From: Streptosporangium sp. NBC_01755
GTDB lineage: Bacteria; Actinomycetota; Actinomycetes; Streptosporangiales; Streptosporangiaceae
Length of the DNA stretch: 64,000 bases
Assembly (NCBI RefSeq): GCF_035917995.1
Contig: NZ_CP109131.1
Span: forward strand, 2,480,001-2,544,000
Direction of reading: 5' to 3'
The translations under genes were made by a program, and so were the position numbers. Positions within the stretch are counted from its first letter, which is position 1; each line of letters starts with the position of its first letter. Shown here in pieces: positions 1-64,000 of this stretch. A model generated the notes under the pieces. The model was not told where the DNA came from, made no database searches, and saw only the letters and a program-made list of their open reading frames with translations.

Positions 1-988
1 TCAGATAGCGCCCCGCGGCGGCCAGACCGTGCCGGAGAACCTTGGCCAGGAGCAGCGGGTCGATGTTGCCTCCGGAGAGCACGGCCACCACGGGCGGCTC
101 GAAGATCCGTGGGTGGGCCAGGATCGCGGCCACCCCGGCCACACCCGCCGGTTCGACGACCTGCTTGGCCCGTTCGAGGCAGAGCACCAGCGCCTGGGAG
201 ATCTGACTCTCGGTGACGGTGACGACGTTGTCGACCAGGTAGTGGATCAGTTCGAAGGGCAGCTCGCCCGGACGGCCCACGGCGATGCCGTCGGCCATCG
301 TCGAGGCGGGCCGGACCTCGACCGGATGCCCGGCGGCCAGCGACACAGGGTAGGCGGCGGCCCTCTCGGCCTGGACCCCGACGATCCGCACGCCCGGCTT
401 CAGCGACTTGACCGCGAGCGCGACCCCGGCGGCCAGCCCCCCGCCGCCCAGCGACATCACGATCGTGCCTACCTCGGGGAGCTGCTCCGCGATCTCCAGC
501 CCGATCGTGCCCTGCCCGGCGATGACGTCGGGATGGTCGAAGGGATGGATGAAAACCGCCCCGGTCCGCTCGGCATGCTCCTTCGCCCGCTCCAGTGCGA
601 CGTCCACGGTCTCGCCCGCGAAGATCACCTCGGCGCCGTACGAGCGGGTGGCGGCCACCTTGGGCAGCGGTGCCCCTCGCGGCATGTAGACCGTCGAGGA
701 GGCCCCGACCAGCCCGGAGGCGAGCGCCACGCCCTGCGCGTGGTTGCCCGCACTGGCCGCGACCACCCCTCGCCGCCGCTCGCTCTCGGTCAGCCCGGCG
801 ATCCTGACGTACGCCCCCCGGATCTTGAAAGAACCCGAGCGCTGCAGGTGCTCGCACTTGAGGTGGACGGGTCCGCCGACGATGCCCGACAGCACGTGCG
901 AGTGGAGCAACGGGGTGCGCAGGGCGACATCGGCCAGCAACTCGCGCGCGGCGACCACATCCTCGTAGGTCACCCGGGACTCCGACAT
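1..988 (-). CDS. ilvA: Threonine ammonia-lyase (threonine dehydratase), 3' end cut by window edge
   Basis: PLP enzyme that deaminates threonine to 2-oxobutyrate, the first step of isoleucine synthesis or of threonine catabolism. About 329 residues are visible. The PLP lysine motif SFKIRGA is near residue 55, followed by an SAGNHAQG segment and the glycine-rich phosphate loop SLGGGGLAAG. The reading frame stays open to base 1 after GLAAAGRYL, so the C-terminal ACT-like domain of the family, if present, lies outside the window. The start is chosen at ATG 988 because a -10-like TACGAT (996-1001) sits exactly 7 nt upstream, which suggests a leaderless mRNA. An in-frame ATG at 997 lies inside that promoter. 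No other isoleucine genes are nearby. Confidence 0.9.
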   Translation of the reverse strand, partial: MSESRVTYEDVVAARELLADVALRTPLLHSHVLSGIVGGPVHLKCEHLQRSGSFKIRGAYVRIAGLTESERRRGVVAASAGNHAQGVALASGLVGASSTVYMPRGAPLPKVAATRSYGAEVIFAGETVDVALERAKEHAERTGAVFIHPFDHPDVIAGQGTIGLEIAEQLPEVGTIVMSLGGGGLAAGVALAVKSLKPGVRIVGVQAERAAAYPVSLAAGHPVEVRPASTMADGIAVGRPGELPFELIHYLVDNVVTVTESQISQALVLCLERAKQVVEPAGVAGVAAILAHPRIFEPPVVAVLSGGNIDPLLLAKVLRHGLAAAGRYL

Positions 989-1008
989 GCGGGCCATCGT
1001 ACGACGTG

Positions 1009-1040
1009 CGCTCGCGCTCTCGCGCTCTCGCGCTCTCGCG
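1009..1040. repeat. Short tandem repeat, 8-bp unit
   Basis: About three and a half head-to-tail copies of an 8-base unit (ctcgcgct) lie just upstream of the threonine dehydratase promoter. No function is assigned. Confidence 0.7.
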
Positions 1041-1220
1041 CCGGATCAAGCGGGAGTCACGGCCAGGACGGGCTCGGCCACCGTCCAGGGGCGCCCCAGT
1101 CGCTTACAAGGGCCTTACAAGACGGTGCGAGCAGACTCGGGTGGAGACGGAATCGGTTCCTGGACAACACGGAGCGCAGATGTACGCGGTGACCGACACC
1201 GGAGGGCAGGGTTTCCTGAC

Positions 1221-1835
1221 ATGACGGAAGGGCGATTCACAGAGGAGGAGTACGTCGAATGGGCGAAGCGGCGGCTCGGCGACCGCCCGATCCCCGGCGA
1301 GCTGCTGCGGATGGTCGCCATCCAGGCCGCCCGGCCACCCGGTGCGGACCGGGACGCCGACCCGCTGCACGAGATGGAGATCACCGTGCTGGGGCCGGGG
1401 AGCACCCATCCGGTCTTCGACGACGACGCCAACCGAAAGATCGGCGGGTCGTGGTCGGAGCTGTTGAGCCACCTGTTCCCCGCCGTGGAGACGTTCAACT
1501 CGCCCTCGCTCGGCGACGGTGTGTACGGATACTGGCTGCACCCGGATGAGCGGGCGGCGAGGCCGCCGATCGTCGCGATCGACAGCGAGGGCACCTTCTT
1601 CGCCCCGAGGGGAAGCACCCTCCTGGAGGCGCTGATCAACGATTCCGGCATCGACGATGAGGCGTTCGCGTGTCTGGCGGACCGGTTCGCCGCCGTCGGC
1701 CTGCCCATCTCGCCGCGCAGCCGTGCCGAGATCCCCAAGTCCGCCATCGTCATGGACCCCGAGGTGCTGGAGAGGACGGTGGACGCCGAACACCGGGCGG
1801 CCCACGCCGCGGGCAAACTCTTCGCCTCGTTGTGA
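1221..1835 (+). CDS. Hypothetical protein, about 204 aa
   Basis: Cytosolic-looking acidic protein with no signal peptide or membrane segment, and I do not recognise the family. It opens MTEGRFTEEEYVEWAKRRLG and has a central part rich in Asp/Gly/Ser/Trp (GSWSELLSHLFPAVETF, GVYGYWLHPDE). The C-terminal third is probably helical (DPEVLERTVDAEHRAAHAAG). ATG 1221 is the first Met after a run of codons that look non-coding. No strong ribosome binding site is adjacent. The stop codon falls in a 12-bp triple tandem repeat. The neighbours (threonine dehydratase, FIST protein) point in other directions and give no clue to its role. Confidence 0.65.
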   Translation: MTEGRFTEEEYVEWAKRRLGDRPIPGELLRMVAIQAARPPGADRDADPLHEMEITVLGPGSTHPVFDDDANRKIGGSWSELLSHLFPAVETFNSPSLGDGVYGYWLHPDERAARPPIVAIDSEGTFFAPRGSTLLEALINDSGIDDEAFACLADRFAAVGLPISPRSRAEIPKSAIVMDPEVLERTVDAEHRAAHAAGKLFASL

Positions 1836-1865
1836 CCCTCGTTGTGACCCTCGTTGTGACCCTCG
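1830..1865. repeat. Perfect 12-bp tandem repeat x3
   Basis: Three exact copies of ttgtgaccctcg begin at the stop codon of the upstream hypothetical gene. Each copy carries a TGA in the frame of that gene, so the repeat adds redundant stops. Confidence 0.85.
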
Positions 1866-1902
1866 GCCCTTCTCGGCTGAACACCACCGGTGCCCGCCGA
1901 CC

Positions 1903-3084
1903 TCACGGGTGGCCGGCGGGTGGGCGGGTGGAGAAGATCAGGACCGAGGCGGTGAAGCCGTGGACGTGGTTGTGGCCGCCCACGGGGCCCACCTCTCCCG
2001 CGGCGAAGAATCCGGCCACCCCGATGGGCCCCAGAGTGTCGCGGACGGCGACGGCGTCGTGGTCGGCGCTGCCGAACATGGCCGAGCCCCGGCCGTTGCA
2101 GGAGAACAGCAGAGCGCCGTCCACCCGGCCGAACTCCTCGCGGTGGGCGTCCAGCAGTTCGTACAGGTCCTCGTCGGCGGTGGCGGCGTCGCGGACCTGG
2201 AATCGGACGGTACGGCCGATCTCGACGACATCGCCGATGGCCACGGCCTCGCGTTCGGGGTCGATGCCGAGCACGCCCCGGATCAGGAAGTCGCCGCGCT
2301 CGTGCCGTTCGGCGTACTCGTCCATGGCGATGCCGATCTGCAGCCCCGAGGCGACCAGGTCGCGGTCGTCCTCGTCCAGGGCGCTGACGATCTCCTCCAG
2401 CCGAGCCAGGGCGGGCTGTCCCGCGAGTTCGAGCAGGAGGTTGTCCTCCACGGAGGTGACGGCCATCGTCGGGCCGATCGGGCGACAGCCCTGGCTGACC
2501 ACGGTGCTGACGTTGAGGTCACCGCTGAGCAGCACCCCGACGGCCCCCTCTGTGTAGATCCTCCCGTCGGCGAACAGCCGCACCGCGCCGCGGCCCTGGG
2601 TCGCGTTGGCCAGGCCGCCGATCAGCGGAAGGTCTCCCATGACCTCCTCGGAGCGCTCGACGAAACCGTCGGTGGGGAAGGTGTAGGGGTCGGCGAGCAG
2701 GATGGCGGCGTGATCATCGGGGCCGCGATCGGGCAGGCCGACCACGACGAAGCGGTCGTCGGTCCGCAGCGTGTCGAGCGCGAAGGTCGTCAGCCTGGCC
2801 CCGCCCAGGGTGGCGGCCCAGGCACTGACCGCGGGAGTGACCTCGACCCCCTGCCCGTCACCGATGACCCCGGTGGCGCTACAGCCGAGGACGGCGGCGC
2901 CCGGCGCCATGCTCATCGCACGCAGTCCGGCGCGGGAGACCTCGTCGGGATCGTCTCCGCAGATGAAAAAGCAGAGCAGGTCGGCGGGTCCGGACAGGCC
3001 GAACAGAGCTTGACGCACCGCGGTCTCGGCTGCGGCGACCAGATCGGACCCCACTGCGAGGCCATCGGCGAAACGGCTTGTCAT
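1903..3084 (-). CDS. FIST N/C-domain sensory protein
   Basis: About 393 residues, the usual size of stand-alone FIST proteins. These are thought to be small-ligand sensory domains linked to signal transduction. The N-terminal FIST part includes the LLCFFICGDDPDEVSRAG and AVLGCSATGVIGDG segments. The C-terminal part has the typical ALLFSCNGRGSAMFG stretch and ends in GFFAAGEVGPVGGHNHVHGF. No output domain (kinase, GGDEF or methyl-accepting) is fused. The start is taken at ATG 3084 because the region upstream does not look coding. It is divergent from the AAA ATPase gene across about 300 bp, and no partner kinase is adjacent. Confidence 0.85.
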   Translation of the reverse strand: MTSRFADGLAVGSDLVAAAETAVRQALFGLSGPADLLCFFICGDDPDEVSRAGLRAMSMAPGAAVLGCSATGVIGDGQGVEVTPAVSAWAATLGGARLTTFALDTLRTDDRFVVVGLPDRGPDDHAAILLADPYTFPTDGFVERSEEVMGDLPLIGGLANATQGRGAVRLFADGRIYTEGAVGVLLSGDLNVSTVVSQGCRPIGPTMAVTSVEDNLLLELAGQPALARLEEIVSALDEDDRDLVASGLQIGIAMDEYAERHERGDFLIRGVLGIDPEREAVAIGDVVEIGRTVRFQVRDAATADEDLYELLDAHREEFGRVDGALLFSCNGRGSAMFGSADHDAVAVRDTLGPIGVAGFFAAGEVGPVGGHNHVHGFTASVLIFSTRPPAGHP

Positions 3085-3389
3085 CAGCGCCACTCGTCTC
3101 GCCTCTCCCTCTCGTCTGACGGCTCGCCCGGGAGTGACCGCGGTCCCGCCCGATGCCTGCCGTGAAGTTGGTGAATGCCGGATCTGCCTGACGTCCCCTC
3201 CGAGGTCGTCATGACGCCTTGATCCTGGAATCACCCGGTGTCTTGTCTTGGAGCGATTCTCCCCACTGCCGACACAAGCACTCGCGTGAAGCCCCACACA
3301 ATATTGACCTCCTCTCGGCTCGCAAAGGTCAAGATCCAAAAGATGGATGAGAGTGTCGGATCGGGCGTTGTGGACGTAGGCTCAGTCCC
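3085..3389. promoter_or_regulatory. Divergent intergenic region, FIST and AAA-ATPase promoters
   Basis: 305 bp with no gene. A -10-like TAGGCT at 3377-3382 lies 7 nt before the GTG of the ATPase gene, consistent with a leaderless transcript. An inverted repeat with arms TTGACC and GGTCAA spans roughly 3305-3335 and could be an operator. Nothing else is recognisable. Confidence 0.5.
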
Positions 3390-4787
3390 GTGCCTCAAAT
3401 CCCAGAGCCACGTACTCTGCGCGAGCTGCGCGCGAGCGGCCATATTCACCGTACGGTAAAGGCCGAGATCCGTGAGAACCTCCTGGCCCGCCTGCGGGCA
3501 GGGGAGTCGCGGTTCCCCGGCATCGTGGGCTTCGACGACACCGTCCTGCCATACCTGGAGCGGGCGCTGCTCGCCGGACATGACCTGGTCCTGCTCGGTG
3601 AGCGAGGTCAGGGCAAGACCCGCCTGATCCGCACCGTGACCGGACTCCTCGACGAGTGGACCCCCGTCGTCGAGGGCTGCGAGATCAACGACCATCCCTA
3701 TGAGCCCGCGTGCGTCCGCTGTCGCCGCCTGACCGACGAGGCGGGCGAGGAGTTGCCGATCTCCTGGAAACACCGGGACGAGCGGTACGGCGAGAAACTC
3801 GCCACCCCCGACACCTCCGTCGGCGACCTGATCGGCGACATCGACCCAATCAAGATCGCTGAGGGGCGTACGCTCGGCGACCCGGAGACCGTCCACTACG
3901 GCCTGGTCCCCAGGAGCAACCGGGGCGTGTTCTCCGTCAACGAGCTGCCCGACCTGGCCGAGCGCATCCAGGTCTCGCTGCTCAACGTGCTGGAGGAGCG
4001 CGACATCCAGGTCAGGGGCTACAACCTGCGCCTGCCCCTGGACATCCTGCTGATCGCCAGTGCCAACCCCGAGGACTACACCAACCGCGGCCGGATCATC
4101 ACCCCGCTGAAGGACCGTTTCGGCGCCGAGATCCGCACCCACTACCCGCTCTCGATCGAGACCGAGCTGGTCCTGATCCGCCAGGAGGCCGCGCTCGGCC
4201 AGGTGGGCGCCGACCTGCCCGACCACCTGATCGAGGTGATCGCCCGCTTTACCCGGCTGGTCCGTGAGTCCACCGCCGTGGACGCGCGCTCGGGGGTCTC
4301 GGCCCGCTTCTCCATCGCCGCGGCCGAGACCACGGCCGCCTCGGCCGTACGGCGTGCGGCGCTGACCGGCGAGGACCACGCGGTGGCCAGGGTCGCCGAC
4401 CTGCCGGGGATCGTGCACACGCTCCGCGGCAAGGTGGAGTTCGAGGTCAGCGAGGAGGGCCGGGAGACCGAGGTGCTCTCACACCTGCTCCGCAGGGCGG
4501 TGTCCGAGACGTTCCGCGGCACGCTCGGCGGCACGGACCTGGCCCCGCTGCTGGAGATGTTCGCAGAGGGCGTCCAGGTCGAGTCGGGGGTGACGGTCCC
4601 GGCGGCCGAGCTGCTGCGCAGGATCGGCCCGGTGCAGGGCCTGGCGAAGATCATGTCCCAGCTCGGCATCGGCGACGAGTCCCCCGGCCACGCCGCCGCC
4701 GCGTTGGAGTTCGCCCTGGAGGGCCTGTACCTCCTGCGTCGGCTCTCCAAGGACGAGGTGGACGGCACGACGATCTACCGCACCTGA
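3390..4787 (+). CDS. MoxR/ChlI-like AAA+ ATPase
   Basis: 465-residue AAA+ ATPase of the magnesium-chelatase/MoxR type. The Walker A motif GERGQGKT is at residues 70-77. The Walker B-like segment is GVFSVNELPDLAERIQ and the sensor region is LLIASANPEDYTNRG. A Cys cluster at about residues 98-112 (CEINDHPYEPACVRC) may bind metal. The start is GTG 3390, supported by a -10 TAGGCT 7 nt upstream and the absence of a ribosome binding site. The next gene encodes a VWA protein and begins 10 nt after the stop. Such ATPase/VWA pairs act together as chaperones for insertion or remodelling of client proteins, but the client here is unknown. Confidence 0.85.
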   Translation: MPQIPEPRTLRELRASGHIHRTVKAEIRENLLARLRAGESRFPGIVGFDDTVLPYLERALLAGHDLVLLGERGQGKTRLIRTVTGLLDEWTPVVEGCEINDHPYEPACVRCRRLTDEAGEELPISWKHRDERYGEKLATPDTSVGDLIGDIDPIKIAEGRTLGDPETVHYGLVPRSNRGVFSVNELPDLAERIQVSLLNVLEERDIQVRGYNLRLPLDILLIASANPEDYTNRGRIITPLKDRFGAEIRTHYPLSIETELVLIRQEAALGQVGADLPDHLIEVIARFTRLVRESTAVDARSGVSARFSIAAAETTAASAVRRAALTGEDHAVARVADLPGIVHTLRGKVEFEVSEEGRETEVLSHLLRRAVSETFRGTLGGTDLAPLLEMFAEGVQVESGVTVPAAELLRRIGPVQGLAKIMSQLGIGDESPGHAAAALEFALEGLYLLRRLSKDEVDGTTIYRT

Positions 4788-4797
4788 GGTGTCTGGC

Positions 4798-6744
4798 ATG
4801 AGCTATCGCTATGGCGAATATCGGGACGGGCCTGACCCGCTCGCCCCTCCGTACGACGTCCGTTCGGCGCTGGACCGGATGGGCGACGCGATCCTGTCCG
4901 GTTCCAACCCCGCCCACGCCCTGCGCGACCTGCTCAAGGAGGGCCTGCCGGGCGCGCAGGATCGGCGTGGGCTTGACGATCTGCTCCGCGAGGTGCGGCG
5001 GCGGCGCCGGGAGCTACGCGAGCGCGGGCGCCTGGACGGCACGCTGGAGCGGGCCAGGGCGCTACTGGACAAGGCGATCGACCAGGAGCGGGCCGAGCTG
5101 TTCCCCGACCCCTCGGACGAGGCCAGGCTGCGTGAGGCGGAGCTGGCCGGTCTTCCTGACGACACGGCGAGCGCCATCCGGGAGCTGGGTGACTACCAAT
5201 GGCGCTCGGCCGCCGCCGGGCAGACCTTCGAGGAGCTGCGTGACCTGCTGCGCGGGGAGGTGCTCGACAGCCGGTTCCGCGGCATGCGGCAGGCTCTGGC
5301 CGATCCCGACCCCGCCGCCATGGAGCGGGTCAGGGAGATGATGTCCGACCTGAACGACATGCTCGGCCGGGATGCCCGCGGTGAGCACACTCAGGCAGAT
5401 TTCGACCAGTTCATGTCGAAATATGGGGACATGTTCCCGGAATCACCACGGAACCTGGAAGAGCTGGTCGACACCCTCGCCCGGCGGGCCGCGGCCACCC
5501 AGCGCCTGCTGGCCTCCCTGACCCCGGCCCAGCGCGAGGAGCTTGGCCGGCTGATCGAGCAGACACTCGCCCAGGCCGGGCTGGACGAGCAGATGCGCCG
5601 CCTGGGCGAATCCCTGTACGCCCGCCGCCCCGACCTCGCCTGGAACACCCCCGAGCGGCTGAGCGGCGACGAGCCGTTGGGGATGTCCGACGCGGTGAGC
5701 GCGCTGGACGAGCTCGCCGACCTGACCCAGCTGGAGGCCGCGCTCCGCCAGGACTACCCCGGTGCCCGGATGGACGACATCGACGAGGCCGCGATCCGGC
5801 GAGCCCTCGGCCGGGCGGCCGTCGACGACCTGCAGGCGCTCAGGCAGATCGAGCGCGAACTGGAGCAGCAGGGCTACCTGCTGCGCCGGCGCGGCAAGCT
5901 GGAGCTCACCCCGAAGGCCGTCAGGCGCCTGGGCGAGACCGCGCTGCGCCGCGTCTTCGCCTCCCTGGAGAGCGGGCGCCGCGGCGACCACGACCAGGTG
6001 GACGCGGGCTCGGCCGGTGAGCTCACCGGCTCCTCACGGCCCTGGCGGTTCGGCGACGAGCAGCCGATCGACGTGGTCCGCACGGTGATCAACGGCGTCC
6101 GGCGCGGCGGAAGCACCGGCGCGGTGACCCTGTCCGTCGACGACTTCGAGGTGGCCGAGACCGAGCGACGCACGGCGGCGGCGGTGTGCCTGCTGGTCGA
6201 CCTGTCCTACTCGATGGCGCTGCGCGGCACCTGGGCAGCCGCCAAGCAGACGGCGATGGCGCTGCAGGCGCTGGTGGCCTCGAAGTTCCCCCAGGACTCG
6301 GTGCAGATCATCGGCTTCTCCAACTACGCCCGCGTGCTGCAGCCCGACGAACTGGCGGGCCTGGAGTGGGACATGGTCCAGGGGACGAACCTGCACCACG
6401 CCCTGCTGATCGCCGGACGTCACCTGGACCGCCACCCCGACTTCGAGCCGGTCGTGCTCGTGGTCACCGACGGTGAGCCCACCGCCCACCTGCGGCGCAA
6501 CGGCTCGGCGGCCTTCGAGTGGCCGCCCACCCAGGAGACGCTGGAGCTGACGCTCGCCGAGGTCGACAAGATGACCCGGCGCAGGGCGACGCTCAATGTC
6601 TTCATGCTCGCCGATGACGAGCGTCTGAAGGATTTCGTGAACGAGGTCGGGCGGCGCAACGGCGGCCGGGTCTTCTCTCCCGGCGCCGACCGCCTGGGAG
6701 AGTACGTCGTCAGTGACTTCCTGCGGGTCCGCCGCACGCGCTGA
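4798..6744 (+). CDS. VWA-domain protein, partner of the AAA ATPase
   Basis: About 648 residues. The first two thirds are helical and charged with no named domain. The C-terminal VWA domain carries a MIDAS motif (LVDLSYSM, near residue 468) and the later VVTDGEPT element. ATG 4798 is preferred over GTG 4789 because GAGGT at 4786-4790, overlapping the stop of the ATPase gene, sits at a good distance from it. The tight coupling shows the two are made together. VWA partners of MoxR ATPases are thought to bind Mg-dependent ligands or substrates. No membrane segment is seen, so a cytosolic complex is likely. Confidence 0.85.
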   Translation: MSYRYGEYRDGPDPLAPPYDVRSALDRMGDAILSGSNPAHALRDLLKEGLPGAQDRRGLDDLLREVRRRRRELRERGRLDGTLERARALLDKAIDQERAELFPDPSDEARLREAELAGLPDDTASAIRELGDYQWRSAAAGQTFEELRDLLRGEVLDSRFRGMRQALADPDPAAMERVREMMSDLNDMLGRDARGEHTQADFDQFMSKYGDMFPESPRNLEELVDTLARRAAATQRLLASLTPAQREELGRLIEQTLAQAGLDEQMRRLGESLYARRPDLAWNTPERLSGDEPLGMSDAVSALDELADLTQLEAALRQDYPGARMDDIDEAAIRRALGRAAVDDLQALRQIERELEQQGYLLRRRGKLELTPKAVRRLGETALRRVFASLESGRRGDHDQVDAGSAGELTGSSRPWRFGDEQPIDVVRTVINGVRRGGSTGAVTLSVDDFEVAETERRTAAAVCLLVDLSYSMALRGTWAAAKQTAMALQALVASKFPQDSVQIIGFSNYARVLQPDELAGLEWDMVQGTNLHHALLIAGRHLDRHPDFEPVVLVVTDGEPTAHLRRNGSAAFEWPPTQETLELTLAEVDKMTRRRATLNVFMLADDERLKDFVNEVGRRNGGRVFSPGADRLGEYVVSDFLRVRRTR

Positions 6745-6789
6745 CGGGTCCCGCCCGGCATTCACCCACCGGGGGCCTCGGACGTCGGC

Positions 6790-7200
6790 CTAGCCGATGT
6801 AGCCGTCGAGTGCCAGGTCGAAGCCGTCGTGGTAGTGGCGGTAGGAGCGGTAGCAGGGGCGCCACGCCGTGCTGTTGCCGACGCCCGCGCGGGCGTCGGC
6901 AACAGCGGAGGGGAGCCGGCGGGGAGCGAGCAGGAGGCCGCCGCCGAGATAGCGATCGTCGGCGAGGACGGTGGGGGTGCCCGGGTCGCCGCTCGCATAG
7001 CGGCCACGGCGCCAGCCGCTCTCCTCGTCCCAGACCAGCGCGTCGCCCCCGGTCAGGCGGACGGTGACGGTGCGCGGGTCGCAGGGACCCTGCCACCAGC
7101 TCTCGACCTGGTCACCCAGTGCCTCGACGGCGAGGCTGACATAGTGGGCCGGCTGGTCCCGCCACTCCTCGGTGTACGGCTCAACGTGTTTGACAGCCAC
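6790..7200 (-). CDS. DUF6292-like protein
   Basis: 136 residues. The core pattern AHYVSLAVEALG, then ALVWDEESGW, then YLGGGLLLAP resembles the small actinobacterial DUF6292 family, whose function is unknown. The start is GTG 7200, preceded by AAGGAG with an 8-nt gap. The last 40 residues follow the conserved part and cross a perfect 36-bp palindrome, so the C-terminus may be lineage-specific. The gene converges with the VWA gene. The family assignment rests on motif memory and is moderate. Confidence 0.65.
   Translation of the reverse strand: MAVKHVEPYTEEWRDQPAHYVSLAVEALGDQVESWWQGPCDPRTVTVRLTGGDALVWDEESGWRRGRYASGDPGTPTVLADDRYLGGGLLLAPRRLPSAVADARAGVGNSTAWRPCYRSYRHYHDGFDLALDGYIG
6871..6906. 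repeat. Perfect 36-bp palindrome inside a coding sequence
   Basis: Two 18-bp arms with no spacer; 6871-6888 is the exact reverse complement of 6889-6906. It lies in the 3' part of the DUF6292-like gene and encodes an Ala/Gly/Val-rich stretch. Confidence 0.9.
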
Positions 7201-7478
7201 GGCGGGCACTCCTTCGTGCCGTCTATCTCTGTTCGGTGGAAGGCCCGCCCGGCACGACCACGACTTCGCCGCCGGTCTCACATCACATGGGAACGGGCTC
7301 TTCCTCGATCCTACTAATCCCTGGGTGTGCTCAGAGCAGGATGCGAAGATCGACCATCCCTCGACCGGCAACGTCCACCTCAACGCCCACCCCCCGAAAC
7401 GTGACCCTTTCGTAACAACACCTTCGGGGCGGCCGCCGTCTACCTAGTAAAGAAAGTTCACCGATTCAAGGGGGAGGA

Positions 7479-7595
7479 ATGAGTCCGATGCTCGCGGGAA
7501 TTCTCGTGGCACTGATGCTCATCGTCTGCGTCTGCTTCGAGGTGTGCATGGTCCCGCACGGCCGCGACAGGCACGACGGCATCGAGGGCGATTGA
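7479..7595 (+). CDS. Small membrane peptide, 38 aa
   Basis: An ATG follows a strong purine-rich GGGGGAGG. A hydrophobic span (LAGILVALMLIVCVCFEVC) makes one likely transmembrane helix, followed by a charged tail HGRDRHDGIEGD. If GGAGG is the ribosome binding site, the in-frame ATG at 7488 has better spacing (10 nt) than the first ATG (1 nt). Three Cys residues lie in or at the end of the membrane span. The family is not recognised. The strong leader and clean composition support a real gene. Confidence 0.6.
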   Translation: MSPMLAGILVALMLIVCVCFEVCMVPHGRDRHDGIEGD

Positions 7596-7767
7596 CCTCC
7601 ACCCCCGGGTGTCCGACCGACCCGGCCCGAACGGCGCCCGCCGGAGACGAAGGGTCCGGGGCACGCCCGCCCGCTGTGCCGGAGCCTCCTTCAAAAGATC
7701 GCTCCAGGTCGGCGACGTGCGCGCGAGCCGTACTCAGAAAAGATCGGCGAAGACTAAGGTCTGGCGC

Positions 7768-8193
7768 ATGACAGACCTGCTGCTCTGGCTGCACATCGGC
7801 TTTGCGATCTTCGCTCTGGGCCCGGTGACCGCCGCCACGATGTCCACTCCCAGATTCATCCGCGCCAAGAACGTCAGCGTCCTGCGCTACCTGCACAAGA
7901 CCACCCGTATCTACGGCCTCGCCTCCCTGGGGATCTTCCTGTTCGGCCTGCTGCTGGGTGGCGGATCCCTCGGCAGGCCGTACCTGTCGGTGTCCATGAC
8001 GCTCTTCATCGTCACCCTGGGACTGCTGGTCATGGTGGTCCGCGACCAGGGCACCGCCATCCGGGTCCTCTCCAGCGAGAGCCCGGAGGACGGCGCCCAG
8101 GTGCAGGTCGGCCGGATCGCCGCGCTCTCCGGCGTGATCGTGCTGATCTGGATGATCATCCTGGCGCTGATGGTCTGGTTCAACCCGGTCTGA
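7768..8193 (+). CDS. Four-helix integral membrane protein (DUF2269-like)
   Basis: 141 residues with about four hydrophobic helices (from LLLWLHIGFAIFALG at the N-terminus to VIVLIWMIILALMVWF at the C-terminus). It resembles predicted integral membrane proteins of the DUF2269 type, but this is not certain. No catalytic motif is visible. ATG 7768 has a -10-like TAAGGT (7755-7760) exactly 7 nt upstream, which suggests a leaderless transcript. It converges with metB, with 14 bp between stops. Confidence 0.7.
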   Translation: MTDLLLWLHIGFAIFALGPVTAATMSTPRFIRAKNVSVLRYLHKTTRIYGLASLGIFLFGLLLGGGSLGRPYLSVSMTLFIVTLGLLVMVVRDQGTAIRVLSSESPEDGAQVQVGRIAALSGVIVLIWMIILALMVWFNPV

Positions 8194-8207
8194 GCGCGCC
8201 CGCGTTC

Positions 8208-9347
8208 CTACCCCAGTGCCTGGGTGAGGTCGGCGAGGAGGTCGTCGATCGACTCGATGCCGACCGACAGGCGGACCAGGTCGCCGGGGACCTCCAGTGG
8301 CGAGCCCACCACGGAGGCGTGGGTCATCCGGCCGGGGTGCTCGATCAGCGACTCCACACCACCGAGCGACTCGCCCAGGGTGAACAGCCTGGTCCGGTCA
8401 CACACCTCGACCGCCTCGGCCTCCCCCCCGGCCGTCCGGAAGGAGACCATGCCGCCGAAGCGCCTCATCTGCTTGGCCGCCACCTCGTGACCGGGATGAT
8501 CGGCCAGGCCCGGGTAGAGCACCGAGGTCACCCGCGGATGGGCGAGCAGCAGCTCCACCACCCGCTCGGCGTTCTCGCAGTGACGGTCCATCCGCACCCC
8601 GAGCGTCTTGAGGCCGCGCAGCGTCAGCCAGGCGTCGAACGGCCCGGCCACCGCGCCCATCGCGTTCTGGTGGTATGCGAGCTCCTCGCCCAGCCCGGCG
8701 TCGCGTGCGACGAGCGCGCCACCGACCACGTCGGAGTGACCGCCCACGTACTTGGTGGTGGAGTGCACGACGACGTCCGCCCCCAACGCCAGCGGCTGCT
8801 GCAGGTACGGGGAGGCGAAGGTGTTGTCCACCACCAGCAACGCACCGCACTCGCGTGCGAGCTGGGCCAGGGCCGCGATGTCCGCGATGCCGAGCAGCGG
8901 GTTGGTGGGCGTCTCCACCCAGATGATCCTGGTCTTCTGGGTCACCGCGGCCGCCACCGCCGCCAGGTCGCCCAGCGGCACCGGGTCGTAGTGCAGCCCC
9001 CAGCGCTCGTGAACCTTGGCGAACAGGCGGTAGGTGCCCCCGTAGGCGTCGTTCGGGATGATGACGTGGTCGCCCGGCTTGCAGATCGTGCGAAGCGCCG
9101 TGTCCTCGGCCGCCAGGCCCGAGGCGAAGGCCAGACCTCGGCTGCCGCCCTCGACCGCGGCCATGGCCTCTTCCAGCGCCGTCCTGGTCGGGTTGGCCGA
9201 CCGGCTGTACTCATATCCGGCGCGCAACCCGCCCACGCCGTCCTGCTTGTAGGTGGAAACCGCGTAGATCGGCGGCACCACGGCCCCGGTGTAGGGGTCG
9301 GGTTCCTGACCTGCGTGGATGGCCAGCGTCTCGAATCCTTGGTTCAT
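8208..9347 (-). CDS. metB: Cystathionine gamma-synthase / gamma-lyase family enzyme
   Basis: 379-residue PLP enzyme of the Cys/Met metabolism family. Recognisable parts are YEYSRSANPTR near residue 50, the SGLAAEDTA loop, VETPTNPLL, and the PLP lysine K199 in HSTTKYVGGHSDVVGG. The family makes cystathionine from an activated homoserine and cysteine, or cleaves cystathionine in the reverse pathway. Sequence alone does not separate the two. A cystathionine beta-synthase gene lies 1.5 kb away, which fits reverse transsulfuration. The start is ATG 9347; a -10-like TAGCGT (9355-9360) sits 7 nt upstream with no ribosome binding site, so it is probably leaderless. Confidence 0.9.
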   Translation of the reverse strand: MNQGFETLAIHAGQEPDPYTGAVVPPIYAVSTYKQDGVGGLRAGYEYSRSANPTRTALEEAMAAVEGGSRGLAFASGLAAEDTALRTICKPGDHVIIPNDAYGGTYRLFAKVHERWGLHYDPVPLGDLAAVAAAVTQKTRIIWVETPTNPLLGIADIAALAQLARECGALLVVDNTFASPYLQQPLALGADVVVHSTTKYVGGHSDVVGGALVARDAGLGEELAYHQNAMGAVAGPFDAWLTLRGLKTLGVRMDRHCENAERVVELLLAHPRVTSVLYPGLADHPGHEVAAKQMRRFGGMVSFRTAGGEAEAVEVCDRTRLFTLGESLGGVESLIEHPGRMTHASVVGSPLEVPGDLVRLSVGIESIDDLLADLTQALG

Positions 9348-9484
9348 GAGGTCAACGCTACTCGCAACATCGACGCCCTCAGGGCACCTGCAACCGCCCC
9401 ATCCCCCAGGCTCACTCCCTTCTCTTCCCACTTCGACGTCTCAAGCATCGGTGACGCCCACCTGGCACCGCCTCCGCTGAAGGT

Positions 9485-9498
9485 CCGGTTCGAACCGG
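9485..9498. promoter_or_regulatory. 14-bp perfect palindrome between metB and histidine kinase
   Basis: CCGGTTCGAACCGG lies in the divergent gap between metB and the kinase gene, 46 bp upstream of the kinase -10 (9544-9549). It is a candidate operator; no regulator can be named from the sequence. Confidence 0.45.
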
Positions 9499-9557
9499 GA
9501 TGATTCGTCCGAACGGTCGATATGACATCTCCCCCTTCAGGCTTAGGCTCTGTGACC

Positions 9558-10802
9558 GTGGGGGAAACGAATCGGCTCGTCTACTGGGTCAAAAGGCTCA
9601 GCGAGATCGCGTTGATCGGCTGGCTCCTCCTGCTCCTGCTGATCGACCTCGTGGTGGTGACGAGCGAGCCCAACGGGGCGGCGTGGCCGAGTCTCGTGTG
9701 CGGCATGGTGGGCATCGCGGCGGTGCTGTGGCGCCGCAGCCGACGGGTCAACGGATTCGTCGCCCTGCTGGCGGTGTCGTTCCTGTCCAGCCTGGCCATC
9801 GGGATCGCCGAGGCCGACGGCAGTCCTGGGCTGGCCGAGATCGGGGCGCTGCTGGTCCTCACCGTCGGCGGGCTGCGCGCGATCGAGCCGGTGCGGCAGG
9901 CCGCGCTGTTCTCGCTGGCCGCGATGGTCGTACTGGAGACCTCCTGCGTGCGCCTGAACGAGACGACCGCCAGCGTGGTCTCCGGCTTCCTGCTCTTCGT
10001 GAGCTGGTCGTTCGCCGCGGGTATCGGCGCCTATTTCCGCTTCCAGCAGGAGCGCCGCAGGGAGGCCGTCGAGGCGGTGCGGCGGGCCGAGCGCCTGGAG
10101 TTGGCCAGGGAGCTGCACGATCTGGTCGCCCACCACATCACCGGGATCGTGGTACAGGCACAGGCCGCCAAGGTCGTCGCCGAGCAGAAGCCGGAGGCCG
10201 TGGTACCGGCCCTGGAGGCGATCGCCGGCGCCGGCGCCGACGCGCTGACCTCGATGCGCCGCCTGGTCGGTGTGCTCCGCGCGCAGGACGAGGCCGCCCG
10301 CTCACCGGGCAGCACGCTCATGGAGATGCGCACGATGGTCGAGCGCTTCTCCACCGCCGGCCCCCAGGTCGCCTTCGACATCGGTCAGGGCATCACCGAC
10401 GGCACCGTGGCCCCCGAGGTGATGACCACCCTCCACCGGGTCCTCCAGGAGTCGCTGACCAACGTTCGCCGGCATGCCCCGGGCACCGGCTGGGTGGAGG
10501 CGGAGCTGAGGCTGACCGACGGCTCCGACCTGCGCGCCTGGGCCGGGAGCGGGCGTGCGAGGAACGGCCAGGAGCAGCGGAGCCGGCGTGCCGCCTCCGC
10601 CGCGGAGGCCTGGTCCGACGGGGACGCCGTGCGGCTGCGGGTGCGCAACTACGGCTCGGCGTCCGACATCAGGGTCTCCCGCCTCGGTGGCGGCTTCGGC
10701 CTGGTGGGCATGGCCGAGCGCGTCGAGGCGCTCGGCGGCAGGCTCATGGCCGGGCCCACCCACTCCGGTGCCTGGGAGGTGGTGGCCGAGTTTCCTCTCT
10801 GA
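9558..10802 (+). CDS. Membrane sensor histidine kinase, NarL/DesK type (HisKA_3)
   Basis: About 414 residues. There are four to six hydrophobic segments in the first 160 residues. The dimerisation/phosphoacceptor motif ELARELHDLVAHHITG follows, with the likely phosphorylated His near residue 187. The HATPase_c domain has an N box (LQESLTNVRRHA) and a G box (GGGFGLVGMAERV). A Gly/Arg/Ser/Ala-rich insertion lies between these ATP-binding motifs. No response regulator is adjacent in this window, which is unusual because these kinases normally sit beside a LuxR-type partner. GTG 9558 is preferred because TAGGCT (9544-9549) is 8 nt upstream. ATG 9522 and GTG 9552 are in-frame alternatives. Confidence 0.85.
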   Translation: MGETNRLVYWVKRLSEIALIGWLLLLLLIDLVVVTSEPNGAAWPSLVCGMVGIAAVLWRRSRRVNGFVALLAVSFLSSLAIGIAEADGSPGLAEIGALLVLTVGGLRAIEPVRQAALFSLAAMVVLETSCVRLNETTASVVSGFLLFVSWSFAAGIGAYFRFQQERRREAVEAVRRAERLELARELHDLVAHHITGIVVQAQAAKVVAEQKPEAVVPALEAIAGAGADALTSMRRLVGVLRAQDEAARSPGSTLMEMRTMVERFSTAGPQVAFDIGQGITDGTVAPEVMTTLHRVLQESLTNVRRHAPGTGWVEAELRLTDGSDLRAWAGSGRARNGQEQRSRRAASAAEAWSDGDAVRLRVRNYGSASDIRVSRLGGGFGLVGMAERVEALGGRLMAGPTHSGAWEVVAEFPL

Positions 10803-10860
10803 CCGCAAGGAGACGGCCCGAACCCCGACCGGGGTCTCCCGGCGGGCGTCCGGGCGGCAC

Positions 10861-12231
10861 TCAGCGATTGGCGAGGAAGACCAGCAGGTCCTGGCGGGTG
10901 AGCAGCCCGACGGGCTTGCCGTTGTCGAGGACGACCGCGGCGTCGGCCTTCTCCAGCGCCTCGACGGCGATGGAGACCGGCTCCCCCGCGCCGATCGTCG
11001 GCAGCGGCTGCGACATGTGAGCCGCCAGCGGGTCGGTCGGCCGCACCCGGCCGTGGTAGAGGGCGTCCAGCAGGTCACGCTCCAGGATCGAGCCGACCAC
11101 CTCGGCGGCCATGACCGGCGGCTCCTCCTTCATCACGGGAAGCTGCGACACTCCGTACTCGCGCATGATCGAGATGGCCGTGTCGACCGACTCGTGCGGG
11201 TGGGTGTGCACGAACTCCGGCATGCCTGAGCTCTTGCGGGTCAGCACGTCCTTGACCAGGCCCTCGTCGCTGTAGGTGGTCAGGAAGCCGTAGTCGGCCA
11301 TCCACTCGTCGTTGAAGATCTTCGACAGGTAGCCGCGGCCGCCGTCGGGCAGCAGCACCACGACCACGTCGTCAGGTCCGGCCTGCCCGGCCACGCGCAG
11401 CGCCGCGACCGTCGCCATGCCGCAGGAGCCGCCTACCAGGAGCGCCTCCTCACGGGCCAGGCGGCGGGTCATGCCAAAGGAGTCCTTGTCGGAGACCGCG
11501 ATGATCTCGTCACAGATCGTGGTGTCGTAGGTGGCCGGCCAGATGTCCTCGCCGACGCCCTCCACCAGGTACGGCCGCCCGGTGCCGCCGGAGTAGACCG
11601 AGCCCTCCGGGTCGGCACCAATGATCTTGACTCGGCCGCCGGAGACCTCCTTGAGGTAGCGGCCGGTGCCGCTGATCGTGCCACCGGTGCCGACGCCCGC
11701 CACGAAGTGGGTGATCCGACCCTCGGTCTGCTCCCAGATCTCCGGCCCCGTGGAGCGGTAGTGGCTCTCAGGGTTGTTCGGATTGGAGTACTGGTCCGGC
11801 TTCCAGGCATTCGGCGTCTCCTTGGCCAGCCGGTCGGAGACGGAGTAGTAGGAGTCGGGGTGGTCGGGAGAGACCGCCGTCGGGCAGACCACGACCTCCG
11901 CGCCGTAGGCACGCAGCACCGCGATCTTATCCTGGGCCACCTTGTCCGGCACCACGAACAGGCACCGGTATCCCCGTTGCTGTGCCACGATGGCCAGGCC
12001 GATCCCCGTGTTGCCCGAGGTGGGCTCCACGATCGTGCCCCCCGGCCGCAGCTCGCCCGACTTCTCGGCGGCGTCGATCATCGGCACCGCGATGCGGTCC
12101 TTCACCGAACCACCGGGATTGAAGTACTCCACCTTCGCCAGCACCTGGGCGGAGATGCCCTCCGTCACCTTCCACAGCCGGACGAGAGGGGTATTGCCCA
12201 TCAGTTCGACGAGCGAGTCATGTACGCGCAC
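10861..12231 (-). CDS. cbs: Cystathionine beta-synthase
   Basis: 456 residues, the usual length for actinobacterial CBS. The PLP domain has the Schiff-base lysine K44 in NPGGSVKDR, the SGNTG substrate loop (EPTSGNTGIGLA) and a GTGGTISGTG phosphate-binding loop. The C-terminal third is a pair of CBS regulatory modules (from about SVDTAISIMREYGVSQLPV to the GLLTRQDLLVFL end). It condenses serine with homocysteine to cystathionine, the first step of reverse transsulfuration, which the nearby MetB-family enzyme could complete. The start is GTG 12231, with GAGGTGAT about 6 nt upstream. No heme-binding N-terminal region is present, as expected for bacteria. Confidence 0.92.
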   Translation of the reverse strand: MRVHDSLVELMGNTPLVRLWKVTEGISAQVLAKVEYFNPGGSVKDRIAVPMIDAAEKSGELRPGGTIVEPTSGNTGIGLAIVAQQRGYRCLFVVPDKVAQDKIAVLRAYGAEVVVCPTAVSPDHPDSYYSVSDRLAKETPNAWKPDQYSNPNNPESHYRSTGPEIWEQTEGRITHFVAGVGTGGTISGTGRYLKEVSGGRVKIIGADPEGSVYSGGTGRPYLVEGVGEDIWPATYDTTICDEIIAVSDKDSFGMTRRLAREEALLVGGSCGMATVAALRVAGQAGPDDVVVVLLPDGGRGYLSKIFNDEWMADYGFLTTYSDEGLVKDVLTRKSSGMPEFVHTHPHESVDTAISIMREYGVSQLPVMKEEPPVMAAEVVGSILERDLLDALYHGRVRPTDPLAAHMSQPLPTIGAGEPVSIAVEALEKADAAVVLDNGKPVGLLTRQDLLVFLANR

Positions 12232-12362
12232 CGGAATATCACCTCGAAATACCAAAGCTCTGTCAGCTTGTTGTGTCGATCGCCGTGATCCCATGGGGGT
12301 GGCGGGACCTCGATCGTGTTCCAAGGCAACGCTACCGCCCCGTACGGAGGGAGCAACGTCAC

Positions 12363-13074
12363 GTGATCCGGACATTCGGGACGGCGCGAGCCGCCCGTCG
12401 TATCGCCGCGGCGGCCGCGCTGGGAGGAGGTATCACCGTGCTCGGCGCGGCGGCCTACGGCCTGCTGCTGGCCGAGGCCATGGTGGCCCGCCGTGCGGTC
12501 GGCCGCCCGCACGGCATGGAGGAACCGCCGTCCGGACGTCACCTCGCAGACCATGCCGGCCCAGGCCGTACGACACCTGCAGAAAGCGGTCCGGCGGCTG
12601 CGGGAGGCGGGGGCGGAGGTGGTCGTGGGCACCTGTCCCGACCTCGGCACCGTCAGGCCGATCGCGCAGCCGCTGCGCCGGGTGACCAGGCGATGGAGCC
12701 GCCAGCTGGCCGCCGCGCAGACCGTCGCCGTGGTCGAGGCGGGCGGGCGGACCGTGGCCTTCGCGGACCTGCTGGGGCCGGAGTTCGACATGAACCCGGC
12801 GGAGATGTTCGGCCTTGATCGTTATCACCCATCTAGCCAAGGCTATCTCCAGATAGCTTACGCAGTGCTACCTTCCGTATGCAGTGCGTTGGAACTGTGG
12901 CCCGAACCTCGTGCCCGGCGCGCTGAGTCGATCTACCTCGCGGCGGCCAAGGCCGCGGAGGAGCCCGGCGCCGAGGTCTCCGCGACCCGTGTCGCCGGTC
13001 GAGCGACCGGACCTCACGGACGGTGGGTGACCATGCTCGGCCGGAGGCCCGGAACGCGACCCGACGGCTCCTGA
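12363..13074 (+). pseudogene. SGNH/GDSL hydrolase remnant with internal deletion and frameshift
   Basis: The 5' part (GTG 12363) reads a hydrophobic N-terminus typical of actinobacterial membrane-anchored SGNH hydrolases (AALGGGITVLGAAAYGLLLA, then VARRAVGRPHG). From about 12530 the homologous sequence continues in a different frame as DVTSQTMPAQAVRHLQKAV and VVVGTCPDLGTVRPIAQPL. It still has the terminal block DRYHPSSQGYLQIA with the Asp and His of the catalytic set. The GDS block carrying the nucleophilic Ser and the Gly/Asn blocks are missing, so roughly 100 residues were deleted at the frame switch. No intact reading frame covers both parts, so an active esterase is not expected. A single sequencing error would not explain the missing blocks. 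Confidence 0.75.
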
Positions 13075-13133
13075 ACACGGTCACCCTCCGCCGCGAAGCC
13101 GTAACGCCTCGCCCGCATTGGAGTGGAATACCC

Positions 13134-14477
13134 GTGATCCGGCCCCTCGCGAAACCGGCCCTGGTGCTCGCCGGAGTTCTGACCCTGGGCGGCTGCTCCG
13201 GCAGTGAAGCGGCCACCCCTGACCATCCCACCTGGCACAACACCGAGGTGAACGCGGTCAGCCGCACCACCGTCGCCAACGGCGTCGCCACGACGACCTC
13301 CATGAAGCCGGACGGCACGCTTGAGACGGTGGCCGTCGACCTCACCACCGGCAGGAAACTGTGGGCCCACCCCTCGACCATGGCGGGCCGCCTGCCGGGC
13401 ATGGGTGTGCCCGCTCCCGCGATCGTCGAGACCGCCACCGGGCAGACCGTCGCGGTGACGATCGACCCCGCCAGGCGGGGTCGCTGGAAGGCCACTCTCG
13501 TCGGCCTCGACGCCAGAACCGGGGCGCGCAGATGGAGCCGCCCGGTGCACTCCACCTTCGGCCCCCAGCGGTGCGGGGCTTTCGTGTGCGTGGCCGAGCA
13601 CACCGCGCTCGCGAGCGCCCGCGTCGTGGTGCTCGATCCGGTCACCGGCAGGATCGCGTGGAAGCTCCCCGGCATCGCCGAGGTCGAATGGTCCGACACC
13701 TCCCGTGTGGTCTTCCTCCGCCTCGCCCGCCATCCCGTCCTCGAATCACACGACCTGAAGACCGGCAAGGTCATCTGGCGGGTCCCCGTCGAGCAGGCCC
13801 TCGGCTCCGGGGTGGACCTGTCGGGCGGCTGGTCCTTCGGCGCGACGGCGGGAAACCTCGTCGGGTACGTCGCCCCCTACACCAACCCGAAGACGAGCAA
13901 GGTCTCCGCCTTCGGCCTGTTCTCCGTCAAGCTCGCCGACGGCACCGTCAACTGGATGCGCCCGTCGGTGGTCCGCGTCTACCCCAGCGGCAGCCCAGGC
14001 TTCGCACCGGTGGTCCGCCCCGTCGACCAGCAGGGCCGGTACGGCGGGTTCGCCCGGCTGGAGGCCGACAGCGGCCGGGTGCTCGGCCAGATCTCCGCCG
14101 AGCAGGTTCCCGAATCCGGCTGGTGGCTGGCCTTCCCACCCCGGATGGAGAAGGTCGGCTTCCTGCGACACGACAAGCCTGGCAACACCTTCGACCTTTC
14201 CACCGGCCGCAACGCCGACGTCAAGGACGAGCACGGCTGGTCCTTCTGCGCGACCGATCCCAAACCGCTCGCGCTCAAGGGCCAGAACTCCGGGTTCTAC
14301 TCGGTGGCCTCGCTGTGCGAGTTCAGACTGGCCGACGGTAAGCGGGTGTCCGGCCCCGGCGTCCCGCCCGCCTGGTTCACCGGCAGCCAGAACGGCTGGC
14401 GGATGTGGCGCGACGAGAAGGGCGGCCTCCACGGAATCAAGGACGGCGACGGTACCTTGCCCGGCATGTACGGCTGA
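13134..14477 (+). CDS. PQQ-like beta-propeller lipoprotein
   Basis: 447 residues. A signal peptide ends in a lipobox (VLTLGGC), predicting a lipid-anchored extracytoplasmic protein. The mature part shows repeated propeller blades of the PQQ-like type, each with a pattern such as TTGRKLWAHP, ARTGARRWSRP, PVTGRIAWKLPG and LKTGKVIWRVP. These propellers usually act as binding scaffolds, and no catalytic site is seen. The start is GTG 13134, with a purine-rich GGAGTGG upstream. It follows the decayed hydrolase directly. A strong hairpin 140 bp downstream probably ends its transcript. Confidence 0.8.
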   Translation: MIRPLAKPALVLAGVLTLGGCSGSEAATPDHPTWHNTEVNAVSRTTVANGVATTTSMKPDGTLETVAVDLTTGRKLWAHPSTMAGRLPGMGVPAPAIVETATGQTVAVTIDPARRGRWKATLVGLDARTGARRWSRPVHSTFGPQRCGAFVCVAEHTALASARVVVLDPVTGRIAWKLPGIAEVEWSDTSRVVFLRLARHPVLESHDLKTGKVIWRVPVEQALGSGVDLSGGWSFGATAGNLVGYVAPYTNPKTSKVSAFGLFSVKLADGTVNWMRPSVVRVYPSGSPGFAPVVRPVDQQGRYGGFARLEADSGRVLGQISAEQVPESGWWLAFPPRMEKVGFLRHDKPGNTFDLSTGRNADVKDEHGWSFCATDPKPLALKGQNSGFYSVASLCEFRLADGKRVSGPGVPPAWFTGSQNGWRMWRDEKGGLHGIKDGDGTLPGMYG

Positions 14478-14617
14478 CATCCGCGGCCGAGGTGTGCGGC
14501 CAACACGGGCAGCCGGCACAGGCGATCGGCACAGGCGGCCGATTCACGGTCGGCGTGCGCGGCCCCGTACGGCCCCGCAGCAGGCGTCCGCAGCCCGCAG
14601 GGGCGGTCGACTCGCGG

Positions 14618-14645
14618 CAGGGGCCCGTCCCCGGACGGGCCCCTG
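14618..14645 (+). terminator. GC-rich hairpin terminator after propeller lipoprotein
   Basis: An 11-bp perfect stem (CAGGGGCCCGT with its complement) around a 6-nt loop. No U-run follows, as is common for actinomycete terminators. Confidence 0.6.
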
Positions 14646-14698
14646 CACACCCCGTACAAAGTTCTGTTTTAACGCCCCCCTGGGCGCGGCTTTGGGCA

Positions 14699-14710
14699 TA
14701 CCGCGCGGTA
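14699..14710. promoter_or_regulatory. Palindromic operator candidate upstream of thiolase
   Basis: TACCGCGCGGTA is a perfect 12-bp palindrome 40 nt before the thiolase start. It overlaps a -10-like TACGCT at 14709-14714. The position suits a TetR-type repressor site, but no regulator is identified. Confidence 0.45.
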
Positions 14711-14750
14711 CGCTCCGCTGGAGGAGCAGCCACGAACCCAGGAGAGCCAC

Positions 14751-15968
14751 ATGCCCGAGGCAGTCATCGTCGCGACCGCGCGCTCGCCCATCGGACGCGC
14801 CTTCAAGGGGTCCCTCAAGGACATCCGCCCCGATGACCTGACAGTACAGATCATCCAGGCCGCGCTTGCCAAGGTCCCCCAACTCGACCCGACCACGATC
14901 GACGACCTCATGCTGGGCTGCGGCCTGCCGGGCGGCGAGCAGGGCTTCAACATCGGCCGGGTGGTCGCCACCCTGCTCGGCCTGGACACCGTGCCGGGCA
15001 CCACCGTGACCCGCTACTGCTCGTCCTCCCTGCAGACCACCCGGATGGCGCTGCACGCGATCAGGGCGGGCGAGGGCGACGTGTTCGTCTCGGCGGGCGT
15101 GGAGTGCGTCTCCCGCTTCGCCAAGGGCAACTCCGACCTGCCCGGCACGGAGAACGAACTGTTCGACGACGCCCGCGCCCGTACGGCCAGGGCCGCCGAG
15201 GGTGGTGGCGGGATCTGGCACGACCCGCGCGAGGCCGGCCAGGTGCCCGACGTCTACGTGGCGATGGGCCAGACCGCGGAGAACCTCGCCGGACTGAAGG
15301 GCGTCTCCCGGCAGGAACAGGACGAGTTCGGCGTCCGGTCCCAGAACCTGGCGGAGAAGGCCATCGCCAACGGCTTCTGGCAGAAGGACATCACCCCGGT
15401 GACCCTGCCCGACGGGACCGTGGTGAGCAAGGACGACGGCCCCCGCGCCGGCACCACCTACGAGGCCGTCTCGACGCTCAAGCCGGTCTTCCGGCCCGAC
15501 GGCACGGTCACCGCGGGCAACTGCTGCCCGCTGAACGACGGCGCCGCCGCGGTGATCGTGATGAGCGACACCAGGGCCGCCGAACTCGGCATCACCCCGC
15601 TCGCCCGGATCGTCTCCACCGGCGTGACCGGCCTGTCTCCCGAGATCATGGGCCTGGGCCCTGTCGAGGCCTCGAAGCAGGCCCTGGCCAGGGCGGGCAT
15701 GTCCATCGGCGACGTGGATCTCGTCGAGATCAACGAGGCGTTCGCCGCCCAGGTCATCCCGTCGTACCAGGACCTCGGCATCGACCTCGACAGGCTCAAC
15801 GTCAACGGCGGCGCCATCGCGGTGGGCCACCCCTTCGGGATGACCGGGGCCCGCATCACCTCCACCCTGATCAACAGCCTCGCCTTCCACGACAGGTCGA
15901 TCGGGCTGGAGACCATGTGCGTCGGCGGCGGCCAGGGCATGGCCATGGTCCTGGAACGCTTCAGCTGA
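14751..15968 (+). CDS. Acetyl-CoA C-acyltransferase (thiolase)
   Basis: 405 residues, full length for a thiolase. The nucleophilic Cys is C90 in TRYCSSSLQT. The acid/base His is in NGGAIAVGHPFGMTG and the second Cys in ETMCVGGGQGMA; the NEAFAAQ motif is also present. It carries out reversible thiolytic cleavage or Claisen condensation of acyl-CoAs in fatty acid degradation or acetoacetyl-CoA formation. The SD AGGAG precedes ATG 14751 by about 7 nt. There is no adjacent hydroxyacyl-CoA dehydrogenase, so the exact pathway is open. A palindrome over the promoter suggests repression by a fatty-acid-responsive regulator, which is inference. Confidence 0.92.
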   Translation: MPEAVIVATARSPIGRAFKGSLKDIRPDDLTVQIIQAALAKVPQLDPTTIDDLMLGCGLPGGEQGFNIGRVVATLLGLDTVPGTTVTRYCSSSLQTTRMALHAIRAGEGDVFVSAGVECVSRFAKGNSDLPGTENELFDDARARTARAAEGGGGIWHDPREAGQVPDVYVAMGQTAENLAGLKGVSRQEQDEFGVRSQNLAEKAIANGFWQKDITPVTLPDGTVVSKDDGPRAGTTYEAVSTLKPVFRPDGTVTAGNCCPLNDGAAAVIVMSDTRAAELGITPLARIVSTGVTGLSPEIMGLGPVEASKQALARAGMSIGDVDLVEINEAFAAQVIPSYQDLGIDLDRLNVNGGAIAVGHPFGMTGARITSTLINSLAFHDRSIGLETMCVGGGQGMAMVLERFS

Positions 15969-15992
15969 GGCCAGGGCCGGCCGGTGTTCCGG

Positions 15993-16403
15993 TCAGCCGT
16001 GGACATCGGGGCCGGCACGGGTGATCGTGATCTTCACGATCACCCGCCGGTCCCGCTCCATGACGGCCCGGTAGTCGTCCCAGTCGGGGTGCTCACCGGA
16101 GATGTCGCGGTAGTAGGAGACCAGGGTCTCCATCGCCTCGGGCAGCGGGACGATCTCCGCGGTGCCGTCGATCTGGATCCACTCGCCAAAGAAGGCGTCG
16201 GTGGTCACGCAGAGCGAGAGTCGCGGGTCCCTGCGCAGGTTGCGGACCTTGGCCGCGGTCTCCCGGGTACTGACGATCGGATTCCCTTCCGCGTCGAGCC
16301 CCACGACGACCGGAGAGAGCTGCGGGCGTCCGTCGGCATGCGAGGTCAGCATGATCGCGCGGTGGTTGGCGCGGATGAACCCGCGCGCCTTCTCATGATC
16401 CAT
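15993..16403 (-). CDS. PPOX-class F420/flavin-dependent oxidoreductase
   Basis: 136-residue split-barrel protein of the pyridoxamine-phosphate-oxidase-like class. Typical features are the N-terminal helix then RAIMLTSHADGRPQLSPV, RETAAKVRNLRRDPRLSLCV and the end HPDWDDYRAVMERDRRVIVKI. In actinobacteria this subfamily usually uses cofactor F420 or a flavin to reduce small substrates; the substrate is unknown here. ATG 16403 is chosen over GTG 16421 because family members begin around MDHEKARGFI. A hairpin that terminates the upstream gene covers the promoter region. Confidence 0.85.
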   Translation of the reverse strand: MDHEKARGFIRANHRAIMLTSHADGRPQLSPVVVGLDAEGNPIVSTRETAAKVRNLRRDPRLSLCVTTDAFFGEWIQIDGTAEIVPLPEAMETLVSYYRDISGEHPDWDDYRAVMERDRRVIVKITITRAGPDVHG

Positions 16404-16427
16404 GCCCTCATCATGGCGCACACGGCG

Positions 16428-16457
16428 AAGCCCGCACCACCAAGGTGGCGCGGGCTT
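16428..16457 (-). terminator. Terminator hairpin after DUF4287 gene
   Basis: Arms AAGCCCGC and GCGGGCTT enclose an inner CCACC/GGTGG pair with one mismatch. It lies 17 nt past the stop of the DUF4287 gene on the minus strand. Confidence 0.65.
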
Positions 16458-16473
16458 GGCAGAGACGGTCGAC

Positions 16474-16701
16474 TTAAAGGTGGCGGGTACGGCGGTGCCG
16501 CTCGTGCTCGTGCACTATGGCGGCGGCATAGCCGTGGGACAGCCCGTGCTCATTGGCGAGCCAGGTGGCGCGCTCATCACAGCGAAGGAACGACGGGCCG
16601 TTGTCGATTGCTCGGAACCACTCGGGGAGTGCGCGTCCCGTGATATCCGGAACCCTTGCGATCAGCTTGCTCTGCGTCTCCATTGAGTGGTTCAACGACA
16701 T
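16474..16701 (-). CDS. Small DUF4287-type protein
   Basis: 75 residues. The pattern GRALPEWFRAID, then ERATWLANEHGLSHGYAAAIVHEHE, matches the short DUF4287 helical family (target of unknown function, often beside DUF5655). ATG 16701 is chosen because GGAGGTG lies 5 nt upstream. It is a single-gene unit with its own terminator. No DUF5655 partner is nearby. Confidence 0.75.
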   Translation of the reverse strand: MSLNHSMETQSKLIARVPDITGRALPEWFRAIDNGPSFLRCDERATWLANEHGLSHGYAAAIVHEHERHRRTRHL

Positions 16702-16840
16702 GGGCACCTCCACGGATAGGCTCCTTTGCTCGACAGTGCATCACGAAAGCGCAGATAGCAAGCCCCGCGATGCTCTCTCCCGTCGCGGTTCGTCTATCCC
16801 CCGTTGCCTTCCGTTCACTCGCGTACCCGATCAGAAAAAC

Positions 16841-16877
16841 AGGAGGCCCCGCCGGATCGGGTCCGGCGGGGCCTCCT
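16841..16877 (-). terminator. Rho-independent terminator of the Bax-inhibitor-1 gene
   Basis: A 16-bp perfect stem (16841-16856 with 16862-16877) and 5-nt loop. On the minus strand it is followed by GTTTTTC, a classic U-run. It ends 11 nt past the stop codon. Confidence 0.9.
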
Positions 16878-16887
16878 GACCTGGTTG

Positions 16888-17673
16888 TCAGTCGCTACTC
16901 GAGAAGTAGCTCAGCAGGCGCAGGATCTCCAGGTAGATCCAGACCAGGGTGACGGTCAGGCCGAAGGCCATCAGCCACGAGTACTTCTCCGGGGCGCCCG
17001 CCCGCACCCCGCGCTCGACCTCGTCGAAGTCCAGCAGCAGGAAGAAGCAGCCGATGAGGATCGCGGCGATGCTGAACACGTAGGCCAGCGGGCCACCGGA
17101 GCGGATGCCGATGCCGTCCTCGATGAAGAAGCCGGCGAGCAGGTTGACGAGCATGAGACCCATCAGGCCCAGCCCCGCGGCCACCACGAACTTGGTGAAC
17201 TTCGGCGTCACCCGGATGATGCGCAACGCGTAGACCGTCAGCATGGCACCGAACGCCAGAGCCGTGCCGAGCACCGCCTGGAAGACGATGCCGCTGTACA
17301 GGTTGTTGTAAACGTGACTGATCACGCCGATCGCGACGCCGTACGACACCGAGTAGCCGAGGATCAACGCGGGGTTGGTGCTCTGCTTGAACGAGATGAT
17401 CAGGGCCAGCACCAGACCGACGACGACGCCGACGATCGCCGCGACCATGCCTAGGTTGAGCACCCAGGCGACCGCCGCCGAGACAACGAGCGTGCCGAGC
17501 GTGATGAAGCCACGCACGACCACGTCGTCGATCGTCATCGTCCGCTGTGCGGGCGGCGCGTATGACGGCGTGTTGTACATTCCCTGAAGCTGATCAGGGG
17601 TGGGGGTCGGCACGCCCCAGCCCTGCTGAGGCCCCTTGGCCTGCCGACTGAATACGGGGTTCTTGCTCTCCAT
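16888..17673 (-). CDS. Bax inhibitor-1/YccA family membrane protein
   Basis: 261 residues. A polar Gln/Pro-rich N-terminus of about 45 residues (KGPQQGWGVPTPTPDQLQ) precedes about seven transmembrane helices from FITLGTLVVSAAVAWVL onward. The last helices contain the DFDEVERGVRAGAPEKYSW segment typical of the actinobacterial YccA/BI-1 group. Some BI-1 relatives are pH-sensitive calcium leak channels; the role in actinobacteria is not established. ATG 17673 has GGAGG 5 nt upstream. It is monocistronic, with a strong terminator. Confidence 0.88.
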   Translation of the reverse strand: MESKNPVFSRQAKGPQQGWGVPTPTPDQLQGMYNTPSYAPPAQRTMTIDDVVVRGFITLGTLVVSAAVAWVLNLGMVAAIVGVVVGLVLALIISFKQSTNPALILGYSVSYGVAIGVISHVYNNLYSGIVFQAVLGTALAFGAMLTVYALRIIRVTPKFTKFVVAAGLGLMGLMLVNLLAGFFIEDGIGIRSGGPLAYVFSIAAILIGCFFLLLDFDEVERGVRAGAPEKYSWLMAFGLTVTLVWIYLEILRLLSYFSSSD

Positions 17674-17820
17674 CGCTGCCTCCACGCTGCGACCTACGCG
17701 ATCAGCGTATTAGATCGGTTGTCACACGGCCGTATCGTGCTGATATCCATGTTGTTCAAGTGACCGTACGGCTACCGCCGATGGTGTCAACGAACGGTTG
17801 GCACGTCTGGTTCCCGGACC

Positions 17821-18204
17821 TCACATCTCCTTCGCCGATCTCTCATCGAACAGGCGCTGCGACGCCTCGACCTCGTCGAGGTTGCGGCGCGCCCACTCGC
17901 AGAGACCGGTCACGGTGACCGAGAGGTCGCGGCCGATCCGGGTGAGCACGTATTCCACCTTGGGCGGCGAGGTCGGATAGACGTTGCGCTCGACGATGCC
18001 GTCGCGCTCCAGCGCACGCAGCGTCCGGGTCAGCATGCGCTGGTTGATCCCCTCGATCCGCACCTTGAGCCGGGAGAACCGCTGGGCCTCGTGCCCCAGG
18101 GCCGCGATCACCAGCAGGGACCACTTGTCCCCGATGTGATCGATCACCTGCCGGGCGATCCCATTGGCCCGAAGCATCGACTCCAGGTTCGCCTCGTTCC
18201 CCAT
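17821..18204 (-). CDS. HxlR-family transcriptional regulator
   Basis: About 127 residues forming one winged-helix DNA-binding domain. The family signature is clear: DKWSLLVIAALG, FSRLKVRIEGINQRMLTRTLRALERDGIVERNVYP, PPKVEYVLTRIGRDL. HxlR proteins bind as dimers and often control a neighbouring oxidoreductase. ATG 18204 is preferred because TAAAAT (18212-18217) is exactly 7 nt upstream, giving a leaderless mRNA. An ATG at 18213 lies inside that promoter. No divergently transcribed target is beside it; the next gene on that side is a tRNA. Confidence 0.88.
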   Translation of the reverse strand: MGNEANLESMLRANGIARQVIDHIGDKWSLLVIAALGHEAQRFSRLKVRIEGINQRMLTRTLRALERDGIVERNVYPTSPPKVEYVLTRIGRDLSVTVTGLCEWARRNLDEVEASQRLFDERSAKEM

Positions 18205-18311
18205 GGTTACCATTTTATACCAGGGTCACATCGAATCCCAAGTAGTAAGAAAAATCGGCCCATGGCCACATTTGCACTGGTCACAGGCCGACTGTCGAAT
18301 GGGAAATGCGG

Positions 18312-18384
18312 TACCCCCGGAGGGACTCGAACCCTCACTCGAACCCTTTTAAGGGGTTTGCCTCTGCCATTGGGCTACGGGGGC
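18312..18384 (-). tRNA. tRNA with anticodon UAA and short (type I) variable arm
   Basis: A complete 73-nt cloverleaf reads on the minus strand. The acceptor stem GCCCCCG pairs with CGGGGGT (G1-U72 wobble) and the discriminator is A73. The D stem is GCC/GGC, and the anticodon stem AACCC/GGGTT carries loop CTTAAAA. The variable region is only 5 nt (CGAGT), and the T arm is GAGGG-TTCGAGT-CCCTC. CCA is not encoded. U34-A35-A36 would read the UUA leucine codon, yet bacterial leucine tRNAs have a long variable arm. The isotype is therefore unclear. A good promoter lies directly upstream, so it is probably expressed. Confidence 0.8.
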
Positions 18385-18389
18385 GCCTA

Positions 18390-18418
18390 ATCATACGTAA
18401 CAGACCACTCATGCGTAA
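18390..18418 (-). promoter_or_regulatory. tRNA promoter
   Basis: On the minus strand a -10 TATGAT (18390-18395) and a -35-like TTACGC (18413-18418) are separated by 17 nt. The predicted start falls at or within a few bases of tRNA position 1 (18384). Confidence 0.6.
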
Positions 18419-18521
18419 CTGCTCAAGCCAACCGTCGCATGACTCACCGCTCCAAATCTACGGACCCGCGCTGGATTCGGGAACCCGGTCAAGGAATAGC
18501 ACACCGCCGGGAACGAGCAAT

Positions 18522-18551
18522 CCGGGGGCGGACGCGAGTGTCCACCCCCGG
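18522..18551 (-). terminator. Terminator hairpin of ndh
   Basis: 12-nt arms (18522-18533 and 18540-18551) with one mismatch and a 6-nt loop, 6 nt past the ndh stop on the minus strand. Confidence 0.65.
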
Positions 18552-18557
18552 AAGGGT

Positions 18558-19874
18558 TCAGGTCCTCGCCGCGGCGCGGAACTCCGTGCGTGGCTCCTCG
18601 ATCTCTCCGAGGGAGACGGTTTCACGCTTGAAGAAGAGCGCCAGAGTCCAGTCGGCCGTAACGCGGACCTTGCGATTGAAAGTGGGCACCCGCGACAAAT
18701 GGTAGGTACGGTGCATGAACCATGCGGCAAACCCGCGAAGCTTGATCCCATAGACATTGGCCACCCCCTTGTACAGCCCCAGCCCGGCTACGGAGCCGAC
18801 ATACCTGTGCCGGTAGTCGAGCTGCTCCTGCCCGTGGAGCCTGCGGGTGATGTTGTCCGCGAGGACCTTGGCCTGCCGTACGGCGTGCTGGGCGTTGGGC
18901 GCGCAGTACTGGCCCGGGTTGGTCACGTCGGGCACACCCGCCACGTCTCCGGCCGAGTAGGCGTCCTCGACGCCGACCACGGTCAGCCGGCTGCTCGTCT
19001 TGATCCGGCCACGCTCGTCGAGGGGCAGGTCTCCGGCGTTGACGACCGGGCTGGGCTTCACCCCGGCGGTCCACACGATGGTGGCGGACTCGAACTCGTC
19101 GCCGTCGGAGAGCTTGACCAGGCCGCCCTCGCAGGAGTCGAGGCGGGTGTTCATCTTGACCTCGATGCCGCGCTCACGCAACTGCTCGGCGGTCCACCTG
19201 CCCATCTCGGGGCCGACCTCGGGGAGGATGCGGTCGGTGGCCTCCACGAGGACCCAGCGCATGTCCTCGCGGGAGATGGTGCGGTAGTAGCGGGTGGCGT
19301 CGACCGCCATGTCCTCCAGCTCGGCGAGCGCCTCGACACCCGCGAAGCCACCGCCGACCACGACGAACGTCAGGGCCCGCCTGCGCAGGGCCTCGTCGTC
19401 GTCGCTCTCGGCCCGGTCGAGGAGCTCAAGCACCCGGTTGCGCAGCGCGATCGCCTCACCGACGGTCTTGAAACCGATCGCGGCGTCGGCCAGGCCGGGA
19501 ATGGGGAGCGTACGGGAGACCGAGCCGGCGGCCATGACCACGATGTCGTAGCCGATCTCGTGCGACGTGCCGACGTTGGGCGCGAAGGTGACGCTCTTGG
19601 CAGCGTGGTTGACCTTGGTCACCTTGCCGTTGAGGATCATCGCCTTCGAGAGCACACGCCTGAGCGGGACGACCACGTGCCGGGGCGAGAGGTTTCCCGC
19701 GGCCGCCTCGGGCAGGAAGGGCTGGTAGGTCATGTGGGACTCGGGGGTGAGGACAGTGATTCGCACGCTTCCGTCGCGCAGTTCCTTACGGAGCGTGTGC
19801 TGCAGGCGCAGCACGGTATAAAGGCCGACATAGCCTCCACCGACGACCACGATGTGCTTGGAGTTGCGGTCCAC
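18558..19874 (-). CDS. ndh: Type II NADH dehydrogenase (NDH-2)
   Basis: 438-residue FAD-dependent oxidoreductase that passes electrons from NADH to quinone without pumping protons. The FAD-binding motif is HIVVVGGGYVGLY at the N-terminus and the NADH-binding motif FVVVGGGFAGVEALAELE is near the middle. SAGDVAGVPD and YCAPNAQHAVRQAKVLADNI are typical of the C-terminal half. Basic/hydrophobic C-terminal segments (GFAAWFMHRTYHLSRVPTF) fit monotopic membrane attachment. The start is GTG 19874, with AAGGATGG about 7 nt upstream. Two Rex-type palindromes upstream suggest repression by the NADH/NAD+-sensing Rex protein at low NADH, as known for ndh in Streptomyces. Confidence 0.92.
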   Translation of the reverse strand: MDRNSKHIVVVGGGYVGLYTVLRLQHTLRKELRDGSVRITVLTPESHMTYQPFLPEAAAGNLSPRHVVVPLRRVLSKAMILNGKVTKVNHAAKSVTFAPNVGTSHEIGYDIVVMAAGSVSRTLPIPGLADAAIGFKTVGEAIALRNRVLELLDRAESDDDEALRRRALTFVVVGGGFAGVEALAELEDMAVDATRYYRTISREDMRWVLVEATDRILPEVGPEMGRWTAEQLRERGIEVKMNTRLDSCEGGLVKLSDGDEFESATIVWTAGVKPSPVVNAGDLPLDERGRIKTSSRLTVVGVEDAYSAGDVAGVPDVTNPGQYCAPNAQHAVRQAKVLADNITRRLHGQEQLDYRHRYVGSVAGLGLYKGVANVYGIKLRGFAAWFMHRTYHLSRVPTFNRKVRVTADWTLALFFKRETVSLGEIEEPRTEFRAAART

Positions 19875-19901
19875 TTCGACGCCATCCTTAAGTTTCGAGG
19901 C

Positions 19902-19919
19902 TTGTGAAACCTTTCACAA
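19902..19919. promoter_or_regulatory. Rex operator, proximal site of ndh
   Basis: TTGTGAAACCTTTCACAA is a perfect match to the Rex consensus (TTGTGAA-N4-TTCACAA) and lies 27 bp before the ndh start codon. Confidence 0.88.
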
Positions 19920-20033
19920 GAATACGTGCGTACTCCCGGTCGCGCCAGCCGCGATCCCGGCAATCTATACGGAATTTCCGATAACGACTAGAAACCTGCC
20001 CCCTTCTCGCGAAAATTTTCATTGATCTTCTGT

Positions 20034-20051
20034 TTGTGATTGAGTTCACAA
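20034..20051. promoter_or_regulatory. Second Rex-like operator, distal site of ndh
   Basis: TTGTGATTGAGTTCACAA keeps both half-sites at the same 18-bp spacing. It overlaps the stop codon of the uracil-DNA glycosylase gene, 159 bp upstream of the ndh start, and may allow two-site binding across the ndh promoter. Confidence 0.7.
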
Positions 20052-20846
20052 GTTGCGGAGCGCGTTCACCCTGGCGAAGAGCTCGTCGAGCATCGGCGCG
20101 GTCACGCGGCCGGTGAAGGTGTTCTGCTGGCTGGGGTGGTAGCAACCGAGAAGACGTGCGGGCCTTCCCCCGGGGGAGGTGATCTCCACTTCGGCGCCGT
20201 GCCCGAAGGACGGCCTCGGCCGGGGCAAGGCGTATCCGGCGTCCTTCAGCGCGGGCCAGATCGCCTGCCAGGCGAATCCTCCCAGCGCGACGACCACCCG
20301 TACGTCCGCCGAGAGCAGGGCGACCTCCCGGGCCAGCCAGGGGAAACAGGCGGCCCGCTCGGCGGGCGTGGGCCTGTTCGCGGGCGGAGCGCACCGGACC
20401 GCCGCCACCATTCGCGTGCCGACGAGCCTCTGCCCGTCGCCCGCGTGGAGGCTGGTCTCCTGTACGGCCAGACCAGTCCGGTACAGCGAGGCGAACAGCC
20501 AGTCACCACTGCGGTCGCCGGTGAAGATCCTCCCGGTCCTGTTGCCGCCGTGCGCCGCCGGGGCCAGCCCGACAATGAGGACCTCGGGCCGCTCGTCGCC
20601 CCATCCGGCGATGGGCCGGCCCCAGTAGGTCTCCTCGGCGAATGCCCGCCTCTTGACCCTCGCCACCTCCTCGCGCCACTCCACCAGGCGCGGGCAGGCC
20701 CTGCAGACCGACTCCGCGGCCGTGAGCTCCGCGAGGGTGCCGCTCCCCTCCGCGAGCCTGCGCACCTCGGCGGGGTCGTGGGCGACGGGGGTGTCGGGTC
20801 GGGCGGGATCATCGGGCCAGCCGGATCCAGGAGGAACATAGGTCAT
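20046..20846 (-). CDS. Uracil-DNA glycosylase, family 4/5 (UdgB-like)
   Basis: 266 residues. Motif A is [20 protein letters not shown] and motif B is [13 protein letters not shown]; this [10 protein letters not shown] form fits family 5 (UdgB) better than family 4. Cys residues in [15 protein letters not shown] and AACFPW are consistent with the 4Fe-4S cluster of these enzymes. It removes uracil and other damaged bases from DNA in high-GC bacteria, where cytosine deamination matters. The start is ATG 20846, with no clear ribosome binding site. A weak CACCAT lies 7 nt upstream. Its stop codon overlaps a Rex-like site belonging to ndh. Confidence 0.87.
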
Positions 20847-20924
20847 GCGTTCGATGGTGCCCGACACCGGGAGCCGCGGTGCCCACACCGTGCGGCCCGC
20901 CTCCCGCCCGCCCTGTCCCGGGCG

Positions 20925-21057
20925 GGCGGGGCGATACAGGGCGGCGGTGCAGGGCAGGGCGGCGGAGTGGGGCGGGGCAGGACAGGACAGGGCGGCGGAG
21001 TGGGGCGGGGAGCGGGAAAAGGGCGGGGCGGGGCGGCGGAGCAGGGCGGGAAAGCGA
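20925..21057. repeat. G-rich degenerate tandem repeats
   Basis: Purine/G-rich intergenic stretch built from variants of ggcggggcaggg. A 22-bp block occurs exactly at 20956-20977 and 20989-21010. Runs of GGGG could form G-quadruplexes. No gene is seen. Confidence 0.7.
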
Positions 21058-21128
21058 CAGGCGGCGCCCGCTGGATGCGGGCGCCGCCTGTCTCACTCCG
21101 GACGCGCCCGGCGGCAGCCGCCGGGCGC
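21058..21128 (-). terminator. Two tandem hairpins after the secreted repeat protein
   Basis: Hairpin 1 has a perfect 14-bp stem (21058-21071 with 21077-21090, loop TGGAT). Hairpin 2 has 12-bp arms (21104-21115 and 21117-21128). Both lie just past the stop of the secreted protein gene and probably form a double terminator. Confidence 0.7.
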
Positions 21129-21150
21129 GCTGTCGCGACCTGTCAGGTCA

Positions 21151-22266
21151 TCAGGCGCTGGGAGTGGAGGTGGAGGTGGGGGTGGGAGTAGGAGTCGGGG
21201 CGGGCGTGCAGGAGACCTTGCCCACCGCGATGCCACTCGTCGGGCCGTCGTAGATCTCGATCGCACGCTTGGCGTAGCCGGACGTCGAGGCGGTCCAGGT
21301 GTCGGTCACACTCTGGCTCTGCGGGCCGTGACCGCTGAAGTAGACGCTCTGCCAGTCGCCCGCGACACCGTCGCGGATCCAGCGGTACTTCACAGAGCCA
21401 CGGACGTGCGAAGCGCTGATCGTGCCGGTGAACGTACGGGTCACCGGGCAGGTGCCGACGTAGTCGGTCGGGGCGCTGACGTAGGTCGAGATCTTCGGCG
21501 ACGTGTCCTTGCACCAGATCTTGAAGTAGGCGCGGTTGGACGAGGTCTCGACCGGGCTGAGGATCTCCAGCGAGGCCCAGCCCCTGAAGTCGTCACGGGG
21601 CCTGATCACGTGGTAGACCTTGCGCGAGCCGTCGACGCGAACGGCGTCACGGTCGACGACGCGGCCGTTGACGACCCACTGGTAACGCACCCAGCGGCTG
21701 TCGGAGGTGGTGATCCGGCCGATCAGGGCAGCCTTGCAGTTGCCCTCGTCGACCCACACCTGCGCACCGACGCCGGGCCTGACGACCTCGTGGTCATCCT
21801 CGCCCGCGCCACAGGAGACCGAGAAGTAGCCCTTCGCGGAGGTGGCGGCACGCGGAGCCAGGAGCTGGATGGCCTGCCAGCCCTTGACGTCGCCCTTGAA
21901 GGTCGCCTTCTCCTTGACGGTGAAGCTCTTGACGCCCTTGCCGCGGAAGGTGAAGGTCTTGACCTTGCCCTTGGATCCGTCTCCGCGCAACCACCGGTAG
22001 GCGACGGTGGTCTTGGCCTTGACGGCCTTCACCTTGATCTTCGAGGAGAAGGTCACCTTGACCGGGCACTCACCCTCGTACTTCGAGGGAGACGCCTTGG
22101 GAGTGCCCGCCCACACCGCGGGCTTCGGCTTGGCGGCGGCCGAGACCGCCTGGCCCGACCCACTGGCCGCCGCTGCGGGCGTGGCCAGCATGCCTACTGC
22201 CATGGTTGCCAGCATGGCCGCGCCGGCTCCTGCTGCGGCTAGCTTCCTTGCTAGTCCGGACTTCAT
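21151..22266 (-). CDS. Secreted three-repeat protein with Pro/Thr tail
   Basis: 371 residues. A clear Sec signal peptide is visible (MKSGLARKLAAAGAGAAMLA to an ATPAAAA cleavage region). The mature part consists of three repeats of about 100 residues. Each starts near a Cys (ECPVKVTFSSKI, GNCKAALIGRITT, GTCPVTRTFTGTIS), has an RW or YQW core, and ends near a second Cys (YFSVSCGAG, YFKIWCKD, VGKVSC). This suggests one disulfide per beta-rich Ig-like domain. The tail [18 protein letters not shown] is a wall-spanning or linker type. No enzyme motif is seen. I cannot name the family; a surface-exposed binding or structural role is inference. Confidence 0.75.
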   Translation of the reverse strand: MKSGLARKLAAAGAGAAMLATMAVGMLATPAAAASGSGQAVSAAAKPKPAVWAGTPKASPSKYEGECPVKVTFSSKIKVKAVKAKTTVAYRWLRGDGSKGKVKTFTFRGKGVKSFTVKEKATFKGDVKGWQAIQLLAPRAATSAKGYFSVSCGAGEDDHEVVRPGVGAQVWVDEGNCKAALIGRITTSDSRWVRYQWVVNGRVVDRDAVRVDGSRKVYHVIRPRDDFRGWASLEILSPVETSSNRAYFKIWCKDTSPKISTYVSAPTDYVGTCPVTRTFTGTISASHVRGSVKYRWIRDGVAGDWQSVYFSGHGPQSQSVTDTWTASTSGYAKRAIEIYDGPTSGIAVGKVSCTPAPTPTPTPTSTSTPSA

Positions 22267-22306
22267 GAGGGGATGCTCCGTTCGTTGGGAAGCAAGATTC
22301 GCTCCG

Positions 22307-22357
22307 GAGACGGTTGCCGTCCCGGCAACAGCTGTGCCGGGCCCACGGCAAAGTCTC
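22307..22357 (-). promoter_or_regulatory. Structured 5' leader of the secreted protein gene
   Basis: A three-tier hairpin in the untranslated leader. The outer arms are GAGAC/GTCTC, the middle arms TGCCGT/ACGGCA and the inner arms CCCGGCA/TGCCGGG. A second pair, AAAGCTTC/GAAGCTTT, lies further upstream at about 22361-22396. It does not match a riboswitch class I know. Confidence 0.45.
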
Positions 22358-22434
22358 ACTAAAGCTTCTTTACCTAACCATAAACGGGAAGCTTTTCTCA
22401 ATACTCCCTAAACGGGTGAATTGTCTAGGTCTTG

Positions 22435-23394
22435 TTATGATTTGGCAGCAGACCACGCGATGCCGTCGAGGATGTCGCGCTCGCTGGCGACCACCTCGCC
22501 AAAACCGAACCGGGTCACTATCCGGTCGAGGATGAGCGCGCCCGCCCCGATCACGTCGACCCTGCCGGGGTGCATGACCGGAATCGCCGCCCGTCGCCCG
22601 ACTGTCATTCCAAGCAGGCTGTCGGCGATGTCATGCACCTGACCTGCCGAAATTCGCGAGTGGTGAATTTTCTGCGAATCATATTCAGGCAGCCCAAGGG
22701 CTATTCCGGCGACCGTGGTAACGGAGCCGGCGAGCCCGACCAGCGTCAGTGCCCGTTCCACCGGCACCTCGGCCGCGACCCGGTCGAGCGCGTCGTCGAT
22801 GTCGGCGGTCACCGCCTCGATCGCCTTCGCCGACGGCGGGTCACCCGCGCCGCGCAGGTGACGCTCGGTCAACCGGACACACCCGATGTCGACGGAGAAC
22901 GCGGCCTCCACATGCGTCGAACCGAGCACGAACTCGGTCGAGCCGCCACCGATGTCGACCACGAGGTACGGGGGGCGGGTGCCGTCGGGCGCGGGCAGTC
23001 CCGTCTCGGGCGAGAACCGCACCAGCTCGCGGGTGGCCCCGACGAACGACAGCTCCGCCTCCTCGACGCCCGTGATCACCTCCGGCTCGACGCCGAAGAT
23101 CTCGCGTACACCGTCCACGAAGTCCTGCCGGTTGGCGGCGTCCCTCGTCGCGCTGGTGGCGACCACGCGGACCGAGGTGGCCGCGTGCCGATCGATGAGC
23201 TCGGCATAGCCGCGCATGGCGGTGAACGTGCGCTCCAGGGCGTCCGTCGCCAGCCTGCCGGTCTCGTCGACCCCCTGCCCCAGCCGGACGATCTCCATTC
23301 GGCGCTCGACGTCGATCAGCCTGTCCCTGCCGACCTCGGCGATGAGCAGGCGGACGGAGTTGGTACCGCAGTCGATCGCGGCGACGCGGATCAC
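22435..23394 (-). CDS. ppx: Ppx/GppA exopolyphosphatase
   Basis: 319 residues, the short actinobacterial type. The ATPase-fold phosphate loops are AAIDCGTNSVRLLI and VVDIGGGSTEFVLG. A conserved GLAGSVTTVAGIALG segment follows. It hydrolyses terminal phosphates of polyphosphate and/or pppGpp. Short two-domain forms in actinobacteria often prefer one of these substrates; which one cannot be told here. GTG 23394 overlaps the stop of the DUF501 gene (GTGA), so translation is coupled. A polyphosphate kinase lies 34 kb away in the same window. Confidence 0.9.
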   Translation of the reverse strand: MIRVAAIDCGTNSVRLLIAEVGRDRLIDVERRMEIVRLGQGVDETGRLATDALERTFTAMRGYAELIDRHAATSVRVVATSATRDAANRQDFVDGVREIFGVEPEVITGVEEAELSFVGATRELVRFSPETGLPAPDGTRPPYLVVDIGGGSTEFVLGSTHVEAAFSVDIGCVRLTERHLRGAGDPPSAKAIEAVTADIDDALDRVAAEVPVERALTLVGLAGSVTTVAGIALGLPEYDSQKIHHSRISAGQVHDIADSLLGMTVGRRAAIPVMHPGRVDVIGAGALILDRIVTRFGFGEVVASERDILDGIAWSAAKS

Positions 23395-23909
23395 TTGCTC
23401 TCCTCTATGTCTTCGACTTCCACACATGGCCCGGCGGCCCACCACTCGCCGAGCGCGTCGAGGGCCTCACGGCCGAAGGGATTGCTCCCCGGCACCGCGA
23501 GCTCGTGCCCGACCAGGGCGTGCAGGCATTTGACCCGGGTGGGCATGCCCCCGGTGCTCTGCATGTCGCGGGGCAACGGTTCCAGGCCGCCCGCGGCGGC
23601 CGCCTTGTCACGGCGCGCCACGTAGTCCTCGTGAGCGGCCCGGTACGCCTCGGCCAGCTCCGGATCATCGGTGAGTCTGGCCTGCATCTCCCGCATCATC
23701 CCCGAGGTCTCCAGCGTGCCGATGGCCGAGGCGGCCCTGGGACACGTGAGGTAGAACAGGGTCGGGAAGGGCGATCCGTCCGGCAGTCTCGGGGCGGTCT
23801 CGACGACATCGGGCAGCCCGCACGGGCAGCGGTGCGCCACCCCCCGCAGTCCTCGCGGCGCCCGGCCGAGCTGTCGCTCCACCGCCGCCACGTCGCGGTC
23901 ATCAACCAT
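23391..23909 (-). CDS. DUF501 protein
   Basis: 172 residues of the actinobacterial DUF501 family. The N-terminal part has a Cys pair in HRCPCGLPDVV and FYLTCPRA, then LETSGMMREMQARL. The C-terminal part has MPTRVKCLHALVGHELAVPG. The family function is unknown, but it is almost always found between an FtsB/DivIC-like gene and ppx, as here. ATG 23909 has GGGGGTG about 7 nt upstream; a TTG at 23924 is a weaker alternative. The conserved Cys residues suggest metal binding, which is inference. Confidence 0.88.
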   Translation of the reverse strand: MVDDRDVAAVERQLGRAPRGLRGVAHRCPCGLPDVVETAPRLPDGSPFPTLFYLTCPRAASAIGTLETSGMMREMQARLTDDPELAEAYRAAHEDYVARRDKAAAAGGLEPLPRDMQSTGGMPTRVKCLHALVGHELAVPGSNPFGREALDALGEWWAAGPCVEVEDIEESK

Positions 23910-23948
23910 TCGTGACACCCCCAAAAGATGACAACCAGGGTATCCGCG

Positions 23949-24359
23949 TCACCCGGCGGCCCTGGCCGCCTTCTGTCCCCCACCGCTGTCGGCGACCTTG
24001 ACCGAGTCCCACAGCGTCTCGTACCACGGCGGCCTGGCGACGGCCTTCCGCCCACCGGTCGTGCCCCTACCCGGCGAGGGCTGCTCGCCCATGACGACGT
24101 AGCACTTCTGCCCGGGGTCGCAGTAGAAAAGCCGCTCCCTGCCCTGCCGCTTGATGAAACCGGGGTCCAGGAGCTGCTTGTGGCGGTCGTCCAGGGCTTT
24201 GATCGCGGCGATCTCCCTGGCCTTCTCCTGCTCCAGCTGGGCGATCTGGCGGCGCTGGGCGACGTACTCCCTGATGGGGTAGGCGAGGCTCATGGCGATC
24301 GCGCACACCACGATCGCGAGGACCGCGGCCCGTCCCGTCAACTGCGGCCGTGTCGCCAT
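23949..24359 (-). CDS. FtsB/DivIC-type septum formation initiator
   Basis: 136 residues. A short basic N-terminus and one transmembrane helix (AVLAIVVCAIAMSLAYPI) are followed by a coiled coil (YVAQRRQIAQLEQEKAREIAAIKALD). The family end motif RERLFYCDPGQKCYVVMGE comes next. These proteins join FtsL and FtsQ in the divisome and link septation signals to wall synthesis. ATG 24359 has AGGAGG 5 nt upstream. It sits directly downstream of eno in the order seen in many actinobacteria. Confidence 0.88.
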   Translation of the reverse strand: MATRPQLTGRAAVLAIVVCAIAMSLAYPIREYVAQRRQIAQLEQEKAREIAAIKALDDRHKQLLDPGFIKRQGRERLFYCDPGQKCYVVMGEQPSPGRGTTGGRKAVARPPWYETLWDSVKVADSGGGQKAARAAG

Positions 24360-24443
24360 GCGCCCCTCCTCGTCCACACGTTCTCGCGGCGCCGTCCACC
24401 GTGCCCCGTACGGCGGCTCCGACACCGGCGGATGCCGATCTCC

Positions 24444-24486
24444 GCACATCGGGAACGCCGGACCGCAGCCGGCGTTCCCGATGTGC
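24444..24486 (-). terminator. Strong hairpin between eno and the FtsB-like gene
   Basis: A perfect 18-bp stem (24444-24461 with 24469-24486) and a 7-nt loop, 38 nt past the eno stop. There is no U-run. It may partially end or protect the eno message, so that eno accumulates above the downstream genes. Confidence 0.75.
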
Positions 24487-24523
24487 GCCCGCGCTCGGCA
24501 CGGGTACGAGCCGCCAGAAGAAA

Positions 24524-25810
<1,287 letters not shown>

Positions 25811-25961
25811 CTAAAGTCGCAGGACAGTTTGCCTCGGAAGCCTATCGAGATCTATGTGCAGGTACGGTGACCGGGATACCGCCGAACAATGTTCGCGCAA
25901 TTTCCATATGAGGACCCGAAGGCGCTCCGCCGCCGACATCAGGACCCGCCCGGCGCTCAGC

Positions 25962-26162
25962 TCCCACCGGAGACTGGACTGAGAAGACCATCCCAAGGAG
26001 CCCCCTGAGGACGCGCCCCGCGCTTCTCCCTTAGGGGGACTACCCGTGAGGCCGCGCCGGCGACTGGACTGAGGAGAGGGAAGGAGCCGGATAAGAGCGG
26101 CCTCCCTCGACAAGGGAAGGAGCCGGATAAGAGCGGCCTCACCGCGACGCGTTAGCGTCGCC
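25962..26162. repeat. Dispersed intergenic repeat, copy A (composite)
   Basis: Contains a degenerate unit (around 25962-25986) and a good unit (26046-26078, with GACTGGACTGAGGAGAG). Two copies of GGAAGGAGCCGGATAAGAGC follow (from 26079 and from 26114). A terminal hairpin at 26143-26161 carries arms GCGACGC/GCGTCGC and loop GTTA. The hairpin overlaps the 3' end of mazG and encodes its last residues and stop. Confidence 0.8.
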
Positions 26163-27098
26163 ATTGGCACGCACCTGGTCGCGGTAGGCGCGGGCGACGG
26201 CGCGCAACTCGGCCTCGGGGTCGAGACCGGCCGCCTGCCCCTGCCGTACGAGCTCGAAGAGCTTCGCTCCCAGGCCGTCGGCGGGCACCCCCTCGGGAAG
26301 GTCCGCGGAAGCTCCGGCGCGCTCGGCGCGGCGCAGGAGCTGCGCGACGAGGGAGAGCGCGGGCTGGCCCATCGGAACGCCGTCGACCACCGAGCCGGGA
26401 TCACCGCCGCTCTTGGCCGCGCGCTCGGCCGCCTTGATGGTCTCCCAGTTGGCGCTGACCTCGCCCGCACCCTCCACCCGGGTGTCGGCGAAGACGTGCG
26501 GGTGACGGCGGACGAGCTTGGCGACGATCCCGTCGGCCACGTCGTCGACGTCGAACCCGTCCGGCCGCTCCCGGGCGACCCGCGCGTGGAAGGCCACCTG
26601 GAGGAGCAGGTCGCCCAACTCCTCGCGCAGCGCCGCGTGGTCGCCCTCCTCGATGGTCTCCAGCACCTCGTAGGCCTCCTCGATGAGGTACGGGGCCAGG
26701 GACTCGTGGGTCTGCCGGGCGTCCCACGGGCATTCGACCCGTAGCCGGTCCATCACCGAGACCAGGTCGAGCAGCCGCGCGCCCGGCAGGTCGTACGAGC
26801 CCGGCAAGACCTCGATCACCGGCGGGTCCTCGAGCGCCACGGCGGCGTGGCCGATGGAGCGCATCAGCGCCTCGTCGGCCTCCAGCCACACGACCGTCGC
26901 CGCCACCGCCTCGCGGACCAGCGCGGCCGGGTCGCAGGCGACCACCTCGACGTCGATCCCGGCCTCCGCCAGGTAGGGCAGGTGCGGATGGTCCGCGGCC
27001 CCGGTGCGGACCGGACCCTCCGCGAGAACCTGCCAGGCGCGATGGCCGAGCAGCCCCGGGGCGACCCGGGGCGAGGTGGTGACAATGATCAGCGACAT
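26139..27098 (-). CDS. mazG: Nucleoside triphosphate pyrophosphohydrolase MazG
   Basis: 319 residues. The MazG catalytic core is CPWDARQTHESLAPYLIEE, then EAYEVLETIEEGD and REELGDLLLQVAFHA, which supply the acidic Mg-binding residues of the all-alpha NTP-PPase fold. It cleaves (d)NTPs to monophosphate and pyrophosphate, cleaning the pool of damaged nucleotides. The first 90 residues are an extra N-terminal domain seen in actinobacterial MazG. The last residues (NGDANASR) and the TGA are read through a dispersed palindromic repeat, so the C-terminus seems to be a late addition. Confidence 0.92.
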   Translation of the reverse strand: MSLIIVTTSPRVAPGLLGHRAWQVLAEGPVRTGAADHPHLPYLAEAGIDVEVVACDPAALVREAVAATVVWLEADEALMRSIGHAAVALEDPPVIEVLPGSYDLPGARLLDLVSVMDRLRVECPWDARQTHESLAPYLIEEAYEVLETIEEGDHAALREELGDLLLQVAFHARVARERPDGFDVDDVADGIVAKLVRRHPHVFADTRVEGAGEVSANWETIKAAERAAKSGGDPGSVVDGVPMGQPALSLVAQLLRRAERAGASADLPEGVPADGLGAKLFELVRQGQAAGLDPEAELRAVARAYRDQVRANGDANASR

Positions 27099-27107
27099 GC
27101 CCGGAGG

Positions 27108-27755
27108 CTACTGCTGCGGGGTCTCGGGCTGCTCGGCGGCAGGGGCGGCGGGTGCCGCCGGGGCACCGAAGCGACCGGCGTCGACGAAGACGCTCGGCTG
27201 CTCCTGGCTCCGCTGCTGGTTGAGCTGGCCGTAGCGCGGGTTCCAGGTGATCGGCATGGCCTGCAGGTCCTTGACCGCCTGCTGCTGGCCGCGCTGGATG
27301 GCCGCCTCGTCCGTGCCGCCGCCGTACTTGGCGACGAGCTTGCTGATCAGCACCTGCGACCTGATGAACTCGCGTGCGTGCGAGGGGGCCACCGCCTGCT
27401 GGAGCATCTGCTGCTCGAACTTCTCCTGACCACCCTGACCCGCGATCACCTGGTCGATCTCGCCGGCGGTGGCCGTGATGCCCTTGCTCTCGGCGACCTT
27501 CGCGTACTGCTTGGCATTGGCCAGCTGGAAGAGCACGAGCTGCGGGACGCTGTCCTGGAACTGCAGCTCCGAGGCGGAGACACCCGCCTTGGACAGCGCC
27601 GCCTCGTACTCACGGACATTCCTGTCCAGCTCGCTGGAGCTGATGCGCTCCCCACCCACGACGGCGGCGGCGCCGACCTGGTTCGGAGAGCAGGCGGTCA
27701 GCGCGACACCGGCGGCGGCGACCGCCAGGATGACGCGCACTCGGGTCGACTTCAC
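27108..27755 (-). CDS. SurA N-terminal-domain lipoprotein
   Basis: 215 residues. The signal peptide ends in a lipobox (GVALTAC), predicting membrane anchoring outside the cytoplasm. The body is the SurA_N-type helical chaperone domain (ISSSELDRNVREYEAAL, GITATAGEIDQVIAGQGG), with no PPIase parvulin domain. The tail is Ala/Pro/Gln rich. It is probably a chaperone for exported proteins. GTG 27755 has AAGGGA about 7 nt upstream. It lies between mfd and mazG on the same strand, with 26-nt and 9-nt gaps. Confidence 0.85.
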   Translation of the reverse strand: MKSTRVRVILAVAAAGVALTACSPNQVGAAAVVGGERISSSELDRNVREYEAALSKAGVSASELQFQDSVPQLVLFQLANAKQYAKVAESKGITATAGEIDQVIAGQGGQEKFEQQMLQQAVAPSHAREFIRSQVLISKLVAKYGGGTDEAAIQRGQQQAVKDLQAMPITWNPRYGQLNQQRSQEQPSVFVDAGRFGAPAAPAAPAAEQPETPQQ

Positions 27756-27781
27756 ATGCGTTCCCTTCACGACAAACGTGC

Positions 27782-30700
27782 TTACTCTACCCGCGCGGTT
27801 TCGAGGAACATCGCCTCGACGAGATCGCCGCACCACTTGAGCAGATCCAGATCGCGCAACGGCTGACCGCCGAGGGGCCTGGTCTTGGGCACGGGCACCA
27901 GCAACGTACCCGCCGCCTGCTTCAGCAGCGCCTTCGGGTACAGCCTCTGGAGCCTGACCTGCTGGGAGTCCTTCAGCTCCACCGGCGCGAACTTGATGTT
28001 CTGGCCCTGCAGGGTGACGTCGGTGAGCCCGGCACGGCGAGCTCGGATCCGGAAGCGGGCGACCTCCAGTAGATTCTCCACCTGCTGGGGCGGTCGTCCG
28101 TACCGGTCGACGAGCTCGTCGCGCACCGCGCCGATGTCGGAGTCGGAACCGATCGCGGCGATCCGCCTGTACGCCTCCAGGCGCAGTCGCTCGGAGGTGA
28201 CGTAGTCATGCGGGATGTGGGCGTTGATCGGCAACTCGACCTTGACGTCGGGCCGCTCGTCCTCCTGGTAGGTGCCGGCCAGCTTGGCCTTCTGCTCCTG
28301 CACCGCCTCGGCCATCATCCGCACGTACAGGTCGAAGCCGACACCCGCGATGAAGCCCGACTGCTCCGCCCCCAGGATGTTGCCCGCGCCGCGGATCTCC
28401 AGGTCCTTCATCGCCACGTACATGCCCGCGCCCATCTCCGTGTGCTGGGAGATGGTGGCCAGACGCTCGTGGGCGGTCTCGGTGAGCGGCTTCTCCGGCG
28501 GGTACAGGAAGTAGGCGTAGCCGCGCTCGCGGCCCCGGCCGACCCGGCCGCGCAACTGGTGGAGCTGGGAGAGGCCGTAGTTGTCGGCCCGGTCGACGAT
28601 CAGGGTGTTGGCGTTGGGCACGTCCAGGCCCGACTCGACGATCGTGGTGCAGACCAGCACGTCGAAGTCGCGCTCCCAGAAGCCCACCATGATCTTCTCC
28701 AGCTGGTGCTCCTGCATCTGGCCGTGCGCGACGGCGACCCTGGCCTCGGGCACGAGCTCGCGCAGCATGGCCGCGACCTTGTTGATGCTGGCCACCCGGT
28801 TGTGGACGAAGAAGATCTGGCCGTCACGCATCAGCTCGCGCCGGACCGCGGCACCGATCTGCTTCTCGTCGTACGGGCCGACGAAGGTGAGGATCGGGTG
28901 CCGCTCCTCGGGCGGGGTGAGGATCGTGGACATCTCCCTGATGCCGGTGAGTCCCATCTCCAGCGTGCGGGGGATCGGGGTCGCGGACATGGCCAGCACG
29001 TCGACCTGGGTGCGCATGTGCTTCATGGCCTCCTTGTGCTCGACACCGAACCGCTGCTCCTCGTCGATGATGATCAGGCCGAGCTGCTTGAACCCGACCT
29101 CGGACGAGAACAGCCGGTGCGTGCCGATCACCACGTCGACCGATCCCTCGCGCAGCCCCTCCAAGGTGGCGCTGACCTCGCCGTCGCTCTGGAACCGCGA
29201 CATCGGCCTGACATTGAGCGGGAATCCGGAGAACCGCTCGGCGAAGGTCGACATGTGCTGCTGCACCAGCAGCGTGGTCGGCACCAGGACGGCCACCTGC
29301 TTGCCGTCCTGCACCGCCTTGAACGCCGCCCGCACCGCGATCTCGGTCTTGCCGTAGCCCACGTCGCCGCAGATCAGCCGGTCCATCGGGATCGGGCGCT
29401 CCATGTCGCGCTTGACCTCGTCGATGGCCTCAAGCTGGTCGCCGGTCTCGGCGTAGGGGAAGGCGTCCTCCATCTCGCGCTGCCACGGGCTGTCGGGCGC
29501 GAACGCGTGTCCCGGTGAGGCCATCCGGGCGGAGTACAGGCGGATCAGCTCTCCGGCGATCTCCTTGACCGCCTTCTTGGCCTTGGTCTTGGCCTTGGCC
29601 CAGTCTGCGCCGCCCATCCGGTTGAGCGTGGGCGACTCGCCCCCGACGTAGCGGGTGACCTCGTCGAGCTGGTCGGTCGGCACGTAGAGCCGGTCGCCCC
29701 TGGCGTACTCGATCACCAGGTATTCGCGGGTGGCGCCCTGCACGGTGCGCTGCACCATCTCGACGTAGCGGCCCACGCCGTGCTGCTCGTGCACGACGTT
29801 GTCGCCGACCTTGAGCTGGAGCGGGTCGACCATGTTGCGGCGCCGGGACGGCAACCGCCGCATGTCCTTGGTCGACGCCTTCTGGCCGACCAGGTCGAGG
29901 TGGGTCAGCACGGCCAGCGACGGGGTGACGAACCCGTGCTCGACCAGGCCGGTGGTGACGTGGACGACCTTGGGGTCGGGGATCCGCTCAAGGTCCGGCT
30001 CCAGGCGCGCGGGCAGGTCGACGCCCTTGAGCAGCTCGACCATGCGCTCGGCGGGGCCGTGGCCCTCGCTCAGCAGGACGACCACCCGCTCGGAGTCGAG
30101 CCAGCCCTTGATGTCCGACAGCGCCCGCTGGGTGTCGCCCCGGTATGCCTCGGCCTCGCGCGCCCCGAGCACCAGCCCGCCGTCCGGCCCCCCGCCCCGA
30201 GCGCCGCCGGTCTCGCTCTCCACGCCGAACGGCGCGAGCGACCACCATGGCTGGCCGAGCTGCCGCGCGTGGTCGCGGATCTCCTCCAGGGTGCGGAACG
30301 CCGCCTCGCCCAGGTCGATCGGCGCCTCGCCGCCTGACGCCGCGTTGATCCAGGACGCCTCCAGGAACTCCTGACTGGTCCGCACCAGCTCGTCCGCGCG
30401 CCCGCGGATGCGCTCCGGGTCGCACACGAAGATCGCCGCCTGTTCCCCCAGGTGGTCGACGAGCAGGTCCATCTCTCCGGCGAGCACCGGCGCGAACGCC
30501 TCCATGCCCTCCATCGGCACGCCCTCGGCCAGCTGCGCCAGGACCTCGGCCAGCGAGGGGTGCGCCTCGGCCAGCCGCCTCGCCCTCTCCCTGACCTCGG
30601 CGGTCAGCAGCAGCTCCCGGCAGGGGGCGGCGAACAGCCCGTCCTCGGCCACCTCCAGCGAGCGCTGGTCGGCGACCTTGAACCAGCGGATCTCCTCGAC

Positions 30701-31339
30701 GGTGTCGCCCCAGAACTCCAGCCGGAGCGGGTGCTCCTGGGTCGGCGGGAAGACGTCGAGCAGCCCGCCCCTGACCGCGACCTCCCCGCGCTTCTCCACC
30801 ATGTCGACCCGGTGGTAGCCGTTCTCCACCAGGCTGTGCACGACGCTGTCGAGGTCGGCGTCGTCCCCGGCGCGCAGCCGCACCGGTTGCAGGTCGCCCA
30901 GGCCGCGCACGATCGGCTGGAGCAGCGCCCTGATCGGCGCGACGACCACGTGCAGCGGGCCGGCCGAGAGATCGCCCTCGACCGGGTGGGCCAGCCTGCG
31001 CAGCACCGCCAGGCGCTGGCCCACGGTGTCGCTGCGCGGCGACAGGCGCTCGTGCGGAAGCGTCTCCCACGCGGGGAAGACCGCGACGGTGCTCTCGTTC
31101 AGGAGGCTGGTGAGGGCCGAGGCGAGATCCTCGGCCTCGCGACCGGTCGCGGTCACCGCGAGGACGGTCCTGGCCGCCCCCTTGGCCCCCTCCCTGGCCA
31201 GCGCGGCCACCGCGAAGGGACGGAGCGCCGGCGGCGCGACCAGCGACACGTCGGACGAGTCGCCCTCGCGCACATCCCGAAGAAGGGAAGCCAGCTCAGG
31301 CTCCCCGGCGACAAGGTCCAGAAGTCCGGAAAGACTCAT
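27782..31339 (-). CDS. mfd: Transcription-repair coupling factor Mfd
   Basis: 1185 residues, full length. It removes stalled RNA polymerase and recruits UvrA to DNA damage. The N-terminal third is the UvrB-like module (HERLSPRSDTVGQRLAVL). The RNA-polymerase-interacting CarD-like domain follows (VGDNVVHEQHGVGRYVEMV). The translocase has Walker A GDVGYGKTEIA, Walker B IIIDEEQRFG and motif VI LRGRVGRGRERGYAY. The C-terminal TRCF domain starts around ERPDVKVELPINAHIP. ATG 31339 is chosen; a GTG at 31360 is an alternative with no better context. It heads the run toward surA-like, mazG and eno. Confidence 0.96.
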   Translation of the reverse strand: MSLSGLLDLVAGEPELASLLRDVREGDSSDVSLVAPPALRPFAVAALAREGAKGAARTVLAVTATGREAEDLASALTSLLNESTVAVFPAWETLPHERLSPRSDTVGQRLAVLRRLAHPVEGDLSAGPLHVVVAPIRALLQPIVRGLGDLQPVRLRAGDDADLDSVVHSLVENGYHRVDMVEKRGEVAVRGGLLDVFPPTQEHPLRLEFWGDTVEEIRWFKVADQRSLEVAEDGLFAAPCRELLLTAEVRERARRLAEAHPSLAEVLAQLAEGVPMEGMEAFAPVLAGEMDLLVDHLGEQAAIFVCDPERIRGRADELVRTSQEFLEASWINAASGGEAPIDLGEAAFRTLEEIRDHARQLGQPWWSLAPFGVESETGGARGGGPDGGLVLGAREAEAYRGDTQRALSDIKGWLDSERVVVLLSEGHGPAERMVELLKGVDLPARLEPDLERIPDPKVVHVTTGLVEHGFVTPSLAVLTHLDLVGQKASTKDMRRLPSRRRNMVDPLQLKVGDNVVHEQHGVGRYVEMVQRTVQGATREYLVIEYARGDRLYVPTDQLDEVTRYVGGESPTLNRMGGADWAKAKTKAKKAVKEIAGELIRLYSARMASPGHAFAPDSPWQREMEDAFPYAETGDQLEAIDEVKRDMERPIPMDRLICGDVGYGKTEIAVRAAFKAVQDGKQVAVLVPTTLLVQQHMSTFAERFSGFPLNVRPMSRFQSDGEVSATLEGLREGSVDVVIGTHRLFSSEVGFKQLGLIIIDEEQRFGVEHKEAMKHMRTQVDVLAMSATPIPRTLEMGLTGIREMSTILTPPEERHPILTFVGPYDEKQIGAAVRRELMRDGQIFFVHNRVASINKVAAMLRELVPEARVAVAHGQMQEHQLEKIMVGFWERDFDVLVCTTIVESGLDVPNANTLIVDRADNYGLSQLHQLRGRVGRGRERGYAYFLYPPEKPLTETAHERLATISQHTEMGAGMYVAMKDLEIRGAGNILGAEQSGFIAGVGFDLYVRMMAEAVQEQKAKLAGTYQEDERPDVKVELPINAHIPHDYVTSERLRLEAYRRIAAIGSDSDIGAVRDELVDRYGRPPQQVENLLEVARFRIRARRAGLTDVTLQGQNIKFAPVELKDSQQVRLQRLYPKALLKQAAGTLLVPVPKTRPLGGQPLRDLDLLKWCGDLVEAMFLETARVE

Positions 31340-31492
31340 CAGATTCGCCCACAGCCCCACGACGGCAACACGACAGCCCCGAGCCGTGCAGACACGGGGG
31401 GTACCAGGTCAAGGCTACTTGCCCTGGCGCACGACCTCGCAAGGAGTGGTAAATGCGCGATGAATCGTGCTGGGTTGACTACTCTCGGTTAT

Positions 31493-32221
31493 ATGTCAGA
31501 GGTGAGGTCGGTCGTCGATCGAGACGACCTGTTGAGTCAGCGGGTCAGGGAGCAGTGGACCAGCCAGCTCGGTCGGCGGCTCGATGTCCTGATCGCCGGG
31601 TGCGGATGGCCGGAGCCGCTCGATCTGGCGCAGACGGAGGCCAGGGTCATCGGGATCGACGAGGACCTGCCCGCGTTGCGCAAGAGCACGTCCGCCCGCA
31701 AGGATCTGGACTCGTGGGCGCTGGGCGACCTGCGCTCCGTACCGGTGCCGCCGCGGGCGTTCGACGTCGTCTACGTGCCGTTCCTGCTTGAGCGGATCGA
31801 GCACTCGGAACTGGTGCTCGACCGGCTGCTCACCGGTCTGCGCCCCGGCGGGCTGCTGCTGGTCAGGATGCGTGACCGAGCCTCGGCGTACGGGGCCTGC
31901 GACCGGCTGGCGCCGTCGAGACTGCGGCGGATGCTGTGGCGCAGGTTCGCCCCCTCGGGGACGGTGGGCCCGCTGCCCGCCGTCTACGAGCAGATCGCCT
32001 CGCGCGAGGGGATGCACTCCTTCTGCCTGGTGCGCGGGCTGATGGTGACGGAGGACATCTCCGCCAACAGCGGGCCCGCGCTCAACGGACCTCTCGGTAA
32101 GCTTGCCCGCGCCGCCTGCTCGGTGGTGGAGGTCCTCTCCAGAGGACGCCGGCCCGCGTCTCACGACGAGATAACCATGGTGATCCGCAAGCCCCAGAGC
32201 CATTTCGCCCGGCTGATCTGA
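31493..32221 (+). CDS. Class I SAM-dependent methyltransferase
   Basis: 242 residues. SAM-binding motif I is DVLIAGCGWPEPLDLA (acidic end in VIGIDED). Motif IV is FDVVYVPFLLERIEH and the post-motif is LRPGGLLLVRMRD. This is the Methyltransf_11-like fold; the substrate is unknown. ATG 31493 has a -10-like TACTCT (31480-31485) exactly 7 nt upstream, pointing to a leaderless transcript. It is divergent from mfd and precedes the APS kinase by about 100 bp, so it may share a transcript with it. A role in modifying the nearby polysaccharide is possible but unproven. Confidence 0.8.
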   Translation: MSEVRSVVDRDDLLSQRVREQWTSQLGRRLDVLIAGCGWPEPLDLAQTEARVIGIDEDLPALRKSTSARKDLDSWALGDLRSVPVPPRAFDVVYVPFLLERIEHSELVLDRLLTGLRPGGLLLVRMRDRASAYGACDRLAPSRLRRMLWRRFAPSGTVGPLPAVYEQIASREGMHSFCLVRGLMVTEDISANSGPALNGPLGKLARAACSVVEVLSRGRRPASHDEITMVIRKPQSHFARLI

Positions 32222-32322
32222 GATTCGCCGGGGCGGTGGGGTCGGGGTTCACCGGCCGGAGCGCCCATCCTGAGCAGCCGGGACCGGAAAGTCCGACGAT
32301 CGGGATTGTGGAGCGGGAGCAG

Positions 32323-33552
32323 ATGACGGCGCCTTTCGAGTGGACCCCCGACGCCCGTGAGCTGGCCGACCTCGAACTGCTGCTCTCCGGCGCCTTCAGC
32401 CCGCTGACGGGCTTCATGAGCTCGGCTGACGCGCACTCCGTGGACGAGTCCGGCACGCTCGTCGACGGCACGCCATGGCCCGCGCCGGTCACCCTCACGC
32501 TGCCCGGCGACCACCCCGCCGCCCCCGGCGACCGGATCACCCTGCGCGACCCCGAGGGTGCGGCACTGGCCGTGCTGACCGTCACCGGGCGCGAGGACGG
32601 CTTCACCGCCGGAGGAGTCGAGGCCCTGGACTCCCCCGAGCACGGGCCGTTCGCCCGGCTCCGCCGCCCCCCGGCGCGGGTCCGCGAGGAGGTGGGCGAG
32701 CGGGAGGCGGTTCTGGCCGTCACCATGCGCGGGCCGCTGGGCGACCTCGGCGAGATCGTGGCGACCGCGCAGGAGCTGAAGGCGTCGATCCTGCTTCTCC
32801 CGCTGGCGTACGGCGAGGGTGGGCCCGCGGTGGTCCGCGCCGCGCTCAGGGCCCGTGACGGACTGCCCGAGGGCACGCTCGTGGCGGTGGTGCCGCTGGC
32901 GCCCAGGGAGCCCGCCATCGACCTGGAGCTGCGCGAGCGGGTGGCCGAGGCCTATGGCGCGACCGAGCACCTGGCCGGCCCGAACCCCGTGACGCTCCCC
33001 GGCCCCCCGCACCGGCGGGGGCTGGTGATCTTCTTCACCGGCCTGTCGGGCTCCGGCAAGTCGACCGTCGCCCGGGGGCTGCGCGACGCGCTGCTTGAGC
33101 GTGGCAGCCGCACGGTGACCTATCTCGACGGCGACGTGGTGCGCCACCTGCTGTCGGCGGGGCTGACCTTCTCCAAGAAGGACCGCGACCTCAACATCCG
33201 CCGCATCGGCTTCGTCGCCGCCGAGGTCGCCAGGCACGGCGGCCTGGCGATCTGCGCGCCCATAGCGCCCTACGCCGCCACCCGCGAGGAGGTACGCGCG
33301 ATGGTCGAGGCCGTCGGCGCCGACTTCCTGCTGGTCCACGTCTCCACCCCGCTGGCGGAGTGCGAGCGCCGCGACCGCAAGGGGCTCTACGCCAAGGCCC
33401 GCGCGGGGCTCATTCCCGAGTTCACCGGCATCTCCGACCCGTACGAGGAGCCGGACGACGCCGACATGGAGATCGACACCACGGACATCAGCGTGGACCG
33501 GGCGGTGCACCAGGTGCTCGACCCGCTGATCCAGGGCGGCTGGATCCGCTGA
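32323..33552 (+). CDS. cysC: Adenylyl-sulfate (APS) kinase with degenerate ATP-sulfurylase-like N-terminus
   Basis: 409 residues. The C-terminal 200 residues are a complete APS kinase: P-loop GLSGSGKST, LDGDVVRHLL, DRDLNIRRIGFVAAEVARHGG and the FTGISDPYEEPDDADMEID end. It phosphorylates APS to PAPS, the sulfate donor. The N-terminal 220 residues look like the PUA-like part of ATP sulfurylase (LADLELLLSGAFSPLTGFM). They lack the catalytic QxRNPxHxxH and GRDHAG motifs, so they are unlikely to make APS. CysDN, encoded 12 kb away at the far side of the sulfation locus, probably does that. GTG 32308 is an alternative start. Confidence 0.9.
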   Translation: MTAPFEWTPDARELADLELLLSGAFSPLTGFMSSADAHSVDESGTLVDGTPWPAPVTLTLPGDHPAAPGDRITLRDPEGAALAVLTVTGREDGFTAGGVEALDSPEHGPFARLRRPPARVREEVGEREAVLAVTMRGPLGDLGEIVATAQELKASILLLPLAYGEGGPAVVRAALRARDGLPEGTLVAVVPLAPREPAIDLELRERVAEAYGATEHLAGPNPVTLPGPPHRRGLVIFFTGLSGSGKSTVARGLRDALLERGSRTVTYLDGDVVRHLLSAGLTFSKKDRDLNIRRIGFVAAEVARHGGLAICAPIAPYAATREEVRAMVEAVGADFLLVHVSTPLAECERRDRKGLYAKARAGLIPEFTGISDPYEEPDDADMEIDTTDISVDRAVHQVLDPLIQGGWIR

Positions 33553-33608
33553 CGGATCCCGGCCCCGCGAGGGCGTCGCGGCACGGCCGGGTGGCGCCCG
33601 CGGGGAAG

Positions 33609-33729
33609 GCGGGGCCGGCCCGGGAGGGGACGAGCGGGGGACGGAGAGGTCAGCCTGCGGGGACTGCGGGGCCGGCCCGGGAGGTGCGGAGCCGGCCCGG
33701 CGGAGACTGCGGGGTCAGCCTGTGGGGAC
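33609..33729. repeat. Short direct repeats at the GH26-type gene 3' end
   Basis: GCGGGGCCGGCCCGGGAGG occurs exactly at 33609-33627 and 33666-33684. A 16-bp block spanning the stop codon of the glycosidase gene (33714-33729) recurs with one change at 33649-33664. This suggests small local duplications of the gene end. Confidence 0.7.
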
Positions 33730-34917
33730 GGTGGTGCTGAGGTGCGGGTCGCGGGCGAGTTCGGCGAAGGTCCGCCGCCCGCCGGGTGTGGTGTCGAAGC
33801 GGGTGTCCCCCCGGGGGGCGCGTGGCGAGTCGAAGTAGACCAGGGCCTTGATCTGCGGGTAGTCGCGGATCTCCTCGCGTACCGAGGCGAAGAACCATTC
33901 CTTGAACCCGGGCCGGTCGTGGCGTTCGAAGACGCCCCACTCGGCGACCATGACGGGTTTTCCCGGGAAGCGCTCGCTCATCCAGCGGTAGAACCCCGGC
34001 CAGCGGGGGAAGTCGGGCCTGGTCTTGTTGACCAGGCCGTCGAAGCTGTGGACCCTGTGGTCGGCGTAGGGGTCCATCCCCACCCAGTCGACCACGTCGT
34101 CACCGGGGTAGAGCCTCTCGAACCAGGGCTCTGACGCCCAGTTGGGCGCACCCATGTAGGTCATCACGGTGACGGCGTTGGTCACGCCCCCGTGCCGCAG
34201 GCGTCGCACCACGTGCCGGAACATCGCCGCGTAGTCGGCCGCGGACATTCCCGCGCCGCGGGCCTCCCGCACGTCGTTCTCCGGCTCGTGGTGGATCGTG
34301 AGGAAGAACCTCTCCGGGAAGGTCCGCACGATGTGGGCGGCCAGCCGGTCGATCCGCTCGTCCAGCGCGCCGTGCGCGATCTGCTCCCAGGTGTGGTCGA
34401 GGGAGGGCTTCCAGTTGATCAGCAGGAGCCTGCGGCCGTCGGGGTCGCGGGCGATGGCGCGCTCCGCGGGGGTCGGGAAGAGCTCGTCTCCCCGGTGGTA
34501 GACGTGCATGATGTCGGCCGGGCGGCCCATCCGCCTCTCGGCTCCGGCCAGCGCCCGCTCGGGACGCCTCCCGGTGAAGATCTCCGGTGCGACACCCCAC
34601 CAGGCACCGCAGGAGGGGACGAGTTTGCCGGTGACCTCGCAGGAGGCCCGTGGACGCTCGCCGGTCGGGCCCGCCGCGCGCGCGGGCGTCCGGGGTGTTC
34701 GCGACGCGCCGGGACTCCCCGCTCCCGGCTGGGTGCCCGGCGTGCCCGGCGCCTGCTGGGCGCTCGCGACGTCGGAGGTTTTCGAGGTCTGGCCACGCCC
34801 GCTCAGTCCAGCGATGCCCAGTCCGAGAGCGCCCAGTCCCAGCAGCAGGACGACACCCGAACCGGCGATTCTCACCATACGCGGAATTATGTCCATAGTG
34901 GCATTTGTCCGATGCAC
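33715..34917 (-). CDS. Membrane-anchored GH26-like glycoside hydrolase
   Basis: About 400 residues. One N-terminal membrane helix (SGVVLLLGLGALGLGIAGL) and a Pro/Thr/Gly-rich linker of about 60 residues precede a TIM-barrel catalytic domain. The probable acid/base Glu is in FFLTIHHEPEND and the nucleophile Glu in PVMVAEWGVF, the GH26 pattern. GH26 enzymes cut beta-mannans or related beta-glucans. Anchored outside the membrane next to Wzy/Wzx genes, it may trim or release the exported polysaccharide, which is inference. GTG 34917 has TGAGGA about 5 nt upstream; ATG 34896 is the alternative. Confidence 0.75.
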   Translation of the reverse strand: MHRTNATMDIIPRMVRIAGSGVVLLLGLGALGLGIAGLSGRGQTSKTSDVASAQQAPGTPGTQPGAGSPGASRTPRTPARAAGPTGERPRASCEVTGKLVPSCGAWWGVAPEIFTGRRPERALAGAERRMGRPADIMHVYHRGDELFPTPAERAIARDPDGRRLLLINWKPSLDHTWEQIAHGALDERIDRLAAHIVRTFPERFFLTIHHEPENDVREARGAGMSAADYAAMFRHVVRRLRHGGVTNAVTVMTYMGAPNWASEPWFERLYPGDDVVDWVGMDPYADHRVHSFDGLVNKTRPDFPRWPGFYRWMSERFPGKPVMVAEWGVFERHDRPGFKEWFFASVREEIRDYPQIKALVYFDSPRAPRGDTRFDTTPGGRRTFAELARDPHLSTTVPTG

Positions 34918-35114
34918 CGGTTCCTCACAGCTGTCGCGCGTACGCATTCGTCGACCATCACCGGGAAACACCTTCCCACCGCCTGGACGTGCCTCGTCCC
35001 CGACTTTACCGGTCCATGCCGGACCCCCGGTGCGGTCGACAGGAAATGTCGGATAAATAACCGTTATCTCACCGTGATTAGCAGGATCGGCGCGAAGAAA
35101 ATCTTGTGTATCGG

Positions 35115-35143
35115 TTCGGGGAAATGGAAAGCCGACCTATAGT
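35115..35143 (+). promoter_or_regulatory. Candidate promoter of the polysaccharide plus-strand operon
   Basis: -10 TATAGT (35138-35143), with 17 nt to a weak -35-like TTCGGG (35115-35120), in an AT-richer divergent gap (34918-35189). The leader would be about 40 nt before the Wzz start. Confidence 0.45.
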
Positions 35144-35189
35144 TCCTAGAGTTCCCAGCGCCTGTTCGCCGGAGAGGCACACGCGAAAC

Positions 35190-36419
35190 ATGAGCCCGTC
35201 ACCGGACGTCCCCGCCCGCCGCGAAGGCGGAGACCTGGCGGACTACGCGTCGCTCCTCCGCCGCCGGTGGCTGATCATCTGCTCCCTGCTCCTCACCGGA
35301 GCCGGTGGCGGCGCCGCCCTGCTACGGCTCACCCCGCCCTCCTACACCGCCTCCGCTCAGGTCCTGGTGACCGCCACCGGCTCGCAGGAGCAGACCAACC
35401 AGGTCACCAACCGCCAGCGCGAACCGCTCAACCTCGACACCGAGGCCCAGATCGCCCGGTCCGCGGTGGTCTCGGCGAAGGCCCGCGAAATGCCCGGCGA
35501 GCTTGGCTGTCCCGCCGAGGTCTCCGTGCCGCCCAACACCTCGGTCCTGGAGATCTCCTGCACCGCCACCGACCCAAGGGCGGCCGCCTCGGGCGCGAGC
35601 GCCTACGCCCTCGCCTACCTGGCCCAGCGCCGCGAGTCGTCCACCCAGATGCTCACGGCCCAGCTCAAGGCCGTGATGGTCAAGCTCAGGCAGGTCAACG
35701 CGGGCCTCGCCAAGGTCGCCACCACGCTTCCCGGCCTGAGCAGCGGCACCACGGAGCGGGCCCTCGCCCTCCAGCGGAGGGATGTCCTCGGCCGCCAGGC
35801 CCACAGCCTCACCGCCAGGTACGACGCCCTCAGGACCGTCGCCGTCACTCCCGGGTCGGTGATCAGCCAGGCGGTGGCCCCCACCACCCCCAGCGCTCCC
35901 CGCCCGCCCCTCTACCTGGGCAGCGGCCTCATGGCAGGACTGCTCTGCGGGGTCGGGCTCGCCTGGCTCCGTGACCGCCTCGACACCGCTCTGCGGACCA
36001 CCGCCGACGTCAGGCGCCTGACCGGCCTCGACGCCCTCGGCGACGAGGAGATGCGCCACCTGGCGGGCGCGGTGCTCGTGGTCGCCGTGCCCGGCACCTC
36101 CTCGCGCGACGTGAGAGGTGCGGTACGGACCCTGAACGACCGTGGAGTCCGCGTGGTCGGCGCCTTCGTCACCGGCGGCGACGACCTCTCGCCCGATCCC
36201 CCGGCCGGCGCCGCGCGGGCCCCGCACATCTCCTCCGCGGCACAGCCCGGCGCGGCGCGCTCCAGGAGAGCCGAACGGCCCCTCGCGGGCCTGGCCGGCG
36301 GTGACCGGCCCACACCGGAAACGCACGGCGCCCCGGACGCCATGGTCGCGCCCGGGACGTATGGGAACGTTCCGCCCGGGCGGCAGGCCGCGGCCGGGCG
36401 GAGGGGACGCCGGCTGTGA
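35190..36419 (+). CDS. Wzz-type polysaccharide chain-length / export regulator
   Basis: 409 residues. The first transmembrane helix is WLIICSLLLTGAGGGAALL after an N-terminal cytosolic stretch (DLADYASLLRRRW). A large extracytoplasmic helical region follows, then a second helix (LYLGSGLMAGLLCGVGLAWL) and a C-terminal tail of about 160 residues. The tail has no Walker motifs, so it is not a fused BY-kinase. A Rossmann-like strand in the tail (AVLVVAVPGTSSRDVRGAVRTLNDRGV) may be a degenerate kinase remnant. It sets polymer length together with the Wzy protein encoded next. Its stop overlaps the next start (GTGA). Confidence 0.85.
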   Translation: MSPSPDVPARREGGDLADYASLLRRRWLIICSLLLTGAGGGAALLRLTPPSYTASAQVLVTATGSQEQTNQVTNRQREPLNLDTEAQIARSAVVSAKAREMPGELGCPAEVSVPPNTSVLEISCTATDPRAAASGASAYALAYLAQRRESSTQMLTAQLKAVMVKLRQVNAGLAKVATTLPGLSSGTTERALALQRRDVLGRQAHSLTARYDALRTVAVTPGSVISQAVAPTTPSAPRPPLYLGSGLMAGLLCGVGLAWLRDRLDTALRTTADVRRLTGLDALGDEEMRHLAGAVLVVAVPGTSSRDVRGAVRTLNDRGVRVVGAFVTGGDDLSPDPPAGAARAPHISSAAQPGAARSRRAERPLAGLAGGDRPTPETHGAPDAMVAPGTYGNVPPGRQAAAGRRGRRL

Positions 36420-37708
36420 GGGGGCTGCGTCCGGCCGCCTGGCCGATCGCCGCGCTCCTGGTGGGATACCCGCTCTGGTGGGCGCTCGGTTTCGGCGGCC
36501 TGTCGGTGGTCGCGGTGGCCCCGGCGATGGCCCTGGTCCTCTGGCGGAGGCGGCCGATCAGGGCGCCGCGCGGGTTCGGGCTCTGGCTGCTGCTCCTGGC
36601 GGGCTACCTGATCAGCGCGCTGATGCTCGGCGAGATGCCACCGGACACCTACGGCGAGTTCGGCGCCGGGCGGCTCGTCGGCTACCTGATGCGACTCTGC
36701 CTCTACCTCTCAATGATGATCATGGTGCTCTACCTCGGCAACCTGACGGAGGAGGAGCTGCCCCAGCTCACCCTGGTGCGCATGCTCGGCGCGCTGTTCG
36801 TCACGACCGTCGCGGGCGGCCTGCTGGGCGTGCTCGCCCCACGCGCCGAGTTCACCTCACCGGTCGAGCTGATCCTCCCCGGCTGGATCAGCGACAACCC
36901 CTTCGTCCACAACCTGATCCATCCCACCGCCGCCCAGATGCAGAAGGTCCTCGGTCACGCCTCCCCCCGCCCGGAGGCGCCTTTCGAGTGGGCCAACGCC
37001 TGGGGCGGCAACATCTCGGTGCTGCTCGTCTGGTTCGTGGTCGGCTGGTGGGTGTACGGAGGCCCGCGCAGGCGCCTGGCCATGGTCCCGCTGGCCGCTC
37101 TGGCCGCGATCCCCGTCGTCTACTCGCTCAACCGCGGCCTGTGGATCGGGCTCGGCGTCGCCGCCGCGTACCTCCTGGTGCGCCTGGGCACCCGGGCCCG
37201 CGTCGCGGCCTGCTCGGCTCTGGCCGCGGGGACGCTGGTGTTCGCCCTCAGCCCGCTGCAGGCGATGGTGACCCAGCGGCTGGACCGCCCGCACAGCAAC
37301 GACATCCGTGCCTTCACCGTGTCGGCGACCATCGCCGCCGCGGGCACCTCACCGCTCATCGGCTACGGCAACACCAGAAACGCCATGGGCAACCACCGGA
37401 CGATCACCACCGGCAGGAGCGGCTGGTGTCCCACCTGCGGCCACCCGCCGCTGGGGAGCGACGGCCAGCTCTGGTACCTGATGATCACGCAGGGCTTCAC
37501 CGGGGCCGCGCTCTACGTGGCGTTCTTCGCCGGGGCCGTCCGCCGCCACTGGCGCGACCGGAGCCCGATCGGCATGGCGGGGGTCCTCGTGATGATCCTC
37601 ACCCTGCTCTACATGTTCGTCTACGACGGGCTGTTCACGCCGCTCAGCCTGTATCTGATCTCCTTCGCGCTGCTCTGGAGGAACTCGATGGCGAGCACCG
37701 CCGCATGA
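36416..37708 (+). CDS. O-antigen-ligase / Wzy-like polysaccharide polymerase
   Basis: 430 residues with about ten to eleven transmembrane helices. The large loop between the late helices contains SLNRGLWIGLGVAAAYLL and then ISPLIGYGN-type text (AAAGTSPLIGYGNTRNAMG). This is the layout of the Wzy_C/O-antigen ligase family, whose conserved Arg and Gly residues lie in these loops. A CPTCGHPPLGSDGQLW loop with a Cys pair faces the outside. It would join repeat units exported by the Wzx flippase. The GTG start overlaps the wzz stop, and its own stop overlaps the next gene (ATGA). Confidence 0.83.
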   Translation: MRGLRPAAWPIAALLVGYPLWWALGFGGLSVVAVAPAMALVLWRRRPIRAPRGFGLWLLLLAGYLISALMLGEMPPDTYGEFGAGRLVGYLMRLCLYLSMMIMVLYLGNLTEEELPQLTLVRMLGALFVTTVAGGLLGVLAPRAEFTSPVELILPGWISDNPFVHNLIHPTAAQMQKVLGHASPRPEAPFEWANAWGGNISVLLVWFVVGWWVYGGPRRRLAMVPLAALAAIPVVYSLNRGLWIGLGVAAAYLLVRLGTRARVAACSALAAGTLVFALSPLQAMVTQRLDRPHSNDIRAFTVSATIAAAGTSPLIGYGNTRNAMGNHRTITTGRSGWCPTCGHPPLGSDGQLWYLMITQGFTGAALYVAFFAGAVRRHWRDRSPIGMAGVLVMILTLLYMFVYDGLFTPLSLYLISFALLWRNSMASTAA

Positions 37709-38745
37709 ACGACGCGCGCGCCCGTCTGCGCTATCTCGACGAGACCATCGACCTGCTGTTCCCCGGTCCCGGCGCACCGAGGCCCTACACCCTGCTCCCC
37801 CACCGGCTGCTCCCCCGCAGGCTGGTCCCCCGCGCGTGGTGGCACCCCGGCGGGAGGCTCATCGTGCCGTCCGGCCGAAACGGCATCGAGAACCATCTGA
37901 GCGAGGTGTTCGGTGCTCCCGTCCGCGTCACGCTGCGCGTGCGCCCCGCCCTGCGCGCCAACCGCAAGCCGATCCTGGAGGCACGCGGCCCCGACGGGCC
38001 GATCGCCTTCGTGAAGGTCGGCGACACCGACCTGACCCGGGAGCTCGTCGCGCACGAGGCGCGGACGCTCGACCTGCTCGCCGACGTGCCGCTGAAGACG
38101 GTCGTCCCGCCCGCCGTGCTGCACCACGGATCCTGGCGCGGTCTGTCCGTGCTGGCGCTGACCCCGCTCCCCGTACGACGGGGGCGGATCCCCGGCGTCG
38201 TCCTCACCGACGCGATCGCCGAGATCGCCCACATCCCCTCGGACCCGGCCCCGGACCGCGCGCCCCCCGGAAACCCGATCCACGGGAACCCCACCCGGGT
38301 GACCCCGCACCCGGCAGCGCGTGCCTTCGAAGCCTCCGCTCAGGCCGCCGGGAAACCCGTACGGCCAGAGCCGCTCTCCGGACGGGGGTTCGCCTGGCAC
38401 GGGGACCTGACGCCCTGGAACGTCTCGCGGGGCCCCGACGGGCGGCTGCTGGTCTGGGACTGGGAGCGGTTCGGCACCGGGGTACCGCTCGGCTTCGACG
38501 CGGTCCACCACTTCTTCCAGCGGACCCTGCGCCGCGACGATCCGGCCACCGCCGCCAGAGCCTGCGTGGCGCGGGCCCTGCGGGTCCTGGCCCCGTTCGG
38601 ACTGTCGGCTTCCGAATCCCGGCTGACCGCCCTCCGCTACCTGATCACGCTCGCCGACCGGCACGCGGCCGACGGCCACACACCCCTCGGACCGCCCGAG
38701 CTCTGGCTCAACCCCGTCGTCGACTCCCAGGAGACCCTGCTTTGA
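37705..38745 (+). CDS. Aminoglycoside-phosphotransferase-like kinase
   Basis: 346 residues. The kinase-like C-terminal lobe has the catalytic loop HGDLTPWNVS (Asp and Asn ligands) and the metal Asp in LLVWDWERFG. The N-lobe ATP-binding Lys is probably in GPIAFVKVGD. The fold resembles APH/choline kinases, which phosphorylate small sugars or choline. In this operon the target may be a sugar or a phospho-substituent of the glycan, which is inference. It is translationally coupled to the Wzy gene by ATGA. The stop overlaps a TTG that opens a 29-residue reading frame created by a tandem duplication. Confidence 0.75.
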   Translation: MNDARARLRYLDETIDLLFPGPGAPRPYTLLPHRLLPRRLVPRAWWHPGGRLIVPSGRNGIENHLSEVFGAPVRVTLRVRPALRANRKPILEARGPDGPIAFVKVGDTDLTRELVAHEARTLDLLADVPLKTVVPPAVLHHGSWRGLSVLALTPLPVRRGRIPGVVLTDAIAEIAHIPSDPAPDRAPPGNPIHGNPTRVTPHPAARAFEASAQAAGKPVRPEPLSGRGFAWHGDLTPWNVSRGPDGRLLVWDWERFGTGVPLGFDAVHHFFQRTLRRDDPATAARACVARALRVLAPFGLSASESRLTALRYLITLADRHAADGHTPLGPPELWLNPVVDSQETLL

Positions 38746-38872
38746 AACCAGCGCTGAAGCGTTCGGTCCACGCGGCCGCGTGGACCACCCGGACCAACCC
38801 CGCCGCCGACCCCCGGGAGACCCCGCCGTGAAACCAGCGCTGAAGCGTTCGGTCCACGCGGCCGCGTGGACC
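38729..38872. repeat. 86-bp tandem duplication of the sulfotransferase 5' end
   Basis: Bases 38743-38786 and 38829-38872 are identical (44 bp), and the ribosome-binding regions before them also match. Each copy holds a 22-bp perfect palindrome (38765-38786, 38851-38872). The first copy opens a TTG frame of 29 residues (38742-38831) beginning KPALKRSVHAAAWT after the initiator. It ends at the real GTG start in a GTGA overlap, so coupling along the operon is preserved. Confidence 0.9.
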
Positions 38873-39685
38873 TTGGGGCGCCTCACCTCGGGGAGCCGGG
38901 TGCTGCCCTCCTTCCTCATCGTCGGAGCGCAGCGCTGCGGCACCACCTCCCTGTACCGCGCCCTGTCCCAGCACCCGCTCGCCCTTAAACCCGTACTGCG
39001 CAAGGGCGTGCACTACTTCGACACGGCGTACGACCGGGGCCTGTCCTGGTACCGGGCGCACTTTCCGCTACAGGTGTCGGCCTCCGCGCTGACCCGCAGG
39101 TACGGTTGCCGGCCCCAGGCCTTCGAGTCGTCGCCCTACTACCTGTTCCATCCCCTGGCCGGCCCCCGTATCGCCCGCGACCTGCCGGGCGCCAGGCTGA
39201 TCGTGCTGGTCCGCGACCCCGTCGAGCGGGCCTTCTCCGCACACGCCCACGAACTGGCCAGGGGCTTCGAGACGGAGCCGTCCTTCGCCAGGGCCGTGGA
39301 GCTGGAGGAGGAGCGGCTGGCCGGAGCGGCGCAAGCCCTGCGCGACTCGCCGCACTCGACGAACCCGGCCCACCGCCACCACGCCTACCTGGCCAGGGGC
39401 CGCTACGCCGAGCAGCTCGCCCGGCTGGAGCCGCTGGTCGGCAGGGAGCGTCTGCTCGTCCTCGACAGCGGCCGGTTCTTCGCCGAACCGGAGCTCGTCT
39501 ACGACCGCGTGCTGGCGTTCCTCGGGCTGCCGCACCTCGGCGATCCGGTGTTCGAACAGCACAACTCCCGGAGCAGACCCGCCCCGATGCCTCGCAGGCT
39601 CCGCCGCGAGCTGTCGGACCGCTTCAAGGAGCAGGACACCCTGCTGACCTCATGGCTGGGCGGGGAGCCGTCGTGGCGCCGCTGA
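38828..39685 (+). CDS. PAPS-dependent sulfotransferase 1
   Basis: 285 residues. The 5'-phosphosulfate-binding loop is GAQRCGTTSLYRALSQHP near residue 32. The 3'-phosphate motif is LIVLVRDPVERAFSAHAHE. The family middle KGVHYFD and SPYYLFHP and the end HNSRSRPAP are the typical Sulfotransfer_1 order for bacterial carbohydrate sulfotransferases. It would move sulfate from PAPS to a hydroxyl of the glycan. GTG 38828 has GGGAG about 8 nt upstream. The operon context (Wzy before, Wzx after) supports action on a lipid-linked repeat unit in the cytoplasm. Confidence 0.9.
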   Translation: MKPALKRSVHAAAWTLGRLTSGSRVLPSFLIVGAQRCGTTSLYRALSQHPLALKPVLRKGVHYFDTAYDRGLSWYRAHFPLQVSASALTRRYGCRPQAFESSPYYLFHPLAGPRIARDLPGARLIVLVRDPVERAFSAHAHELARGFETEPSFARAVELEEERLAGAAQALRDSPHSTNPAHRHHAYLARGRYAEQLARLEPLVGRERLLVLDSGRFFAEPELVYDRVLAFLGLPHLGDPVFEQHNSRSRPAPMPRRLRRELSDRFKEQDTLLTSWLGGEPSWRR

Positions 39686-40971
39686 CCCTCACCCGTCTGG
39701 CGGGTCTGACCGGGGTCACGCGAAGCGGGGTGGCGGGGCTGCTGGGAGCGTGCGCCGGGGCCGCCGCCCAGTTCCTGACCGTCGTGCTGGTCACCAGGGG
39801 GGTGGGTCAGGAGACGGCGGGTGTCTTCTTCTCGGCGACCGCCCTGTGCCTGGCGGTCGCCACGGTCCTGCGGCTGGACGCGGGGAACGGGCTCGTCTAC
39901 TTCATCGCCAGGTCCCGGCCGTTCGAATACCGCTGCACCTCCGGCTACGTCCGCGCGGCGCTCGTCCCGGTCGCGTCACTCTCGCTGGCGGCCGCCTGCG
40001 CGGTCGTCCTCAGCACCTCCGACCCCGAGCTGCGGGTGCTGGCGGTGGCTCTGCCCGTGGTGACCTGCTCAGGCGTCGTGGTGAGCGCGACCCGAGGGTT
40101 CGGCTCGATGCGGCCGACCGTGCTACTGGACGGCGTGCTCCAGCCGGTGGCCCAGCTCGCCCTGGTCGCGGCGGTGGTGCTCGCGGGCCGCGATTCCGTG
40201 TCGCTGCTCGTCGCGGCCTGGGCACTGCCGTACCTGCCGGTGCTGTTGCTGGCCTCGGTCTGGTTGCGCCGGCGGCTGCCGCGGACGCCCTACCTGCCGG
40301 GCACCGCGCACGACCTGTGGCGCCACACCTGGCCCCGATCGCTGGCGGCCGGGATCCAGGCGGTGTTCCAGCGGCTGGACATTGTGATCGTGGCGTTGCT
40401 GGCCGGGCCGGCCGAGGCCGCCGTGTACACCGCCGCCACCCGTTTCAAGATCGTGGGTCAGCTGGCCGGCCAGGGCCTGTCGCAGGCCACCCAACCGAGG
40501 CTGGTGCGGGCCCTGGCCGAAGGCGACCTGCCACGTGCCCGGAAGCTGTACCAGTCGGCCACCGTCTGGCTGGTCCTGCTGACCTGGCCGGTCTGGCTCG
40601 GGTACGCGGCGCTCGCTCCGTGGCTGCTCGGAGCCGTCTTCGGGGACGGCTACGCCTCCGGCGCACCGGTGGCGATCGTGCTGGCCGCGACGATGACGCT
40701 CGCCACCGCGTGCGGGATGGCCGACGTGGTGCTGACCGCCGCCGGGCACACCGGCTCCAGCCTGGCCAACCTGACCGCCGCCATCGCGACGACCGCGGTA
40801 CTGGACCTGCTGCTGATCCCCTCCCTGGGCTCGCTCGGCGCCGCCCTCGGCTGGGCGGGGGGCACGGTGGTCAAGAACCTGCTGCCGCTCTGGCACATCC
40901 ACCGCCGGTACGACCTGCGGCCCTTCGGCGCGCACAGCCTGGCCGCCCTGAGCCCGTGGCGAGCAGCCTGA
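39673..40971 (+). CDS. Wzx-type polysaccharide flippase
   Basis: 432 residues with about twelve to fourteen transmembrane helices and short loops, the MATE/MVF-superfamily Wzx layout. Characteristic parts are ETAGVFFSATALCLAVATVL, RFKIVGQLAGQGLSQATQPRL and a late ALGWAGGTVVKNLLPLW. It would flip undecaprenyl-linked repeat units across the membrane. GTG 39673 is chosen because GGGGAG lies 5 nt upstream, giving a 13-bp overlap with the sulfotransferase gene. Its stop overlaps the next start (TGATG). Confidence 0.85.
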   Translation: MAPLTLTRLAGLTGVTRSGVAGLLGACAGAAAQFLTVVLVTRGVGQETAGVFFSATALCLAVATVLRLDAGNGLVYFIARSRPFEYRCTSGYVRAALVPVASLSLAAACAVVLSTSDPELRVLAVALPVVTCSGVVVSATRGFGSMRPTVLLDGVLQPVAQLALVAAVVLAGRDSVSLLVAAWALPYLPVLLLASVWLRRRLPRTPYLPGTAHDLWRHTWPRSLAAGIQAVFQRLDIVIVALLAGPAEAAVYTAATRFKIVGQLAGQGLSQATQPRLVRALAEGDLPRARKLYQSATVWLVLLTWPVWLGYAALAPWLLGAVFGDGYASGAPVAIVLAATMTLATACGMADVVLTAAGHTGSSLANLTAAIATTAVLDLLLIPSLGSLGAALGWAGGTVVKNLLPLWHIHRRYDLRPFGAHSLAALSPWRAA

Positions 40972-41903
40972 TGAGCCCCCCGCCCCCCGTGCTGGTCACC
41001 GGGCTGCCCAGGACCGGGACCAGCTGGACGGGCAGGATGCTCGCGGCGAGCGGGGAGCTGGTCTATGTCAACGAACCGCTCAACCCCGAGCACCCGCCGG
41101 GCGGCTCCCCGGGTGTCCTCGACTCCGTGGTCGGCCACCGCTTCCAATACATCTGCCCGGACAACGAGCGTGCCTGGCTGCCCGCCTTCACCCGCACCGT
41201 CGCGCTGCGCTACGGGTTCCGGGCCGAGCTACGCCGCAACCGCTCGCCGTACGACCTGGCGCGGATGGTCCGGTACGGCACCGCGTTCACCCTGGGGCGG
41301 CTGGGCGGTCGCCGCGCGCTGCTCGACGACCCGTTCGCACTGTTCTCCGCCGGGTGGTTCGCCGACCGGCTCGGCTGCCGGGTTGTCATCCTGCTTCGCG
41401 ACCCGGTGGCTTTCGTCGGTAGCTGGCAGCGGCTCGGCTGGACCGTCTACTTCCACGAACTACTCGAACAGCCGCTGCTGGTGCGCGACCAGCCCCACCT
41501 GGAGGCACTGCGCCCGCTGGTCGGCTCCCAGGACCGCATCGCCAAGGCCGTGGCCCTGTGGCGGGCGGCGGGGATCACCGCCGCCCGCCTGGCCGAGCGG
41601 CACCCCGAGATCACCCTGGCCCGCTACGAGGACCTGGCCCGCGACCCTCTGACGGGTTTTCGCCGCCTGTACGGGTGGGCGGACCTGACGTGGTCGGCTC
41701 GCGCCGAGGAGCGCGTCCGCCGCGCGTGCACCGCCACGTCCAGTGCGAGCACCGCCACGTCCGGCGCGAGCAGCGGCGGCTTCGCCTGGAGCGGCCTGTC
41801 CCGCACGGCCTACCGGCCGATGGACTCGCGCCGCGCCCTCGCCGAGGCCGACACCAGGCTGAGCCCACAGGAGGCCCTCCGGGTCAGGGAACTGGCCTCC
41901 TGA
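40971..41903 (+). CDS. PAPS-dependent sulfotransferase 2
   Basis: 310 residues. The PAPS loop is VTGLPRTGTSWTGRMLA at the N-terminus and the 3'-phosphate motif is VVILLRDPVAFVGSWQRLGW. The tail carries a low-complexity insert (CTATSSASTATSGASSGG) from a 24-bp internal repeat, then SPQEALRVRELAS. It differs from sulfotransferase 1, so the two probably modify different positions or sugars. It is the last gene of the plus arm; 14 bp separate it from the converging minus arm. Confidence 0.88.
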   Translation: MSPPPPVLVTGLPRTGTSWTGRMLAASGELVYVNEPLNPEHPPGGSPGVLDSVVGHRFQYICPDNERAWLPAFTRTVALRYGFRAELRRNRSPYDLARMVRYGTAFTLGRLGGRRALLDDPFALFSAGWFADRLGCRVVILLRDPVAFVGSWQRLGWTVYFHELLEQPLLVRDQPHLEALRPLVGSQDRIAKAVALWRAAGITAARLAERHPEITLARYEDLARDPLTGFRRLYGWADLTWSARAEERVRRACTATSSASTATSGASSGGFAWSGLSRTAYRPMDSRRALAEADTRLSPQEALRVRELAS

Positions 41904-41917
41904 CGGTCGGCGGTCTT

Positions 41918-43231
41918 TCAGGAGAAGAGGCCCCGAAGGAGAGAGAGCGCGAGGAGCCTGAGGGCGTACGGCAGGTCGTCGACCAGATAACGGCGGGCGA
42001 GCCTGCCCGGCTCCCGCGTCAGCCGGAAGAGCCACTCCAGGCCACCTCTGCGCATCCACGCCGGAGCCCGCCGGACGGTGCCCGCGGCGAAGGCGATCGC
42101 CGCGCCGCAGCCGATGAACCAGGTGCCCGGCAGGTCCCGGCGGAGCGAGGCGATGAGCCGCTCCTGCTTGGGGAAGCCCAGCCCGACGAAGACCAACCGG
42201 GGTCCTGCGGCGATCACGGCGTCGCGCACCCGGGCGTAGCTCTCGGGGTCGTCCTCGAACCCGTACGGCGGGGCGTCGACTCCGGCGATCATCAGTTTCG
42301 GGTGGCGGCCCACCAGCTCGCGGGCCGCCTGCACGGCCGCGCCCTCGGGACCACCCAGCAGGTATACGGGGTGGTGGTAGAAGGCGGCGGCCTCCGACAG
42401 GGACCAGATCAGGTCGGCGCCGGCGACCCGGCCGGGGAGTGGGGTACCGAGCAGTCTCGCCGCCCACACCAGCGGCATGCCGTCCGCCAGCACGAGGTCG
42501 GCGCCCTCGACGAGCCCGCGGACCCGCTCATCGCGAGCGACGATCCGGCTGATGTCGACGTTCGGGGTGACGAGGTGGCCGCCTTCACCGCGTTTCAGCG
42601 CGGCGACCACGTGGTCGACCACCTCGCCCTCGGTCATCGGGTCGATCGCGACGCCCGCCACGTGCACGCGCCTGCGCAGGCGTCTGCGGGTGGCCTTGTC
42701 CGGCCGGGGCCGCCGGCGGGGAGCGACCTGCGCCGCCCCCCGCCTGGCGGCCGGCGTCCCGGCCCGCCCGGCGACGGCGGGCAGGCCGGGCAGGCCGGGC
42801 AGGCCGGGCAGGCCGGGCAGGCCGGGCAGGCCGGGCAGGCCGGGCAGGCCGGGCAGGCCGGGCAGGCCGGGCACCGGATCGTACCCGGTGGTCGCGGACC
42901 GGTGGTCGGTGCTGGGCGGGATCGGCATCACCGCATAACGAGCGGCCGCGACCGCGGCCTTCCCCGTCACGGACGAGGCGGACCGCGGGTCGTAGCGAGC
43001 GGTCACGCGCGCACGATCGACGGCCCGCCCCACCTCCGGCGGAACGACGGCCAGATCGTGGCGAGCGATCATTGACGGGCGCTCGACGGCCGGCCCCAGC
43101 GTGGGCGGAGCGACCTGCGAGCGGTGGCGCGCGAGCACCGGCAGGCGTTCGACGGCCTGACCCGCCAGAGGCGGGGCGACCTGCGGGCCGTAGCGGACTG
43201 TCACGCGCGGACGCTCGGCGATGGGCGCCAT
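41918..43231 (-). CDS. WecG/TagA/CpsF glycosyltransferase with repeat-rich N-terminal extension
   Basis: 437 residues. The catalytic domain is the last 245: VAIDPMTEGEVVDHV, LVTPNVDISRIV, LADGMPLVWAARLLG, YLLGGPEGAA, VFVGLGFPKQERLIA and FIGCGAAIAFAAG, the GT26 signature. Ahead of it lies an extension of about 190 residues. It has four 22-residue repeats (residues 6-93, pattern ER-x-V-x-ARY then a PP core), then ten Gly-Leu-Pro triplets, then an Arg-rich segment. ATG 43231 overlaps the stop of the GT2 gene (TGATG), so the extension is genuinely translated. GT26 enzymes add N-acetylmannosamine or related residues to lipid-linked glycans. Confidence 0.87.
   Translation of the reverse strand: MAPIAERPRVTVRYGPQVAPPLAGQAVERLPVLARHRSQVAPPTLGPAVERPSMIARHDLAVVPPEVGRAVDRARVTARYDPRSASSVTGKAAVAAARYAVMPIPPSTDHRSATTGYDPVPGLPGLPGLPGLPGLPGLPGLPGLPGLPGLPAVAGRAGTPAARRGAAQVAPRRRPRPDKATRRRLRRRVHVAGVAIDPMTEGEVVDHVVAALKRGEGGHLVTPNVDISRIVARDERVRGLVEGADLVLADGMPLVWAARLLGTPLPGRVAGADLIWSLSEAAAFYHHPVYLLGGPEGAAVQAARELVGRHPKLMIAGVDAPPYGFEDDPESYARVRDAVIAAGPRLVFVGLGFPKQERLIASLRRDLPGTWFIGCGAAIAFAAGTVRRAPAWMRRGGLEWLFRLTREPGRLARRYLVDDLPYALRLLALSLLRGLFS
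42779..42868. repeat. 9-bp x10 perfect tandem repeat encoding (Gly-Leu-Pro)10
   Basis: Ten identical 9-bp units (gggcaggcc on the plus strand), in frame in the glycosyltransferase N-terminal extension. Length changes would add or remove whole triplets without shifting frame. Confidence 0.95.
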
Positions 43232-44172
43232 CAGATGCCGTGCCCTCGGTGGTGCAGGACGCTGAGCAGGGTCCGCGCGGGGACCAGACCGGCCGCCACC
43301 GCGAGCGCGATGGGTGCCCGGGGCTCGCCGTGGCGGGCGGTGAACGCCCGCCAGGCCCAGCGGCCCGCCTCCCGCCGCTGGCCGAGGGCCGCGTGGTGGA
43401 AGGCGAGCTGACCGTAGACCCGCGCCGCGCCGCGCGGATCCACGGCCAGATCAGGGTGCCGGGCGAGCATCCACTGCAGCCCGGCGATCCGGTCGGCCCA
43501 GCGGGCCACGTACGAGGAGCCACCCCAGCGCACCCGGACCAGGGGCCGGTCGACATGCACGATGGGGTGCTGGGCCGCGGCGCGCAGCGCCAGGTCCCAG
43601 TCCTCGTTCTGGCCCTTGGGGGCGCTCTCGTCCACCCATAGCCCGCCGCGCCGGAACACGAACGTCGAGGAGTGCACCATCACCATGCGCGAGCGCACCA
43701 GGTGACGGTAGGTGACGCGGCTGGTCCCCGCCAGGCGGGGGATGCGACGCGAACCGTACTCGACCTCGATGGCGCAGCTGGAGAAGCGGGCGTCCGGCTC
43801 CGCCTCCAGCGCGGCGACCTGGGCGGCGACCTTGCCGGGCAGCCACTGGTCGTCGTCGTCACAGAAGGCGACAAGATCGGTGCCAAGGGCCGCGATGCCG
43901 GTGTTGCGGGCACCGGGCAGGCCCGGGGTGAGCCGGTTGGCCATCACCCGCACCCCGCGGGAGGGTGCCCCGTGCCGACCGGGTGCCAGCGCCCGGCTGG
44001 CCAGGAGGTCGGCCACCTGGTCGGCGACCCAGGCCGGATCTCCGCCGTCCACGACGACGACCACCTCGACGGGGCCGGAGTGGTCCTGGCCGAGCACCGC
44101 GAGCGTGGCCGCGCGCAGCTGGTCGGGCCGGTGTCCCCGGGTGGGGATGACGACACCCACCGATGTGTTCAC
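43231..44172 (-). CDS. GT2-family glycosyltransferase
   Basis: 313 residues. The GT-A fold opens with VGVVIPTRGHRPDQL. The nucleotide-sugar/metal site is LVAFCDDDDQWLP (DxD) and the later catalytic region is KGQNEDWDLALRAA, with the conserved ED. The last 70 residues are helical and basic. It probably adds one sugar of the repeat unit; the donor is unknown. The GTG start overlaps the sulfotransferase 3 stop (GTGA), and its stop overlaps the next gene. Confidence 0.88.
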   Translation of the reverse strand: MNTSVGVVIPTRGHRPDQLRAATLAVLGQDHSGPVEVVVVVDGGDPAWVADQVADLLASRALAPGRHGAPSRGVRVMANRLTPGLPGARNTGIAALGTDLVAFCDDDDQWLPGKVAAQVAALEAEPDARFSSCAIEVEYGSRRIPRLAGTSRVTYRHLVRSRMVMVHSSTFVFRRGGLWVDESAPKGQNEDWDLALRAAAQHPIVHVDRPLVRVRWGGSSYVARWADRIAGLQWMLARHPDLAVDPRGAARVYGQLAFHHAALGQRREAGRWAWRAFTARHGEPRAPIALAVAAGLVPARTLLSVLHHRGHGI

Positions 44173-45134
44173 ACGAGTCTCCTGTGATAGCCGTACTTGA
44201 TCATGAGCGGCCAGGTCAGCGCGGTGACCAGGCGCAGCTGCCGGGACCCCGCGGCGGCGCGCCAGCTGTCGTCCCTGGTCAGCTCGGTGCGGCCGGTCGC
44301 GAAGCGCATGGGGTTGCCCGAGGCCGTGTGCGCGGTCGAGAGCTCCGCCCAGCTGCCCGAGAGGAAGTCGAGGCGGCAGGAGAGACCGATCCTGGCGACC
44401 AGGCGCCTGAGCGTGTCGGCGGGGGCGCCGAGCAGGTCCTCATAGCGGACCAGGGTGACCGGGACGCCCCTGCGGGCGAGGAGTCCGAGGCTGAGGTTCT
44501 CGCTCAGCCAGTGCAGCGAGGTCCGGGAGGGCGACCAGTGGGTCATCGGCCGCCCGTCCTCTGGACGCTCGACCCGCCTGCGCCAGGAGTGCGCGACCGC
44601 ACGGGGGTCGCGGACCACGTGCACGACGTGGACGTCGACCCCGGCCGCCGCGAGGCAGAAGGCCAGCGAGGCGTGCTTGCTGGAGTCGATCACGACCGGG
44701 CAGTCGGCGACCTCCCCCGCCGCGGCGTACAGATCGCGGTGGACGGCGACGTACTCGTCCAGCTCGGCGGTGCCGGGCGTCGGCCGCCTGCCGTTGCCCG
44801 CCCGCTCCTCGGCCAGCAGCCTGGCCAGGGTCGGGATGCGCCGGGTGCGGTCGACACGAGACCTGAGCGCGATCACCCGGTGGGCCAGGTCCGCCGACCA
44901 GCCTCCGAACGCGCGCATCCCGACCTTGTCCCAGAAGGGGCAGGCCCCGAAGGGCTCGCCGCATCCGCAGGCCTCGTCCGCGAGCACGCTCCTGGCCCAG
45001 AGGTGGACGACCTCACCGAGCGGCACGATGCCGGGGACCTCCCCGAGCAGGCGCTCCAGCAGTGTGGTCCCGCTGCGGCCGAGGCCGCCCAGGAAAACCA
45101 CCCGAGCAGGTGACGGACTATCAGACACAGGCAC
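44169..45134 (-). CDS. PAPS-dependent sulfotransferase 3
   Basis: 321 residues. The PAPS loop is VVFLGGLGRSGTTLLERLLG and the 3'-phosphate site is VHVVRDPRAVAHSWRRR. VVIDSSKHASLAFCL is a third typical block. A Cys cluster (ACGCGEPFGACPFW) sits near residue 55 and is common in actinobacterial sulfotransferases of this branch. GTG 45134 or 45128 may be the start. It is more distant from the two plus-arm sulfotransferases than they are from ordinary Sulfotransfer_1 members, suggesting a different acceptor. Confidence 0.87.
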   Translation of the reverse strand: MPVSDSPSPARVVFLGGLGRSGTTLLERLLGEVPGIVPLGEVVHLWARSVLADEACGCGEPFGACPFWDKVGMRAFGGWSADLAHRVIALRSRVDRTRRIPTLARLLAEERAGNGRRPTPGTAELDEYVAVHRDLYAAAGEVADCPVVIDSSKHASLAFCLAAAGVDVHVVHVVRDPRAVAHSWRRRVERPEDGRPMTHWSPSRTSLHWLSENLSLGLLARRGVPVTLVRYEDLLGAPADTLRRLVARIGLSCRLDFLSGSWAELSTAHTASGNPMRFATGRTELTRDDSWRAAAGSRQLRLVTALTWPLMIKYGYHRRLV

Positions 45135-45524
45135 GAATCCTTACCCGATGGATACGGAACGTGCCGAGGCTAGCGCGGAGCGTAACGGAGAGGTCAGAGA
45201 ACGGATAAAGGATCTACCCAGCGGGTTTGGCGCCGCCCGCCTCGAACGGAGTGCTCCCGAAGCCCCTGCCCCGGAGACGGCCCCTGGACGGCTCGGGGAA
45301 CGGCGCCGGAGGCGATCCCGTGAACGGTCCCGTGGACAGCTCAGGGAACGGCGCCGTGAACGATCCCGGAGACGACGCCGGAGACGGTCCTGGAGACGGT
45401 CCTGGAGACGGTCCCGTGGACGGCTCAGGGAACGGCGAACCGCCCGCGACCGGTGAGCCTGCCCTCTCCCCGTCGTGCGGAGGAGAAGAGGTTACGGCGG
45501 CCGGGCGCGGGCGGCGGGGTGGGA
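45135..45524. repeat. 390-bp gap with degenerate tandem repeats (cysN to sulfotransferase 3)
   Basis: No supported gene. The core holds three exact 12-bp units (ggagacggtcct-type, 45380-45415), flanked by longer degenerate copies containing gggaacggcgcc and ggacggctcagggaacgg. Plus-strand frames through it give only Asp/Gly/Pro/Asn- or Arg/Ser-rich low complexity. It may hold the promoter or a processing site for the distal genes of the minus arm. Confidence 0.65.
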
Positions 45525-46787
45525 CTACTTGGCGTCGACGATCATCCCGGCGCCGACCGTGTTGTTGGTGGCCTCGTCCACGAGGATGAAGCCGCCGGTG
45601 AGGCGGTTGCGGGCGTAGTCGTCCACGAACAGGGGCTGGGTGATGCGGAGCGAGACGCGTCCGATCTCGTTGAGTCCAAGCGAGGATGCGGTCTCGTCCC
45701 GGTGCAGGGTGTTGACGTCCAGCCGGTAGTGCAGCTCCTTGACCAGGGCACGGGCCGTACGAGTGGTGTGCTTGATGGTCAGTTTGGCGCGCGGGGCCAG
45801 CCTGGCCACGTCCGCCATCCAGCAGACCATCGCCTCCAGCTCCTGGGAGACGTGCGGCTGGTTGTTCGGACGGCAGATCATGTCACCGCGCGAGATGTCG
45901 ATGTCGTCCTCCAGCCGGAGGGTCACCGACATCGGCGGGAACGCCTCGTCGACCGGGCCGTCGAAGGTGTCGATCGACGCGATGCGCGTGGCCAGGCCCG
46001 AGGGCAGGTGCATGACCTCGTCCCCCGGCTTCAGCACACCTCCGGCGACCTGGCCGGCGTAGCCTCGGTAGTCGTGGAAGGCCGGGTCGGTGGCCCGTTG
46101 CGGGCGGATGACGTACTGCACGGGGAAGCGCACGTCGACCAGGTTGCGGTCGGAGGCGATGTGCACGTGCTCCAGGTGGTGGAGGAGCGAGGAGCCGTTG
46201 TACCAGGGGGTGTTCTCCGAGCGTGACACCACGTTGTCACCGTGCAGCGCCGAGATCGGGATGAACGTCAGGTCCGGCGCGTTCAGCTTGGAGGCGAACG
46301 CGGTGAACTCCTCGCGGATCTCCTCGAAGCGCTCCTGCGAGTAGTCGACCAGGTCCATCTTGTTGACGGCCAGGACCAGGTGCGGCACCCGCAGCAGCGT
46401 GGTGAGGAACGCGTGCCGCCGCGACTGCTCCAGCACGCCCTTGCGCGCGTCGATCAGGACGATCGCCAGGTCGGCGGTGGAGGCACCGGTGACCATGTTG
46501 CGGGTGTACTGGATGTGCCCGGGGGTGTCGGCGATGATGAACTTACGCCTGGGAGTGGCGAAGTAGCGGTAGGCCACGTCGATGGTGATGCCCTGCTCCC
46601 GCTCGGCCCGCAGGCCGTCGGTGAGAAGAGACAGGTCGGTGTATTCGGTGCCGCGGTCACGGGAGGTGCGCTCGACGGCCTCAAGCTGGTCCTCGAAGAT
46701 CGCCTTGGAGTCGAAGAGCAGCCGCCCGATGAGCGTCGACTTTCCGTCGTCGACGCTTCCCGCCGTGGCAAAGCGAAGGATGTCCAT
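45525..46787 (-). CDS. cysN: Sulfate adenylyltransferase subunit 1 (GTPase)
   Basis: 420 residues, a CysN without a fused APS kinase. The GTPase motifs are G1 GSVDDGKST, G3 DTPGH and G4 NKMD. EF-Tu-like domains II and III follow (from NLVDVRFPVQYVIRP). GTP hydrolysis drives APS formation by CysD from ATP and sulfate. The APS kinase needed to complete PAPS is the separate cysC at 32.3-33.5 kb. The start is ATG 46787. The gene lies 79 nt after cysD on the same strand. Confidence 0.94.
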   Translation of the reverse strand: MDILRFATAGSVDDGKSTLIGRLLFDSKAIFEDQLEAVERTSRDRGTEYTDLSLLTDGLRAEREQGITIDVAYRYFATPRRKFIIADTPGHIQYTRNMVTGASTADLAIVLIDARKGVLEQSRRHAFLTTLLRVPHLVLAVNKMDLVDYSQERFEEIREEFTAFASKLNAPDLTFIPISALHGDNVVSRSENTPWYNGSSLLHHLEHVHIASDRNLVDVRFPVQYVIRPQRATDPAFHDYRGYAGQVAGGVLKPGDEVMHLPSGLATRIASIDTFDGPVDEAFPPMSVTLRLEDDIDISRGDMICRPNNQPHVSQELEAMVCWMADVARLAPRAKLTIKHTTRTARALVKELHYRLDVNTLHRDETASSLGLNEIGRVSLRITQPLFVDDYARNRLTGGFILVDEATNNTVGAGMIVDAK

Positions 46788-46866
46788 CAGAGGTGTTCTC
46801 CAGAGGTCGTACGGCTTGCGGCGCGGGAGCGCGCGGGAAGTAGGGAGGAGGGAGGGCGGGTGAGCA

Positions 46867-47781
46867 CTAGAAGTAGCCCTCCCTCTTGCGGTCCTCCATG
46901 GATGCCTCGGAGGCGCGGTCGTCGGCGCGGGTGGCGCCACGCTCGGTGATCCGGGTCACCGCGATCTCCTCGATGATCGCCTCGACCGTCGCGGCACCCG
47001 ACTGGACCGCGCCGGTGCAGGTCACGTCGCCGACCGTGCGGTAGCGGACCGTCATCTCCTGGAGCGGCTCGTCCTCGTCGCGGATGATGAACTCGCTGTC
47101 GGCCAGCAGCATGCCGTCGCGCTCGAACACCTTGCGGGTGTGGGCGTAGTAGATCGAGGGAATCTCGATGTCCTCGCGCCGGATGTAGTCCCAGATGTCG
47201 AGCTCGGTCCAGTTGGACAGCGGGAACACCCGGATGTGCTCGCCCTTGCGGATCCTGGCGTTGTAGAGGTTCCACAGCTCGGGGCGCTGGTTCTTGGGGT
47301 CCCACTGGCCGAAGTCGTCGCGGAAGGAGAACACCCGCTCCTTGGCGCGTGCCTTCTCCTCGTCGCGACGGGCGCCGCCGAACACGGCGTCGTACTCGTT
47401 CTCCTCGATCGCGTCCAGCAGCGTCGTGGTCTGCAGCCGGTTGCGCGAGGCCCTGCGGCCGGTCTCCTCGACGACGCGCCCGGCGTCGATGGAGTCCTGG
47501 ACGCTGGCGACGACCAGGCGCGCGCCCAGCTCCACGGCGCGGCGGTCACGGAAATCGATGACCTCTGCGAAGTTGTGACCGGTGTCGACGTGCATCAGTG
47601 GGAAGGGAATCGGCGCGGGCCAGAACGCCTTCTCCGCGATGCGGAGCATGACGATGGAGTCCTTACCACCGGAGAAGAGCAGACAGGGACGCTCGAACTC
47701 GGCCGCGACCTCACGCATGATGTGGATGGCCTCTGCCTCGAGGACGTCGAGCTGCGACGTGGTGTAGTCGCGCTGAAGCAT
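46867..47781 (-). CDS. cysD: Sulfate adenylyltransferase subunit 2
   Basis: 304 residues. It is an ATP-pyrophosphatase-type catalytic subunit that makes APS from sulfate and ATP. The PP-loop is LLFSGGKDSIVMLRIAEKAF. MHVDTGHNFAEVIDFRDR and RPELWNLYNARIRKGEHIRVFPLSNWTELDIWDYI are diagnostic; the C-terminus ends in SMEDRKREGYF. ATG 47781 has AGGAGAG about 5 nt upstream. The operon order, cysQ before and cysN after, puts sulfate activation and PAP removal under one control. Confidence 0.95.
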   Translation of the reverse strand: MLQRDYTTSQLDVLEAEAIHIMREVAAEFERPCLLFSGGKDSIVMLRIAEKAFWPAPIPFPLMHVDTGHNFAEVIDFRDRRAVELGARLVVASVQDSIDAGRVVEETGRRASRNRLQTTTLLDAIEENEYDAVFGGARRDEEKARAKERVFSFRDDFGQWDPKNQRPELWNLYNARIRKGEHIRVFPLSNWTELDIWDYIRREDIEIPSIYYAHTRKVFERDGMLLADSEFIIRDEDEPLQEMTVRYRTVGDVTCTGAVQSGAATVEAIIEEIAVTRITERGATRADDRASEASMEDRKREGYF

Positions 47782-47800
47782 CAAACTCTCCTAGCGGGGA

Positions 47801-48568
47801 TTAGCGGTGCAGATCCCGGATTCCAGCGAGCAACGTCGGCGCCAGTCCCGGTAGGGATACAAGGATATCCGGCAATGAGGGGTCGGGCTGGTTGTAGACC
47901 AGCGGCGAGCCGTCGATGCGGCTGGCGTGGGCCCCCGCGGCGAGGGCCACCGCGACGGGCGCGGCGGAGTCCCACTCGTACTGGCCTCCGGCGTGCACGT
48001 AGGCCTCGACCGTTCCGGTGAGCACCGCGGAGATCTTGGCTCCCGCCGATCCGATCGGCACCAGGTCCGCGCCGACAAGACCGGCCAGATTCTGGACGAA
48101 CTCCGGCGGCCGGGTCCTGCTGACCGCGATCCGCGGCCTGGCGCCCGCCTCGGGGGCGGACCGCACCGGAGGTTCGAGGGTGGAGAGCGTACGGCCCTGG
48201 GCCGGCAGCGCGACGGCTCCGGCCGTCAGCGTGCCGCGCTCCCAGAGCGCCACGTGGACCGCCCAGTCCTCGCGACCCTCCTCGGCGAACTCGCGGGTGC
48301 CGTCCAGCGGGTCAACGATCCAGACGCGCTCGGCACGGAGCCGGCGCGGGTCGAGACGCTCCTCGCTGGTCGCCTCCTCCGACAGCACGCTGTCGTCCGG
48401 GCGCAGCCGTGCCAGGGCCTCCGTCAGGAACAGGTGGGAGGCGACGTCGCCCTCCTTGCGCAGCTCGGAGGGGTTGCCGAAGCCCCGCTCCGCGCGCAGG
48501 GCCGCCAGCTTCTCGCCGGCCGTCGTCGCCAACTCCGCGGCGAGTGTGTGATCGTCGCGAACGGTCAT
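47801..48568 (-). CDS. cysQ: 3'(2'),5'-bisphosphate nucleotidase (CysQ-like)
   Basis: 255 residues of the inositol-monophosphatase superfamily. The metal-binding motifs are EGDVASH, LSEEATSEE and WIVDPLDGTREF; the late motif is YEWDSAAPVAVALAAGA. It converts PAP, the by-product of every sulfotransferase reaction, to AMP and so keeps sulfotransferases from product inhibition. The start ATG 48568 overlaps the stop of the priming transferase (TGATG). Its place beside cysD and three sulfotransferases supports PAP as the main substrate over inositol phosphate. Confidence 0.9.
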   Translation of the reverse strand: MTVRDDHTLAAELATTAGEKLAALRAERGFGNPSELRKEGDVASHLFLTEALARLRPDDSVLSEEATSEERLDPRRLRAERVWIVDPLDGTREFAEEGREDWAVHVALWERGTLTAGAVALPAQGRTLSTLEPPVRSAPEAGARPRIAVSRTRPPEFVQNLAGLVGADLVPIGSAGAKISAVLTGTVEAYVHAGGQYEWDSAAPVAVALAAGAHASRIDGSPLVYNQPDPSLPDILVSLPGLAPTLLAGIRDLHR

Positions 48569-50013
48569 CAGTATGCTCCAGCTCCTCGCGCGACAGCCGA
48601 CCAGGTCTTCCACAGGATCTGCAGGTCCAGCATGAGGGACCAGCTCTCCACGTAACGCAGGTCCAACCGTACCGATTCCTCCCAAGACAGGTCAGACCGA
48701 CCACTCACCTGCCACAGGCCGGTCATGCCCGGCTTGACCAGCAGCCGGCGGCGGACATCGTCACCGTACCCGGCCACCTCCTCCGGCAGTGGCGGCCGGG
48801 GGCCCACCAGGGACATGTGTCCCAGCAGCACGTTGATCAGCTGGGGCAGCTCGTCCAGCGAGTGTCGGCGCAGCCAGGCGCCCAGCGGGGTCACCCTCGG
48901 ATCATTCTTGATCTTGAAGAGCGGACCCTGTCCGTCACTGGACAGGGTGATCTTCCGACGCTCGGCATCGGCGCGCATCGTCCGGAACTTGTAGATCGTG
49001 AACTCGGCTCCGTCGCGGCCCACCCTCGTCTGCCGGAAGAGCGCGGGCCCGGACCCGGAGGCCCGCACGGCCGCCGCCACCCCCACCAGCAGCGGGAGCA
49101 GCGCCGCCAGCAGCATCCCGGCGCCGACGCGGTCGAACAGATTCTTGACCACCTGGCGCAGGCCGGAGATCTCAGGATGGTCCACATGCAGCAGCGGCAG
49201 CCCAGCCGCCGGGCGGATGGTGATCCGCGGCCCGGCCACCTCCATCAGAGCGGGGGCCACGACCAGGTCCGTGTCGGTCTTCTCCAGCCGCCAGGCCAGC
49301 CTCCGCAGCGCCACCCCGTCCATTTCCGGACAGGCGAGCACGGCCACGGTGTCGGCGTGGACCTGCCCGACCGCAAGCGCGACGTCGGAGAAGTCACCGA
49401 GGACCGGAACGCCCTCCACGTCGCCTATCCCGTCGTGCGGGGCGCAGGCCCCGACGACCTCCATGCCGTGGTAGCGCTCCCGGCGGAACCGGCGGACCAA
49501 CTCGGTGATCGCCACCCGGTGACCCACCGCCACCACCCGCCGCATGCATCTGCCCCGGGCCCGCCTGCGGTGCAGGGAGCGGCGCAGCCCATACCGCGCC
49601 AGGAGGGTGAGCAACGTCGTCAGCGGGAGGGCCAGGACCACGTAGCCGCGGGCCACATCGGTCTTGGTGAGGTAGGCGCCGACAGCGAGGGCGGCGGTGA
49701 GCATGAAGCCGCACTGGAGGATCCGCTGGAACTCCTCCGAGCCCAGGCCGATGAGCCGAGGCTCGTAGGCGCGGTTCAGCGCGACCACGCAGACCCAGAC
49801 GGCGGGCAGTGCGGCGCTCGACACGACGTACGGGAAGACGTAGGCGGTAACCTCGCCGAATCGAACGAGCAGTGCGAGGGCTCCGGCCAGGGCGGCGCAG
49901 GCGGTGTCGGCGACGACGGCCATCGCGCGGTGCCCCCGCACCCAGTCAGGCATGCGCCGGCGCGAGGCCGACACGACTCCGGATGCGTCCTGGACCGCGG
50001 TCACGTCGCGCAC
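48568..50013 (-). CDS. Polyprenyl-phosphate sugar-1-phosphate transferase (WcaJ/CpsE-type priming enzyme)
   Basis: 481 residues. The N-terminal half has four to five transmembrane helices (from MAVVADTACAALAGALALLV) and a Rossmann-like CoA-binding-type region (MRRVVAVGHRVAITELVRRF). The C-terminal bacterial sugar transferase domain opens at KNLFDRVGAGMLLAALLP. It includes RQTRVGRDGAEFTIYKFRTM, RRHSLDELPQLINVLLG and MSLVGPRPPLPEEV. It starts the repeat unit by placing a sugar phosphate on undecaprenyl phosphate. GTG 50013 follows GGGGAG closely. It heads the minus arm of the sulfated polysaccharide locus. Confidence 0.9.
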   Translation of the reverse strand: MRDVTAVQDASGVVSASRRRMPDWVRGHRAMAVVADTACAALAGALALLVRFGEVTAYVFPYVVSSAALPAVWVCVVALNRAYEPRLIGLGSEEFQRILQCGFMLTAALAVGAYLTKTDVARGYVVLALPLTTLLTLLARYGLRRSLHRRRARGRCMRRVVAVGHRVAITELVRRFRRERYHGMEVVGACAPHDGIGDVEGVPVLGDFSDVALAVGQVHADTVAVLACPEMDGVALRRLAWRLEKTDTDLVVAPALMEVAGPRITIRPAAGLPLLHVDHPEISGLRQVVKNLFDRVGAGMLLAALLPLLVGVAAAVRASGSGPALFRQTRVGRDGAEFTIYKFRTMRADAERRKITLSSDGQGPLFKIKNDPRVTPLGAWLRRHSLDELPQLINVLLGHMSLVGPRPPLPEEVAGYGDDVRRRLLVKPGMTGLWQVSGRSDLSWEESVRLDLRYVESWSLMLDLQILWKTWSAVARGAGAY

Positions 50014-50055
50014 ACACTCCCCCTGCGTAACCGTTCGCGGACAGACAGTCACGTA

Positions 50056-50691
50056 ATGGTAGCGGCGACAAGAGAGGCCCGAAGGTTGAAGACCGAAACG
50101 TACATCTCTGTGGATGTCGAGGCCGACGGCCCCATTCCGGGGCCGTATTCGATGGTCAGCTTTGGTATGACCGTGGCCGGGCGGATGACCGGAAAGGTCT
50201 TTGAACCGGTCGATCCGCAGACCTGTACGTTCTACGCGGAGCTGCGGCCGATCAGCGACGATCATGTGCCCGAGGCTCTCGCCGTGAGCGGGCTTGACCG
50301 GGAGACGCTGATCCGCGAGGGCCGCGACCCGGCCGAGGCGATGCGGGAGGCCGCCGCTTGGATCCGCGACGCGTGCGGAAACAGCACGCCGGTGCTGGCG
50401 GCCTACCCGCTCTCCTACGACTGGATGTGGATTTATTGGTATTTCATGCGATTCGCCGGCGCCTCACCGTTCGGGCACTCGCGCTGCATCGATATGAAGA
50501 CGCTGTACGCGGCCAAGGCTGGAGTGCCGATCGGCTGGGCGACCAAGCGGCAGATGCCCAGGCACTTGCTCTCCCTGCGGCCGCACACGCACAACGCCCT
50601 GGACGACGCCATCGAGCAGGCCGAACTCCTGCAGAACCTGATGGCCTTCCCACCATCCCCCCATGAGGACACGCCTGTGCTCCCCCTTTAA
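50056..50691 (+). CDS. DEDD-type 3'-5' exonuclease domain protein
   Basis: About 211 residues. Motif I is YISVDVEADGPIPGPYSMVSFGM, with acidic metal ligands. The C-terminal motif III is LRPHTHNALDDAIEQAELL, with His and Asp. This small exonuclease family acts on RNA or DNA ends, but the actinobacterial members are uncharacterised. ATG 50056 has no ribosome binding site. A TTG at 50086 sits about 8 nt after AGAGAGG and may be the true start (LKTETYISVDVEADG). The last codons and stop lie in a dispersed repeat. It is divergent from the priming transferase with only 42 bp between. Confidence 0.8.
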   Translation: MVAATREARRLKTETYISVDVEADGPIPGPYSMVSFGMTVAGRMTGKVFEPVDPQTCTFYAELRPISDDHVPEALAVSGLDRETLIREGRDPAEAMREAAAWIRDACGNSTPVLAAYPLSYDWMWIYWYFMRFAGASPFGHSRCIDMKTLYAAKAGVPIGWATKRQMPRHLLSLRPHTHNALDDAIEQAELLQNLMAFPPSPHEDTPVLPL

Positions 50692-50820
50692 GGGACTCCC
50701 GTGAGGCCGCGCCGGGGACTGGACTGAGGAGAGCGGGGTCGTGAGGAACGAGCGGCCCCGATCGACGAGGGAAGGAGCCGGATCCCAGCGGCCGAACCGC
50801 GACGCGCCAGCGTCGCTAGC
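50681..50820. repeat. Dispersed intergenic repeat, copy B
   Basis: Shares the block from GTGAGGCCGCGCCGG to GACTGGACTGAGGAGAG with copy A (about 50701-50733). It also shares GGGAAGGAGCCGGAT (from about 50769) and the terminal hairpin GCGACGC-GCCA-GCGTCGC (50799-50816). The left edge carries the exonuclease stop codon, and the right edge meets the pth stop codon. Confidence 0.85.
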
Positions 50821-51430
50821 GAGGAGGTCCTGAGATGTTCAGGTCACCGGCGTGGAAGGCGTTCTGGGTCGGCTCCAGGCCGACCCTGATCAGTGACTCC
50901 ACCACGTCGGCGGCACGGTCGAACAGGAACCCGAGATCCTTGCGCTCGGCGGTGGCGAAGTCACGCAGGACATAGGCCGCGGCGTCCATCCGGCCCGGTG
51001 GGCGGCCGATGCCGAACCGCACCCGCAGGTAGTCCCTGGTCGCCAGCGACTTGGTGATCGACTTCAGCCCGTTGTGACCGTTGTCGCCGCCCCCCAGCTT
51101 GGCCCTCAACGCGCCGTACGGGATGTCCAGCTCGTCGTGGACCACGATCACGCGGGCCGGGTCGACCTTGTAGAAGTCGGCCAGGGCCTTGACCGGCCCG
51201 CCGGACAGGTTCATGAAGGACAACGGCTTGGCCAGCACCGCGGGGACGCCCGCCAGGCGGCCCTCCAGCACCTCTGCGCGCGACCTGTGCGTCTTGAACC
51301 GCCCGCCGGCTCGCGCGGCGAGCTCGTCCAGAACCATGAACCCCGCGTTGTGCCGGTTTCCTGCGTACTCCGGCCCGGGGTTTCCCAGGCCCACGACCAA
51401 CCAGCGGTCCACGATCGGCATCCCCTTCAT
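50816..51430 (-). CDS. pth: Peptidyl-tRNA hydrolase
   Basis: 204 residues. It releases tRNA from stalled peptidyl-tRNA. The catalytic His is in [21 protein letters not shown]. Other landmarks are [28 protein letters not shown] and [16 protein letters not shown] 51430 is taken; ATG 51421 has AAGGGG directly against it and is less likely. It follows rplY, separated by a strong hairpin that ends 7 nt before the start codon. The stop codon abuts a dispersed palindromic repeat. Confidence 0.95.
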
Positions 51431-51436
51431 ACGCGC

Positions 51437-51468
51437 GTCAGGGCGGCCCGGTCCCGGGCCGCCCTGAC
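51437..51468 (-). terminator. 15-bp hairpin between rplY and pth
   Basis: Arms at 51437-51451 and 51454-51468 are perfect complements. There is no U-run, and the stem ends 7 nt before the pth start. It could terminate, be processed, or hold the pth start region. Confidence 0.65.
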
Positions 51469-51485
51469 AGATCTAGCAGAGAAAA

Positions 51486-52085
51486 CTACTCGGCGCTCTC
51501 AGCGCCCTCACCCTCGGCCGGAGCGGCCACGGCGGCCTCGGCCGCGGGCTCGGCGGTCGGGGCCGCGGAGATGATCAGGACCAGCGCCTCCGGGTCGGCG
51601 GCGAGGGTCGTGCCCTTGGGGAGCTTCAGGTCGGCGGCGGTGATCTGGGTGCCGACCTCCAGGCCCTCGACGTCGACCTCGACGCCCTCGGGGATGTGGG
51701 TGGCCTCGGTCTCGACCGAGACGGAGACCAGCTGCTGGTCGAGGATGCCGTCGGCGACCTCACCGATCACGACGACGGGGATGTCGACGGTGACCTTCTC
51801 GCCGCGCCTGACGAGGAGGAGGTCGACGTGCTCCAGGAAGCCCTTGATCGCGTCGCGCTGGACACCCTTGGGCAGCGCGAGCTCGTCGACCGCGCCTTGG
51901 AGGCGGATCAGCACGTTCGGCGTACGCAGGGCGAGCAGCAGCTCGTGACCCGGCAGGGACAGGTGCTGCGGCTCGGAACCGTGCCCGTAGAGGACGACGG
52001 GCACCTTGTCCTCGCGGCGGATCTTGCGTGCGGCGCCCTTGCCGAACTTGTCACGCAGTTCGGTGGTGATTACCACTTCGGACAT
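51486..52085 (-). CDS. rplY: 50S ribosomal protein L25/general stress protein Ctc
   Basis: 199 residues, the long two-domain form. The 5S-rRNA-binding L25 domain comes first (ITTELRDKFGKGAARKIRREDKVPVVLYGHG). The beta-rich TL5/CTC C-domain follows (from RRGEKVTVDIPVVVIGEVADG), ending in an acidic Ala/Glu-rich tail. ATG 52085 has AGGAGAT about 6 nt upstream. The prs-rplY-pth order is common in actinobacteria. Confidence 0.94.
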   Translation of the reverse strand: MSEVVITTELRDKFGKGAARKIRREDKVPVVLYGHGSEPQHLSLPGHELLLALRTPNVLIRLQGAVDELALPKGVQRDAIKGFLEHVDLLLVRRGEKVTVDIPVVVIGEVADGILDQQLVSVSVETEATHIPEGVEVDVEGLEVGTQITAADLKLPKGTTLAADPEALVLIISAAPTAEPAAEAAVAAPAEGEGAESAE

Positions 52086-52192
52086 GGCTGATCTCCTAGG
52101 GATCTCGAGAATCGGAAAGGTGCGTTCCCCCTCACCCGCCCTAGCGGAAGGCGTTACGAACGCACGCAACCTGACAAGTCTACCGTGTTGTT

Positions 52193-52230
52193 GCCGACGC
52201 TAACGCGTCGCGGCTCGGCCGCAAGGAGCC
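52193..52230. repeat. Dispersed intergenic repeat, copy C (inverted, partial)
   Basis: The reverse complement of the right end of the family: a GACGC-TAAC-GCGTC hairpin (52196-52209) followed by CGGCTCGGCCGCAAGGAGCC. It lies between prs and rplY, 7 bp past the prs stop, and may serve as its terminator. Confidence 0.8.
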
Positions 52231-52236
52231 TGGGGA

Positions 52237-53214
52237 TTAGCTGTCGCCTTCGAAGAGGCTGGTTACCGAGCCGTCGCTGAAGACCTCGTTGATCGCGCGG
52301 GCGATCAACGGGGCGATCGACAGGACCGTGAGCTTGTCGAACCTCTTCTCCTCGGGGAGCGGCACCGTGTTGGTGACGATGACCTCGGAGATCCTGGAGT
52401 TCTTCAGCCGGTCGACCGCGGGGTCGGAGAAGACCGCGTGGGTGGCCGCCACGATCACGTTGGTGGCACCCTGCTCGTACAGCGCGTCGGCCGCCTTGCA
52501 GATCGTGCCCGCGGTGTCGATCATGTCGTCGATCAGCACACAGGTCCGGCCCCTCACCCGGCCGACGACCTCGCTCACCTTCACCTGGTTGGCCACGTCG
52601 AGGTCGCGGCGCTTGTGGATGAAGGCCAGCGGGGTGCCGAGCGTGTCGGCCCAGCGCTCCGAGAGCCGCACCCGACCGGTGTCGGGCGAGACGATCGTGG
52701 TCGTGCCCAGGTCGAGCTTGTCCTTGAGGTAGTTGACCAGGACGGGCATGGCGAACAGGTGGTCCACCGGGCCGTCGAAGAAGCCCTGGATCTGGGAGGT
52801 GTGCAGGTCGATCGACATCAGCCGGTCGGCGCCGGCCGTCTTGAACATGTCGGCCATCAGACGGGCGGTGATGGGCTCGCGGCCCCGGCCCTTCTTGTCC
52901 TGGCGGGCATAGCCGTAGAACGGCATGATCACGGTGATCCGCTTGGCGGAGGCGCGCTTGAGCGCGTCCACCATGATCAGCTGCTCCATGATCCACTGAT
53001 TGATCGGCCAGGTGTGGCTCTGCATGACGAACGCGTCACAGCCACGGACCGACTCCTGGTAGCGGGCGTAGATCTCGCCGTTGGCGAAGTCGCGCAGCGT
53101 GGTCGGTGCCGCCGCGACCCCGAGGTGGCTCGCCACCTCGTCCGCCAGCTCCGGATGCGCCCGCCCGGAGAAGAACATCAGGTTCTTCTCGCCGGTCTTC
53201 TTGATGCTGCTCAT
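52237..53214 (-). CDS. prs: Ribose-phosphate pyrophosphokinase
   Basis: 325 residues. It makes PRPP from ribose 5-phosphate and ATP for nucleotides, His and Trp. Landmarks are the ATP-binding FFSGRAHPELADEVASHLG, PFYGYARQDKKGRGREPITARL, the DLHTSQIQGFFDGPVDHLF loop and the PRPP loop VLIDDMIDTAGTICKA. ATG 53214 has GAGGGGG about 5 nt upstream. It is the second gene of a glmU-prs-rplY-pth run. Confidence 0.96.
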   Translation of the reverse strand: MSSIKKTGEKNLMFFSGRAHPELADEVASHLGVAAAPTTLRDFANGEIYARYQESVRGCDAFVMQSHTWPINQWIMEQLIMVDALKRASAKRITVIMPFYGYARQDKKGRGREPITARLMADMFKTAGADRLMSIDLHTSQIQGFFDGPVDHLFAMPVLVNYLKDKLDLGTTTIVSPDTGRVRLSERWADTLGTPLAFIHKRRDLDVANQVKVSEVVGRVRGRTCVLIDDMIDTAGTICKAADALYEQGATNVIVAATHAVFSDPAVDRLKNSRISEVIVTNTVPLPEEKRFDKLTVLSIAPLIARAINEVFSDGSVTSLFEGDS

Positions 53215-53290
53215 GCCGTCCCCCTCGCCGGAGAGCACATCGATGCCCGCGCGACGCCGCCGCGCCCACCGGGCCGCTCGCTCCGCTCAC

Positions 53291-54742
53291 TCACGTCTGG
53301 CTCCCCTGCTGTTTCCCCGACTCGGCGGCCTTCAGTGCCGCCCGAGCCGATCTGGTGCCCGTGCGCCTGCGCACGACCCACCCTTCGATATTGCGTTGCC
53401 GTCCGCGGGCCACCCCGATGCTCCCTGCCGGGACATCGCCGTCGATGACCGAGCCCGCGGCCGTATATGCGCCGTCGCCGATGTTGACCGGCGCGACGAG
53501 CATGGTGTCGCATCCGACGAAGGCGTGCTCGCCCACCGTCGTGTGATGCTTGTTGACCCCGTCATAGTTGACGAAGATCGCCGAGGCGCCGATGTTGGCG
53601 CCGGCGCCAATCGTCGCATCGCCCACGTAGCTCAGGTGCGGCACCTTCGCACCCTCTCCGACCTGGGCGTTCTTCATCTCGACGTACGTTCCGGCCTTGG
53701 CCTTGCGCGCCAGCACGGTGCCGGGACGCAGATAGGTGTACGGCCCGACCAGGGCCTCGGGGCCGATCACGGCCTCGGTGCAGACGGCGTTGCGTACCAG
53801 CGCACCCTCGCCGACGACGGTGTCGGTCAGCGTGCTGGCTGGACCGACCTCGGCGCCCTCGGCGACCGCCGTACGGCCGTACAGCTGGGTACCGGGGTGG
53901 ATCACCACGTCCGGTTCGAGGGTGACGTCCACGTCGACCCAGGTGCTGGCGGGGTCGACCACGGTCACCCCGGCCCGCATGTGCGCCTCCAGCAGGCGCG
54001 CGTTGAGCACCCTTCTGGCGAAGGCGAGCTGTACGCGGTCGTTGACCCCCTCCACCTCCACGTAGTCGGCCGCGACATGCGCGCCGACCCGGTGACCGTC
54101 CTGGCGCAGGATCGCGAGGACGTCCGTGAGGTACTCCTCGCCCTGGGCGTTGGAGGTGGACACCCGCTTGACCGCGTCGGCCAGCAGGAGCCCGTCGAAG
54201 GCGTAGACGCCGGAGTTCATCTCCCTGATCGCCCGCTGCGCGGGGTCGGCGTCCTTCTCCTCGACGATCTCCAGGACCGCCCCCGAGGCGTCGCGGATGA
54301 TCCGGCCATAGCCATACGGATCGGGAACCTCTGCCGTCAGCACGGTGACGGCGTTGCCGTCCTCGCCGTGCCGTTCGAGCAGGGCCGCGAGGGTCTCGGT
54401 GCGCAGCAGCGGCGTGTCGCCGTAGGTCACCAGAACGGTGCCACCGATGGTGCCCACCGCTTCCAGGACGGTACGGACGGCGTGACCGGTGCCCTTCTGC
54501 TCGGCCTGGACGACGGCCTGCGTATCGGGGCTGGTGCCGGCCAGATGCGCCTGGACCCGCTCCCGTTCGTGGCCGATGACGACGATGAGCCGCTCGGGTT
54601 CGAGACCCCTTGCGGCGGTGAGCACATGGTCGACCAGGGTACGGCCGCACAGCTCATGAAGGATCTTTGGTGTTCTCGACTTCATCCGGGTGCCCTCGCC
54701 TGCGGCAAGGACGATGACGGCGGCCGGGCGCGGCACACTCAC
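53291..54742 (-). CDS. glmU: Bifunctional UDP-GlcNAc pyrophosphorylase / GlcN-1-P acetyltransferase
   Basis: 483 residues. The uridyltransferase domain opens with VIVLAAGEGTRMKSRTPKILHELCG. The C-terminal left-handed beta-helix has hexapeptide repeats (for example VVIHPGTQLYGRTAVAEGA, ATIGAGANIGASAIFVNYDGVNKHHT). It makes UDP-GlcNAc for peptidoglycan and other glycans, possibly including the sulfated polysaccharide encoded nearby. GTG 54742 has GGGAG 8 nt upstream. Confidence 0.96.
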   Translation of the reverse strand: MSVPRPAAVIVLAAGEGTRMKSRTPKILHELCGRTLVDHVLTAARGLEPERLIVVIGHERERVQAHLAGTSPDTQAVVQAEQKGTGHAVRTVLEAVGTIGGTVLVTYGDTPLLRTETLAALLERHGEDGNAVTVLTAEVPDPYGYGRIIRDASGAVLEIVEEKDADPAQRAIREMNSGVYAFDGLLLADAVKRVSTSNAQGEEYLTDVLAILRQDGHRVGAHVAADYVEVEGVNDRVQLAFARRVLNARLLEAHMRAGVTVVDPASTWVDVDVTLEPDVVIHPGTQLYGRTAVAEGAEVGPASTLTDTVVGEGALVRNAVCTEAVIGPEALVGPYTYLRPGTVLARKAKAGTYVEMKNAQVGEGAKVPHLSYVGDATIGAGANIGASAIFVNYDGVNKHHTTVGEHAFVGCDTMLVAPVNIGDGAYTAAGSVIDGDVPAGSIGVARGRQRNIEGWVVRRRTGTRSARAALKAAESGKQQGSQT

Positions 54743-54908
54743 GGACGAGGCTCCCTCGGCGTCGCGGCTGAGACATGACGAAACACGATGACGGACATCC
54801 ACCCCCAGGGCATAGCACCGTCACCTGTTCGACAACGTGAGGATACCTTCCCGTTCGGGAACCCACCCAGCCGACTAGCCGAGCCAATAAAACAGACACA
54901 AGAGACAG

Positions 54909-54980
54909 CTCCGGCACCAGGACTCGAACCTGGACAACAAGGACCAAAACCTTGCGGGCTGCCAATTACCCAATGCCGGA
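54909..54980 (-). tRNA. tRNA-Gln (UUG)
   Basis: A 72-nt cloverleaf on the minus strand. Acceptor TCCGGCA pairs with TGCCGGA and the discriminator is G. The anticodon stem CAAGG/CCTTG has loop TTTTGGT, giving anticodon UUG. The T arm has GGTTCGAGTCC. No CCA is encoded. Confidence 0.93.
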
Positions 54981-55293
54981 TCGGCCAAGCGGCAGGGACG
55001 ACGCCCCGTACGCCTGGCACCCCTACGATACAGAGCCCACGGCGCCGAACGCGCGCCGTTTGAGAGCCGGCGTGCTCGCGAAGTCGAGCGGTCCGGGCGA
55101 TGAACGCGAGGAACCCGTCGTTTGGCAGGTCAGACGCGGGTAGAACAGATTAGGGAGCCGCTACGGCGCCAGCCCCGGAGAGTCAGCTTTCACACACTTG
55201 GTGCTTAGGGATTCCTAACTTACGATGGCGTAGGTTACGGTGGCGTAGCCGCACGTGAATCCTTGCCTTTTCCGAGCCACCGCGAGGTAGCGC
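54981..55293. promoter_or_regulatory. 313-bp gap: tRNA-Gln and desaturase promoter region with double operator
   Basis: No gene is supported. Two near-identical 12-bp palindromes, TACGATGGCGTA (55221-55232) and TACGGTGGCGTA (55236-55247), both fit TACG-N4-CGTA and start 15 bp apart. They lie 47 bp before the desaturase ATG. This arrangement is typical of TetR-type repressor sites on fatty-acid genes. Confidence 0.7.
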
Positions 55294-56235
55294 ATGACCG
55301 TCATCGAAGAACGCTCTGCCCCTGGCCCCAAACCCGACATCGACCCCGAGTCGAAGACACTGCCCGAGATCATCACCTTCGGAGTGGTCGTCGGCGCCCC
55401 GCTGATCGCCCTGGCGGCGGCCATCCCGTTCGCCTGGGGCTGGGGACTCGGCTGGTCCGACATCGTGATCGCGTCGGTCTTCTACGTGGTCACCGGCCTG
55501 GGTGTCACCGTCGGCCTGCACCGCCACTTCACGCACGGCTCGTTCAAGGCCAAGCGCCCGCTGAAGATCGCGCTGGGCATCGCGGGCAGCCTCTCGATGG
55601 AGATGTCGGTCCTCGACTGGGTGGCCACCCACCGCAAGCACCACAAGTTCTCCGACAAGGAGGGCGACCCGCACTCGCCGTGGCGCTTCGGCACCGGCTT
55701 CGTGGCCGTGTCCAAGGGTCTGCTCTGGGCGCACATGGGCTGGCTGTTCGAGGCCGATCGGGCCAACCGCGAGAAGTACGCCCCCGACCTGGTCAAGGAC
55801 CCGGACATCATCAAGCTGCACAAGTTCTTCCCGGTCCTGGCGATCACCACGATAGTCATGCCCGCCCTGCTCGGCGGCCTGCTGACCTGGTCGTGGTGGG
55901 GCATGGCGACCGGCTTCTTCTGGGGCACGCTGGTCAGGATCGGCCTGCTGCACCACGTGACCTGGTCGATCAACTCCATCTGCCATGTCTTCGGCGAGGA
56001 GGCCTTCGAGTCGCGTGACAAGTCCCGCAACGTGTGGTGGCTGGCCATCCCCTCCTTCGGCGAATCCTGGCACAACCTGCACCACTCCGACCCCACCTGC
56101 GCCCGGCACGGCGTGCTGAAGGGGCAGATCGACCTCAGTGCGGGTGTCATCCGCTGGTTCGAGAAGGCCGGCTGGGCACACGACGTCCGCTGGCCGACCC
56201 CCGAACGCCTGGCCGCCAAACGCATCGCCGCCTGA
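55294..56235 (+). CDS. Acyl-CoA/acyl-lipid fatty acid desaturase
   Basis: 313 residues. The three histidine boxes of the membrane di-iron desaturases are HRHFTH, HRKHH and HNLHH, at the usual spacing. About four transmembrane helices surround them. It introduces a double bond, most likely delta-9, into a fatty acyl chain for membrane fluidity, and needs an electron donor not seen here. ATG 55294 has GAGGTA about 4 nt upstream. Two tandem palindromes upstream and a TetR regulator gene 115 bp downstream suggest local control. Confidence 0.92.
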   Translation: MTVIEERSAPGPKPDIDPESKTLPEIITFGVVVGAPLIALAAAIPFAWGWGLGWSDIVIASVFYVVTGLGVTVGLHRHFTHGSFKAKRPLKIALGIAGSLSMEMSVLDWVATHRKHHKFSDKEGDPHSPWRFGTGFVAVSKGLLWAHMGWLFEADRANREKYAPDLVKDPDIIKLHKFFPVLAITTIVMPALLGGLLTWSWWGMATGFFWGTLVRIGLLHHVTWSINSICHVFGEEAFESRDKSRNVWWLAIPSFGESWHNLHHSDPTCARHGVLKGQIDLSAGVIRWFEKAGWAHDVRWPTPERLAAKRIAA

Positions 56236-56261
56236 CACCCTCACCTCTCCCCCCGGGTCTA

Positions 56262-56302
56262 GGCGGCCGAACCGCGACGCGTTGGCGTCGCGTTAGCGAC
56301 GC
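56262..56302. repeat. Dispersed intergenic repeat, copy D
   Basis: GCGGCCGAACCGCGACGC leads into an 8-bp hairpin (CGCGACGC-GTTG-GCGTCGCG, 56273-56292) and a further GTTAGCGACGC. It sits between the desaturase and the TetR gene and may terminate the desaturase message. Confidence 0.8.
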
Positions 56303-56350
56303 AGTCGACCCGCGTCGCGATCAATACTCCGGAGCACCATTATTAGAACC

Positions 56351-57361
56351 GTGAGCGAGCCCCGACGGCGGATGTCAGGTAAGGAACGCCGGGAACAGCT
56401 GATCCAGATCAGCCGGACCCTGTTCGCGGAGAAAGGGTTCGACGGCACATCGGTCGAGGAGATCGCGGCAACCGCCAACGTCTCCAAACCGGTGGTCTAC
56501 GAGCACTTCGGCGGTAAGGAGGGCGTGTACGCGGTCGTCATCGACCGGGAGATGCAGAAGCTGTTGATCATGGTGACCGAGGCGCTGTCCGCCTCGCACT
56601 CACTGATCAAGCTGGAGCGGGCGGCCCTGGCCCTGCTGGCCTACGTGGAGGAGAACAGCGAGGGTTTCCGCATCCTCGTTCGCGACTCGCACGCCGCCTC
56701 GGGAACCGGCACGTTCGCCAGCCTGATCAACGACATCGCCAGCCAGGTCGAGGACGTCATGGTCGACGAGTTCGTCGAACGTGGCTACGACCCCAAGCTG
56801 GCGCCCATGTACGCCCAGATGCTGGTCGGCATGGTGGCGCTGACCGGCCAGTGGTGGCTGGACGTGCGCAAGCCGTCGCGCGAGGAGGTCGCCGCGCACC
56901 TGGTCAACCTGGCCTGGAACGGTCTGACCGGGCTGGACCCGAGCCCCCGGCTGACCGCCTCCTCTCGTGGCCTGGGGCAGCGGCTGGCCCAGGCGCCGCA
57001 GCGCACGGCCGATGCCGGCCCCCATCCCCCGGGATCGCGGCGGCGCCCGCAGCCCCGCCCCGCCGAACCGTCACCGCCCCCGACGGAAAAGGAGCTCCGG
57101 GAGCTGGAGAAGGCACGTGCGCGGGAGCAGAAGGAACAGGAGAAGCTGCGCGAGCGCGAACAGCGCGAGGCCGAGAAGCTGGCCAGGGAGCTGGAGAAGG
57201 CACGGCTCCGCGAGCAGCGGGAGCTGGAGAAGGCGCGTGAGCGGGAGCAGAGGGAGCTGGAGAAGGCGATGCTCCGCGAGGCCAAGGCCGCCGAGCGCGA
57301 GGCTGTCAAGCGAGCGGAACTCGTGGCTGAAGAACAAGAAAAACTTGAGCCAAGTGGGTAA
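56351..57361 (+). CDS. TetR/AcrR regulator with long charged alpha-helical C-terminus
   Basis: 336 residues against a usual 190-220. Residues 8-55 are the TetR DNA-binding domain (RREQLIQISRTLFAEKGFDG, VEEIAATANVSKPVVYEHF). A typical helical ligand domain runs to about 205. A Pro/Arg linker follows, then about 100 residues of alternating Glu-Leu-Glu-Lys and Arg-Glu-Gln repeats (for example ELEKARLREQRELEKARERE). This would form a single charged helix or coiled coil. GTG 56351 has a -10-like CATTAT 7 nt upstream. Its position downstream of the desaturase suggests it binds the double operator there; the tail could give oligomers. Confidence 0.85.
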   Translation: MSEPRRRMSGKERREQLIQISRTLFAEKGFDGTSVEEIAATANVSKPVVYEHFGGKEGVYAVVIDREMQKLLIMVTEALSASHSLIKLERAALALLAYVEENSEGFRILVRDSHAASGTGTFASLINDIASQVEDVMVDEFVERGYDPKLAPMYAQMLVGMVALTGQWWLDVRKPSREEVAAHLVNLAWNGLTGLDPSPRLTASSRGLGQRLAQAPQRTADAGPHPPGSRRRPQPRPAEPSPPPTEKELRELEKARAREQKEQEKLREREQREAEKLARELEKARLREQRELEKAREREQRELEKAMLREAKAAEREAVKRAELVAEEQEKLEPSG

Positions 57362-57423
57362 ACAACAGCGCTCGTTGAGCCGAAATTAACGTTCCGTTCA
57401 ACAAAAGCGGGCATTCTGGTCAT

Positions 57424-59487
57424 ATGTCCGCTGAACTCGCCGGAGCCACCCCCGCCGGACTCCCCCTCCCTCAGGAGCGCTTCCTCAACCGCGAGGAGAG
57501 CTGGCTCCAGTTCAACCAGCGTGTGCTGGAGATGGCGGAGGATCCGTCCCTGCCGCTGCTGGAGAGGGTGCGGTTCCTTGCCATCTTCGCCAGCAACCTG
57601 GACGAGTTCTTCCGGGTACGGGTGGCCGGGCTGAAACGGCGGATGGCCACCGGCCTCCTGCTCCGCACGAAGAGCGGGCTGAAGCCCCGCGAGGAGCTGC
57701 CCAGGATCGCGGGGATCGCCAACGATCTCGCGCTGCGGCAGTCGGCCTGCTTCCACGAGCGGATCCGCCCGCGGCTGAGCGCCGAGGGCATCGAGATCGT
57801 GCGCTGGGACGACCTCGGCCGCGACGAGCGCACCGAGATGCGCAAGTTCTTCAGGGAGCGGATCAGGCCGGTGCTGACGCCGCTGGCCGTCGACCCCGCC
57901 CACCCCTTCCCGTACATCTCGGGACTCTCACTGAACCTGGCCGTCACCGTCCGCAACCCCTCGACCGGCAACACGGTCTTCGCCCGGGTCAAGGTGCCCA
58001 GCCGGCTCCCCCGCTTCGTCACGGCGTCCGTGAACCGTTTCGTCCCGCTGGAAGATGTGATCGCCGCTCACCTGGGGCAGCTTTTCAAAGGCATGGAGAT
58101 CGTCGAACACCACGCCTTCCGGGTGACCCGCAACGAGGACCTGGACGTCGACGAGGACGTCACCGAGAACCTCATGCAGGCACTGGAGCGCGAGCTTCTC
58201 AAGCGCCGCTTCGGCCCTCCGGTCCGGCTGGAGGTCGAGGACACCATCACACCCGAGGTGCTCGACCTGCTGGTGGACGAGCTGGGAGTGGCCGAGCACG
58301 AGATCTGCCGGCTGCCGGGGCCACTGGACCTGACCGGGCTGCACGCGATCGCCGACCTCGACCGGGGCGAGCTGACCTTCCGCCCGTTCGTACCCGCGGA
58401 GGTCGTGCACGTCGAGGACGACATCTTCGCGGTGCTGCGCGAGCGGGACGTGCTGCTGCACCACCCGTACGACTCGTTCTCCACGAGCGTGCAGCGGTTC
58501 ATCGAGCAGGCCGCCGCCGACCCGAACGTGCTGGCCATCAAGCAGACGCTCTACCGCACCAGCGGCGACTCACCGATCGTGGACGCGCTGATCGACGCCG
58601 CCGAGGCGGGCAAGCAGGTGGTCGTGGTCGTGGAGATCAAGGCCAGGTTCGACGAGCACGCCAACATCACCTGGGCTCGCAAGCTGGAACGGGCCGGATG
58701 CCACGTGGTCTACGGTGTCGTGGGGCTGAAGACCCACTGCAAGCTGGCCCTGGTGGTGCGGCAGGAATCCTCGGGCGAACTGCGCAGCTACTGCCACATC
58801 GGCACGGGCAACTACAATCCCAAGACCGCCAGGTTGTACGAGGACCTGGGCCTGCTCACCGCCGACCGGCTGGTCGGCGAGGACGTCACGGACCTGTTCA
58901 TCCACCTGACCGGCTACTCCAACCACTCGGCCTACCGGCGGCTGCTGGTCGCCCCGCACTCGCTGCGCGGCGGGCTGCTGGCCAGGATCGAGCGGGAGAT
59001 CGCCCATCAGGAGGCGGGCCGTCCCGCCGGCATCAGGATGAAGACGAACTCCCTGGTGGACGAGCCCATCATCGACGCCCTCTACCGGGCGTCGCGGGCC
59101 GGCGTACCGGTGGATCTGTGGGTGCGGGGGGTCTGCACGCTCCGTCCCGGTGTACAGGAGCTGTCGGAGAACATCCGGGTCAGGAGTGTGCTGGGCCGTT
59201 TCCTCGAACACTCGCGGATCTACGAGTTCGGCCGCGGCCGACGCCCGGAGATCTGGATCGGCAGCGGTGACATGATGCGCCGCAACATCGAGCGCCGGGT
59301 GGAGGTACTGGTCAAGGTCGCCAGCCAGCAACAGCGGAACTACCTCAGCGGCCTGCTGGACCGGGCCATGTCCGACGACACCACGAGCTGGTGGCTCGAC
59401 CCGGACGGGACCTGGCTCCGACATCCCGGCGATGACCTGCAGACCCATCTGATCGGCACCCGTAGGTGGAGGGCCATCGATGACTGA
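57424..59487 (+). CDS. ppk: Polyphosphate kinase 1
   Basis: 687 residues, full length. It reversibly makes polyphosphate from ATP. The N-terminal domain opens with [20 protein letters not shown]. The catalytic C-domains show [19 protein letters not shown], then [16 protein letters not shown] (the phospho-accepting His region), [21 protein letters not shown] and the second active-site His region [15 protein letters not shown]. Its stop overlaps the next gene by 8 nt. The same window also encodes exopolyphosphatase and a CHAD protein that binds polyphosphate. Confidence 0.96.
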
Positions 59488-60358
59488 GCACACCACCCGC
59501 CCGGACGGCGTGATCCGCGCGGCCGGGGCGGTCGTCTGGCGCGGCTCACCGGGCGCGCCGCAGGTCGCCCTCGTCCACCGGCCCAAGTACGACGACTGGT
59601 CGTTCCCCAAGGGGAAGCTGAAGAACGGCGAGCACGCCATCGCCGGCGCGCTGCGCGAGGTGACCGAGGAGACGGGGATCACCGTGGAACTCGGCCGGTC
59701 GCTGCCGTCGAGCCACTACACGAAGGACGGCCGGCCCAAGCGCGTCGACTACTGGGTGGCCAGGATGCTCTCCGAGGAGCGCCGTACCGACAGCCGCGAG
59801 GTCGACGAGGTGGTCTGGCTGCCTGTGGAGGAGGCCGTACGGCGCCTGACCTACGACTGGGACGCCCACCTGCTCCGCGCGCTCGGCGCGGCATCGCCCG
59901 CGACCACCCCGCTCGTGCTGGTACGGCACGCCCTGGCGGGGAACCGGCAGGACTGGGAGGGCGACGACGACGACCGCCCGCTCGATGAGAGCGGCCTGAG
60001 ACAGGCCGAGGTGCTCGCGAGCGTGCTGGGCGCCTTCCGCCCCGCGGAGCTGGTCAGCTCCCCCAGCAGGCGGTGCGTGCAGACCCTGGAGCCGTACGCC
60101 GAACGGGCCGGCCTGCCGGTCCGGCTCGAACCCGTCCTGTCGGAGACCCACCACGACTTCCAGGGCTCCCTCCTCCTGGTCGAGGAGGCACTGGCCTCGA
60201 ACCGGCCCACGACGCTCTGCGGCCACGGCAAGACCCTGCCCGAACTGATCTCCGAAGTCGGCGGCCGGTCCGGCGACACGTGGCTGGCCAAGGGCGCGTT
60301 CACGGTGCTGCACCACAACGGCGGCCGTGTCGTGGCCGTGGACCGCTACGTCGTCTGA
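59480..60358 (+). CDS. Nudix hydrolase fused to a histidine phosphatase domain (MutT1-like)
   Basis: 292 residues. The N-terminal Nudix domain has the box [22 protein letters not shown]. The C-terminal part is a small histidine-phosphatase domain with the RHA motif [14 protein letters not shown] and a second His in [10 protein letters not shown]. This matches the mycobacterial MutT1 layout, which clears 8-oxo-dGTP or diadenosine polyphosphates; which substrate applies here is not known. It is translationally coupled to ppk, suggesting a shared role in phosphate or nucleotide housekeeping. Confidence 0.9.
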
Positions 60359-60409
60359 CGCCCGCTTCCGGCGGTTCGGTCCAGGGCCTCGCCAAACGAT
60401 CCCGAGCGC

Positions 60410-61906
60410 TCAGCGGCCGGGGGAGCGTCGGAGAAGCTTCGCGACGGCGGCCGCGGTGTCGGCCCAGAGCCGGGGGAACTCCTCGTCGGCGCGCTCGGCC
60501 CCGGCCCGCTCCACGCCGGTCAGCACGCCGTAGGTGTAGGTGTCCTCCCCTGCCAGGCGTGCGTTCGCGGCCTCGGCGACCAGCCGTTCCTGCGCGACGA
60601 CGCCGTCCATGTGGGTGCCCAGCGCCTCCTGTATCGCCTCCGCCCGCTTGGCCAGCTTCTTCATGCCGGGCACCTCCGCGGTGTAACGGGCCCGTTTGGC
60701 CGCCTTGCGTACGTCGTGCATGGCGAGTTCGCGCTCGGCGGGGTCCTCGATGGACCGCGCGGTGTCGTAGGCCCTGACGACCTGGCGCCAGCTGAAGGCC
60801 GCGACGGTCTTCAGGGTCTCGGCGGGCCTGTCGGCGGCCTTGGTGAGCACGGGGGTGGCGATCAGGTCGTCGAGGGCGTCGAGCAGGGCGAAGTAGCGCT
60901 CCCCGCGGAGGGCGTCCCTGACCCGGTCGAGGGCCTCGTGCTCGTCGTCCAGCAGGTCGGAGCTGAGGCGGGCCCTGACCGGGCCCACGATCAGCGCGTT
61001 GTCCAGGCTGTCGAGCCTGTTCTCGAACCGCTCGCGGATGACCTCCAGGTCGCGCGCCTCGCCGAGGACCGTGCCGAGCCACTTGAGCTCGTCCTGGACG
61101 CTCCCGGTCCCCTTGACGACCGTTTTGAACGACTTCAGCGCGCTGCGGAGCCGCCGGGCGGCGACGCGCATCTGGTGTACGGCGTCCTCCTCGGCCTTAC
61201 GGACCCGAGGATCCTGCGCGAGCAACGCGCCGACCTGGGCGGTGAGATAGCCGACGGCGACCTCACCCGCGGAACCCGGGATCGGCCTGGTACGCGGCTG
61301 CGCTGAGACCGCCCCGGCCGCGTTGAGCAGGCGCGCGAGCTTGCTGGCCGATTCGGCGGGACTGGCGCCGACCTGGCGTAGCCGCTTTCCGACCTTCTTC
61401 AGCAGCCTCTCGTCGCCCTGGACGATCTCCGCCTCGACCTCGTGCCAGCGCTCGACATGGGGTTCGTCGCCGAACACCGTGCCCTTGACCCGGTCATCGG
61501 CGATCTCGATCAGCCTCACCCCGGCTCCGTTGACCAGCGTGGTGACGGCACGGCGGGTGTCCAGCTCGGCGATGGGCGCCAGCGGGGCGCCTCGGGTGTG
61601 GGCGAGCACCAGGTCGGCCAGCTCGGCAGGGACGATCTTGATGCTCCGGGTCAGCGGGTGGGTGATCTCCTGCCGTACGCCTTGGGCCTTGGGGAGCTTG
61701 AGGTGCCAGCCCGGATCCGTACCGCCCCTGCGCCTTCTCAGGGTGATTCCCCGCGCGGCGAGCCTCAGGTCGGGCGTGTCGAAATAGAGGGCGACCAGCC
61801 GATGGGTCTTGGGACCCACGACCTCCCCTACGCCTGGCAGTCCGGCGAGATCCGGCAGCTGGTAATCCACTGGTACGTCGAACTTGTCCTCGATCTCTAT
61901 CGCCAC
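60410..61906 (-). CDS. CYTH and CHAD domain protein (polyphosphate binding)
   Basis: 498 residues. The N-terminal CYTH domain has the ExExK motif AIEIEDKF and paired acidic/basic strands that bind triphosphate. The C-terminal CHAD domain is helical, with conserved basic surfaces (VHQMRVAARRLRSALKSF, HDVRKAAKRARYTAEV). CHAD domains bind polyphosphate granules; CYTH domains may hydrolyse triphosphates or act as sensors. GTG 61906 has AGGGATG about 8 nt upstream. It converges with the ppk-Nudix pair, which strengthens the polyphosphate link. Confidence 0.92.
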   Translation of the reverse strand: MAIEIEDKFDVPVDYQLPDLAGLPGVGEVVGPKTHRLVALYFDTPDLRLAARGITLRRRRGGTDPGWHLKLPKAQGVRQEITHPLTRSIKIVPAELADLVLAHTRGAPLAPIAELDTRRAVTTLVNGAGVRLIEIADDRVKGTVFGDEPHVERWHEVEAEIVQGDERLLKKVGKRLRQVGASPAESASKLARLLNAAGAVSAQPRTRPIPGSAGEVAVGYLTAQVGALLAQDPRVRKAEEDAVHQMRVAARRLRSALKSFKTVVKGTGSVQDELKWLGTVLGEARDLEVIRERFENRLDSLDNALIVGPVRARLSSDLLDDEHEALDRVRDALRGERYFALLDALDDLIATPVLTKAADRPAETLKTVAAFSWRQVVRAYDTARSIEDPAERELAMHDVRKAAKRARYTAEVPGMKKLAKRAEAIQEALGTHMDGVVAQERLVAEAANARLAGEDTYTYGVLTGVERAGAERADEEFPRLWADTAAAVAKLLRRSPGR

Positions 61907-62092
61907 AGGTCATCCCTAGATTTACCAAGATATCCACCATGTCTTCGCAGTATTTATTGATGCCCTGTTATCCGTCCAGGAACCCCAGCCGATCGCCTCG
62001 GAGGTCGCCGGGACCAGACCGCCACCGGCCGGACGCCCCGCCCGAGATACCGGCCAGACGATAACTCGCACCTGGAACGTTGAATGGCCCGT

Positions 62093-64000
62093 TCACCCCG
62101 CTACGGCACGAGTGTCGTCGTACGCCGTCGGCTCGGGTGGCACCGTGTGCCGTTCAGGCTGCTGTGCTCGCAGGTGTTCCGCGAGCGCGGTGATCCGCCG
62201 CAGCGGCCCCAAGTCCAGCGGTGGTAGCGGCTGAGAACCGGCCAGCGCATCGGCGGCGGCGCGGATGGCCGCTCGCAGCGGTGAGTCCTCAACGACCTCG
62301 TCATGCAGGACGTTGCCGTCGTGTTCGACGGTGACACGGTGGTGGTTACGGTCCAGCTGCCACCCGCTGGCCGTGGTGACCGGGTCGAGGTGCACGGTGA
62401 CCTGGGTGCGGCCGGCGTGGACGGTGAGATACCGGTGCCGGTCGTCGGCGGGGCGGATGCCGCGCCGCCACCCGCCTACCTGATCGGGAACGTTGTCCAG
62501 GACGATGGCTGGGGTCGTGATGCTGGAGTTAAGCTCCAGATGTATGACGGCGTCGCCGGTGTGGAGGGTGGAATGCTCGGTCAGGCCCGACACGAACAGC
62601 CGTGAGTCGTAGATCGCACGGAGCATCGCCTGTTGCGGGCGCGTCGCCAGGTAGACGGCGAAGTCATCGGGGGACAGGAAGCGGCGCAGCACGGCGAGCA
62701 TGTGCAGCCATTCGTAGCCGAGGACCCCGTAGGTGCGGTCAATAAACCTGCCGACGGCAATGTCACCGCTGCGGTCCTTGGTGAACGTGACCGTGATGTG
62801 GTGGATCGGGATACCGGGGGCGTACTCCTTGAGGAGGTCGGCGGCGAGATCGAGAGCGCGGGCGTGTCGGTACTGATCGATGATCATGATGCGAGCGTTG
62901 GGGTGTTCGTCGAGCAGGCGGACGAACGCGTCAATCTCGTGCCCCTGACAGGCGGGTTTCTCCAGCAGGACCCGTGGAGCCGAATCATGGATAAAGATCG
63001 ACTGCAGTACGGGGAGGTGATCGGAGGTGGGACAGCACACCGACCACAGGCCGATGTCGGCGGCGACCTCTGCTGATAGCTCCTCAACACCGTGACGAAA
63101 GCTTCGGTAGGACTGGGGCAGATCCTGGTGTTTGGGGTCGAGAACCGTCAGCCGGGCGCCGACTTCAGCGAGAAGCTGAGCGTGCAGTCGGCCGGCGGCG
63201 CCGTAGCCGACCACACACGCCGCAGTGCCGGGCAGAGCCGCGAGGCCGGCCTCAGCGGTCCACGTGCGCACCCCGGCGGCCAGGTAGGTGTCGTAGTAGG
63301 CGTCGTATAGGCCGGAGGTGGTGATGACGTCGTCGACGAGATCGGTGTGCACTCCGGGCGGAGTCGCGTCGGCCTGGGAGCAGAGGGCTTTCGCGGCGAT
63401 GAGCGTTCCGGCCCGGTAGGCGTCGTAGCCCTGATTGGGAATGGCGTCCGACTCAAACAGATTGAGGGAGCGGCCGTCGCCGAGGACCGTCACCTTGGCA
63501 CCGCCCCGTAGATGGTAGCGGCGGCCGATCCCGGGAATCTCCACCACCGTCTCAGTGAGCTGCGGATCAGTGGCCAGCAGGGCGAAGTCGCGGGTGGCGT
63601 ACGGGGCCAGGACGACGCCGTCGGGCAGCAGTCCGATCGCCTCGGCGGTGAGCGCGTCCTCCCCGGTAGTGCCGACCAGCAGGAAGGGCCGTACCGCACG
63701 CATCGCGTCAACGGCGGTGCGGTAGGTGGGATGGCCGGCCTCGGCGGCGGCGATCAGGGCGAGCGGCTCTGGATCAACGACGTGGACCTGACAGCCCTGG
63801 GCGCGCAGCGCGGATGCCAGGCGCGATCCGAGAGTGCCGTAGCCTAGAACAAGTATCGTGCGACCGATGACCTTCATGGCGGGCAACAGCTCCCGCAGCC
63901 GCCGCAGGCACGAGTCGGCGATCTCCGGGTAGCCGAGGTTCGTCTTCAGCACTGAGCGCGCCAGGTTGAACACCGGGATGGCGAGTGACCCAGCAGTGGT
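62093..64000 (-). CDS. Two-Rossmann-domain dehydrogenase fusion, 5' end cut by window edge
   Basis: At least 635 residues; the frame stays open through base 64000, so the N-terminus is missing. Domain 1 resembles the NAD-binding part of adenosylhomocysteinase (PVFNLARSVLKTNLGY, then TILVLGYGTLGSRLASALRAQG). Domain 2 resembles Gfo/Idh/MocA oxidoreductases (CVVGYGAAGRLHAQLLAEVG, then VLLEKPACQGHEIDAFV with the EKP motif). A beta-rich C-terminal part follows. The fusion is unusual and I cannot name a product. It is separated from the CYTH-CHAD gene by a slightly AT-richer gap and may begin an accessory region to the right. Confidence 0.75.
   Translation of the reverse strand, partial: TTAGSLAIPVFNLARSVLKTNLGYPEIADSCLRRLRELLPAMKVIGRTILVLGYGTLGSRLASALRAQGCQVHVVDPEPLALIAAAEAGHPTYRTAVDAMRAVRPFLLVGTTGEDALTAEAIGLLPDGVVLAPYATRDFALLATDPQLTETVVEIPGIGRRYHLRGGAKVTVLGDGRSLNLFESDAIPNQGYDAYRAGTLIAAKALCSQADATPPGVHTDLVDDVITTSGLYDAYYDTYLAAGVRTWTAEAGLAALPGTAACVVGYGAAGRLHAQLLAEVGARLTVLDPKHQDLPQSYRSFRHGVEELSAEVAADIGLWSVCCPTSDHLPVLQSIFIHDSAPRVLLEKPACQGHEIDAFVRLLDEHPNARIMIIDQYRHARALDLAADLLKEYAPGIPIHHITVTFTKDRSGDIAVGRFIDRTYGVLGYEWLHMLAVLRRFLSPDDFAVYLATRPQQAMLRAIYDSRLFVSGLTEHSTLHTGDAVIHLELNSSITTPAIVLDNVPDQVGGWRRGIRPADDRHRYLTVHAGRTQVTVHLDPVTTASGWQLDRNHHRVTVEHDGNVLHDEVVEDSPLRAAIRAAADALAGSQPLPPLDLGPLRRITALAEHLRAQQPERHTVPPEPTAYDDTRAVAG

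What the first reader, a model, noticed from the sequence alone, without database searches (positions are those of the whole stretch)
32308..50013. Compact locus for a sulfated exopolysaccharide in an actinomycete
Two converging arms hold every step from sulfate activation to export. CysD, CysN and a separate CysC make PAPS, three different sulfotransferases use it, and CysQ removes PAP. A priming transferase, GT2 and GT26 build the repeat unit, and Wzx, Wzy and Wzz export and polymerise it. A GH26-like enzyme and an APH-like kinase are extra. No APS/PAPS reductase or sulfite reductase is present, so sulfate goes to esters rather than cysteine. Sulfated glycans are known in mycobacteria and marine organisms, but a Wzx/Wzy-type sulfated polysaccharide locus like this in a soil-type actinomycete is not something I know as described.
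Basis: partly seen in the sequence, partly recalled or inferred. Interest (0 to 1): 0.88.

Follow-up and report, generated by a model that had tools for sequence, protein, structure and literature searches.

The report
Gene cluster for sulfated spore-coat sugar
A soil bacterium of the genus Streptosporangium carries an old, well-conserved gene cluster that very likely builds a sulfate-decorated sugar polymer, and a related cluster was recently shown by gene deletion to be needed for normal spore sacs in another actinomycete.

Summary
Window 32.3-50.0 kb (genus Streptosporangium, inferred) holds CysC, Wzz, Wzy, an APH-like kinase, Wzx, three sulfotransferases, GT26, GT2, CysN, CysD, CysQ and a priming transferase in two converging arms, plus a GH26-like enzyme. 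It is well conserved: 18 of 22 loci with Wzy at 70% identity or more keep 12 scored genes in order. A homologous cluster, wps-1 of Actinoplanes missouriensis, was published in June 2026; most of its single-gene deletions deform sporangia, and its authors predict a sulfated polysaccharide. So the type is described; this is a variant with a third sulfotransferase and with sulfate activation and PAP removal built in. The inference that sulfate goes to esters 'rather than cysteine' fails: CysD, CysN and CysC here are the only copies found in the genome, and a CysH of APS-reductase type and a sulfite reductase lie elsewhere. CysDN must serve both; CysC makes PAPS. The presumed A. missouriensis counterpart of CysC has a degenerate sulfurylase half and is that genome's only APS kinase, which would explain the 'unexpected' sporangium defect of its deletion as loss of PAPS. 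Chemical proof of sulfate is missing.

The parts
31493..32221 (+). SAM methyltransferase-like gene next to the block (role in it unproven)
   Evidence: Methyltransf_11 31.9 bits; present in 73 of 80 named loci
32323..33552 (+). CysC: APS kinase with a shortened, degenerate ATP-sulfurylase-like N-terminal part; makes PAPS
   Evidence: APS_kinase 189.9 bits, PUA_2 68.7 bits, no PF01747 match; against 1i2d and 3cr8 the sulfurylase histidine motif and a stretch before the kinase are missing while the P-loop is kept; only APS kinase found in the genome
33715..34896 (-). GH26-like glycoside hydrolase with an N-terminal hydrophobic stretch
   Evidence: phmmer to 2vi0 E 9.6e-11; AlphaFold model pLDDT 85.5, Foldseek top 2bv9 E 4.4e-20; two Glu invariant in 121 of 121 rows
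35106..36419 (+). Wzz chain-length determinant
   Evidence: PF02706 38.7 bits
36416..37708 (+). Wzy polymerase
   Evidence: PF04932 26.6 bits, under cut-off; 34 of 60 relatives
37705..38745 (+). APH/fructosamine-kinase-fold kinase (WpsI-like)
   Evidence: No Pfam hit; model pLDDT 88.9, Foldseek 3jr1 E 6.1e-7, 1nd4 E 4.9e-6; K104, E118, H232, D234, N239, D252 and E254 invariant in 133 of 133 rows
38825..39685 (+). Sulfotransferase ST1 (heparan-sulfate type; WpsH-like); start uncertain
   Evidence: PF13469 48.4 bits; phmmer to heparan sulfate 3-O- and N-sulfotransferases E 2e-13 to 1e-8, best to 3rnl, a protein named only Sulfotransferase, E 5.5e-19; motif residues near-invariant in 136 rows
39652..40971 (+). 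Wzx flippase (start uncertain)
   Evidence: PF01943 37.5 bits
40971..41903 (+). Sulfotransferase ST2 (a clade-specific addition)
   Evidence: PF13469 41.5 bits; 21 of 22 loci with Wzy >=70%, 0 of 15 loci with Wzy <=50%
41918..43231 (-). GT26 (WecG/TagA/CpsF) glycosyltransferase with a repeat-bearing, probably disordered N-terminal extension
   Evidence: PF03808 186.8 bits
43231..44172 (-). GT2 glycosyltransferase
   Evidence: PF00535 51.1 bits
44169..45134 (-). Sulfotransferase ST3 (WpsB-like)
   Evidence: PF13469 49.7 bits; motif residues near-invariant in 103 rows
45525..46787 (-). CysN, GTPase subunit of ATP sulfurylase
   Evidence: TIGR02034 578 bits; only copy found in the genome at E<=1e-40
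46867..47784 (-). CysD, catalytic subunit of ATP sulfurylase
   Evidence: TIGR02039 458.9 bits; the only other PAPS_reduct match in the genome is CysH
47801..48685 (-). CysQ, PAP phosphatase (first ~40 residues doubtful)
   Evidence: PF00459 113.5 bits; phmmer to 5djf E 1.3e-66
48568..50010 (-). Priming polyprenyl-phosphate hexose-1-phosphate transferase (start uncertain)
   Evidence: PF02397 221.7 bits; TIGR03025 415.8 bits over cut-off

Best explanation
The block is the Streptosporangiaceae form of a wps-1-type cluster and makes a sulfated, Wzx/Wzy-polymerised extracellular polysaccharide, most likely part of the spore or sporangium envelope. CysDN turns sulfate into APS. APS then splits: CysH and sulfite reductase elsewhere in the genome take part of it to cysteine, and CysC phosphorylates the rest to PAPS. 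The priming transferase loads a hexose-1-phosphate on undecaprenyl phosphate and GT26 and GT2 extend it. ST1, ST2 and ST3 add ester sulfate, most likely to the lipid-linked repeat unit on the cytoplasmic side, and CysQ removes the inhibitory PAP. Wzx flips the unit and Wzy and Wzz polymerise it. The GH26-like enzyme probably trims the chain outside. The APH-fold kinase is probably catalytic and may phosphorylate a sugar of the unit (guess). Shown by computation: gene content, order, conservation, active-site residues, single-copy CysD/N/C, and homology to wps-1. Inferred: the sulfate ester, the order of steps, the sugars, and the place of the polymer. Shown by others for wps-1 only: gene deletions deform sporangia and cut spore release.
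For: Gene content. Order conserved in 18 of 22 loci with Wzy >=70% and in 48 of 80 named loci. Same order as wps-1: in L155 (8,773,466-bp single contig whose size and gene order fit A. missouriensis) run GH26 42%, CysC (63% in the kinase part, 43% before it), Wzz 34%, Wzy 40%, kinase 38%, ST1 58%, Wzx 45%, GT26 57%, ST3 53%, GT2 52%, against WpsK-WpsA plus AMIS_7390 in PMC13390465. ST1 in 34 of 34 Wzy genomes and 2 of 26 others. Sulfotransferase, kinase and hydrolase motif residues near-invariant. One CysN, one CysD, one CysC and no Sat found. CysH with CC..CxxC in 11 of 11 genomes, scoring 235.1 on the APS_reductase model (cut-off 235.3) and 172 on PAPS_reductase (cut-off 254.2). CysQ matches a solved PAP phosphatase.
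Against: No chemistry: I found no measurement of sulfate on such a polymer. A strong APS kinase match is in 69 of 70 genomes tested, including family members without this Wzy such as G016, G020 and G021, so CysC alone does not prove a link. AMIS_7390 was not switched on with wps-1 on day 3 of sporangium formation, so it is under other control. In G473 CysN lies at 8.12 Mb and the cluster at 0.79 Mb of an 8.77-Mb contig, so CysDN linkage is not universal. The block is kept in genera that, as I recall, make no sporangia (Nonomuraea, Microbispora, Herbidospora), so a strictly sporangial role is unlikely; in five Microbispora loci (L140, L142, L144-L146) the right arm was not found within 10 kb of Wzy. 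In A. missouriensis deletion of the ST3 counterpart (WpsB) left sporangia looking normal and only lowered spore release. ST2 and ST3 match no solved structure at E<=0.01, so their substrates are open. NF002537, named phosphoadenylyl-sulfate reductase, also matches CysH over its cut-off. The APH-like kinase has no assigned substrate.
Confidence: 0.77

Rival explanations
1. The polymer is sulfated but is an ordinary vegetative capsule or exopolysaccharide with no special part in spores or sporangia.
For: The block is kept across genera recalled as non-sporangiate, and its Wzy in 163 of 250 genomes (30 of 44 genera) of the family that holds G473. AMIS_7390 was not switched on with wps-1 at day 3.
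Against: The homologous wps-1 cluster is transcribed during sporangium formation and most of its deletions give squashed or distorted sporangia with no macroscopic growth change (PMC13390465). Wzy is highly conserved for a capsule gene: 81-94% identical to the window's in 15 of 15 other genomes of the genus.
Confidence: 0.25
2. CysD, CysN, CysC and CysQ are housekeeping sulfur-assimilation genes that sit beside an exopolysaccharide locus, and sulfation is minor or absent.
For: CysDN is the only ATP sulfurylase found in the genome and must serve cysteine synthesis. A strong APS kinase match is in 69 of 70 genomes, block or no block. CysN is far from the cluster in G473.
Against: CysH looks like an APS reductase, so PAPS and CysC are probably not needed for cysteine (precedent in passages of PMC1266029). 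Three sulfotransferases with conserved motifs are in the block and ST1 tracks Wzy across genomes. In A. missouriensis deletion of the CysC counterpart gave a severe sporangium defect and no macroscopic growth change.
Confidence: 0.1
3. The sulfotransferases modify an antibiotic or a lipid and only happen to lie among polysaccharide genes.
For: The Sulfotransfer_3 family is broad; ST2 and ST3 match no solved structure.
Against: ST1's nearest solved relatives with a named substrate act on heparan sulfate. Co-occurrence with Wzy is 34 of 34 against 2 of 26, within 6.1 kb in 33 of 34. The family scans of the block's genes show no secondary-metabolite scaffold gene.
Confidence: 0.04

Closest known systems
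wps-1 cluster of Actinoplanes missouriensis (AMIS_7280-7380, with adjacent AMIS_7390), PMC13390465
   Same: GT2, GT26, Wzx, Wzy, Wzz, kinase-like protein, two sulfotransferases, and CysC next to Wzz, with the same order CysC-Wzz-Wzy-kinase-ST1-Wzx; protein identities 34-63% to L155, the genome that fits A. missouriensis.
   Different: The window has a third sulfotransferase (ST2) where wps-1 has WpsF, WpsE and WpsD (methyltransferase, GH26, DUF4262); CysN, CysD, CysQ and a priming transferase are contiguous in the window and are not in the published wps-1; the window's GH26 matches the gene beyond the CysC counterpart better (42%) than the WpsE counterpart (28%).
Synechan cluster of Synechocystis (PMC8205485; search listing and abstract start only)
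   Same: A bacterial sulfated exopolysaccharide with a known biosynthetic cluster; the listing counts Wzy and sulfotransferase among its terms.
   Different: Cyanobacterial; no sequence comparison was made here.
Sulfated capsules of marine Gram-negatives (Vibrio sp. KMM 8419, PMC11641403; Cobetia marina KMM 1449, PMC11766843; search listing and abstract starts only)
   Same: Sulfated capsular polysaccharide with a solved structure and a genomic account of its biosynthesis (titles).
   Different: Marine Gram-negative hosts; not compared by sequence here. They also show that bacterial sulfated polysaccharides are not limited to cyanobacteria.
imp cluster of A. missouriensis (PMC12691653; abstract and passages)
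   Same: Polysaccharide for the sporangium matrix.
   Different: The terms sulfate and sulfated do not occur in that paper's main text; a different cluster.

Membership tests
wps-1-type cluster | Wzx, Wzy, Wzz, kinase-like protein and ST1 side by side in the order Wzz-Wzy-kinase-ST1-Wzx | tested here: met
   Window gene order against L155 and the published order
wps-1-type cluster | GT26 and GT2 as the only glycosyltransferases besides priming | tested here: met
wps-1-type cluster | At least two sulfotransferases of different families | tested here: met
   ST1 58% and ST3 53% to the L155 counterparts; ST2 extra
wps-1-type cluster | GH26 enzyme | tested here: met
   closer to the gene beyond CysC in L155 than to the WpsE counterpart
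wps-1-type cluster | WpsD (DUF4262) and WpsF (methyltransferase) inside the cluster | tested here: not met
   ST2 occupies the place after Wzx; a methyltransferase-like gene lies outside, upstream of CysC. WpsD was dispensable in A. missouriensis, WpsF was not
wps-1-type cluster | Needed for sporangium formation | not testable with these tools
   Needs gene deletion in Streptosporangium
Sulfated-polysaccharide locus | PAPS synthesis, sulfotransferases with conserved PAPS-binding residues, PAP removal | tested here: met
   which residues bind PAPS is recalled
Sulfated-polysaccharide locus | Ester sulfate on the isolated polymer | not testable with these tools
   No chemical data seen in the listings
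Assimilatory sulfate reduction operon | APS/PAPS reductase and sulfite reductase in the same locus | tested here: not met
   They lie at G000 814.6-817.4 kb, 1.7 Mb away
Assimilatory sulfate reduction pathway of this genome | An ATP sulfurylase other than the locus CysDN | tested here: not met
   One CysN, one CysD and one CysH, no PF01747
APS reductase (as against PAPS reductase), genome CysH | Two Cys pairs that hold the 4Fe-4S cluster | tested here: met
   CC..CxxC in 11 of 11 genomes; link of cluster and APS use from a reference title in PMC1266029 and recall; the family models do not settle the substrate

The most novel reading that the evidence does not exclude
Sulfated spore-envelope polysaccharides are an ancient and widespread trait of spore-forming actinomycetes, made by one homologous wps-1-type machine. 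Their sulfation depends on an APS kinase with a dead sulfurylase half, and PAPS supply is a developmental requirement: the sporangium defect of the A. missouriensis AMIS_7390 mutant is loss of sulfation, not of sulfur amino acids.
Probability: 0.5. Interest if true: 0.75.

Novelty: new variant of a known kind. Interest (0 to 1): 0.55.

Why it matters
Sulfated glycans are usually linked to animals, algae and marine microbes. A conserved cluster in soil actinomycetes would make sulfate esters part of bacterial development, would provide new heparan-type bacterial sulfotransferases, and makes the open question of whether sporangium matrix is sulfated directly testable through cysC, ST1 and cysQ. 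It also gives a simple reading of a published result that its authors called unexpected.

Tried and rejected
Rejected: a flippase-sulfotransferase fusion suggested by the 717-aa ORF 39750-41903; only its last ~310 codons are coding (ST2), and Wzx is in another frame. Rejected: the ORF 37836-38831 as the kinase; the real frame is 37705-38745. Rejected: a frameshift in the ST2 C-terminus; near-invariant residues run to residue 298 of 311 in 96 rows. Rejected: CysC as a marker of the block; a strong APS kinase match is in 69 of 70 genomes. Rejected: a strictly sporangium-specific locus, because of the genera. Not followed: regulator binding sites, signal peptides and transmembrane predictions, a species tree of the block, and where the right arm lies in the Microbispora loci. 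A mistake: the protein L155:18491-19933:- was an antisense ORF (no families); the GH26-like gene there is on the other strand (L155:18695-19858:+).

Rows dropped and repeats: proteins with internal stops or under 60% query cover were left out of the motif counts. For the same reason the 22 loci and the 80 overlap. The 80 named loci are the best 80 of 287 matches. Of the 32 without the complete order, 13 are shorter than 21 kb and 19 are full-length; of the 19, seven lack only cysN, twelve more or other genes; whether the missing genes lie beyond the 10-kb flank was not tested.

Full report
WHAT IS THERE. The window lies in an 8.15-Mb single-contig genome. The closest named relative of its Wzy is from Streptosporangium amethystogenes (94%), so the genus is Streptosporangium by inference. 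Between mfd (27782-31360) and pth/rplY/prs lies the reported block. Two corrections of frame were needed: the 717-aa ORF at 39750 is coding only in its last part (ST2), with Wzx in another frame, and the kinase is at 37705-38745. The APH-like protein has no Pfam match at E<=1, but a confident AlphaFold model (pLDDT 88.9) matches fructosamine-3-kinase and aminoglycoside phosphotransferase structures, with low TM-scores (0.47 and below by query length). The GH26-like protein's model (pLDDT 85.5) matches GH26 lichenases best.

CONSERVATION. Wzy was found in 34 of 60 relatives, including all 16 genomes of the genus, the window's own among them. Of 37 loci read, 22 have Wzy at 70% identity or more; 18 of these 22 carry all 12 scored genes from cysC to cysN in the window's order and strand. 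The four others are two cut by contig ends (L044, L051), one without a Wzx match (L047) and one without a GH26 match (L049). The named scan kept the best 80 of 287 matches; all 80 belong to Streptosporangiaceae as far as I know their genera. Of these 80, 48 carry the complete order; in 31 of the other 32 the genes that are seen keep the order, and one (L117) is rearranged. Thirteen of the 32 are shorter than 21 kb; whether genes missing from the 19 full-length ones lie beyond the flank was not tested. ST2 is in 21 of the 22 loci with Wzy at 70% or more (L044 is cut before it) and in 0 of 15 with Wzy at 50% or less; among the 20 loci it is in L173 (Wzy 72%), with weak partial matches in L170 and L171. 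So ST2 looks like a clade-specific addition. In the class, Wzy reaches E<=1e-30 in 58 of 296 sampled genomes, and E<=1e-60 in 163 of 250 genomes of the family that holds G473.

THE KNOWN RELATIVE. PMC13390465 (Tezuka and Ohnishi, June 2026; abstract, sections 6, 16 and 17 and passages read) describes wps-1 of Actinoplanes missouriensis: GT2, sulfotransferase, GT26, DUF4262, GH26, methyltransferase, Wzx, sulfotransferase, kinase-like, Wzy, Wzz, with AMIS_7390 next to it. The authors predict a sulfated exopolysaccharide and report squashed or abnormal sporangia in most single mutants; the wpsB and wpsD mutants looked normal, wpsB with fewer released spores. The window's block is therefore homologous to wps-1, ST1 corresponding to WpsH and ST3 to WpsB. 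Differences are in Closest known systems. In another genome of that family (L165, G392) cysN, cysD, cysQ and the priming transferase also adjoin the block, so that arrangement is not unique to Streptosporangiaceae.

SULFATE METABOLISM. In the whole genome there are two PAPS_reduct matches, CysD here and one at 816.8 kb; the latter is CysH, with a sulfite reductase and CbiX beside it and no CysD or CysN among the ten ORFs scanned there. There is one CysN, no Sat, and one APS kinase. CysDN must therefore serve cysteine too. CysH has CC and CxxC pairs and scores 235.1 on TIGR02055 APS_reductase (cut-off 235.3) against 172 on TIGR02057 PAPS_reductase (cut-off 254.2); NF002537, named phosphoadenylyl-sulfate reductase, scores 265.9 over its cut-off of 154, so the family names alone do not settle the substrate. 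C. glutamicum and M. tuberculosis CysH are APS reductases (passages of PMC1266029). On this reading PAPS is not needed for cysteine and CysC works for sulfation. Against exclusivity, APS kinase is not tied to the block: of 70 genomes with and without it, 67 have exactly one strong copy, G030 three, G052 two, and G042 only a weak match. PAPS must have other uses in genomes without the block.

AN EXPLANATION FOR A PUBLISHED SURPRISE. The authors found a severe sporangium defect in the AMIS_7390 deletion 'unexpectedly' and described the gene as a sulfate adenylyltransferase/APS-kinase family member of sulfur amino acid synthesis. The CysC-like gene next to Wzz in L155 has an APS kinase half at 184 bits and a short, weak ATP-sulfurylase match of 44.7 bits. 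Its histidine motif differs from that of the fungal ATP sulfurylase 1i2d and resembles that of 3cr8, its best solved match. From memory, 3cr8 is the two-domain APS kinase of Thiobacillus denitrificans that was reported to lack ATP-sulfurylase activity; I did not look this up. The window's protein has lost the motif's histidine and a stretch of roughly 80-90 residues before the kinase, relative to 3cr8. The L155 gene is the only APS kinase of G473; that genome's single CysN is at 8.12 Mb. So its deletion should abolish PAPS while leaving APS and cysteine synthesis, in line with the reported absence of macroscopic growth differences. This is an inference from sequence; no activity was assayed. 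Against a tight tie, AMIS_7390 was not activated with wps-1 on day 3.

LINK OF SULFOTRANSFERASE AND POLYMER. ST1 (E<=1e-30) is in 34 of 34 genomes with Wzy (E<=1e-3) and in 2 of 26 without (G024, G048); in 33 of 34 the two lie on one contig 0.9-6.0 kb apart, and in G028 on different contigs. Fisher's exact p is 9e-15, but related genomes are not independent. ST1's best solved match is a protein named only Sulfotransferase (3rnl), followed by heparan sulfate sulfotransferases. Motif residues of ST1, ST2 and ST3, two glutamates of the GH26-like protein and the kinase residues are near-invariant in 136, 96, 103, 121 and 133 rows (85-124 distinct sequences); which residues bind PAPS or catalyse is recalled, not computed.

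LITERATURE. Ten searches were made. Those aimed at a sulfated polysaccharide of actinomycetes or at sporangium polymers gave wps-1 as the only actinomycete cluster of this kind that I recognised in titles and abstract starts; two searches listed 12 of 16 and 12 of 20 papers. The library holds open-licence papers only. The remark in PMC13390465 that bacterial sulfated polysaccharides are exclusive to cyanobacteria does not fit the listed papers on Vibrio and Cobetia capsules.

VERDICT. A real, conserved, very probably sulfated-polysaccharide cluster; a new variant of a type described in 2026. Main additions here: homology and wide distribution, the integrated third sulfotransferase and sulfate-activation arm, the correction on cysteine, and the PAPS reading of AMIS_7390.

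Noticed in passing
window 42778-42873: Perfect 9-bp tandem repeat, 10.7 copies, coding a collagen-like (Gly-Leu-Pro) run in the N-terminal extension of GT26. The run is absent from the S. amethystogenes relative L034, and the extension varies in length among the relatives looked at.
   Followed up: partly
window 38709-38872: 86-bp tandem duplication (1.9 copies, 91% match) across the junction of the kinase gene and ST1.
   Followed up: no
window 45270-45423: Degenerate 12-bp repeat array in the gap between ST3 and CysN.
   Followed up: no
window 36416-37708 (residues 338 and 341 of Wzy): Two cysteines of a CxxCG motif invariant in 12 of 12 aligned Wzy proteins, unusual for a membrane polymerase as far as I recall.
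   Followed up: no
window 44169-45134: Three cysteines (56, 58, 65) invariant in 103 of 103 ST3 rows; possible metal or disulfide site.
   Followed up: no
L155:18695-19858: A GH26-like gene just beyond the CysC counterpart, 42% identical to the window's GH26 gene and outside the published wps-1 limits; a candidate extra member of that cluster.
   Followed up: partly
L117: Sinosporangium siamense: the wzz-wzy pair is moved downstream of wzx, and no ST2 match is present.
   Followed up: no
L047 and L081: Relatives (L081 is Planomonospora parontospora) with the block but no Wzx match between ST1 and ST2; flippase lost, moved or too divergent.
   Followed up: no
L063 and G025: A genome with six ST1-like sulfotransferases, three in a row near Wzy and three on another contig.
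   Followed up: no
L140, L142, L144-L146: Five Microbispora loci in which GT26, GT2, ST3 and CysN were not found within 10 kb downstream of Wzy; the right arm may lie elsewhere.
   Followed up: no
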